From the IMG/VR virus record IMGVR_UViG_3300047375_000030, positions 1 to 30,315 of that record: 30,315 nt of DNA, one strand, 5' to 3'. The notes beneath the pieces are model-generated. The model was not told the DNA's origin and did not search any database. It worked only from the letters and a program-made list of their open reading frames with translations. The translations under genes were made by a program, and so were the position numbers. Positions 1-30,315 of the stretch are shown here, one piece after another; the stretch's first letter is position 1; each line of letters begins with the position of its first letter. This DNA comes from a virus.

Positions 1-127
1 AATAAGTGTCCGTCTCTAAGTGGCTGCGTTTCTGGCTGACCATATTTATTTATATATAAGTAAGTCTTTGCACTGTCTAGCAGAAGTTTTATAGAACTAC
101 TTGATAAAGCATTTTTACCTAAGTAAT
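1..127. repeat. Terminal direct repeat, left copy
   Basis: These 127 bases are identical to 30189-30315, compared base by base. The repeat lies inside one reading frame that stays open when the two ends are joined. A 127-base exact overlap is what a short-read assembler with k=127 leaves on a circular contig, so it more likely marks a circular map (circular or circularly permuted DNA) than a biological terminal repeat. Confidence 0.95.
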
Positions 128-215
128 TATAGTAGTAGTCATCTGAATACATATTGTCTATTACTTCTTGTTTTTCGTGAACAGAACCGTCCAGGAGTTT
201 AATTGTATTTGTCAT
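1..215 (-). CDS. PD-(D/E)xK nuclease, N-terminal part (gene cut by the contig ends)
   Basis: This is the first 71 codons plus two bases of a nuclease gene that continues at the other end of the window (29624-30188). It starts at ATG 215-213 and stays in frame across the join, giving 259 residues in total (74 before the ATG at 30181, then 185). The N-terminal part carries a serine-rich LSSSSIKLLL helix start followed by RDGHLFHT. I remember this pattern from phage nucleases of the DUF3799 type, where the R-x-G-x-x-x-H segment precedes the PD-(D/E)xK core. The start overlaps the upstream 57-residue gene by 17 bases, so the two are probably translationally coupled. The catalytic core is described at the right-end copy. 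Confidence 0.88.
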   Translation of the reverse strand, partial: MTNTIKLLDGSVHEKQEVIDNMYSDDYYYNYLGKNALSSSSIKLLLDSAKTYLYINKYGQPETQPLRDGHL

Positions 216-372
216 AAGCCTTGTTCTTGTTTTTAAGTAGTTTAATAATAATATCTTTATCTGCTATTATGTCGCAGAGTTCATTAGATTTTTCCTTTTC
301 TTTTTGATAGGCAGATCTCAAACATTCTATCTCTGCTATATACATTTGTAGTAAACTTTCTTTTGCTGTCAT
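199..372 (-). CDS. Small coiled-coil protein, 57 aa
   Basis: A short frame starts at ATG 372-370 and ends at TAA 199-201. The product is almost wholly helical and rich in Lys and Glu, with leucine/isoleucine spacing typical of a coiled coil (MTAKESLLQMYIAEIE at the start, KDIIIKLLKNKNK near the end). Its start overlaps the stop of the upstream 104-residue gene as ATGA, and its end overlaps the start of the nuclease gene by 17 bases. That tight packing on both sides is the main reason to call it real. No function is recognised. It sits among early replication and recombination genes. Confidence 0.75.
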   Translation of the reverse strand: MTAKESLLQMYIAEIECLRSAYQKEKEKSNELCDIIADKDIIIKLLKNKNKAYDKYN

Positions 373-683
373 AGGTTTATAAGTTTTCTAAGTTTAGTCA
401 ATTCCTTTTCTAGTTTTTCTACTTCTGCATCTGCTTTACGTGCTCTTTCTATTGCTCGTAACTTGTCGCTTCTATACTCTTCTACAATTTTATTATGTAT
501 AAATCTATCTCTTTGTAAGTCGTTAGCATAAAAGACAGTTTCTAGAAATGATAATATAAATTGTTGTAGTTCTTTATTCTTACTATCTTTTTTCCATTTA
601 TTTAATAATTCTAAACAAATAGTAGTATGATTATTATACTCTATATCCTTTAAGATTTCAGCTTTATCGTGTTTTATTTCCAT
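369..683 (-). CDS. Hypothetical helical protein with C-terminal coiled coil, 104 aa
   Basis: Residues 1-60 look like a helical globular part (ILSFLETVFYANDLQRDRF). Residues 65-104 are a charged helix (AIERARKADAEVEKLEKEL) with heptad-like leucines, ending in LRKLINL. The start is ATG 683-681 after a 39-base gap from the nuclease-like gene upstream. The stop overlaps the start of the 57-residue coiled-coil gene as ATGA. Two neighbouring coiled-coil genes joined this way may form a hetero-complex, but that is inference. I do not recognise a family. Confidence 0.8.
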   Translation of the reverse strand: MEIKHDKAEILKDIEYNNHTTICLELLNKWKKDSKNKELQQFILSFLETVFYANDLQRDRFIHNKIVEEYRSDKLRAIERARKADAEVEKLEKELTKLRKLINL

Positions 684-722
684 TTTCTCTGCTATAAATT
701 TAAGAAAAAATATAAAACTATC

Positions 723-1154
723 CTAATCGTTCCAGTTTATCCTGGATGCAATATTCTCTTTTAATAAGTAAACCTCTTTAATTTCTTTTTTTTTGCTCCA
801 TAGAGTAGTACTAGGACAATATTTTTTTTCAACTTCAGGAAGCTGTATATCATTTAACCAAAACAAATAATTTCCTTTAGGGTCAGCTACAAAATATAAT
901 TTAACTATATCTTTATCCATTTCCATTAGAGCATCATATTTATATTTCTCTAATAATTTTTCAGGATAATATTTATTTCTGAACTTCATTTCTATTACAC
1001 ATCTTATTCGGTTTCCGTCTTTATCAGTTTTAGGAGTATATCCTGAAGCATCATAGTGTTCATAACCCTTTCCAGTCCATTCTAAGTCCCATCCGTCTAC
1101 ATTAAGCAGAAAGACTACAGCCTTTTCATATTTCTGGACTTCATCTAGTTTCAT
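723..1154 (-). CDS. Putative PD-(D/E)xK-fold nuclease, 143 aa
   Basis: The protein has an acidic residue in a loop (D35 in HYDASGYTPKT) followed by a strand with E55-x-K57 (CVIEMKFRNKYY). That D...E-x-K spacing fits restriction-endonuclease-like nucleases such as phage resolvase-type or repair endonucleases. A later strand-like segment (VKLYFVADPKGNYLFWL) fits the core of the same fold. The exact family is not recognised. The start is ATG 1154, overlapping the stop of the upstream 72-residue gene as ATGA. It sits in the early block between the sigma-like factor and the larger PD-(D/E)xK nuclease, which suggests DNA processing. It could also be a structural relative without catalytic activity. 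Confidence 0.6.
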   Translation of the reverse strand: MKLDEVQKYEKAVVFLLNVDGWDLEWTGKGYEHYDASGYTPKTDKDGNRIRCVIEMKFRNKYYPEKLLEKYKYDALMEMDKDIVKLYFVADPKGNYLFWLNDIQLPEVEKKYCPSTTLWSKKKEIKEVYLLKENIASRINWND

Positions 1155-1369
1155 TTTCTGACTCTATATTTAGTAGACTCATTGAACTTTACGTTTAAAT
1201 CTTTAATCCATTGTAAAATGGTTTTTGGAGAGCAGGTGCACGGACGATAAAATTGGTGTAAATATAGTTTAGAATGAAGCTCACAAATTAGTTCAAACTC
1301 TTCTGTAGTTAATTGCTGTCCGTCTTTTGATCTAAAGTCTTTCCAAAGAAAATAATCTTTTCTATTCAT
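1151..1369 (-). CDS. Hypothetical protein, 72 aa
   Basis: A small basic protein with a central CTC pair (RPCTCSPKTILQWIKDLN). It is predicted helical before and after, and the ILQWIKDLN segment could be one helix of a DNA-binding fold. Only two cysteines are present, so a complete zinc site inside one chain is not seen. It starts at ATG 1369, overlaps the 53-residue gene upstream by 8 bases, and ends in an ATGA overlap with the nuclease-like gene. No family is recognised; the packing supports expression. Confidence 0.75.
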   Translation of the reverse strand: MNRKDYFLWKDFRSKDGQQLTTEEFELICELHSKLYLHQFYRPCTCSPKTILQWIKDLNVKFNESTKYRVRK

Positions 1370-1523
1370 TTCTATTTATTTTAAAATTATTTAGAGCGTC
1401 TCGTCTTTCTTCACACCCGCAGCTTTCGTAACCTAACCAGTCTACTACTATTTTGTTTACTAGCCATTTAATACCAGTCCACTTAAATATGAACTCTAGT
1501 TTATCCCCAATTCTTAGATTCAT
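1362..1523 (-). CDS. Small protein with CGC motif, 53 aa
   Basis: The frame runs from ATG 1523-1521 to TAG 1364-1362. The product starts MNLRIGDKLEFIFKWTGIKW, is strand-like and hydrophobic at first, then has GYESCGCEERRDALNN near the C-terminus. The CGCEERR-type ending recurs, as I remember it, in small proteins of Bacteroidetes phages, but no function is known to me. It overlaps the sigma-like gene by 23 bases and the following 72-residue gene by 8 bases. Confidence 0.75.
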   Translation of the reverse strand: MNLRIGDKLEFIFKWTGIKWLVNKIVVDWLGYESCGCEERRDALNNFKINRNE

Positions 1524-2097
1524 AAAATTTATTTATTTGTTCTTTAATATTCTTTACTGTATTGTATAACGAGTAATAACTTATATTTGTATCTCTACTA
1601 AGTTGACTTATACTTTTACAGTGTATAAATATTTCCTCGAAAACTTTTCTTTGATAATAGTTAAACATTTTTTCTTTGTCGTATTTATCGAAATCAAATA
1701 TATTATTGTCTTTAGTCATTTCTAAAAAGTCTTCGTTTAATAACCATTCCTCTATACATTTATGTTTTTCAAATCTATCGTCTTCTAGCTCCTGGTATTG
1801 TTCTACAACTAAACTAGCTTTTACTTTGTCAGAATGATCTAGTGAAATTATTTTTACTTTCGCTTCTTGTCTTTTTAAATCCAAAAATAAGTTTCTTAAT
1901 GTGACGTATACAAAATACCAGTTGACTTCGTTGTCATTATACATTAAAGATTTATTATGTTTTTGTAGCCAGGAGTTTATAGTAATATATAATTCTTGAA
2001 CCAGGTCTTTAGCTGTGTCAGGATTACAACCCCAACTCTTTAAATAGTTAAGCCACGTTTGCTCTTTTTTGACTAGTTCTTTTATTTCACTTTCCAC
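1501..2097 (-). CDS. RNA polymerase sigma-70/ECF-like factor, 198 aa
   Basis: This is a probable phage sigma factor that redirects host RNA polymerase. Residues 29-45 (AKDLVQELYITINSWLQ) match the start of sigma region 2, and residues 61-76 (YFVYVTLRNLFLDLKR) match the region 2.3-2.4 helix that contacts the -10 element. The last 37 residues contain a region-4-like helix-turn-helix (SISQLSRDTNISYYSLYNTV). The linker of about 85 residues is acidic and longer than in typical ECF factors. The start codon appears to be GTG (2097-2095), 21 bases after the helicase stop; no in-frame ATG lies close by. It is in the early arm. Five identical late promoter-like motifs (see findings) are natural candidate targets. 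The sigma call is fairly secure; the target assignment is inference. Confidence 0.8.
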   Translation of the reverse strand: MESEIKELVKKEQTWLNYLKSWGCNPDTAKDLVQELYITINSWLQKHNKSLMYNDNEVNWYFVYVTLRNLFLDLKRQEAKVKIISLDHSDKVKASLVVEQYQELEDDRFEKHKCIEEWLLNEDFLEMTKDNNIFDFDKYDKEKMFNYYQRKVFEEIFIHCKSISQLSRDTNISYYSLYNTVKNIKEQINKFYESKNWG

Positions 2098-2118
2098 TAC
2101 AGAAAGATAATAAAAATT

Positions 2119-3018
2119 TTAAAAAGGTTGTATTATTTTTTTTAGTACAGAAATTCCGTTAATACTAAAACCTACATTATTAACTATAGCTCTTAGTCTT
2201 ATAGGGTCATCTATATTTGTTGGTCTACCTCCAGTTTCAGTTTCTTTAACTTTTCTTACGTGAAGCATAGTATACATAAAGTCTGTAGGATGAGAAATAT
2301 ATCTATGGCAGCATAAAAAATCATCAGCACGGTTAACGAATTTACCCCCACCTTCAACGTCTGCAGCATTAGGAGGTATAGGATGCCCTGCGTATTCGTG
2401 TTCAAGTCTGTGAGTCATTCTTAAAGCTGTAGTATTAGCGTGAGTGTTTACCCAAACTGCTATATTGTTTTTCTTTGCAAATATTCTTAACTCTGTTGTA
2501 GCCTGGTAGTCGTACTCGTGACCGCCTACAGAACTAATTAATTTAGGGTCTTTTATTAAAGAGTTGTAAGGGTCTATAAGTAATCCTTGATAGCTCCAGG
2601 CATCTTTTATAACCTTACATAAATCTAATAATTCTCTGTAAGTATAAGTCTTAGTAGCATCTATAATCTTAAAATGATCGTAGATAAATTTACTGTGTTT
2701 TTCAAATTGTTTTTGCGGCACATCTTGTATAGGTCTTTCTTCTAGAAACTCTACTAGTTTTCTTACTATACTGTACGCTTCATTCTCACTAGAAAATACT
2801 AGCCATTTTATATGGTGCTTAATTGCATAGGCTAACATTAAATAAAGTACTATTGTAGTTTTCCCTGTATTAGAATGTCCTAAAATAATATTAAATGAAC
2901 TGGGTTTAAATCTAAAGTATTCGTCAATTTCTGGAATACCTAGACTTAGTCCTTCTTTTATTTTTCCTGATCGTATGTCTTGTAAGTGTGCTGTAACTTT
3001 CTCATAATTTATTAGCAT
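2119..3018 (-). CDS. DnaB-like replicative helicase / RecA-fold ATPase, 299 aa
   Basis: This RecA-fold ATPase probably unwinds DNA at the phage fork. The Walker A motif GHSNTGKT is at residues 47-54, followed by VFSSENEAYSIVRKL, which resembles the DnaB H1a segment. A Walker-B-like strand GLLIDPYNSL is at 145-154, and WVNTHANTTALR near 190 fits motif H3. The downstream part (AADVEGGGKFVNRADDFLCCHR) resembles the DnaB H4 region. At 299 residues it carries only the motor domain and lacks the DnaB N-terminal primase-interaction domain, so it resembles short phage helicases or a RadA/Twinkle-like ATPase. No separate primase is seen in the window. A strong terminator lies upstream at 3044-3072, so readthrough or an unseen promoter must drive it. 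Confidence 0.8.
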   Translation of the reverse strand: MLINYEKVTAHLQDIRSGKIKEGLSLGIPEIDEYFRFKPSSFNIILGHSNTGKTTIVLYLMLAYAIKHHIKWLVFSSENEAYSIVRKLVEFLEERPIQDVPQKQFEKHSKFIYDHFKIIDATKTYTYRELLDLCKVIKDAWSYQGLLIDPYNSLIKDPKLISSVGGHEYDYQATTELRIFAKKNNIAVWVNTHANTTALRMTHRLEHEYAGHPIPPNAADVEGGGKFVNRADDFLCCHRYISHPTDFMYTMLHVRKVKETETGGRPTNIDDPIRLRAIVNNVGFSINGISVLKKIIQPF

Positions 3019-3043
3019 TTTTTAAATGTAGGAATTTTAAATT

Positions 3044-3072
3044 AAAAAAAAAAGGGAGCGTTAACTCCCCTT
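3044..3072 (-). terminator. Intrinsic terminator between early genes
   Basis: On the minus strand GGGAG-TTAACG-CTCCC is followed by ten T residues (the A-run at 3044-3053). It lies just after the DLPF-tailed gene and before the helicase. Partial termination here could set a higher dose of the two small ssDNA-binding-like proteins than of the helicase. Confidence 0.8.
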
Positions 3073-3074
3073 GT

Positions 3075-3353
3075 TTAAAATGGTAAGTCTGGTTTTGCTT
3101 CTGCTCTAGGCATATGTGCCTTTTGTGCATCGTCAGACTTTTGTAATGGAATACTTCTTTTAGCATAAAATTTGCTAGGGTCAGCTTTCTTAGACATTAT
3201 ATCCAGGACGATCTTGTCGTTCCCTTCAGCCTTAGCTTTGTTTAGCATTTTAATACATTCGTCTACATCCATAAGAAAATGTAGTTTAATCCATTCGTAC
3301 TTAGATTTGTAAGGAGCTACGCAGTTCCAATACTCGGTTTCAAAATTAGACAT
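3075..3353 (-). CDS. Small protein with SSB-like DLPF C-terminal tail, 92 aa
   Basis: The N-terminal two thirds are helical (KYEWIKLHFLMDVDECIKML). The last 30 residues are low-complexity and polar, ending in AEAKPDLPF. A disordered stretch closing with D-x-P-F is the hallmark of bacterial and phage single-stranded DNA-binding proteins, where the tip docks SSB partners. No OB fold is evident here; the neighbouring gene, overlapping by 8 bases, looks like the OB-fold partner. Alternatively this is a helicase loader or recombination mediator that borrowed the tip. The start is ATG 3353 and the gene is followed by a terminator. Confidence 0.7.
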   Translation of the reverse strand: MSNFETEYWNCVAPYKSKYEWIKLHFLMDVDECIKMLNKAKAEGNDKIVLDIMSKKADPSKFYAKRSIPLQKSDDAQKAHMPRAEAKPDLPF

Positions 3354-3738
3354 TAGTTACTTGTTTTAATTTGTTAAAAAATAATTCAGTAGTTTCTAGT
3401 ACCGTACTACTTTTCACGGTTGGGTTGTTAGAATACAATATAGCTGCAGATCGTAAACAAGACTGAAACTCTATTGAAGACTGTTGAGAAACTGGTTTGT
3501 TAAAACTCTTAGTTTCTGTTTTCTGATTTCTAATTAGTTTTGCTGTGTTGTACTTAGCGTTACTAATTTCGAACTCGATCTCTTCTCCAACTTGTAATTC
3601 AAATTGAGTTTGTTCGACTCCGTTTTTTTCTTTAGGCTGAAAGAAACTCCAGGTTTGTCCGTTTGCCAAAGTAACTTTGTAAACTTGCAAATCTTTATAG
3701 TCTTTGTCCCTGTTAATAAATGTAATTTTTCCTGTCAT
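3346..3738 (-). CDS. OB-fold-like protein, possible ssDNA-binding protein, 130 aa
   Basis: Residues 1-75 alternate short strands in a small beta-barrel-like pattern (MTGKITFINRD, LQVYKVTLANGQTWSFF, GEEIEFEISNAKYNTAKLI), as expected for an OB fold. Residues 76-92 form a polar linker (TETKSFNKPVSQQSS), and the rest is helical. It does not end in an SSB-type acidic tip; its downstream neighbour does. It starts at ATG 3738, 11 bases after the stop of the 43-residue coiled-coil gene, and is part of the first early operon. The OB-fold call rests on strand pattern alone, with no conserved catalytic residue to check. Confidence 0.55.
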   Translation of the reverse strand: MTGKITFINRDKDYKDLQVYKVTLANGQTWSFFQPKEKNGVEQTQFELQVGEEIEFEISNAKYNTAKLIRNQKTETKSFNKPVSQQSSIEFQSCLRSAAILYSNNPTVKSSTVLETTELFFNKLKQVTNV

Positions 3739-3749
3739 TTTTTGTGTGT

Positions 3750-3881
3750 TTAATTAATAAGTAGACTCTCTACTCTTTCTTTTTGAATCGTTAATAATTC
3801 GTTTTGATTTTCTAACTCTTGTACTTTTTTTTCAAGAGCTGTTATCCTAGCTTGTAGGTAAACTTTCTCTATATCTGTCAT
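3750..3881 (-). CDS. Small coiled-coil protein, 43 aa, first gene of the early operon
   Basis: A short frame runs from ATG 3881 to TAA 3750-3752. The product is one amphipathic helix (ARITALEKKVQELENQNELL) with clean heptad spacing of leucines and isoleucines, so it is almost certainly a coiled coil. It stands directly after a host-type promoter whose -7 box ends 4 bases before the ATG, so its message may be leaderless. It is the first product made if that promoter is used, which hints at an early host-interaction or regulatory role. No family is recognised. Confidence 0.7.
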   Translation of the reverse strand: MTDIEKVYLQARITALEKKVQELENQNELLTIQKERVESLLIN

Positions 3882-3885
3882 AATA

Positions 3886-3914
3886 CAAATATAATAAAAA
3901 TATAATAAAAACAA
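3886..3914 (-). promoter_or_regulatory. Bacteroidetes-type promoter (TTG-N18-TATATTTG)
   Basis: On the minus strand TTG (3914-3912), then 18 bases, then TATATTTG (3893-3886) match the TTG / TAnnTTTG promoter known from Flavobacterium and Bacteroides. It sits immediately after a terminator and reads into the early operon. Only four bases separate the box from the ATG at 3881. Confidence 0.65.
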
Positions 3915-3949
3915 AAAAGGGAGCAAAGCCGAGCGACTACTACTCCCTT
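3911..3949 (-). terminator. Intrinsic terminator after the NinG-like gene
   Basis: On the minus strand AAGGGAG (3949-3943) pairs with CTCCCTT (3923-3917). An inner AGTCG/CGGCT stem is also possible, and the hairpin is followed by six T residues. It closes the NinG-like transcript and isolates the early promoter from readthrough. Confidence 0.75.
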
Positions 3950-3985
3950 AATACAGAGAAAATTAGACTGCTAATATATAACTAA

Positions 3986-4390
3986 TTAATCTATATTAAA
4001 ACCTTTGTTTAAAACTTTGTAGTACTCTATTTTTTCTAGAAGTTCTGGAGTAGAAATCTTTACAGTTTCTCTACTAATTTGTAGTAATTCTTCAGCTATG
4101 TCATAACCATATTCTTTATTGAGATTTAAAGCATATTCATACTGACGACCTTGAGAGTGTACATTACAGCCATAACACTGAGGTCTGCAGTTGTCTTCTG
4201 ACCAACGAGTTGAATAATATCTACGTGAAAGAAAATGTCCGCACTGCATTGAATCCTTGTAATGTTTTACTCTTTCGCAAGTATAGCATTTTACATAGCC
4301 GTTATGATCTGCGTATTTAAGTCTTATGTATCTACTAAACTCTGTGTCTAGTTTTTTTACAATTTTGCTCCTGGATAATTTTTTTTTCAA
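3986..4390 (-). CDS. NinG/Rap-like recombination nuclease, 134 aa
   Basis: This protein resembles lambda NinG (Rap), a Holliday/branched-DNA endonuclease. Visible metal-ligand candidates are C35 and C38 (KCYTCE), C50 and H52 (QCGHF), C68, C72, C75 and H78 (NCRPQCYGCNVHSQG), the expected HNH-like zinc arrangement. The basic N-terminus (MKKKLSRSKIVKKL) and the C-terminal helices fit the family, but at 134 residues it is shorter than lambda NinG. The apparent start is TTG 4390-4388. The ATG a little upstream is in another frame and the next in-frame ATG is codon 48, inside the zinc site, so TTG is preferred. It follows an AT-rich repeat region and ends in a terminator, forming a short unit between the late and early arms. 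Confidence 0.75.
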   Translation of the reverse strand: MKKKLSRSKIVKKLDTEFSRYIRLKYADHNGYVKCYTCERVKHYKDSMQCGHFLSRRYYSTRWSEDNCRPQCYGCNVHSQGRQYEYALNLNKEYGYDIAEELLQISRETVKISTPELLEKIEYYKVLNKGFNID

Positions 4391-4474
4391 AATTAACTTG
4401 CATTATATTATATTAATACTATATTAATAAACTTATATTATAAGACTTATATTAATATAAGACTAATATAATAT
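4391..4474. repeat. AT-rich repeat and palindrome region
   Basis: There are three exact copies of TATATTAAT at 4409, 4420 and 4448. The third lies in a perfect 16-base palindrome CTTATATTAATATAAG at 4446-4461. No reading frame of note crosses it. It separates the end of the lysis operon from the NinG-like gene. It may be an operator, a replication origin with iterons or a weak late terminator; the sequence does not decide between these. Confidence 0.6.
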
Positions 4475-4921
4475 TTATTTTTGAGAAATGTTTTTGAATT
4501 TCTCAGCCCCCCTGGAACCAAAATAAGCTACATAGACTGTAATTAAAAGTGACTTCAATAAATCCACCCATCCTGAATCTACTCCAAAGTTTATATCAAA
4601 TCCGTCTAGTAGTATAAACACTATTAAAGATATAGTTAGAAAAATTAACGATAAAGGTCTTACGTTTTTAGCTAGACTAGAATCTGATTTGTTGTCAGAC
4701 TCCCAACGCTTAGTAATCTCTACTAGCTCGTTATTATCCATTTCTAGCAGTTTTAAGGCAGTTTCTTTGTCTTGGGGAGGTAGAGTGTCATCTTTAGAAA
4801 TTAAGTTCTTTACAAGTCCTAATAATCCTTTGTCTGGTATACTATTACTTAGTGAAGAAAAGACTCCTCCTTTGCCTACTAAGAACTGTCCTACCTTAGT
4901 GTCTTTAAACTTTTTTTTCAT
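4475..4921 (-). CDS. Holin, 3TM-superfamily-like, 148 aa
   Basis: This is a probable holin that permeabilises the inner membrane. It has a soluble N-terminal half with a helix around 51-72 (DKETALKLLEMDNNELVEI), then RPLSLIFLTISLIVFILL (88-105) and LLKSLLITVYVAYFGSRGAEK (121-141). The RP before the first membrane segment and the GSRGAEK after the last match what I remember of Holin_3TMs proteins of gene transfer agents and marine phages. Two membrane segments are clear; a third would have to come from the N-terminal region. It is the last gene of the lysis cassette, and its ATG overlaps the upstream stop as ATGA. Confidence 0.75.
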   Translation of the reverse strand: MKKKFKDTKVGQFLVGKGGVFSSLSNSIPDKGLLGLVKNLISKDDTLPPQDKETALKLLEMDNNELVEITKRWESDNKSDSSLAKNVRPLSLIFLTISLIVFILLDGFDINFGVDSGWVDLLKSLLITVYVAYFGSRGAEKFKNISQK

Positions 4922-5238
4922 AACTCGTTTATTTTGTCTATAGTAGCTTGTAACTCTTCTTTAGATACGTTTACTTTAAGACTAATATCTCCTATATACT
5001 GCATACGCACCCTACCTTTTTTGTCTAGTATAGCTATAACAGGAACAGAAGAAATACTTTTTTGTATGTCTTTAGGTTGGTTTTTTAAGTAGCCAAACTT
5101 TATAATACAGTTTTTTAGTCCTTTAGTGTCATAGTTATTACTTTCATTCCACTTAGCGTTTATCTGAAAGACAGTTACTTCTTGACTATGAACAGAGACC
5201 GCAGCTAATACAAATATCGCACATAATAGTTTTTTCAT
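4918..5238 (-). CDS. Secreted thioredoxin-fold-like protein in the lysis cassette, 106 aa
   Basis: A signal peptide is clear: MKKLLCAIFVLAAVSVHS followed by a likely cut before QE at residue 20. The mature part resembles the end of a thioredoxin fold, with a cis-proline-like SSVPVIAILDKKGRVRMQYIG and a final helix (SKEELQATIDKINEL). There is no CxxC; only one mature cysteine is seen (LKNCIIKFGY), so it is unlikely to be a disulfide reductase. It overlaps both neighbours as ATGA, inside the cassette with amidase and holin, so a periplasmic role during lysis or superinfection is plausible. The fold call is moderate and the role is inference. Confidence 0.6.
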   Translation of the reverse strand: MKKLLCAIFVLAAVSVHSQEVTVFQINAKWNESNNYDTKGLKNCIIKFGYLKNQPKDIQKSISSVPVIAILDKKGRVRMQYIGDISLKVNVSKEELQATIDKINEL

Positions 5239-5513
5239 TTATTAATTATTTCAAATAACTTGTCGTCTATTTTCTTTAACGACTCAGAGTTTTCTTCTAC
5301 TTTTTTTCCAGTATTCATTATAGTTTCTCTGATTAAACGATCTTTTAAATCATATTCAGTCCTGGAAATTTCAGGCTCAGGAAGTTCTTTAGCTTCTTGA
5401 ATATCTGCCTGTAGAGCAAACCACATTCCTATAAGAGTAGACAAACCAACTCCTATTCCTATTAAAGTTTTTATACTTATTTCAAATTTACTTTCCTCGC
5501 TCAGTTCACTCAT
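5235..5513 (-). CDS. Membrane-anchored coiled-coil protein, 92 aa, holin- or spanin-like
   Basis: A short polar N-terminus is followed by one membrane segment (LIGIGVGLSTLIGMWFALQ, about residues 17-35) and a long charged helix (residues 55-92) with coiled-coil spacing. This topology is shared by some holins, antiholins and i-spanins. No signal for a lipoprotein o-spanin is visible in the neighbour. It starts at ATG 5513, sharing one base with the amidase stop (TAATG), and overlaps the secreted protein as ATGA. Position between amidase and holin argues for a lysis role; the exact type is open. Confidence 0.65.
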   Translation of the reverse strand: MSELSEESKFEISIKTLIGIGVGLSTLIGMWFALQADIQEAKELPEPEISRTEYDLKDRLIRETIMNTGKKVEENSESLKKIDDKLFEIINK

Positions 5514-5932
5514 TATTTAAATTCTTTATACTCCTCTTTTGCATCAAAACTAGGACAAGGTTTTTTAGTAGTAAAGTCTCGATGACCGTATACTATTGAC
5601 CCTGGATATTTTTTCTGCAAGTCTTTTATTAATTCTATTAAAGATTCTTTTTGTTTATCAGTTCTAGTATCTAACCAGTTTTCCATATTTCTATCCATAC
5701 CTCCTATATAACAAACACCAATAGAGCTTCTGTTTTTACCTTTAACGTGAGCTCCTATTTTGTTTTCAGGTCTACCAAACTGGACTTCTCCGTCTAGCTT
5801 AATAATATAATGATAACCTACGTCAGACCAACCATTCCCATTAACGTGCCAGTCTCTTATGTCTTTAACGTCAAAGTCTTTAAACTCTGGAGTCGCAGAA
5901 CAGTGTATTATTATTTTATCTATTTTTCTCAT
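5513..5932 (-). CDS. N-acetylmuramoyl-L-alanine amidase (endolysin), T7-lysozyme type, 139 aa
   Basis: This zinc amidase cleaves between N-acetylmuramic acid and L-alanine. The Amidase_2/PGRP pattern is complete: zinc ligands H10 (IIIHCSAT), H117 (VYGHRDF) and C126 (KKPCPSFD). Y40 in GYHYII and K124 stand where the catalytic tyrosine and lysine of T7 lysozyme stand. The length matches a lone catalytic domain without a binding domain. It has no signal peptide, so export depends on the holin. Its start overlaps the upstream 51-residue membrane gene by 17 bases. This is one of the safest calls in the window. Confidence 0.92.
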   Translation of the reverse strand: MRKIDKIIIHCSATPEFKDFDVKDIRDWHVNGNGWSDVGYHYIIKLDGEVQFGRPENKIGAHVKGKNRSSIGVCYIGGMDRNMENWLDTRTDKQKESLIELIKDLQKKYPGSIVYGHRDFTTKKPCPSFDAKEEYKEFK

Positions 5933-6071
5933 TACGTACCCATTTGCTTATAGTATACCCTATAGTACAGATTAATAATATTATTTTTAAACCTAGTTCA
6001 ATTTCTGTCATAGTCAAAGCTAAGACTGCTGTGTTTATTGTATATAATTTCAAATCTGTATATTCAGTCAT
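5916..6071 (-). CDS. Small membrane protein upstream of the endolysin, 51 aa
   Basis: The frame runs from ATG 6071 to TAA 5916-5918. The product starts MTEYTDLKLYTINTAVLALT and contains a hydrophobic segment IELGLKIILLICTIGYTI followed by a basic tail (SKWVRNEKNR). One, perhaps two, membrane segments are possible. Its ATG shares one base with the upstream stop and its end overlaps the amidase by 17 bases. Such a short membrane protein beside an endolysin may be a pinholin or antiholin, but there is no diagnostic motif. Confidence 0.75.
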   Translation of the reverse strand: MTEYTDLKLYTINTAVLALTMTEIELGLKIILLICTIGYTISKWVRNEKNR

Positions 6072-6301
6072 TATTCCTCTTTTATTTCTTCGTAAGAACC
6101 GTCTTTGAGATCAATATTAATTTTACCGTATTTCTCTTCTAGCTCTTCTTTTGTTTTGTTTTGCTCCTCCTGGACTCCTAAGTGAGCGTGAGACAACGAA
6201 TGTATTTCAATTTGTAGTAAACCTATTCTATTACGGATTTCTACTTTAGCGTTCTCTTGTTTGTGTAATACTTCTAACTCTTCTTTTTTAATTTTAGACA
6301 T
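6071..6301 (-). CDS. Helical protein of unknown function, 76 aa
   Basis: Residues 1-60 form a long charged helix with coiled-coil character (KIKKEELEVLHKQENAKVEI). A short acidic tail follows (KINIDLKDGSYEEIKEE). I remember similar small proteins next to fibre and lysis genes in marine phages, without an assigned function. It starts at ATG 6301, 31 bases after the upstream 71-residue gene, and shares one base with the start of the 51-residue membrane gene. Confidence 0.75.
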   Translation of the reverse strand: MSKIKKEELEVLHKQENAKVEIRNRIGLLQIEIHSLSHAHLGVQEEQNKTKEELEEKYGKINIDLKDGSYEEIKEE

Positions 6302-6332
6302 TTTTATAGTTTTTATGTGAACAGTAAATATA

Positions 6333-6548
6333 TTATTTTTTTGATTTCTTTACTACTTTTTTCCATTTGTCCTCGCATTTCTTTTTGACTCCCCACTCTT
6401 CAGCTAGTTCTAAGTCTCCTTTTCTAATTAAAACTTGACCCTGTTTAAAAGACACAGTTATGTCTCCGTTGTAAGTACTTGTAGAATACCAAATTTTTAA
6501 ATGACCACCTGATAGAAATTCTACTTTGTTTTTTTTAGTTTTTTCCAT
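6333..6548 (-). CDS. Small basic protein, 71 aa
   Basis: The first 45 residues look strand-rich (VEFLSGGHLKIWYSTSTYNG, DITVSFKQGQVLI). The last 20 are strongly basic (KKKCEDKWKKVVKKSKK). The start at ATG 6548 lies one base after the fibre gene stop, so it is cotranscribed with the fibre. A small fibre-associated protein or fibre assembly factor is possible by position. The basic tail could also bind nucleic acid. No family is recognised. Confidence 0.7.
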   Translation of the reverse strand: MEKTKKNKVEFLSGGHLKIWYSTSTYNGDITVSFKQGQVLIRKGDLELAEEWGVKKKCEDKWKKVVKKSKK

Positions 6549-6549
6549 A

Positions 6550-9500
6550 TTATTTACATTTACATTCTTTCTTTAATGAATCTACTTCTGCTTTTAGTTC
6601 TTGTATTGATTTTACTAATAAAGGAACAATTTTAGAATAATCAACACCTTGCATTTCTTCTGCATCTTTATCTCCTGAAACTGCATCTGGTAAAACTTCT
6701 TGCAGTTCGTGAGCCATAACTCCATAACTTCTGCTTTCATCTGTTTTCCATTTAAAGTCATAAACAGGTATTTTAGAAACCATATCTAATCCCGCAAAGT
6801 CTTGTAAATCTTCTTTTAATCTATAATCAGAAGATGTATTGTAAGATACTGATGTATTATTTCCTAATATAGTTCCTATTTGCGTTCCATTATATCTAAA
6901 ATCTTGAAAAAATTGTAAAGTTGGTCTATTACTGTTACTATAAATTCCATATACATAATATGATTCAATAGCTAATTTAGCACCTAAATTTGTTGAACCT
7001 CCAATTTGTATTACCCCCCCAGATGTTATAACAAATCTATTTGCTCCTTCGGTTTTATCATAGATAGCAAAAGCCCCATCAGTTCCACTTAATAATATAT
7101 GATTATGTCCATTTGTACTTGTATTATTTAAATATAAAGAAGCTACATTACTATTTGAAATAGCTAAAGTTGTTTCTGTTCCAGATATTTGATTAAATGG
7201 GCTTGTATAATTTATTCCTACGTTTCCACCACTTGTAATACGCGTTTTTTCTGCTAAAGCACCACCTGTGCCTGTACCTTTAAAAGAAAAAACCATATCA
7301 GCAGTAAAATCTCCATTATCTTCTGCTTTTATTTGAGATTGTATAGGTTGACTATGGCTTGTTGCTTTAAAATTTAAGAAATTATTTGTAGCTCCAGCTG
7401 TTGATGCTATTGATATTTCAGGATTAGAACTTGATTCAACCTCTAAATTAGCACTAGGCGATGTAGTTCCAATTCCTACGTTTCCTCCTTGCTGCTTTAA
7501 TGTAATAGTAGGATTGTAAACACCATTATCTAAAGTTCCTAATTGTAATCTTCCTCCTTGTCCTGCTACACTAAAACCTCTTATAACACCTCCATAATTA
7601 TCTGAACCAACTGTTCCATCTGTTAAATAAATATCTGTAGGAGCAGCTTCAGTTTGAATATGTAATTTACTTTGAGGGTCAGTTGTACCAATACCTACGT
7701 TTCCTGAACTGTCTATACGCATACTTTCAGTCCAAGTAATTGGAGTGTCAGCAGTTCCTGATGGTGCGTGTTTCCAAATATGCTGACCACCTTCTTGATA
7801 ATATTGTGTTGCTTCATCAGTATTAATATAAGTATCAGAACCATTTGTGGTTAAGTAATAATTGTTTGCAAAAACAGAACGAGTATCAAATAAATTAAAT
7901 ATAGATACTGTACCACCTATTTGTAATGCTTTTGTTTCACCACCCGTGTACCAAGTGCTTTCAGGTTGAACTCCAATTCCTACGTTTCCATTTCCTCCGT
8001 TTAAATACAATATATTGTCAGTGCCATTACTTCCAAATGTTCTAAATTTAATATTCCTAACATTAGCTAAAGTTGTTCTTTGTGTTGTAGAAATAATTAA
8101 ATCATTTTCCGCTGAATCATCTGTAATTTGTAAAGCGTGATTTGAATCACTACCAATTCTTGCATTGCCAAAAACATCTAAATCTGTTGTTGGTGTTCCT
8201 CCAATTCCTACGTTTCCAGAACTGTCTATACTCATTTTTGCATCACCAGAAGCATTAATAAAAGCTAAATTGTCATTACCATCTAAACCAATATTATATT
8301 TTTCTACATCATTTCTTTGTAATTTGAACATTGGACTAACTGCTGCTCCTGCAAGTAAATTTGCAGTAAACATATCCCCACCCCCTTTAGTGAAAAACGC
8401 CCCTTGAGATATAGTAGTATATCCTGCTGTTGAACCGACTTGTACACTTCCTGCAAAAGTTGCGTTTCCTGAAATATCTGCTGAATCTGCGTTTATAGCT
8501 CCTGTTATATCAACACCTGTACTTATTGTACTTAATTTTTGGTTTCCACCGTGATATAATCTAACATAGTTATTTGCATCTGTAGCTATTACAGCTTTTC
8601 CTGAACCTTCTAAATTGAAAAAAGTTGAACCTATTTTAGTATGGCTTCCTCCTGAAATAGTAGCTACGCCTTGACCTGCTTGAGCAGCAGAATCGTAATA
8701 AATCTGAAAGGCATTTGAAGTGGATACAGTTATTTTATTATCGTCTGCTAAATTTAAGTTTCCTGCTATAACAGTATTTCCTGTTGTAGCATTTACTGTA
8801 AACTTATCTGTATTAATTGCTAAATCTCCTGTAACTGAAGCTCCTAGCGTTGTAGCTAAAGAACCTGTAACTGTTAGAGCCGTTCCACTTTCTGAAACTA
8901 TAGAGTCAGTTAAAGTAGTAGCTGTATTCCAAACAGGTAAATTTCCAGGAGTTCCTTGTCCGTCTATTTGAGTATGATCTAATTTCGACCAAATATTATC
9001 TGCTCCTGCTATAACCCAGTCTCCTATAGCCCAATTTGCATTTCCGTTTAAACTAGTTGTTCCTCCAACACTTACAACGTAATAGTGACCTTGTACTAAA
9101 AAAGGACTAGCGTCAATAGTGTAAGCCTCTCCGCTTAACATTATATCTGCATCTAGAGTTAAAGAAGTATTACTGTCTACATTTGTAACTAAAGCACTTT
9201 GTCCGTCAACTTGATTTATAACCTTGTCTCCAACACTAACTGTAGTTAAGAAATTTTGACTAGAGTCAATTAGTTTATCTGCAGTTTGTCCTGTTGTTGT
9301 TCCTGAATCTACTTCGCCTCCTCCACTGTTTAAAGTTGGAGTGTTAGTTGCAGCATCCCACGTTCCCTGAAATTGTAAACCATTTGCTATGCCGTTTATT
9401 TGTGACTGTAATTTTCCAATACCTTCTAGTATTGAATCTGAAGGTTGTACTGTAGAGGCAACAGGTGTTGGTAGTCCTGTTAATACTTTTCCTGTTACTG

Positions 9501-10641
9501 CTGAGTTTGTTAAAGTAACTGCTCCTGAAATATTTGACGTACCGTCTACGCTACTTAAAGTACCTGTAGCTTCTCCGCTTATAGACAAATCTCTTGCAGT
9601 TTGCCAGGCTGTAGCTGTATCTGCATTTCCTGTGACGTTTCCTTGTAAGTCTCTATGTACTGTAGAAGGTAAACTAAAAGTAGTAGTTTGACCACTTACT
9701 GCAGTTATAACTTGATTTGTTGTCCCTTGTAAAGTTAATGTTTGAGTATTTAGGTTTACGTCTCCTGTTCCTGTGTCTCCTGCTATATCTAAGTCTGAAG
9801 CTGCGTCTAGTACATCTACGTAAGCTGTTGTCGCTACTTTTGTAGAATTATCTCCTGCAGTTTGTGTTATAGCTGTAGAACCGTCTGGTAGGTCAACACC
9901 TGTTGAATCTAACGCTATTGTTAAAGACTGTCCTGAAGCTGTTGTAGTTATTTCGTTACTTGTTCCTTGTATAGAAAATATTTGAGTATTTAAGTTAACA
10001 GCACTGTTTACAGACCCATCGCTAAAGTCCAAATCACTAGCTGCATCTAAAGTGTCTACATAAGCAGTAGTAGCAACTTTAGTCGAGTTGTCTCCTGCTG
10101 TTTGAGTTACTGCAGTTGTAGCTGTGTTAATAGTTCCGTTTAAGTCTCCAGAAAATGTAGTACCTGTATAAGTTCCGCTAATCGTTACATCATTAGGAAG
10201 TCCTATTTGTAATTGTTGACCACTTGCAGCAGTTTCAATTTCATTACTAGTTCCAACTATTGCAAAAACTTGAGAGTCTAGATCGACTGCTCCTGGATTT
10301 GTTCCGTCTGAAAAGTCTAAGTCTTGACTAGTTACGTGAGTGTCTACATAGTCTTTTACTGCAGCCGAAGTAGGTAGGGAAGTGTCATTATCGTTATTAG
10401 ATATGCCGTCTGCCTCATTAACAAGTTTATTGATAGTCACAGCATAAGCAGTTGCTTTGAAGTTAGAAAACTCTAACGTACCTGTTGACTTGAGGTCTCC
10501 GCCTGTGTTTAGAAATACACCTGAATTATTCCCTAACCCATCCGACAGTTCTTTTAAAGCTCCAGTTAATACATCATTATCTGAAGTTTTAATTAAACTT
10601 TTATATGTTAAACTAATTTTATTTCCTGTTAATGTACTCAT
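6550..10641 (-). CDS. Tail fibre/spike with C-terminal S74 intramolecular chaperone, 1363 aa
   Basis: This large receptor-binding fibre has three parts. Residues about 105-325 hold three diverged repeats around DLDFSDG...GTSNEI...ASGQ, with linkers containing TQTAGDNSTKVATTAYVD. The middle has many short GNVGIG repeats preceded by RIDSSG or similar, as in trimeric beta-structured fibres. The C-terminal 93 residues are a Peptidase_S74 (endosialidase-type) chaperone domain: S1271-DYRLKED is the expected self-cleavage serine and nearby lysine, and SYGVMAHELQEVLP is the family hallmark. Family knowledge says this domain trimerises the fibre and then cuts itself off. A coiled coil (SIQELKAEVDSLKKE) ends the chain. 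It starts at ATG 10641 and is the longest gene here. Its middle part probably determines host range. Confidence 0.9.
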   Translation of the reverse strand: MSTLTGNKISLTYKSLIKTSDNDVLTGALKELSDGLGNNSGVFLNTGGDLKSTGTLEFSNFKATAYAVTINKLVNEADGISNNDNDTSLPTSAAVKDYVDTHVTSQDLDFSDGTNPGAVDLDSQVFAIVGTSNEIETAASGQQLQIGLPNDVTISGTYTGTTFSGDLNGTINTATTAVTQTAGDNSTKVATTAYVDTLDAASDLDFSDGSVNSAVNLNTQIFSIQGTSNEITTTASGQSLTIALDSTGVDLPDGSTAITQTAGDNSTKVATTAYVDVLDAASDLDIAGDTGTGDVNLNTQTLTLQGTTNQVITAVSGQTTTFSLPSTVHRDLQGNVTGNADTATAWQTARDLSISGEATGTLSSVDGTSNISGAVTLTNSAVTGKVLTGLPTPVASTVQPSDSILEGIGKLQSQINGIANGLQFQGTWDAATNTPTLNSGGGEVDSGTTTGQTADKLIDSSQNFLTTVSVGDKVINQVDGQSALVTNVDSNTSLTLDADIMLSGEAYTIDASPFLVQGHYYVVSVGGTTSLNGNANWAIGDWVIAGADNIWSKLDHTQIDGQGTPGNLPVWNTATTLTDSIVSESGTALTVTGSLATTLGASVTGDLAINTDKFTVNATTGNTVIAGNLNLADDNKITVSTSNAFQIYYDSAAQAGQGVATISGGSHTKIGSTFFNLEGSGKAVIATDANNYVRLYHGGNQKLSTISTGVDITGAINADSADISGNATFAGSVQVGSTAGYTTISQGAFFTKGGGDMFTANLLAGAAVSPMFKLQRNDVEKYNIGLDGNDNLAFINASGDAKMSIDSSGNVGIGGTPTTDLDVFGNARIGSDSNHALQITDDSAENDLIISTTQRTTLANVRNIKFRTFGSNGTDNILYLNGGNGNVGIGVQPESTWYTGGETKALQIGGTVSIFNLFDTRSVFANNYYLTTNGSDTYINTDEATQYYQEGGQHIWKHAPSGTADTPITWTESMRIDSSGNVGIGTTDPQSKLHIQTEAAPTDIYLTDGTVGSDNYGGVIRGFSVAGQGGRLQLGTLDNGVYNPTITLKQQGGNVGIGTTSPSANLEVESSSNPEISIASTAGATNNFLNFKATSHSQPIQSQIKAEDNGDFTADMVFSFKGTGTGGALAEKTRITSGGNVGINYTSPFNQISGTETTLAISNSNVASLYLNNTSTNGHNHILLSGTDGAFAIYDKTEGANRFVITSGGVIQIGGSTNLGAKLAIESYYVYGIYSNSNRPTLQFFQDFRYNGTQIGTILGNNTSVSYNTSSDYRLKEDLQDFAGLDMVSKIPVYDFKWKTDESRSYGVMAHELQEVLPDAVSGDKDAEEMQGVDYSKIVPLLVKSIQELKAEVDSLKKECKCK
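9670..10323 (-). repeat. Three internal repeats in the fibre gene
   Basis: Residues about 107-148, 203-244 and 283-324 of the fibre share the frame DLD(F/I)...(V/L)(D/N)L(D/N)(S/T)Q...GT(S/T)N(E/Q)...SGQ. Linkers at 177-202 and 257-282 are nearly identical in protein (TQTAGDNSTKVATTAYVD). Codon use differs between copies, so the repeats are old or kept apart at DNA level. Confidence 0.8.
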
Positions 10642-10708
10642 TTCTTTAAATTTTTTAGATAAACTATTAACTTTTTTAAGTTCTTGTTTTTAATGTTATA
10701 TTGTTTTT

Positions 10709-11224
10709 TCATAATACCCAACCTACCCAATTAGCTTCCGTATCTGGATACATATCGTCATTACTGTTTGAATAGTACTCAGGAAATTTTGTAGAAGCGT
10801 TATAATTCATATAGTCTATAAATCGTCTAGTATAGAAATCTGCAAAGTCTCTATATTTTTGTACTAGGAAATCTATCTCTTCTTTAGTTGGCAGTTCTGC
10901 ATTTTCAGACCTGTGTCTTAATGTCCCACCTTGTTTAGTAGCATAGTTTCCAAAAGGAAGAAAATCTACCATAGCAAACATAATTAACATTGGCTGTACG
11001 TATTCATTAACTAAATGATAATAGTCTGGATTATCTACTTCAGTTAAAGTTCCATTAGTAATTAATGTAGAAATCTTATTGTATAACTCAGTACCTAGAT
11101 AGTTCTGAATGTGCATCTGCTGTGCAATTTTAATAAAGGGCAGCAGCTTGTCAGTATCTACCGACCCATCAATTATGGTATTTCTTACTAAGTCTGTTCT
11201 TGATATAAATAATGCTGTAGCCAT
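10709..11224 (-). CDS. Head-tail adaptor-like protein (DUF6712-like), 171 aa
   Basis: The protein is mostly helical with FIKIAQQMHIQNYLGTELYN near residues 30-49. This is a pattern I associate with small proteins encoded beside Bacteroidetes phage portals (DUF6712) and with helical connector proteins such as gp6/gp15-type adaptors. The C-terminal part is aromatic and acidic (DDMYPDTEANWVGWVL). The start is ATG 11224, five bases after the portal stop, so it is cotranscribed with the portal. A ring protein between portal and tail fits the position. The family name is from memory and the role is inferred. Confidence 0.6.
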   Translation of the reverse strand: MATALFISRTDLVRNTIIDGSVDTDKLLPFIKIAQQMHIQNYLGTELYNKISTLITNGTLTEVDNPDYYHLVNEYVQPMLIMFAMVDFLPFGNYATKQGGTLRHRSENAELPTKEEIDFLVQKYRDFADFYTRRFIDYMNYNASTKFPEYYSNSNDDMYPDTEANWVGWVL

Positions 11225-11229
11225 TTTTC

Positions 11230-13188
11230 TTATTTTCTATAATTAGGGTCTAAACTCCACCAGTCATTTTTAGGCTGTGCAACTTGAGCAACTTCAGGAA
11301 CATTAGTTTCTATTTGTGCTTCCTTTTTTAGACTTGGGTCTAAAGCTGCAATTTTACGTCTGGCTTCTGCGACTGTTATTCTTTTATTGTTCTTCTTTAA
11401 ATACGTTCTGCGTTCCCAGTAATGCTGACAATTAACTCCTCCTTTATATAACCAAAGATTATAAGTGTTTTGACCTTTAGGAGCTAACTCAGAATTTGCA
11501 GAACTTTCTTTATTCAAGTCTTCCATTCTGTAAACTTTTTGAGCAGACCACATTTTACGACAAAATTCTCTTTGCGGATTATTACTTCCGTAGTATCTAT
11601 ATCTTACTTTTAATATACTAGTGTCTTGAGAGCTTTTCTTGTTAGGAGTACTTCTAGGAACTGAAGCTAAGTCTGTAGCTAAATTTAAAGACTGGTTTAA
11701 TATTTCGTCATATTCATTTGCAGGTCTACTATCTATTAATTCATAACCTTTCATTTCTTCGTCTTCTCCTTTGTCTTCTAACTCTTCTAGTATAGCCTTT
11801 GTTAAGTCTTCAGTAATATGTAAAGGAACACAATTAGGCACTTCTTTACCGTCTTTTATTTTTGTTCCTATTTGCTCGTAACCGTCCCAACAAGGAGCTT
11901 TTAATTCAGTATGATCTTGACAAGGCATATAGTAAGTCTTACCGTCCTCTTCGTGTTCGTGGTATCCCATACATCCTATCTCATTGGCTTTGTTTTCAGC
12001 CTCTTCTATAGTTTCGTATGCCTCTTTTCCGTCAATTATTTTAGAGAAAGAAAACTTTTGTCCTGTCTCTTCTTCTATTTGTTCTTTGTTAGTAGCGTTT
12101 GTTAGGTCGTTAAATTCTAACGGCTGAAGCGTTTTAAAGTACAAATTAAGCACGATCTCGTTGTAAGCTAGTATACTGTCGAAAGCATTTAATAACATCT
12201 GCTGAAAGGGTCTTATAACGGTATTATCCATAAGCGTACTAGCAGTAACAATTTCTTCAGCATTATTTCCGAATCCTGTCATATCTTTTATTCCAAATAA
12301 AATAGGACTAGTAACCCTGTGAGCTACCATTATTTTTTTCATTGACTCAGTAGATAAAAACTCATATTGCTGAGGAGCGTCACTTAATTGTACTGTCTCC
12401 ATAGTTGCAGCCGAATCTGCAGAGTCATTAAAAGCCAGGATAAATCTACCTGCATTACTAGTACCTTGATATTTAGCAGCTATTTTTTGTTCTATAATAT
12501 TTCTTTCCTCTTCAGTTGGAGTTCCGTTATTAAAGTTCAGGAGCATACTAGGAGCTAGACCATTCATAATATTGTTTAAATGATAGTTAGCAATTTCCTC
12601 TTCTAGTTCACAGTATTGGATTCCTCCTTGATAATCTACAGGACTATAATACTTAAATCCTGCTCTATAAGGTTTTATGTATAATACTTCTATCTCTTGT
12701 TTTGATGACCCGAATACAGGAAGACGCTCTAAGTAGTCTCCTTGTTTATATTCAGACCAGTCATAAAAATAATAGTAAGCAGGTATTTCCCCCTCTTCAT
12801 TACATTTTTCTGCTCTTAAAGTTTCTACTGGCAAGTGTTCTACTTGAGCTATTCTAGATCGGTCTTGACTGTAAATAACCTGCATAGCACACTGACCCAT
12901 AAGTTTTAAGTCACTAGCTAGTTTCTGCTGCATTTCTTCAGAAATCAAAGATTTCATTTGTGCATACTCTTCAGGCTTCTGACTTGAGTCTGTAGCATCT
13001 AAAAACTTTCCTACTATCATAGCAGAGATTCCGTTTATAATAGCATTGTTAGTAGCCGAACCATTGTAACGGTCTATAAGAAATTGAAAGTAATCGTTGT
13101 CAGCTCCATAACCTATCCAGTCCTGGTTAGATACTTCTTTAATCTCAGGAGTTGTATATGTGCTTAATTGTAAAAATTTATAATCCAT
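11230..13188 (-). CDS. Portal protein with Cys-rich insert and MuF-like C-terminal module, 652 aa
   Basis: Residues 1-360 are the portal body: an early IGYGADNDYFQFLIDRYNGS, a beta-rich wing (150-190), and the helical SPILFGIKDMTGFGNNAEEI near 294-313, which fits the stem/crown region of dodecameric portals. Residues about 385-455 are a cysteine/histidine-rich insert: GCMGYHEHEEDGK, MPCQDH, APCWDGYE and EVPNCVP. Residues 540-595 (REFCRKMW, then GGVNCQHYWERR) resemble the metal-binding end of MuF-like minor head proteins. The chain is therefore longer than many simple portals. It starts at ATG 13188, one base after the upstream gene stop, in the unit begun by the 13624-13651 promoter-like site. 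The portal call is good; the modules are described from remembered patterns. Confidence 0.82.
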   Translation of the reverse strand: MDYKFLQLSTYTTPEIKEVSNQDWIGYGADNDYFQFLIDRYNGSATNNAIINGISAMIVGKFLDATDSSQKPEEYAQMKSLISEEMQQKLASDLKLMGQCAMQVIYSQDRSRIAQVEHLPVETLRAEKCNEEGEIPAYYYFYDWSEYKQGDYLERLPVFGSSKQEIEVLYIKPYRAGFKYYSPVDYQGGIQYCELEEEIANYHLNNIMNGLAPSMLLNFNNGTPTEEERNIIEQKIAAKYQGTSNAGRFILAFNDSADSAATMETVQLSDAPQQYEFLSTESMKKIMVAHRVTSPILFGIKDMTGFGNNAEEIVTASTLMDNTVIRPFQQMLLNAFDSILAYNEIVLNLYFKTLQPLEFNDLTNATNKEQIEEETGQKFSFSKIIDGKEAYETIEEAENKANEIGCMGYHEHEEDGKTYYMPCQDHTELKAPCWDGYEQIGTKIKDGKEVPNCVPLHITEDLTKAILEELEDKGEDEEMKGYELIDSRPANEYDEILNQSLNLATDLASVPRSTPNKKSSQDTSILKVRYRYYGSNNPQREFCRKMWSAQKVYRMEDLNKESSANSELAPKGQNTYNLWLYKGGVNCQHYWERRTYLKKNNKRITVAEARRKIAALDPSLKKEAQIETNVPEVAQVAQPKNDWWSLDPNYRK

Positions 13189-13189
13189 T

Positions 13190-13609
13190 TTAATATATTA
13201 TATAATCGTTATTTCCTGAAGTGTTTATAGTATACTGTCCTAAATTCATATCATAATAATTATTAGTAGCCTGGTCAATAGTTTGGTCAGTACAGAAAAT
13301 TTTATCCCTAAATATAACTGTTCCGCTAACATTACTAATTTTAAGATCGTAAAACCTACCTTCTATCAAGTTTAAATTCATTGTAATATACATCAAATCA
13401 TTTGTAATTACTATACCCGCTTCGTCTTCCCAGTCATAATTAGCTAACTGCCATTGTAGAGTATTAGTGTTCCATTCTGCACCTGTTGTTAATACGCAAA
13501 TCTCTTCATTAGTACTTTCGTCTCTTATACAAATTGTAGCATCCGTTACGTATTCTCTAGGAATTACGCTGTAAGTTTGCTCACTAGTTTGAGTAGTTAA
13601 AACTATCAT
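13190..13609 (-). CDS. Beta-rich virion protein candidate, 139 aa
   Basis: The sequence is almost all predicted strand: MIVLTTQTSEQTYSVIPREY, WQLANYDWEDEAGIVI, LIEGRFYDLKISN. It ends in a polar, asparagine-rich tail (YTINTSGNNDYIIY). It has no membrane segment or catalytic motif. It is the first gene after the promoter-like site at 13624-13651 and lies one base before the portal start, so it is probably a structural or head-completion protein made with the portal. No family is recognised. The start is ATG 13609. Confidence 0.65.
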   Translation of the reverse strand: MIVLTTQTSEQTYSVIPREYVTDATICIRDESTNEEICVLTTGAEWNTNTLQWQLANYDWEDEAGIVITNDLMYITMNLNLIEGRFYDLKISNVSGTVIFRDKIFCTDQTIDQATNNYYDMNLGQYTINTSGNNDYIIY

Positions 13610-13623
13610 TTCTTGCTTTATAG

Positions 13624-13651
13624 TATAACGTGCTTTTTATTTATTTTGCAT
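13624..13651 (-). promoter_or_regulatory. Late promoter-like motif A (portal unit)
   Basis: On the minus strand ATGCAAAA (13651-13644), then 13 bases, then CGTTATA (13630-13624), 14 bases before the ATG at 13609. A terminator lies directly upstream. It is identical in both boxes and spacing to motif B at 17252-17279. Confidence 0.65.
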
Positions 13652-13663
13652 CTATACTATTTA

Positions 13664-13693
13664 TAAAAAAAATAGGGAGATTTCTCCCCCTAT
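13664..13693 (-). terminator. Intrinsic terminator after the tube-like gene
   Basis: On the minus strand ATAGGGGGAGA pairs with TCTCCCTAT (one bulged G), followed by eight T residues. It separates the tube-like gene from the portal unit. Confidence 0.8.
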
Positions 13694-13721
13694 AATTCAA
13701 TTAAACACAGAATAGTATTTT

Positions 13722-14252
13722 CTAAGATGGGCTAATAGCAGCTCCTATCGTAATTGCACTTATAACTCCAGTTGCACAGAAAAATGCAGGAAGTTGCTCT
13801 TGAGCAGTAAAAGTCATATTGAATCCTGTAAAGTCTGCTAACGCAGTTCCAGTTCCAATAGTCCCTGCTGAAGTGTCAGCACCGTTGTAAGCTCCAACTA
13901 AGAAATAATTTCCGTTAAAGTCTTGTACGAATACGTGAGGATTTCCTTTAGCTACGTCTTGTAACTCAGCTTGAGTTTCTTTATCTAATTTTTGAAATTG
14001 TACGTTGACATTTTGGTCGTAGTATACAGTCCCGTTTTCAGCAGAGGCAGTAATCGTTTGCTCTAACCCTGAAGAACCTGGCTTAACTAAATACTCATAA
14101 CCTGAAGGAGTTGAACTAATTGCAGTCACTTCCGCTCCTGAAATTGTCAAGTCTCCTAGTAAACCATAGTCAACTAGAATGATAGATTTTATACCTCCTA
14201 CTCCTTTAGTACAAGGTAAATTTCTACCAGTTGATAATATTGAACAGCTCAT
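13722..14252 (-). CDS. Putative major tail (tube) protein, 176 aa
   Basis: This is a beta-rich protein beginning MSCSILSTGRNLPCTKGVGG, a start I remember from structural proteins of Bacteroidetes phages. The body has alternating strands (KSIILVDYGLLGDLTI, VNVQFQKLDKETQAEL, HVFVQDFNGNYFLVGAYNG) and ends FNMTFTAQEQLPAFF, typical of the tail-tube fold in which a final strand closes the sheet. It is flanked by strong terminators on both sides, as expected for an abundant structural product. It starts at ATG 14252 with no motif of its own, so it may rely on readthrough from the capsid gene. It could instead be a head decoration protein. Confidence 0.6.
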   Translation of the reverse strand: MSCSILSTGRNLPCTKGVGGIKSIILVDYGLLGDLTISGAEVTAISSTPSGYEYLVKPGSSGLEQTITASAENGTVYYDQNVNVQFQKLDKETQAELQDVAKGNPHVFVQDFNGNYFLVGAYNGADTSAGTIGTGTALADFTGFNMTFTAQEQLPAFFCATGVISAITIGAAISPS

Positions 14253-14275
14253 ATTTATATTTTTTTAAAAAAAAA

Positions 14276-14302
14276 GGGTAAGTAGGTCGACCCCACCTAC
14301 CC
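14276..14302 (-). terminator. Intrinsic terminator after the major capsid gene
   Basis: On the minus strand an 11-bp stem (with two G-U pairs) between 14302-14292 and 14286-14276 has a 5-base loop and is followed by a T-run. It only pairs fully as minus-strand RNA, which confirms its direction. Confidence 0.85.
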
Positions 14303-14325
14303 TAAATTTTGGTTAATTTAATTTA

Positions 14326-15285
14326 TTAAGAATAAACTACAACGTCAGAAGAGATACCATAGTTTACAGAACCAGAGAATCTTGCGATAACTCTTGCGTT
14401 TTGTGAACCGTCTAGGTCTCCCATATCTAGAAGTTTTACTTCATTCATATTTGAAACTAAAGAAGTTCCAAAGAAAATATTTGATCTTTCTGCAGCAAAC
14501 ATAGTGTTGTTAGCCATTCCTGGAGCTACAAACACTTTTACTCCGTCAAAAGATAATGAACCATTGTTCCACCACTGCGTACCCATATTGTTTACACCGT
14601 TAGCTCCTAGTCCATTTGCTCCGAACCCTCCTAATTGTCTTACATAAGCTCTTGCTACGTTTTGAGATACATATAAGTATAAGTCCTCTTTTCCGTATAA
14701 AGCAGAAGGAATTTCATCTACAACTTTACCCATTTCAGCAATTACGTTAGCAGAGTCAACACCACCTGCAACTGCAGTAATTTTTTGAGCAGCAGGAATA
14801 GTAGCGTCAGCAGCAGCTAAAGTTACTAGTCCGTCATATTCTCCTGCATTAGCATTAACACCAGACCAGATAGTTTGTTCTGTTTTTTGTGCAATTTCTG
14901 CAGCAACGTGAGCTAAGATAAAGTCAGCAAAAGATGGAGGCAGGTTTTTGAACCCACTGAATCCCATACTTTGAGCTTCCCAGTCAGATAAAAAGTCTTG
15001 CTTACATAATTGTAAGTTAACTTGTAGGTTAGTTGGCTCTAATAATCTTTCTGTTAAGTCTATAGTAGACGTTGGAGAAAAATCACAAGTAGCATCAACT
15101 ACTAAGTTGTTAGTAGCAACTTTCTTAATTACTTCTTTATAATTAATATTTGGTTTTACAGAGATACCACCGTCCTCAATAGTACTAGCAGATAAAAGAG
15201 CAGCCGCAATATATTGATTTGCGAACTCTCCTGCATAAGTAGTAGTAATGTTAGTAGTAGTAGCTAAATTTACATTTCTTTTCAT
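14326..15285 (-). CDS. Major capsid protein, HK97-fold candidate, 319 aa
   Basis: Length, position and composition fit a major capsid protein: 319 residues, rich in Ala, Asn and Gly, directly after a scaffold-like gene and before a strong terminator. Features seen are a flexible N-terminus, a long helix with DFILAHVAAEIAQKTEQTIW (about 120-140, spine-helix-like), a Gly-rich loop (GGFGANGLGANGVNNMG) and C-terminal strands (DGVKVFVAPGM, ARVIARFSGSVNYGI). There is no protease domain in the chain; the XkdF-like protein upstream would process it. The start is ATG 15285. HK97 fold is inferred from context and pattern, not from a decisive motif. Confidence 0.8.
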   Translation of the reverse strand: MKRNVNLATTTNITTTYAGEFANQYIAAALLSASTIEDGGISVKPNINYKEVIKKVATNNLVVDATCDFSPTSTIDLTERLLEPTNLQVNLQLCKQDFLSDWEAQSMGFSGFKNLPPSFADFILAHVAAEIAQKTEQTIWSGVNANAGEYDGLVTLAAADATIPAAQKITAVAGGVDSANVIAEMGKVVDEIPSALYGKEDLYLYVSQNVARAYVRQLGGFGANGLGANGVNNMGTQWWNNGSLSFDGVKVFVAPGMANNTMFAAERSNIFFGTSLVSNMNEVKLLDMGDLDGSQNARVIARFSGSVNYGISSDVVVYS

Positions 15286-15289
15286 TTTA

Positions 15290-15910
15290 TTATTTTTTAT
15301 TGATATTATTTAATTTAGACAGAACTCTATCCATTGTTGTTTGAGGTCTGTTTTGTCCATACGTAAACCCTTCATTTTGTTGTTTAGAGGGTGCGTGAGC
15401 TAAAGGTTTTCTAGCAGGAGTCTTAGACATTTTTTCTTTTACCTTGTCTACTTCGCCATATTTCTTTTTAAGCTCTTCAATTTCTTCTTTTACTTCCTCG
15501 ATAATTGGGGATACTACTTCTACAACTGCAGCAACTATATCTCCAACTTCGTCTATTACTTCTTCAGGAGCTTCAACGATAATTTCTTCTTCTTCTAAGT
15601 CTTCCTTAATGTCTTCTTTTTCGTCTTTGATTCCGTCTTTGTAACCTTCTTCTTCAGCTTCGTCTATTGACTCTAATCTTAGTTCGTCAATTAAGCCTTC
15701 TTCTTTTACTATTAGCATTCTACCGTCTTCTATCATATACTCGCCTTCTGGTAAAGGAACTCGAGAGTCTTCAGTGACAATAAAAACGCTTTCTCCCTTA
15801 TCGTAGCTATCGGCAAATATTCTAGTACCGTTGTCCAGGATAAGTTCTTCTAGTTCAACTTGAACTCCTAGGAGTGTGTTGATCTTTTTTAACATTTCAC
15901 TTGCTTTCAT
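15290..15910 (-). CDS. Scaffold-like capsid assembly protein, 206 aa
   Basis: Residues 1-75 form a small beta domain (VELEELILDNGTRIFA, VPLPEGEYMIEDGRMLIV). It matches a domain I remember just upstream of Bacteroidetes phage capsid genes. Residues 76-160 are extremely acidic and helical (DGIKDEKEDIKEDLEEEE) with coiled-coil spacing. The C-terminal 45 residues are basic (KTPARKPLAHAPSKQQ). An acidic helical middle with a basic tail is typical of scaffolding proteins. It lies four bases before the capsid gene, in the same unit. Confidence 0.7.
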   Translation of the reverse strand: MKASEMLKKINTLLGVQVELEELILDNGTRIFADSYDKGESVFIVTEDSRVPLPEGEYMIEDGRMLIVKEEGLIDELRLESIDEAEEEGYKDGIKDEKEDIKEDLEEEEIIVEAPEEVIDEVGDIVAAVVEVVSPIIEEVKEEIEELKKKYGEVDKVKEKMSKTPARKPLAHAPSKQQNEGFTYGQNRPQTTMDRVLSKLNNINKK

Positions 15911-15940
15911 TATTTATTATTTAATTATTAATGTTTATTA

Positions 15941-16402
15941 TTAATTCCAGAAATTTCCCATTCCTGTATAGTCAGTCACTTCTCTATATTTAGACTTTGC
16001 TTCGTCTGACAAACTCTGAGCATTATCTACTCTTTGTTTTAAATTTTCATAATCATAGTAAACTTCACTAGGAGGAATACCTAACTCATCTGCAGCTATT
16101 TCTAATTTAGTTAAACTAGCTTTTAATATTTCTGCAGATTCTTCTAAATATCTTACACTACCATTTATTACATAGTCATCTAGATTATATTTCATTCTAA
16201 AGTCATCGTAAGCATCTATTACTTCGTCTCCTAACTCGTAGGCTAAGTAACTAGCGTCTGACTCTGCTTCCTCAAAACTATCTACTTCATTTTCTATGTC
16301 ATCTACTAAGGATAAGTCTATTTTTCTCTTTGTGCTTAATACTGCGAAAACTTTATTGTCTTCTGAGTATAGTTTGTTAAGTATGTTTTTTAATGCTTTC
16401 AT
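15941..16402 (-). CDS. Paralog 3 of a tandem trio, helical, 153 aa
   Basis: This is the third member of a tandem family. It shares an N-terminal pattern ILNKL...LSTKRKIDLSLVDDI with its two upstream neighbours, and a later ADELGIPPSEVYYDYENLKQ with paralog 2. It is highly acidic (EAESDASYLAYELGDEVIDA) and helical. It starts at ATG 16402, three bases after paralog 2 stops. The trio stands between the protease and scaffold-like gene, so internal head proteins are a fair guess. No known family is recognised. Confidence 0.7.
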   Translation of the reverse strand: MKALKNILNKLYSEDNKVFAVLSTKRKIDLSLVDDIENEVDSFEEAESDASYLAYELGDEVIDAYDDFRMKYNLDDYVINGSVRYLEESAEILKASLTKLEIAADELGIPPSEVYYDYENLKQRVDNAQSLSDEAKSKYREVTDYTGMGNFWN

Positions 16403-16405
16403 ATT

Positions 16406-16837
16406 TTATACTGATAATGATTCGTCTCTAAATTCTTGTTTTTGTTCTTCAAAAGTCAATAAATATCTACGACCTTCAGATATTAATTCTCTGTGCTGAG
16501 AATAACTAGGATAAATTTGATCTACCATTATTCCTAACTCATTTGCACTTTCTTCAATTTTATCTAAAATTTGTTCATCTTTATCTAAGTCTGCTTCGGT
16601 TGCTAAAGCCTCTCCTCTATTAAAATAAATAGTATAAATTTCTCTTCCTGCTACATACCATTGATCGAATTTTTCAGGAAAAAACTCTTGAGTAAAATAA
16701 TTTAAAGCATCTACTTCTTCTTGTAGTCCTGATGCATCTGAATAAGCAAACTCATCTAAAAGACTTAATTCTACTTTTTTAGAAAGCTCAGTTCTATTCT
16801 TTTTTAGTTTATTAAAGACTGTTTTTTTTATGTTCAT
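16406..16837 (-). CDS. Paralog 2 of a tandem trio, helical, 143 aa
   Basis: The second member begins MNIKKTVFNKLKKNRTELSK and continues KVELSLLDEF, closely matching paralog 1 (KLKKGRQETLSKKVDLALVDDF). The middle is acidic and the ANELGIMVDQIYPSYSQHREL segment aligns with paralog 3. Its ATG at 16837 is three bases after paralog 1 stops. Equal spacing in the trio indicates one operon and tandem duplication. The function is unknown; capsid-internal or assembly proteins are possible. Confidence 0.7.
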   Translation of the reverse strand: MNIKKTVFNKLKKNRTELSKKVELSLLDEFAYSDASGLQEEVDALNYFTQEFFPEKFDQWYVAGREIYTIYFNRGEALATEADLDKDEQILDKIEESANELGIMVDQIYPSYSQHRELISEGRRYLLTFEEQKQEFRDESLSV

Positions 16838-16840
16838 ATT

Positions 16841-17233
16841 TTAATATTCAAGTTCGTAAAATCCTTCTGCTGCAGTTTCTATTCTGCTTTGAGCTTCAGA
16901 TAATATATTTCTATTTGCTTCTATTTGACTAATATTTGCTTTTAAATCTCCTGGAACTTCTAACCCTAAATCATTAAAAGACCTAACTATGTCTTCAGAT
17001 ATTATATTAGCTGCATCAATTTCTCTCAAAATATCAGTTACTATAAGAGTTTTAGCGTCTATTTGTCTAGCTATATTTCCTAAGTCATCAATTAAACTAT
17101 TCGTTTGTAAATCTATATTATTAAAAATACTTTGAAAATCGTCAACTAAAGCTAAGTCTACTTTTTTTGAAAGAGTTTCTTGTCTTCCTTTTTTAAGTTT
17201 GTCTAAAATAACTTGGTTGAATTTTATAGGCAT
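16841..17233 (-). CDS. Paralog 1 of a tandem trio, helical, 130 aa
   Basis: The first member begins MPIKFNQVILDKLKKGRQET and contains LSKKVDLALVDDF, the core shared with the next two genes. The rest is one long helical region (IARQIDAKTLIVTDILREID, ANRNILSEAQSRIETAAEG). The FNDLGLEVPGDL segment corresponds to the LGI segments of the others, but the tyrosines are lost. It is the first gene after the promoter-like site at 17252-17279, with 18 bases between the CGTTATA box and the ATG. The function is unknown. Confidence 0.7.
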   Translation of the reverse strand: MPIKFNQVILDKLKKGRQETLSKKVDLALVDDFQSIFNNIDLQTNSLIDDLGNIARQIDAKTLIVTDILREIDAANIISEDIVRSFNDLGLEVPGDLKANISQIEANRNILSEAQSRIETAAEGFYELEY

Positions 17234-17251
17234 ATTCTTGTTTTATATAGT

Positions 17252-17279
17252 TATAACGAAAGGTTTATTTTTTTTGCAT
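17252..17279 (-). promoter_or_regulatory. Late promoter-like motif B (capsid unit)
   Basis: On the minus strand ATGCAAAA (17279-17272), then 13 bases, then CGTTATA (17258-17252), in the 47-base gap before the three paralogs, scaffold-like gene and major capsid gene. No terminator is visible just upstream. Confidence 0.65.
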
Positions 17280-17280
17280 T

Positions 17281-17469
17281 TTACCCAGTTATTCTACCTA
17301 TACCCTGAGCCCATAAAGAACCGTCACAGCACTCTCTTGAATAAGTGTTCTGATCTTTACAATAACACGCTCTGGAGCTATTACTAGGACTAGCAGGATT
17401 CCACCTTGCAGCATAAGGCTGAGCTTGTCCTCTTCTGTTTGATTTATTTATTTTTTTTCTTACTGGCAT
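17281..17469 (-). CDS. Small Cys-rich basic protein, 62 aa
   Basis: A basic N-terminus (MPVRKKINKSNRRGQAQPYA) is followed by four cysteines in ACYCKDQNTYSRECCDG and a hydrophobic end SLWAQGIGRITG. The C-x-C...CC pattern with WAQGIG I remember from small proteins in Bacteroidetes phage head gene clusters. Metal binding or cross-linking is possible. Its ATG at 17469 overlaps the protease gene by 26 bases, so it is made together with the protease. It could be a minor capsid or cement protein; this is a guess. Confidence 0.7.
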   Translation of the reverse strand: MPVRKKINKSNRRGQAQPYAARWNPASPSNSSRACYCKDQNTYSRECCDGSLWAQGIGRITG

Positions 17470-18385
17470 TTATAAGGAGTTTTTTAATTCTAAGTAGTTT
17501 GACACCTGCTTCTATTTGTGAAAGTTTTTCTTTGTCTATTTGGTCTAGTTTTTTTATAGCCCAATTAACGCCAGATTTTCCACCCCAGGCATCGTACATT
17601 ATAGCTCCGCATCCGTCTTCATAACTACCTCCGCTATTTGCTTCGTGTCTTTTATAAGATGCCATTCTAGCTATAGTGTCTCTAGATATGTTTTCTCTAT
17701 TTGCTAATTGACTAGCTCTAGTCCAACCTACTGGAGTTCCACAGCTTGAACCGTTTTCCTTTTTATACTTTAAGGCTTTCTTTGCGTTATTAACTGCAGA
17801 GTCAGGATAGTCATTATAAGTTTCTAGCTCTACTTCATTTAACTCATCTTTGATTTTTTCTTTAGGTCTTTCCTCTTTGTCTAAAAAGAATCCTTCTATA
17901 CTGAATCCTTTAACAGAACCGTTTTTTACAAAGTCATTCCAGATTTCATCATTGTTTACTTTGACAGCTCCCATCCACGTTCCTACTGGGACATCCATAT
18001 TATATAAAGAAGTTTTGTCTTTCTGTTTGTCTTCTACTATCCAGGACTCTACAAGTGTTAACCCTTCAATATCAAATTTGTGTTCTAGTGTAGCGTTGTT
18101 TTGTTTTCCTTTCATAAGAAATAACTCACTAGCTTTTTTTACAGTTTCTTTAGAGAAGTATATATAGTACTCTTCTTTTCCGTCTTTCCTGTAAATAGTC
18201 TTATTAGGTATAAGTAAAGCTCCCATAAGAATTTTTTTCTCATCGTCTATAGACTGTAGTTTAACTTCTTTTTGGTCGTTTAAGGCTACAAAGTTTTCTT
18301 CTATAGCAGGACTTTCTACGATACTGATTGCATCTATGCCTCCAAACTCGTCTTCTTCGTCTATTATTAATTCAACTATTTTCAT
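17444..18385 (-). CDS. Prohead protease, XkdF-like, with C-terminal extension, 313 aa
   Basis: Residues about 1-175 fit the XkdF-type phage serine protease: ILMGALLIPNKTIYRKDGKE, YIYFSKETVKKASELF, ATLEHKFDIEGLTLVESWIV (with the conserved EH and ESW), VPVGTWMGAVKV and VKGFSIEGFF. H in LEHKF and S in ESW or GFS are the likely catalytic group; I cannot decide which from sequence alone. Residues about 210-290 (SSCGTPVGWTRASQLANREN, ARMASYKRHE, DGCGAIMYDAWGGKSG) form a separate small domain also found, from memory, at the end of other phage head proteases. Its start is ATG 18385, five bases after the CGTTATA box at 18391. Confidence 0.8.
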   Translation of the reverse strand: MKIVELIIDEEDEFGGIDAISIVESPAIEENFVALNDQKEVKLQSIDDEKKILMGALLIPNKTIYRKDGKEEYYIYFSKETVKKASELFLMKGKQNNATLEHKFDIEGLTLVESWIVEDKQKDKTSLYNMDVPVGTWMGAVKVNNDEIWNDFVKNGSVKGFSIEGFFLDKEERPKEKIKDELNEVELETYNDYPDSAVNNAKKALKYKKENGSSCGTPVGWTRASQLANRENISRDTIARMASYKRHEANSGGSYEDGCGAIMYDAWGGKSGVNWAIKKLDQIDKEKLSQIEAGVKLLRIKKLLINASKKKNK

Positions 18386-18390
18386 ATTAG

Positions 18391-18418
18391 TATAACGGTT
18401 TTAAATTAGTTTTTGTTT
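18391..18418 (-). promoter_or_regulatory. Late promoter-like motif C (protease unit)
   Basis: On the minus strand AAACAAAA (18418-18411), then 13 bases, then CGTTATA (18397-18391), exactly filling the gap between the tape measure stop and the protease ATG. Only five bases separate the box from the start codon. Confidence 0.6.
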
Positions 18419-20152
18419 TTATCCTATTGTCGCTCCCTGGACAATATTCCTATCCAGACTTTGAGCAGTAGTTACATCATTACTAACAACGTATGCTCTA
18501 ACAGGTTCTTGAGTCTGACCTGTAATAGCTTCTGCTAATTGGTTAGTATCGCTTTGACCTACTATATTAAAAGCAGGAGGGGTAAATGTAGGTTTTTGTG
18601 CTGCAGGAGTTCCACTTGAAGTCCCACCAACACTAGCTGCAACTTTTTTAGTTCCTTTTACAGCACTAATTATCCCGCCTATAACACCTGCGGCAGTTGC
18701 GGCATAAGCAATTAAAGGTAGTATAGCTTTTGGAAAACCTAACTTTAAAGTTTCTCCTAAACCACTAGCTACCGCTTCTCCACCTTTTGCAGCATCTAAG
18801 TCAGCTTCAGCAGAGACAATACTAGCTTTATTTTTTAACGCTCCTATATCTACTAAAAACGCTTGAGCGGCTAATAATTGTTTTGCTAGTAAAGCAGCTT
18901 TACCTAATTTAGTTTCCTCTCCTAATAATTTAGCAGTATTATCTAAAGTGTCCTGAGCAAACTTTCTTTCCTTTTCTTGAAACGCTAACTCTGAATCTAA
19001 TTTTTCTTGAGCATTTTTTATTCTTAATTCCTTTTCTAAATTATCGTAATAAGTATTTACTGCTAATTTTGCATTTCCTTTTAATCCTTCTGCAATTTCT
19101 AACTCTTCAATTTCTTTTAATGCCTTTTCTCTATCTAGATCAATTCTAGTTTGTTCATCTACTACAGCTTGAGCTTCTATTTTATCATTATAGCTTTTCC
19201 TTATTTGACCTAATCTTTCTATATCGTCTATAGTAAGTTGAGTCATTTCTTCTAAATGTTTTTTATAAGCATCAAACTCTTTTTGATATTGTTTTTGTTT
19301 TTCTGCAAATCTTTTATCTGCTTCTGTTTTTTCTATATTAGTTAAATTATTTTCAAAACCTGCTTTTCTGTTTTTAAGTTGTAGTAATTGTTTTTCGGTT
19401 TCTTTAATACTTTTTTCTCCTTCTATTTCAATTTTTTCTGGGTCAAATATTAAATTAGCTAAACCACCGTATAAACCTTCAGTTAACCCAAAATCTTTTC
19501 CTAATGCTTTTCCTACAGAATCTATAGTTTCTAATAAAATAAATAACGGAAGACTAAGCATTTTTAAAATACCCTCTAAAATATCTTTATTTCTTTTTGC
19601 TGTATCTATTTGAGCTTGTTTTACTGCTTTTTGAGTAGTTAACTGAGCTTCTAAAGATGCTATAGTTTCATCTGTAGCTTTTATTTTAAGATCAAGAATT
19701 TCCTTTTCTGTTTTACCTTGTTGTTTTAATATGTTTTCAGAACCAGTTATATTTGCATACAAATCATTACTAGCTTTAACCTGTTCTTCTTGTATTCCTA
19801 ATAAAGTTTTAGTTTCAGCAGATACTCCGCTAATAGCCTCTTTTATATCGTCCCAGTAAGCATAGATAGTTCCTAAGGCTACTACTATAAGACCTATTCC
19901 TGTAGCTGCTATTGCACCCTTTAAACCTTTAAAAGAAAGAGATAAGTTTTTAATACCTGAAACTCCCTGAACAACCCCTTTTTGTAAATCCTGAAATTGA
20001 GTTATTGCTCCGCCTGTAGCTCTGTCTAATAATCTAGTAGCGTCTCTATTTTCTTTTATGGTTTTATTGAAATTGTCTAAAGCACCTTGTACGCCTCTTA
20101 TTTCTTTTTCAGCTTCTTTAGCTCCTTCTACTTTAACTTTTGCTACTGCCAT
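18419..20152 (-). CDS. Tail tape measure protein, 577 aa
   Basis: The chain is long, helical and Lys/Glu/Ala-rich, with two hydrophobic segments: IAATGIGLIVVALGTIYAYW (about residues 80-99) and PLIAYAATAAGVIGGIISAV (about 480-500). An extended coiled-coil region lies between them (for example KEILDLKIKATDETIASLEA). This arrangement is typical of tape measure proteins, which set tail length and reach the host membrane. At 577 residues it is short for the family, predicting a short flexible tail by the usual 1.5 angstrom per residue rule, about 85-90 nm. The start is ATG 20152, overlapping a 46-residue gene by 10 bases. Confidence 0.8.
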   Translation of the reverse strand: MAVAKVKVEGAKEAEKEIRGVQGALDNFNKTIKENRDATRLLDRATGGAITQFQDLQKGVVQGVSGIKNLSLSFKGLKGAIAATGIGLIVVALGTIYAYWDDIKEAISGVSAETKTLLGIQEEQVKASNDLYANITGSENILKQQGKTEKEILDLKIKATDETIASLEAQLTTQKAVKQAQIDTAKRNKDILEGILKMLSLPLFILLETIDSVGKALGKDFGLTEGLYGGLANLIFDPEKIEIEGEKSIKETEKQLLQLKNRKAGFENNLTNIEKTEADKRFAEKQKQYQKEFDAYKKHLEEMTQLTIDDIERLGQIRKSYNDKIEAQAVVDEQTRIDLDREKALKEIEELEIAEGLKGNAKLAVNTYYDNLEKELRIKNAQEKLDSELAFQEKERKFAQDTLDNTAKLLGEETKLGKAALLAKQLLAAQAFLVDIGALKNKASIVSAEADLDAAKGGEAVASGLGETLKLGFPKAILPLIAYAATAAGVIGGIISAVKGTKKVAASVGGTSSGTPAAQKPTFTPPAFNIVGQSDTNQLAEAITGQTQEPVRAYVVSNDVTTAQSLDRNIVQGATIG

Positions 20153-20283
20153 TTTATTTGTTTTTTTAATTTGTCTTTTGCTTCTTTAAAATTTGTAGGA
20201 AGTTTTCTTGCTCCCTGTGCAAACCGAATATTCTCAGTTTCTCCGTTTGCGTATTTTAGTAATTCTATTATATTTTTAATCAT
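20143..20283 (-). CDS. Small basic protein before the tape measure gene, 46 aa
   Basis: The frame runs from ATG 20283 to TAG 20143-20145. The product starts MIKNIIELLKYANGETENIR and ends in a strongly basic tail (EAKDKLKKQIKWQ). It begins nine bases after the upstream gene stops and overlaps the tape measure start by ten bases, which supports translation. It is too short for a domain call; a tail assembly helper is possible by position. Confidence 0.65.
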   Translation of the reverse strand: MIKNIIELLKYANGETENIRFAQGARKLPTNFKEAKDKLKKQIKWQ

Positions 20284-20292
20284 AATTTTATT

Positions 20293-22716
20293 TTAAGGGA
20301 AAGCACAGCTTATAGCCGTTATTGCTCCGCTAGAGTTAAGTGTCATAAACATTACGCTTCCATTATTAGGACAGTGTGTTGTAGTCTGGGCTGTTCCTGC
20401 CTGGTCATAAGTTCCTGCTCCTAAAGGTATCGTTAAAGCTATGTCTGCATAAATTACGTCTCCGTTTTTTAAGTTTTCAGCATTTCCTACATTAGATTGA
20501 TAATAAACATCTCTGCCTACATTCTGATAAAATACATTTGTTAATACTAAATAAGTTTGTTGAAAGTCATTTAATAATTCAATATTACTTTCTCCAGTTT
20601 GGAGATTAGTTTGTATAGTGTTTATATTAAAAGTTCTGTTATTAATTAAAAATATATCACTAAGTTTTAGCTTGTATAATATCTTTAATGGCAAATAAGC
20701 CTTTACACTTATAATCCTTCTATTGATATTAAAAATACTTCTTATATACTCTCTATAATAGTTATTAAATAAAGTTCCACTGAAACTTTCACTAGGACTA
20801 TACTCGTTAGTTTCTTGATAAAAATTTATATTACTTGTACTAGTTGCGGTACTTGTACTAACACTATTAGAAGGAATGTAATATTGAGTAATTGGAGTAT
20901 GACTCGTTGTAGATTCTCTAAAAGAAATCTCTTTATAATTAGCTACATTGTCATCTATAAAAACAGGATAAAATAATAAAGGTTTTCCATAGTAAGCATC
21001 CTGATTGTCGTCTACAAAATATCCGTACTGTATAGAAGTTTTACCTGTAATAGGAGTTAGAGTAGGATTTGCGTCTACTAGTCTTTCATACAGTAAGTGT
21101 TCAAAAGGAATTTTAATATCATATCTTTGATTATTTCCGTCAAAAGAATCTCCTGTAGTAGTAGAGTCTCCAGTAAAATTTGCAGCTCCCCATAGTTTAC
21201 CTGTTAACTGATCGTATTGTTTTGCTAAAAAGGTTTCTGTTCCTTCATAACTAAAACTAATTTGTCTATAAGGTAAGGCTGAATCTACAGAACTAGAGTT
21301 CACGTCTACATATTCTGAAATATCATAAATATTAAAATCATTATAAAAGTCATCTAAAGGTTGTACTTTTATTTTACCTACATCTGGGTCTGCATCGTCT
21401 TCTATTACGTAAGCCGTTAAATTAAACATCTGGAATATAGAAGTAAGAAAGTCTAGAATACGCATTTCAGGAATCTGCTGACTTACTATAAATCTAAAAG
21501 TTGCAGTAGCATCAAATGAAGTTGTAGTAGGATAGTCTTCAGTCCAGGGAGTACCGTTAAAAATTCCTGCTAGTTCCCATTTAACCTGACTGAAAGTAAT
21601 AGTAACTCCTGAAGCTACAAATATAGTGACTGTATAAGCCGCCTCGTCCATTATAGGCATATCTGCCTTTGTAAAAGTTCTTGAGCCTTGTATATTATTT
21701 TGTGTTGACCAAACTACGCCATTTCTATAAATAATAATATCGTAAGAATCTGTAGTGTTTGTAGTAGTAAAAATTAAATTTTGACTAATAGAAGGAAGAG
21801 AAGTATTGGGACAAGAAGCACTAGCATAAGGATTACAAGAGGTATAAACTTCTAAGGTAGTTCCGTTTAACATTGTCGTATATTGCTGAGCCAAATCAAA
21901 GTCTGTAACCTGAGTAGGAAAAGTTTCTACTTGTTCTGCAGGTTGTACACTACCTTTTTTTCTGTGTAACCATAAAAACAAATTATAATAAGACGTATTG
22001 TTAGTATTAAAAAAATCGTCTGTAAAAGTTATTCCATAATTAGCATTAGCTTCTATAGCTTCAATTATTTTGTGCACTCTTATTCCATACTTTAAATCAG
22101 TCCATAAAACACCGTGGTCGTGACTACTTCCTGTATGATAATATAAGTTTCCAGTTCCGTCTTGATGAGCAGAGCTGTCTGAATTATAAAAAAGTCTAGA
22201 AGGATTTAAAGGGTCATCCTCGTTACTTGCTCCAGACGTTATAAGCGGAGCTACAATATGATTAGATATATTTTGTAGTCTAGCTTTTACAGTAGTCATA
22301 TTATAATCTAAGTCATAAGAAGTTAAGTCAAGTTCCTGTAATTTAGCTTCTCCTAAAGAATCTTTTAAACTAACTGTATTTCCATAAAATACTATTCTAT
22401 AAGCATAAGGTTTGTTAATTTTTAAATCTACTCCTTCTAGCTTTACAAAACCATTTTTAAAAGGAATATTATTAAGCTGAATCTCTGCTGCAGTTTTAAA
22501 CCTAGCATCGTAAAAGTTAGTAGAAATATCATAGTTGTAGTAATGCTTAAAAATTTGGTTATTTATTTTAGAAGCAGGTATAGTGAAGTCTTTAGTAAAT
22601 TCTACAAAAATTTTACCAGGGTCTTTTATGTTCTGGATAGTTTGGTTTATAGTAACCGTTTCATCTTTAAAAAGATCGACTCTCTGTCCGCCTATAAATA
22701 GTTGTAATTTTTGCAT
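20293..22716 (-). CDS. Large tail/baseplate protein, 807 aa
   Basis: It opens with QKLQLFIGGQRVDLFKDETV and then IKDPGKIFVEFTKDFTIPAS, a pattern I remember from tail-tip proteins of Bacteroidetes phages, with IFKHYYNYD following. The chain is beta-rich and aspartate/asparagine-rich throughout, with no membrane segment. A later part (IPEMRILDFLTSIFQMFNLT, about 415-434) resembles a baseplate-hub helix, and the last 130 residues look like a separate small domain (YADIALTIPLGAGTYDQAG). Position before the tape measure gene and after other tail genes suggests a distal tail or hub role. The exact function is not certain. Its ATG overlaps the upstream stop by one base. Confidence 0.65.
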   Translation of the reverse strand: MQKLQLFIGGQRVDLFKDETVTINQTIQNIKDPGKIFVEFTKDFTIPASKINNQIFKHYYNYDISTNFYDARFKTAAEIQLNNIPFKNGFVKLEGVDLKINKPYAYRIVFYGNTVSLKDSLGEAKLQELDLTSYDLDYNMTTVKARLQNISNHIVAPLITSGASNEDDPLNPSRLFYNSDSSAHQDGTGNLYYHTGSSHDHGVLWTDLKYGIRVHKIIEAIEANANYGITFTDDFFNTNNTSYYNLFLWLHRKKGSVQPAEQVETFPTQVTDFDLAQQYTTMLNGTTLEVYTSCNPYASASCPNTSLPSISQNLIFTTTNTTDSYDIIIYRNGVVWSTQNNIQGSRTFTKADMPIMDEAAYTVTIFVASGVTITFSQVKWELAGIFNGTPWTEDYPTTTSFDATATFRFIVSQQIPEMRILDFLTSIFQMFNLTAYVIEDDADPDVGKIKVQPLDDFYNDFNIYDISEYVDVNSSSVDSALPYRQISFSYEGTETFLAKQYDQLTGKLWGAANFTGDSTTTGDSFDGNNQRYDIKIPFEHLLYERLVDANPTLTPITGKTSIQYGYFVDDNQDAYYGKPLLFYPVFIDDNVANYKEISFRESTTSHTPITQYYIPSNSVSTSTATSTSNINFYQETNEYSPSESFSGTLFNNYYREYIRSIFNINRRIISVKAYLPLKILYKLKLSDIFLINNRTFNINTIQTNLQTGESNIELLNDFQQTYLVLTNVFYQNVGRDVYYQSNVGNAENLKNGDVIYADIALTIPLGAGTYDQAGTAQTTTHCPNNGSVMFMTLNSSGAITAISCAFP

Positions 22717-23714
22717 TATCTAACATTGTTTATGTAATCAAATGACATATCAAAGTCAAATGTATATTCTATTAATTTATTATTTAATACTGTCTTTTTT
22801 ACTATATTATTTTTTCTAACATTGACTGGGACAACTTCTGTTTGACTAGGATTTGTAGGCTTTGTTCTAGTAAGCCAAACTTGTTCAGATAATAATAATT
22901 GTTCAAACCATTGGTTAGCCCATTCAGGATAGTAACCAGAACTTAATGTAATACTTGTATTTGCTATAGTATTATAAACTTGTTTAGTGTGTTGATTTAC
23001 ACTATAAGTTCCTGTAGAGCTTATTATATTTCTTTGAAACTGCTCTTGTTTTTTATTTGTAGTATTGACTGATTTTAAGAAAAACCATAAGTCTTGTAAT
23101 GCTCCAAATTTATTTACAAATGTAACTTTATTTCCGTCTCCGTATTTAGTACAGTCGACTCTTTCTATATTCATTTGTACTGCTGCAGGGCTCGAGCTTG
23201 AGTCTATTGAAGTATCTGTAGCTCCATAACTTTGATAACCTAAAGCTGCTGAAACATTTATATAAGGAATAGAACCTGCTGTGTTATTAGGTACATAAAT
23301 ATAATATTCATTATTAACTGTAGTATGATTAGGGTCTCCGCTCACTAACCAGGTAGGACGTGAACCAAAAGGAACTACAGGATTATCTCCTTCCATAAAA
23401 GTTCCGTAAGCATCATAACCTATATCAGTAAAAGTCGAACCATTTATTAATGAGTCTGAACTAGTATAAGCATTTACTACTGTAGATATAGATAAAGTTT
23501 GAGCTGTATACGTACCGTCAAAAGTAATACTTAAAAAGTCTAAACATAATTCTGATATTTCAAAAAGTACTGTAGCTGAGGGACTAGTGTCTTTTCTTAA
23601 AACGTATTGGGGACTAGCCGCTCCATTTATTGTTATTGAACAGGTTGCATAAGCTGCGTTAGCTCCTGCTGTTATAGTTTTATATTGGGGACTTCTTAAA
23701 GCTATTGCTGCCAT
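22716..23714 (-). CDS. Tail structural protein candidate, 332 aa
   Basis: This beta-rich protein is high in Ser, Thr and Asn with no catalytic motif. Features include MAAIALRSPQYKTITAGANA at the start, FVNKFGALQDLWFFLKSVNT near residue 200, and a C-terminal ending FDFDMSFDYINNVR. The FGALQDLWFF part resembles what I remember in phage tail proteins near the tail tip. It shares one base with both neighbours, so it is strictly coupled with the tail genes. A tail-tip or tube-associated role is likely; the family is not recognised. Confidence 0.6.
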   Translation of the reverse strand: MAAIALRSPQYKTITAGANAAYATCSITINGAASPQYVLRKDTSPSATVLFEISELCLDFLSITFDGTYTAQTLSISTVVNAYTSSDSLINGSTFTDIGYDAYGTFMEGDNPVVPFGSRPTWLVSGDPNHTTVNNEYYIYVPNNTAGSIPYINVSAALGYQSYGATDTSIDSSSSPAAVQMNIERVDCTKYGDGNKVTFVNKFGALQDLWFFLKSVNTTNKKQEQFQRNIISSTGTYSVNQHTKQVYNTIANTSITLSSGYYPEWANQWFEQLLLSEQVWLTRTKPTNPSQTEVVPVNVRKNNIVKKTVLNNKLIEYTFDFDMSFDYINNVR

Positions 23715-24295
23715 TAGTTTATTGTTATTATTAATTCGTTAGTTTCATCTGTTTGAGAAATTGCTAGTTGAACGTCTCTATCTAAAGCGTCTTCTAGTTC
23801 TCTTTCTAGTCTTTCTGTGTAAAATTCAAAAGGGTCAGAAAAGAAATAACTAGGTTTTAATCCTGCTAAATATATACTTCTAGAAATTAAAAAGACCATA
23901 GTTTTTCTAGGAATGAATCTACCTAGATCGTCTCTTACATTACTTAGTCCTGGTTTCTGAACTACCCACTGATCTATAGCTCCTCTTAATGAGCCTTGTC
24001 CTTTAAAGTTTCCTGTTCCAAATCTAAATTTACTTAATGGAGCTCTGTTGAATCTATGCTTTGCTCCGTCTGGCATTTTAGTTGGGTCTGCTCCCTGGAC
24101 TCCCTGGTCATAAAAGTTTGCATAAGGAGTTCCCTGAAAAGTTACTGTTATGTCTTCGTCTGTTTGTGAGACTTCACTTTTTAAACTATTGTAAAGTTCT
24201 CCGTCTGCATTATTAGTTTTTGCTAAATTATTTTTAGCAGCATTTAAAACTCTATCAGCATAGTCTTCTAATAATATTTTGACCTCATCTAGCAT
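23714..24295 (-). CDS. HK97-gp10-like tail completion protein candidate, 193 aa
   Basis: The N-terminus is a helix (LLEDYADRVLNAAKNNLAKT) followed by strands (EDITVTFQGTPYANFYDQGV), the alpha-then-beta layout of HK97 gp10-like and minor tail proteins. The YANFYDQGVQG segment matches the AxxxExG-like turn of that family in a general way. The chain is longer than gp10 and has an extra helical part (PFEFYTERLERELEDALDRD). It overlaps the next gene upstream by 7 bases. Moderate confidence for class, low for exact role. Confidence 0.55.
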   Translation of the reverse strand: MLDEVKILLEDYADRVLNAAKNNLAKTNNADGELYNSLKSEVSQTDEDITVTFQGTPYANFYDQGVQGADPTKMPDGAKHRFNRAPLSKFRFGTGNFKGQGSLRGAIDQWVVQKPGLSNVRDDLGRFIPRKTMVFLISRSIYLAGLKPSYFFSDPFEFYTERLERELEDALDRDVQLAISQTDETNELIITIN

Positions 24296-24762
24296 ATATA
24301 AATATCGTTTTCAACTGTTATGCTTACATTCATAGACCAACCTACTAACTCATTTTCAAACCTGTCATAGAAAGGAACAAAAGTAACGTCAGAACTTACT
24401 TGGTACATATCATTAAATAATTGACCTGATCTCATTTGTTCTACAAGTCTGTTCCCTACGCCTAGTTGAGTGTTAAGAATATCCTGTTCGTCTGTATTTC
24501 CTGTAAACTGATCTACTACTACAGCTTTGTTTATGTCTATAATATCCATAAGTAGAATAGTTAGATTATAAGTCAGGACTTGTCCGCTCTGGACTACGTT
24601 GTTAGTAATGATATGAGACAAAGGAAATATAGTTTGCTTTCTTAAGTCAACGTCTGATATGTCTCCATAAGTTACAGACTTTACAAAAGGACTAGCTAAC
24701 AACTGCTGTTCTAGCTTTTCCATTATTAAATAATAACTTCTTATTCCTCTTTTGTTACTCAT
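24289..24762 (-). CDS. Tail terminator-like protein candidate, 157 aa
   Basis: The start (MSNKRGIRSYYLIMEKLEQQ) is a helix, then strands and another helix (NTQLGVGNRLVEQMRSG), ending in a strand-rich part (ENELVGWSMNVSITVENDIY). Alpha-beta proteins of this size that sit between adaptor and tail genes are often tail terminators that cap the tube. The ending WSMNVSITVEND is a pattern I have seen in Bacteroidetes phages. It starts at ATG 24762, four bases after the frameshift product ends. Confidence 0.5.
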   Translation of the reverse strand: MSNKRGIRSYYLIMEKLEQQLLASPFVKSVTYGDISDVDLRKQTIFPLSHIITNNVVQSGQVLTYNLTILLMDIIDINKAVVVDQFTGNTDEQDILNTQLGVGNRLVEQMRSGQLFNDMYQVSSDVTFVPFYDRFENELVGWSMNVSITVENDIYIC

Positions 24763-24766
24763 TTTT

Positions 24767-25018
24767 TTATTTTTTATTTTTAATTCTAGCTAATTGTAAA
24801 TTACTTTTTTCTTTTATATACATTAAAGCACTTAAACACTTATGGAAATTAATCTTAGTCACTTCGTCTAGTTTAGTTACGTCTTCGTTTGCGAGTCTCC
24901 AGAGGGAATGATACCAACCGTATTTAACATTGAAGTTAGCTTCTCTTGAGAGATCAGGTTCTCCTTCTTGTTCAAAGAGCTCCTCATAACTTTCACTAAG
25001 TCCCTTTCTAAATTCCAA
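24767..25018 (-). CDS. Tail assembly chaperone, -1 frame extension (T part of G/GT)
   Basis: This reading frame has no ATG; only a TTG near 25033 precedes it, just after an in-frame TAA. It is better read as the continuation of the 24877-25506 gene after a -1 slip at the T-run 25025-25017. The join gives ...CMLFF-LEFRKGLSESYEELF... and a fused chain of 246 residues (163+83). The 83-residue extension contains KYGWYHSLWRLANEDVTKLD and INFHKCLSALMYIKEKSN, which I remember from the second tail-chaperone frame in Bacteroidetes phages. This mirrors lambda gpG/gpGT, where the T domain recruits tube subunits to the tape measure. A missed base in the homopolymer would also explain it. Confidence 0.75.
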   Translation of the reverse strand: MEFRKGLSESYEELFEQEGEPDLSREANFNVKYGWYHSLWRLANEDVTKLDEVTKINFHKCLSALMYIKEKSNLQLARIKNKK

Positions 25019-25506
25019 AAAAAAAGCATACAACCCATAACTAAATTAAGAGGCATCTGCTTCATTAAGTCCCAGTAAGTGTCTCCTTTATATTCTTCTA
25101 TCTCATAACTACCTTTATAGTTCTGGAGCACAGGTCTATATAAAACAGCCATAGCTTTGTGCATATTTTCCCAGTCTACTATGTAAGTGTCTACGTCAAC
25201 GTACTCTCCAAAAGTCATATCGTCTAGCTGAGGAATAAATCCAAACTCTAGCTTATCAAATTTCCATCTACTAATAAGTGGAGGTTTTTCGTTTAGAGCT
25301 GTATTGATCTGTTCGCAAACTTTAAATACATCGCTCATTCTTAGTTTCAAAGTGTTGTTAACTGGCAGACCACAGAATATTTCTAGCATCTTAATTGCTA
25401 TTTTTTCTTCTGATAGATTTTCGTCTGTACACTCTTTTAAAAACTTCTGATATTGCTCTAAAGTAATATCCTGCATTTTAGTAGGTACATTGATTTCTAG
25501 TTCCAT
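24877..25506 (-). CDS. Tail assembly chaperone, zero frame (G-like), 209 aa
   Basis: A helical protein with MELEINVPTKMQDITLEQYQ at the start and KLEFGFIPQLDDMTFGEYVD in the middle, then MAVLYRPVLQNYKGSY and MKQMPLNLVMGCMLFF. This resembles tail assembly chaperones that precede tape measure genes. The slippery heptamer T TTT TTT stands at codons 161-163 in correct phase. Without slipping, the ribosome continues for 46 more residues (residues 164-209) to a stop at 24877. It starts at ATG 25506, five bases after the CGTTATA box of promoter-like motif D. The overlap with the -1 frame is 142 bases. Confidence 0.72.
   Translation of the reverse strand: MELEINVPTKMQDITLEQYQKFLKECTDENLSEEKIAIKMLEIFCGLPVNNTLKLRMSDVFKVCEQINTALNEKPPLISRWKFDKLEFGFIPQLDDMTFGEYVDVDTYIVDWENMHKAMAVLYRPVLQNYKGSYEIEEYKGDTYWDLMKQMPLNLVMGCMLFFWNLERDLVKVMRSSLNKKENLISQEKLTSMLNTVGIIPSGDSQTKT
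25017..25026 (-). other. Programmed -1 frameshift slippery site
   Basis: On the minus strand C TTTTTTTTT GG. Zero-frame codons are CTT TTT TTT TGG, so the heptamer T TTT TTT sits in the canonical X XXY YYZ phase. A -1 slip gives TTG as the next codon and opens the 83-codon extension. Confidence 0.7.
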
Positions 25507-25511
25507 AATTA

Positions 25512-25539
25512 TATAACGTATAAATTAATTTTTTTAAAA
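25512..25539 (-). promoter_or_regulatory. Late promoter-like motif D (tail unit)
   Basis: On the minus strand TTTTAAAA (25539-25532), then 13 bases, then CGTTATA (25518-25512), five bases before the ATG of the tail chaperone. An intrinsic terminator ends just upstream, so a fresh start of transcription is needed here. Confidence 0.65.
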
Positions 25540-25540
25540 T

Positions 25541-25566
25541 AAAAAAGGGCAGCCTTCCGACCACCC
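25541..25566 (-). terminator. Intrinsic terminator before the tail unit
   Basis: On the minus strand GGGTGGTC-GGAA-GGCTGCCC forms an 8-bp stem with three wobble pairs and a GGAA loop, followed by six T residues. It pairs well only as minus-strand RNA. It ends the small-gene block. Confidence 0.8.
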
Positions 25567-25616
25567 TAAATTAAAACAACTTAACTAAGTTACCAAAATT
25601 ATTGGAATTATACTGC

Positions 25617-25781
25617 TTATCCTGCTATTACGAAATACAAAATCACCAAACTAAAAATTATAAACGCAGTTTTAAGCACCAGGAAAGTTGTTCCTTCCTT
25701 TCTAGGGCTTCTGCCCTGATTACTTCTATATTGTCTCATTACTCTTTTCTTATTCTTTATATGAAATTCTTGCTCAGTCAT
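25617..25781 (-). CDS. Small basic membrane protein, 54 aa
   Basis: The frame runs from ATG 25781 to TAA 25617-25619. The first 30 residues are very basic (KNKKRVMRQYRSNQGRSPRK). The last 24 form one hydrophobic segment (TFLVLKTAFIIFSLVILYFV). A basic cytoplasmic part with a C-terminal anchor is seen in small phage membrane proteins of many roles. Its ATG shares one base with the upstream stop, so it is coupled to the other membrane protein here. The function is unknown. Confidence 0.7.
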   Translation of the reverse strand: MTEQEFHIKNKKRVMRQYRSNQGRSPRKEGTTFLVLKTAFIIFSLVILYFVIAG

Positions 25782-25936
25782 TACGTCAGGAATAACATAT
25801 TAAAAATATTATACAGTAGTTTACTTAAAGCCATAACAGTTATAATCATAAAAGCTGTTGAAAATGCTATAGTACTAAATTGAATTATTAGTCCTGCATA
25901 AAAACTAATAAAGTCATCTAATTTCTCTTTTGTCAT
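25781..25936 (-). CDS. Small hydrophobic membrane protein, 51 aa
   Basis: The frame runs from ATG 25936 to TAA 25781-25783. After MTKEKLDDFISFYA the rest is hydrophobic, with about 35 residues that could form two short membrane segments (GLIIQFSTIAFSTAFMIITV, then ALSKLLYNIFNMLFL). It lies three bases after the 49-residue gene and overlaps the next by one base. A second holin-like or superinfection-exclusion protein is possible. No known family. Confidence 0.7.
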   Translation of the reverse strand: MTKEKLDDFISFYAGLIIQFSTIAFSTAFMIITVMALSKLLYNIFNMLFLT

Positions 25937-25939
25937 AGT

Positions 25940-26089
25940 TTATTTTTTATAGTTTGTTTTGTTAATAATATTTCCTTCTAAGTCTACTATAGTATATCCT
26001 TGAGCTGCTAAAAGCCTTACAGCTTTATTTTGTTCTTTAGCTCGTTCCTGGATTCTATAGGTTTCGAATATTTCATTTGATATTGGCAT
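25940..26089 (-). CDS. Small helical protein, 49 aa
   Basis: The start chosen is ATG 26089 (MPISNEIFETYRIQERAKEQ), two bases after the stop of the zinc-ribbon gene, rather than the longer frame reaching back to 26125 that would overlap that gene. It has a helix rich in Glu, Arg and Lys followed by AAQGYTIVDLEGNIINKTNY, which could be a short hairpin. No family is recognised. Confidence 0.7.
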   Translation of the reverse strand: MPISNEIFETYRIQERAKEQNKAVRLLAAQGYTIVDLEGNIINKTNYKK

Positions 26090-26091
26090 AA

Positions 26092-26223
26092 TTATTTTTT
26101 TTGAGTTAATTCGGGAAGACCCCATTTGTTATAAGTTAACTGAAAGTCAAAGTCATAACCGCAGAACTCACATATAAAGTTGTCTGGGTCATTTAGTTTC
26201 TTACAGTTATCACATTTAGTCAT
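26092..26223 (-). CDS. Zinc-ribbon mini-protein, 43 aa
   Basis: The frame runs from ATG 26223 to TAA 26092-26094. It has two CxxC pairs, C4-x-x-C7 in MTKCDNCKKLND and C18-x-x-C21 in FICEFCGYDF, the spacing of a small zinc ribbon. A polar tail follows (YNKWGLPELTQKK). Such mini-proteins often bind nucleic acid or RNA polymerase; nothing here decides. The leader contains a perfect DnaA box. Confidence 0.7.
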   Translation of the reverse strand: MTKCDNCKKLNDPDNFICEFCGYDFDFQLTYNKWGLPELTQKK

Positions 26224-26242
26224 ATTATAAAGTTACAAAAAG

Positions 26243-26251
26243 TTATCCACA
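26243..26251. promoter_or_regulatory. Perfect DnaA box TTATCCACA
   Basis: The nine bases TTATCCACA match the strongest DnaA box class exactly. The site is in a non-coding stretch (26224-26265) between a terminator and the zinc-ribbon gene. One copy only is seen here. The phage also encodes a DnaA-domain-IV-like protein (28444-28866), which makes this a candidate origin or regulatory site. Confidence 0.6.
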
Positions 26252-26265
26252 TTTACAAATAGGGT

Positions 26266-26299
26266 AAAAAAAAAACCAACCCTCTCGACAGGACTGGTT
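26266..26299 (-). terminator. Intrinsic terminator after the structured non-coding stretch
   Basis: On the minus strand AACCAGTCC (26299-26291) pairs with GGGTTGGTT (26282-26274), including two wobble pairs, with loop TGTCGAGA, followed by a run of T residues. Confidence 0.8.
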
Positions 26300-26450
26300 T
26301 ATAAGAGTCGTAAAACACGTCAGAATTACATATTTTAGTTGCACCTAAAACATAGTTTATATCACTTCAACTCTTTACGCTTTCTCGAACTAGTTTTGAT
26401 CTAGTCCAATTATACGTTTGTAAGGTTACAAGTTTTATAGATATTCGAGT
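26300..26450 (-). ncRNA. Structured non-coding stretch, possible small RNA or 3' UTR
   Basis: About 150 bases without a usable frame (the two ATGs on the minus strand meet stops within two codons) lie between the 89-residue gene and a terminator. Paired segments seen are TTGTA/TACAA (26418-26431), ACTAG/CTAGT (26389-26405), both enclosed by CTCGAA/TTCGAG (26384-26389 with 26444-26449) as a three-way junction, and TTTTAG/CTAAAA (26333-26350). It does not fit a tRNA. It may be a processed small RNA, a protective 3' UTR or a protein-binding RNA. Confidence 0.45.
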
Positions 26451-26720
26451 CTACTCAACTTGACGCTTACTGTTTTTAAGTTTTATCATTTCTGATAGTA
26501 TTGGTTTAAATAACCTTTGCTGAAACTCTATAAGAGTAAGCATATTGTCAGCAGGTTCATCTTTTTTGAATGCAAAGTATTTTCTACATAAATCTAAATA
26601 CTTATCGTTACGTTTAGTGTTTAAAACATAAACAAAAGATTTTAACATATACACTGCAGCTTGAGGATTTTCTTTTAGGTCGTCTCTAAAAGTATTATTA
26701 GGATTCATTTTAAAACTCAT
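26451..26720 (-). CDS. Hypothetical helical protein under its own promoter, 89 aa
   Basis: The protein is helical and Lys-rich: FRDDLKENPQAAVYMLKSFV, then DKYLDLCRKYFAFKKDEPAD, then FQQRLFKPILSEMIKLKNSK. No catalytic motif, zinc site or membrane segment is visible. It starts at ATG 26720 with a 36-base leader to a host-type box and an inverted repeat, and is followed by the structured stretch and terminator. That makes it a single-gene unit, unlike the operons around it. An independent, possibly early regulator is an attractive guess, but nothing in the sequence proves it. Confidence 0.7.
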   Translation of the reverse strand: MSFKMNPNNTFRDDLKENPQAAVYMLKSFVYVLNTKRNDKYLDLCRKYFAFKKDEPADNMLTLIEFQQRLFKPILSEMIKLKNSKRQVE

Positions 26721-26756
26721 AAATTAAAAATTAAAGGTTATACATTTTTTACACTA

Positions 26757-26793
26757 CAAACATATAAAGTATGTGTGCAGTACACGTGCACAC
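26757..26793 (-). promoter_or_regulatory. Host-type -7 box with inverted-repeat operator candidate
   Basis: On the minus strand TATGTTTG (26764-26757) matches TAnnTTTG. No good TTG lies at the expected -33 distance. Instead GTGTGCA (26773-26779) and TGCACAC (26787-26793) form a 7-bp inverted repeat with a 7-base spacer covering that region. This suggests a protein-controlled promoter for the 89-residue gene. Confidence 0.5.
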
Positions 26794-26800
26794 TTAATTT

Positions 26801-26914
26801 TCAAGGTATGTATACTTCTCCGCATTTAGGACAGTAGAAATAAAAACCATTTTGTAATGAGCCTGTAGGAGTCATTTGTTTATCACATTTAAGACAGACT
26901 TTACCTGATTGCAT
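26801..26914 (-). CDS. Zinc-ribbon mini-protein after terminase, 37 aa
   Basis: The frame runs from ATG 26914 to TGA 26801-26803. Two CxxC pairs, C7-x-x-C10 (KVCLKCDKQ) and C28-x-x-C31 (FYCPKCGEV), form a classic zinc ribbon with little else. It overlaps the terminase large-subunit gene by 14 bases, so it is translated from the same message. It resembles the 43-residue ribbon at 26092-26223 in layout but not in detailed sequence. Confidence 0.75.
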   Translation of the reverse strand: MQSGKVCLKCDKQMTPTGSLQNGFYFYCPKCGEVYIP

Positions 26915-28061
26915 ATTTTCCATAATTAGGTCTGGCTAGTTTATTATAGATTCCGTAACGGAGGCTGTCTGTAAAATGGTTAAACTTGTCTTCAGGAGTG
27001 TTTAAGATATTTCCGTTCTTGTCTTCTTTCCATTTATAATTACGAAACTCTTTTATAGCGTTCTGGCTTTTCTTAGTTATATGTATAGTATATCTCTTTA
27101 ACATATCTATTCCAATATTAACTGAGTCTCTTCCTTTTGTGCTCGGTTTTATATTCCAACCGTATCTATAAAGTTCGTCTATTGTTTTCGGTTCTGCTGA
27201 GTCTGCATATATCTCTTCACGTCTTCCAACTCCCAGACTTAGTAATTCGTTATGAATATCTCTGTTTGTCATTCCTGTACGATATAACAACTCTTCTGCA
27301 TAAAGGTTAGTATCGTGAAGGTAAATTTTAGATATGCAAGTAGGGTCATTAGTATAGCCAAAGTCCATACCATAACTAACAAACTTTGCATTGTCAGGTA
27401 TTTTCTCAATTTCTCTAAACTGAAATATAGTTGCTTTACTTTGTCCGATCTCCCCTAGTCCATATATCCTCCAGTAGTTTTCGTCTGTGTATTGTAGTCT
27501 TTCTATTTCTTTTACTATCGACTCCTCCAGGAACTTATTGTCTTTATAAGTAGTCTTATAAAAGTCTGCGTCTTCTCTTACTTTTACTTTATCATAAATC
27601 CAGTGAAACTCGTCAGAAGGATTGTAGTCTAATATAATACGACCAACAGTTCTGAATACTAATTGATTCCAGTCTTCCCAGAATAATTCGTTAGCCTCAT
27701 TAATAAATAGTAAATCTCTTTTACGTCCTCTTACTTTTTGAGGTGAGTCTAAGGATATAAACTCTACTAGGTTTCCGTTTATCTTGTATTCGTGACTTGT
27801 CTTGTTATGGTCTTCCTCACTATAGAGCTCGTTGTTCTTTAGTATCTCAAAGAAATCTCTCATAGCTGAGGTTCTTAATGCAGGAAATGTTTTTCTACAT
27901 ATTGAAACTACTTTGTTTTTATTTCTTAGACAGTAACCAAATATTATCCAAATTAGTATATTATATGTCTTACCGCTACGTGACCCGCCCTGCTCTATTA
28001 TAATTTTTTTTTGGCTTTTTTCTAGATGCTTCCAAACTATGTTAGTTCTTAGGTCTCTCAC
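26901..28061 (-). CDS. terL: Terminase large subunit, 386 aa
   Basis: This is the DNA packaging motor and nuclease. ATPase motifs: Walker A GGSRSGKT (25-32), Walker B with catalytic Glu in DLLFINEA (116-123, E122), and a coupling-like segment around LDYNPSD (144-150). RNase-H-like nuclease acidic residues: D233 in YGMDFGY, D287 in YADSAEP and D365 in HFTDSLRY. The pattern fits the PBSX/Terminase_3 branch. The length is slightly short for TerL, but both domains are complete. It starts at GTG 28061-28059, overlapping the small-subunit stop as GTGA. The class by itself does not settle cos or headful packaging. This is one of the surest genes here. Confidence 0.95.
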   Translation of the reverse strand: MRDLRTNIVWKHLEKSQKKIIIEQGGSRSGKTYNILIWIIFGYCLRNKNKVVSICRKTFPALRTSAMRDFFEILKNNELYSEEDHNKTSHEYKINGNLVEFISLDSPQKVRGRKRDLLFINEANELFWEDWNQLVFRTVGRIILDYNPSDEFHWIYDKVKVREDADFYKTTYKDNKFLEESIVKEIERLQYTDENYWRIYGLGEIGQSKATIFQFREIEKIPDNAKFVSYGMDFGYTNDPTCISKIYLHDTNLYAEELLYRTGMTNRDIHNELLSLGVGRREEIYADSAEPKTIDELYRYGWNIKPSTKGRDSVNIGIDMLKRYTIHITKKSQNAIKEFRNYKWKEDKNGNILNTPEDKFNHFTDSLRYGIYNKLARPNYGKYAIR

Positions 28062-28384
28062 TCTACAACTTCTATTCTAAATTCTTTATTGTCTCCAGTG
28101 TCAATTTCCTGTCTAGGAACATAGCCTCTAGATTTACCTATAGTCTTTAAATAAAATATTATTGAAGTTTCTTTCTCGTTTTTAATACAGTCGAATAGTT
28201 TAGACTCTACAAAATCTATAGCAGAATTTCTTATGTCCTGGACTTTTGTTTTATAGTCTGGGTCATCCTCTAGCCATCTATAATGAGTTTGTCTACTTAT
28301 ACCTACTCTTTGACTTGCAGTTGAAACTATACCTAAACACTCCTCAAGAGCTTTAAGCATTTTATCTTTACTTTCTGTTTTCAT
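28058..28384 (-). CDS. terS: Terminase small subunit, 108 aa
   Basis: This is the DNA-recognition subunit of the packaging motor. An N-terminal helix-turn-helix is clear (LGIVSTASQRVGISRQTHYRW), followed by EDDPDYKTKVQDIRNSAIDF and an oligomerisation-like helix pair (ESKLFDCIKNEKETSIIFYL). A closing LKTIGKSRGYVPRQEID matches small terminase subunits of the phBC6A51/HTH type. It is followed directly by terL with a GTGA overlap. It starts at ATG 28384, 44 bases after the CGTTATA box, giving it the longest leader of the late units. Confidence 0.88.
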   Translation of the reverse strand: MKTESKDKMLKALEECLGIVSTASQRVGISRQTHYRWLEDDPDYKTKVQDIRNSAIDFVESKLFDCIKNEKETSIIFYLKTIGKSRGYVPRQEIDTGDNKEFRIEVVE

Positions 28385-28428
28385 TATATCTTTTTTATAG
28401 TGTCACATTTGTAACATTATTCTACTAA

Positions 28429-28456
28429 TATAACGGAAAATTTTTAAGTTTTATGT
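28429..28456 (-). promoter_or_regulatory. Late promoter-like motif E (terminase unit)
   Basis: On the minus strand ACATAAAA (28456-28449), then 13 bases, then CGTTATA (28435-28429). The upstream box lies within the end of the DnaA-like gene. It marks the border between the early and late arms. Confidence 0.65.
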
Positions 28457-28866
28457 ATAAGGGTATTATATAGCTTTTCCTTGTAAGTTAGTTTATCTAC
28501 AAGTTCATTTACTTGTTCTAAAGACTCAGAGGTTTTTAAGACTTTTAGTTTATCGAAAACAGTCAATAACTCTTCTGAGGATATGATTTCATTTTTAATA
28601 ATATTTAGCCAGGTTTGATATTCTGGTTTTCTTTTTTTTATTTCCTCAAACATATTTGTTCTATAAAGTATTGTAGAGTGGTCTGCAGACTTTCCTTTAG
28701 TATGATAATATTTAGCTATGCTTTCATAAGTCTTACTCTTTAGCTTTCTCATTATAAAGTCAAAGAAGGCTCTAGCGTCTACGTGGCTTTGTGTTCTTCG
28801 GTTCTCGAATATATCTGTCTCTGTTAAACTTATTACTAAGTTTGCTATCCTGTCGTATTCATTCAT
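28444..28866 (-). CDS. DnaA domain-IV-like DNA-binding protein, 140 aa
   Basis: Residues about 23-80 resemble the DNA-binding domain IV of the initiator DnaA: a helix (QSHVDARAFFDFIMRKLKSK), then TYESIAKYYHTKGKSADHST and ILYRTNMFEE. The ADHSTILYR segment (61-69) is close to the DnaA signature (G-x-DH-T/S-T-V-x-H/R). The AAA+ motor is absent; the rest is a charged helical tail. Such a protein could bind DnaA boxes and recruit or block host replication. It is the last gene of the early arm and starts at ATG 28866, one base after the ParB-like stop. The family call is good by motif; the role is inference. Confidence 0.75.
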   Translation of the reverse strand: MNEYDRIANLVISLTETDIFENRRTQSHVDARAFFDFIMRKLKSKTYESIAKYYHTKGKSADHSTILYRTNMFEEIKKRKPEYQTWLNIIKNEIISSEELLTVFDKLKVLKTSESLEQVNELVDKLTYKEKLYNTLIHKT

Positions 28867-28867
28867 A

Positions 28868-29614
28868 TTAAAATAAAGTTTTTTCTCTTTTAAGACTTTT
28901 GTTAGCCTTATTATAAATATCTGTTAAATACTCTAAAGTATCTAGTTCGTTGTTATAAGATAAAATATAATTTTCTCGGCACATTTTTCTTATTGCTAAT
29001 ATATTAATTTTCTTATGATCGTAGAAAAACATTTTTGTAGCTCTAACAAATTTTGCAGCAAAGGCAGAAGTTTTCCTAGGATATTCATTCATTACTTTTA
29101 GTAATTGAAATATTTTATTAGCAGTTTTTAAGTCTGATATGTATAAACCATTTTTTAATTTAATTTTTATACCGCTATAACTTTTACCTGAAACTATAAG
29201 CTCTAAACCATTTATAATTTTAAACTTATTATTAGTTTCTTTTTGCCAAATATAAGACTGTTGTAAGGCTTTCTTTACATCTAGATTTCCTTTTCTCATT
29301 TGGAAATTTGCATAATCTAGTGAAGTCCAATTAGAACTAGTATTGTTTATATCTATAGTGTGTGAATCTTTTTTCCAGGCTTTACTAATTATATAGGGAA
29401 CTACGTATCCTAGTTTTTGTAAAGTCCAGAACCTATGCTGACCGTCTACTATTTGGTTTTCAGTATTTAATATTATAGGAATTTGTATTCCAATTTCTTT
29501 AATACTCTTTTCTAGTTTGTTTAGTATTCTTTGATTAGGCTCTCTATTAGAGTCTAGTAGTTTAAACAAGTTGTAGTTTTTAGTTTCGTAAATGTTAAAT
29601 TTTTCTATGTTCAT
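28868..29614 (-). CDS. ParB/Srx-fold N-terminal domain protein, 248 aa
   Basis: The first 90 residues match the ParB N-terminal (Spo0J/sulfiredoxin-like) domain: REPNQRILNKLEKSIKEIGI, then PIILNTENQIVDGQHRFWTL with the GQHR box that binds CTP or acts in related nucleases. The remaining 150 residues are helical (LDYANFQMRKGNLDVKKALQ, AFAAKFVRATKMFF), with no clear ParB-type HTH. In phages such proteins often act in DNA modification, partition or transcription control. It starts at ATG 29614, nine bases after the nuclease stop, and is followed immediately by the DnaA-like gene. Confidence 0.75.
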   Translation of the reverse strand: MNIEKFNIYETKNYNLFKLLDSNREPNQRILNKLEKSIKEIGIQIPIILNTENQIVDGQHRFWTLQKLGYVVPYIISKAWKKDSHTIDINNTSSNWTSLDYANFQMRKGNLDVKKALQQSYIWQKETNNKFKIINGLELIVSGKSYSGIKIKLKNGLYISDLKTANKIFQLLKVMNEYPRKTSAFAAKFVRATKMFFYDHKKINILAIRKMCRENYILSYNNELDTLEYLTDIYNKANKSLKREKTLF

Positions 29615-29623
29615 ATTATTGTT

Positions 29624-30315
29624 TTAAAGTGTTCCTTTTATTATATATTGGTCTATGTCAAAGTCTGCTTCTATAAAGTCTTTGTATATCTCGATACCTG
29701 CCATTACTGAAGCCTCTCCTTTTAAGTAGAAATTCTCTGAGCAGTCCCAGACTCCTACGTCTAAATTCTTTTTGTCTATACATAAAAACTTAAAGTCCTT
29801 GTAGTCACAGTCAAAGAGCTGACAGTATATATAAACCTGATTGTAATATTTGTAAGCATCTGCAGACTTATAAAAGTTCTTTACGTCTATAGTTGTTTTT
29901 AAGTCAACGATACCTCCTTTGTTTTTTAATACATCTGCCTTACCTCTAAAAGCATATCCGTTAATAGTATCTATCATAGGAATTTCAAACTGTGAATCCT
30001 GGATTAAACTGAGAGCTGTCTCATTTCTAAGCAGAGCGTCACAAAGTCTTTCAGCATCGTTTTTCTCTTTCATAGTAAAAACCTGATCGTGAAACTTTTT
30101 AGCTTCTTTAAACTTTTTAGTATTCTTACTTTGCACATCTACAAAAACTATATCGTTTAATTTTTCTGGTTCTAAGATCATAGTATGGAATAAGTGTCCG
30201 TCTCTAAGTGGCTGCGTTTCTGGCTGACCATATTTATTTATATATAAGTAAGTCTTTGCACTGTCTAGCAGAAGTTTTATAGAACTACTTGATAAAGCAT
30301 TTTTACCTAAGTAAT
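29624..30315 (-). CDS. PD-(D/E)xK nuclease (DUF3799-like), body; 5' end cut by window
   Basis: This is the main part of the 259-residue nuclease whose first codons lie at 1-215; the frame is open to the right edge. The ATG at 30181 is internal, not the true start. The catalytic core is visible: GYAFRGKADVL (Asp at 157 of the full chain) and GGIVDLKTTIDV (D167 and K169), the D...D-x-K pattern, followed by YNQVYIYCQLFDCD with the Q-x-x-x-Y of RecB-like nucleases. The family acts in DNA recombination or degradation of host DNA, usually next to ssDNA-annealing proteins. No annealing protein is recognised in this window. It ends 9 bases before the ParB-like gene. Confidence 0.88.
   Translation of the reverse strand, partial: YLGKNALSSSSIKLLLDSAKTYLYINKYGQPETQPLRDGHLFHTMILEPEKLNDIVFVDVQSKNTKKFKEAKKFHDQVFTMKEKNDAERLCDALLRNETALSLIQDSQFEIPMIDTINGYAFRGKADVLKNKGGIVDLKTTIDVKNFYKSADAYKYYNQVYIYCQLFDCDYKDFKFLCIDKKNLDVGVWDCSENFYLKGEASVMAGIEIYKDFIEADFDIDQYIIKGTL
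30189..30315. repeat. Terminal direct repeat, right copy
   Basis: This is identical to bases 1-127. Removing one copy leaves a circle of 30,188 bases with an intact nuclease gene across the join. Confidence 0.95.

Follow-up and report, generated by a model that had tools for sequence, protein, structure and literature searches.

Transcription cascades built on a phage sigma factor and its late promoters are already known from the phages phiEco32, 7-11, SPO1 and T4. In T4 (gp55/gp33) and SPO1 (gp28 and gp33-34), a phage sigma factor replaces the host sigma factor for the transcription of later genes, and the T4 late promoter consists of a -10 element only, TATAAATA, activated by the sliding clamp. 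The systems closest in logic to the one described here are those of the phiEco32-like phages (phi32_gp36) and of Salmonella phage 7-11 (SaPh711_gp47), in which a phage sigma factor likewise redirects the host RNA polymerase to late promoters and the promoter sequence diverges together with the sigma factor, as it does in the phage group analysed here. The phiEco32 box is tAATGTAtA, with transcription starting 6-8 bp downstream, and the promoters of 7-11 are bipartite, GTAAtg-(16)-aCTA (PMC8948821); the phage sigma factor of the Kuravirus relatives of phiEco32 has been called an ECF sigma factor (PMC7881722). The locus presented below shares the logic of T4 and SPO1 and differs from them in the sigma subfamily and in the boxes. 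The phiEco32 and 7-11 phages are enterobacterial podophages with different boxes, and for them no constant placing of the start codon at the transcription start has been reported, whereas the group studied here keeps region 4 and a -35 box, has genomes of about 30 kb and is associated with a host primary sigma factor of the Bacteroidota type.

The sequence studied was the IMG/VR virus record IMGVR_UViG_3300047375_000030 with a length of 30,315 nt (hereafter the window, meaning the whole stretch of DNA that was analysed). A direct repeat of 127 bases is present at its ends (1-127 and 30189-30315), and terminal direct repeats of 99-127 bases were also found in several relatives. Because of this terminal repeat, the genome is judged to be complete, with a length of 30188 bases (about 30.2 kb), and either circular or circularly permuted. 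Its minus strand holds nearly all of the genes. To judge by its homologues, the window groups with the dsDNA tailed phages of Bacteroidota: its terminase is 39% identical to that of Flavobacterium phages, and its protease and capsid are 43% and 30% identical to those of Nonlabens phage P12024. The hosts are probably marine Bacteroidota bacteria. The host remains inferred, since the search of bacterial genomes for a host link gave only two weak matches, to a Bacteroidia bin and a Cellvibrionales bin. The phage collection contained no isolate phage related at the DNA level or near-identical to the window, and no cultured member of its phage group was found. The head protease (17444-18385) is composite in its similarities: the N-terminal part matches Nonlabens phages, while the C-terminal part (about 181-300) has similar sequences in haloarchaeal tailed viruses, with up to 48% identity, and may represent a domain widely shared between viruses.

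The exact motif AAAA-N13-CGTTATA occurs five times in the whole window, always on the minus strand and never on the plus strand, and each copy lies between genes or touches the edge of one, at the start of a putative late unit, as the first-pass annotation had described. Late promoter 1 (28429-28452; AAAA at 28449-28452 and CGTTATA at 28429-28435) is an exact match, and its AAAA box extends into the end of ORF 28444-28866. It lies upstream of the unit formed by the terminase small subunit (28058-28384, minus strand, assigned by position and homologues) and the large subunit that follows it (26901-28061, Pfam Terminase_3 and PHROG). Late promoters 2 (25512-25535) and 3 (18391-18414) have the form AAAA-N13-CGTTATA-N5-ATG and stand upstream of the first gene of the tail module (24877-25506) and of the head maturation protease (17444-18385, PHROG matches to protease/head maturation protease), respectively, both on the minus strand. 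Late promoters 4 (17252-17275) and 5 (13624-13647) carry the complete upstream box, ATGCAAAA-N13-CGTTATA, which had been noted earlier as complete at two sites. The former precedes the minus-strand gene 16841-17233 and the capsid block with the major capsid candidate (14326-15285), and the latter precedes the minus-strand gene 13190-13609 and the portal block with the portal gene (11230-13188). As previously stated, two of the sites directly follow terminators: terminator-like hairpins on the minus strand are situated just upstream of late promoter 2 (stem 25546-25567) and late promoter 5 (stem 13672-13693). Two details of the first-pass annotation need to be amended. The name tail chaperone is not supported, as no named family stands behind it for ORF 24877-25506 (phrog_32199, unknown function). 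The upstream box is exact as AAAA at all five sites, but it is better written CAAAA, or the whole motif as [GA]CAA-N15-CGTTATA.

The 5' leader of the terminase unit (28385-28428) is conserved in close relatives. In some relatives (e.g., G001), the small subunit is extended in frame from an ATG that follows CGTTATA at a distance of 11 nt, and in the window this extension stops after four codons (ATGTTACAAATGTGA).

Counting in shuffled genomes, a check named in the first-pass annotation, showed that the strict motif would be expected on average 0.061 times (1000 dinucleotide-preserving shuffles), as against the five copies seen. CGTTATA alone is present nine times in the window, with 3.3 expected, and the four that lack the upstream box (1565, 10798, 12214 and 22237) are all inside genes. 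Only the strict motif carries signal, because the version relaxed to two mismatches gave no clear excess (37 versus 31). The scan of promoter-like matches with the sigma-70 consensus was not informative (83 matches compared with 69 in shuffles, sd 9).

The promoter of the host primary sigma type, known from F. johnsoniae as TTTG/TAnnTTTG (PMC6847099), is found in its -33/-7 order at the head of the early operon of the window and is absent at the five late sites, where the scan detected no TAnnTTTG, in agreement with the earlier claim. The only minus-strand TTTG-N18-22-TAnnTTTG pair located outside a known gene (3915-3886) stands directly after a terminator-like hairpin and heads the operon that runs through the helicase to the sigma factor. 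The pair consists of TTTG (3912-3915), N18 and TATATTTG (3886-3893), with an ATG 4 nt downstream (3879-3881), and the -7 element together with its spacing, TATATTTG-N4-ATG, is identical in four relatives. Since the -7 element of F. johnsoniae spans -12 to -5 (PMC6847099), the predicted early start is the A of the ATG at 3879-3881. The late sites with N5 share this geometry, as the first base of their box is also at -12 from the ATG. The operon encoding the sigma factor thus appears, on sequence evidence only, to lie under a host-type promoter. Elsewhere in the window, an inverted repeat GTGTGCACGTGTACTGCACAC (26773-26793) followed by TATGTTTG (26757-26764) is present upstream of ORF 26451-26720, and this region (26757-26793) looks like an operator beside a host-type -7 element that lacks a clear -33 box.

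The proposed reader of the five promoters is encoded by ORF 1501-2097 (minus strand, GTG start), whose product of 198 aa comprises region 2, a linker and region 4. Profile and predicted fold identify it as an ECF-type sigma factor, which gives substance to the sigma-like factor that had been assumed; its binding to the core RNA polymerase and its part in initiation are inferred. The ECF model TIGR02937 was matched by all of the aligned family members (36/36, best 1.3e-10), including the window protein (7.7e-5). Because the latter scores below the curated cut-off of the model, it is regarded as a remote member of the ECF-type family. Taken alone, the window sigma gave a weak match to Pfam (E=0.04), and its best profile match to the PDB had an E-value of 0.25. 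The AF2 model (pLDDT 77; pTM 0.47, so that the domain arrangement is uncertain) predicts a helical domain (2-81), a low-confidence linker (82-105) and C-terminal helices with an HTH (108-194). The best 19 Foldseek matches in the PDB were ECF sigma factors or complexes holding one, although the best E-value was modest (6.7e-3). The structural matches among viruses include named phage ECF sigma factors, with a fold-level likeness to the ECF sigma factor of Cronobacter phage GAP52. The tblastn search of 50,697 phage records (E<=0.01) revealed neither a match of the window sigma in isolate phages nor sequence homology to phi32_gp36/SaPh711_gp47 of the phiEco32 sigma family.

Streptomyces sigma E and SigE, SigL and SigH of M. 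tuberculosis are examples of bacterial ECF sigma factors. The window sigma, like these, has regions 2 and 4 only, and in its proposed promoters, as in theirs, the -10 element starts with CGT and the -35 element has a CAA-like core. The window sigma differs from them in its divergent sequence and in being encoded in a phage early operon. The promoters of Streptomyces sigma E, such as CGCAAC...CGTCTT, have a spacer of 16-17 bp (PMC6767563), whereas the spacer between TGCAAA and CGTTAT, with -35 CAAAA and -10 CGTTATA present, is 14 bp, i.e., 2-3 bp shorter. A relative of the sigma gene is present in 32 of the 33 genomes studied in full, the exception being an 18-kb fragment. In one genome (G015, locus L205), the coding sequence of the sigma factor falls into two frames (G015:C1:24093-24663), although the promoters are intact; the split is either a metagenome assembly error or a sign of a decayed gene.

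Related phages, in which the first-pass annotation had also suggested looking for the motif, were fetched with the sigma, terminase and capsid sequences as queries. Within their loci, the motif was found 126 times on the gene strand and once on the opposite strand, with a peak of spacing at 13, and it takes the form (TG/A)CAAAA-N13-CGTTATA, located most commonly exactly 5 nt before an ATG. When non-redundant copies of CGTTATA were considered, [GA]CAA was present at N15 upstream in 33 of 151 on the gene strand and in 0 of 100 on the other strand. CGTTATA is kept before the orthologues of the downstream genes while the flanks diverge: the box before terS is conserved in close relatives, and the box at N5 before the orthologues of 24877-25506 is kept down to about 40-48% protein identity.

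The blind scan of all IMG/VR with TGCAAAA-N13-CGTTATA-N5-ATG as the query and a permuted box as the control detected at least 120 stretches with the motif and nine with the permuted motif. Among the matches listed, 111 of the 119 loci with the motif contain structural genes of the window's phage group. Within this listing, homologues of the window's 13190, 16841 or protease genes follow 106 of the 123 sites and none of the control sites, with 84 sites homologous to late promoter 5 and 19 to late promoter 4. The sigma factor is encoded in all of the tested group records of at least 22 kb (16/16, among the matches listed) and in none of the off-target or control records (0/15). The 62,650-base record behind locus L241 (G051), about twice the usual size, contains two sigma-like genes, one with a strong match (3.5e-53) and one with a weak match (8e-12).

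These distributions bear on the possibility that an alternative ECF sigma factor of the host, and not that of the phage, uses the boxes as its promoters. Bacteroidota encode many ECF sigma factors, and the box resembles a generic ECF -10 element. We nevertheless consider this very unlikely, as almost all IMG/VR occurrences of the full motif are in phages encoding the window-type sigma (among the matches listed), the box varies with the clade of the phage sigma rather than with the structural genes, and the phage sigma would be left without an explained role.

The box at the same genes differs by sigma clade, being CGTTATA, TGTTATA (G011, G013), GGTTATTT (G006, G009, G012, G043; recognised by eye at orthologous starts and not by positional 6-mers) or CGTTATC (G017). 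In G016, G018 and G019 and in G040 and G041, the sigma gene is present and no clear equivalent box was found at orthologous starts. Mapped on the sigma tree, the box class requires 4 changes, with a minimum of 3 and a mean of 10.4 for shuffled labels. Similarity to the window sigma separates CGTTATA-positive from CGTTATA-negative genomes completely (AUC 1.000), whereas the structural genes separate them poorly (protease, AUC 0.614; capsid, 0.636). The capsids of G016, G018 and G019 are closer to that of the window than those of G007, G010 and G039, yet the box is absent from the first three genomes and kept in the latter three. The promoter class therefore seems to follow the sigma factor and not the structural genes that it precedes. 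Within region 2, Arg76 is present in 21 of 21 genomes with a C-first box and is absent in two of two genomes with a T-box and three of four with a G-box; G009 keeps Arg76 despite its G-box. We read the alignment as placing this residue within the stretch that corresponds to D-E-R-R of an ECF sigma factor. The genomes are related, so that the covariation of box and sigma depends on a small number of independent changes, and the pattern points to Arg76 as a specificity residue without proving it.

In the genomes G016, G018 and G019 (L206, L207, L210-L213), the capsid is related (64-67% identity), but the terminase is a different one and the sigma is divergent. At the places occupied by CGTTATA in the window, these genomes carry A/T-rich ACAATTT...TTTTTAAATAAAA stretches, possibly another promoter class.

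The analysis of positional 6-mers, in which no motif was assumed, ranked CGTTAT or TGTTAT at -12 from the ATG first in three clades (13 occurrences with 0.08 expected, 6 with 0.05 and 11 with 0.01). No clear box emerged from it in the clade of the window itself, in which start distances vary, or in the G016/G018/G019, GGTT and G040/G041 groups. Likewise, an ATG follows at N5 in 35 of 151 non-redundant gene-strand copies of CGTTATA and in 1 of 100 on the other strand. Such a fixed spacing in many genes would also be expected if CGTTATA were a translation-initiation signal (a leader or a Kozak-like element) and not a promoter, and Bacteroidota ribosomes do start without a Shine-Dalgarno sequence and respond to the bases around the start codon (PMC6847099). 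However, a second box is present at a fixed upstream distance, the motif is found at only five of about 40 window genes, at unit starts and after terminators, and the distance of N5 applies to two of the window sites, the other three having 14-44 nt between CGTTATA and the ATG, so that a signal for translation is likewise very unlikely. We also regard it as very unlikely that a different phage regulator (activator or repressor) binds the boxes or that a phage RNA polymerase uses them, since, although the motif alone does not identify its reader, no polymerase-sized unassigned gene exists outside the tail module, the two-box geometry suits sigma regions 4 and 2, and the box covaries with the sigma factor.

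We conclude, with a probability of about 0.88, that the five sites are phage late promoters recognised by the host RNA polymerase in association with the phage ECF-type sigma factor (1501-2097). This reading, which the first-pass annotation had put forward as an inference, gains its support from the observed conservation and fixed position of the sites, the ECF family and fold of the sigma factor, the co-occurrence of motif and sigma, their covariation by clade and the host-type early promoter. The physical recognition remains inferred, with neither biochemistry nor start mapping behind it. In the proposed mechanism, the host primary sigma factor would start the early operon at the TTTG-N18-TATATTTG promoter (3886-3915), and this operon would supply the helicase and the phage sigma. 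The latter would take the host polymerase to (TG/A)CAAAA-N13-CGTTATA before the five late units (terminase, tail, protease, capsid and portal), with region 4 reading CAAAA (-35) and region 2 reading CGTTATA (-10); the timing of these steps is inferred. Two of the late units would need a fresh start because they follow terminators. The late mRNAs would be leaderless or nearly so at two of the five window sites and at the position most frequent in relatives, because there the box is followed after 5 nt by the start codon, at the expected point of initiation. Both the start points and the leaderlessness are inferences, as no transcript was mapped. The mRNAs of F. johnsoniae mostly have leaders longer than 10 nt (PMC6847099), in contrast to the ATG placed at the predicted start in the window.

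Compared with the cascades described above, the new elements are a sigma factor without detectable sequence homology to that of any isolate phage, a different two-box promoter, a box fused to the start codon and a large uncultured group of Bacteroidota phages. We found no phage sigma system reported for Bacteroidota phages, within a partial coverage of the literature. We also lean, with clearly less assurance than for the main conclusion, towards the view that the sigma factor and the promoter of this group co-evolved via several specificity switches (C, T or G as the first base of the -10 element, tracking the loss of the arginine in region 2), with promoters fused to start codons and leaderless late mRNAs.

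Bacteroidota are a major bacterial phylum of the sea and the gut, and a late-transcription switch of this kind was not found for their phages in the literature searched. Sequence alone, over many genomes, is enough to recognise the switch, the late promoters and the early host promoter. Since the box varies by sigma clade, the set of genomes offers a means of matching sigma residues to the bases that they read, and if the co-evolution reading is true, it would amount to a natural series from which the sigma-promoter code could be deduced. The predicted leaderless late mRNAs are relevant to the way in which Bacteroidota ribosomes initiate without a Shine-Dalgarno sequence, and the phage sigma with its promoter is a candidate orthogonal pair for Bacteroidota genetics.
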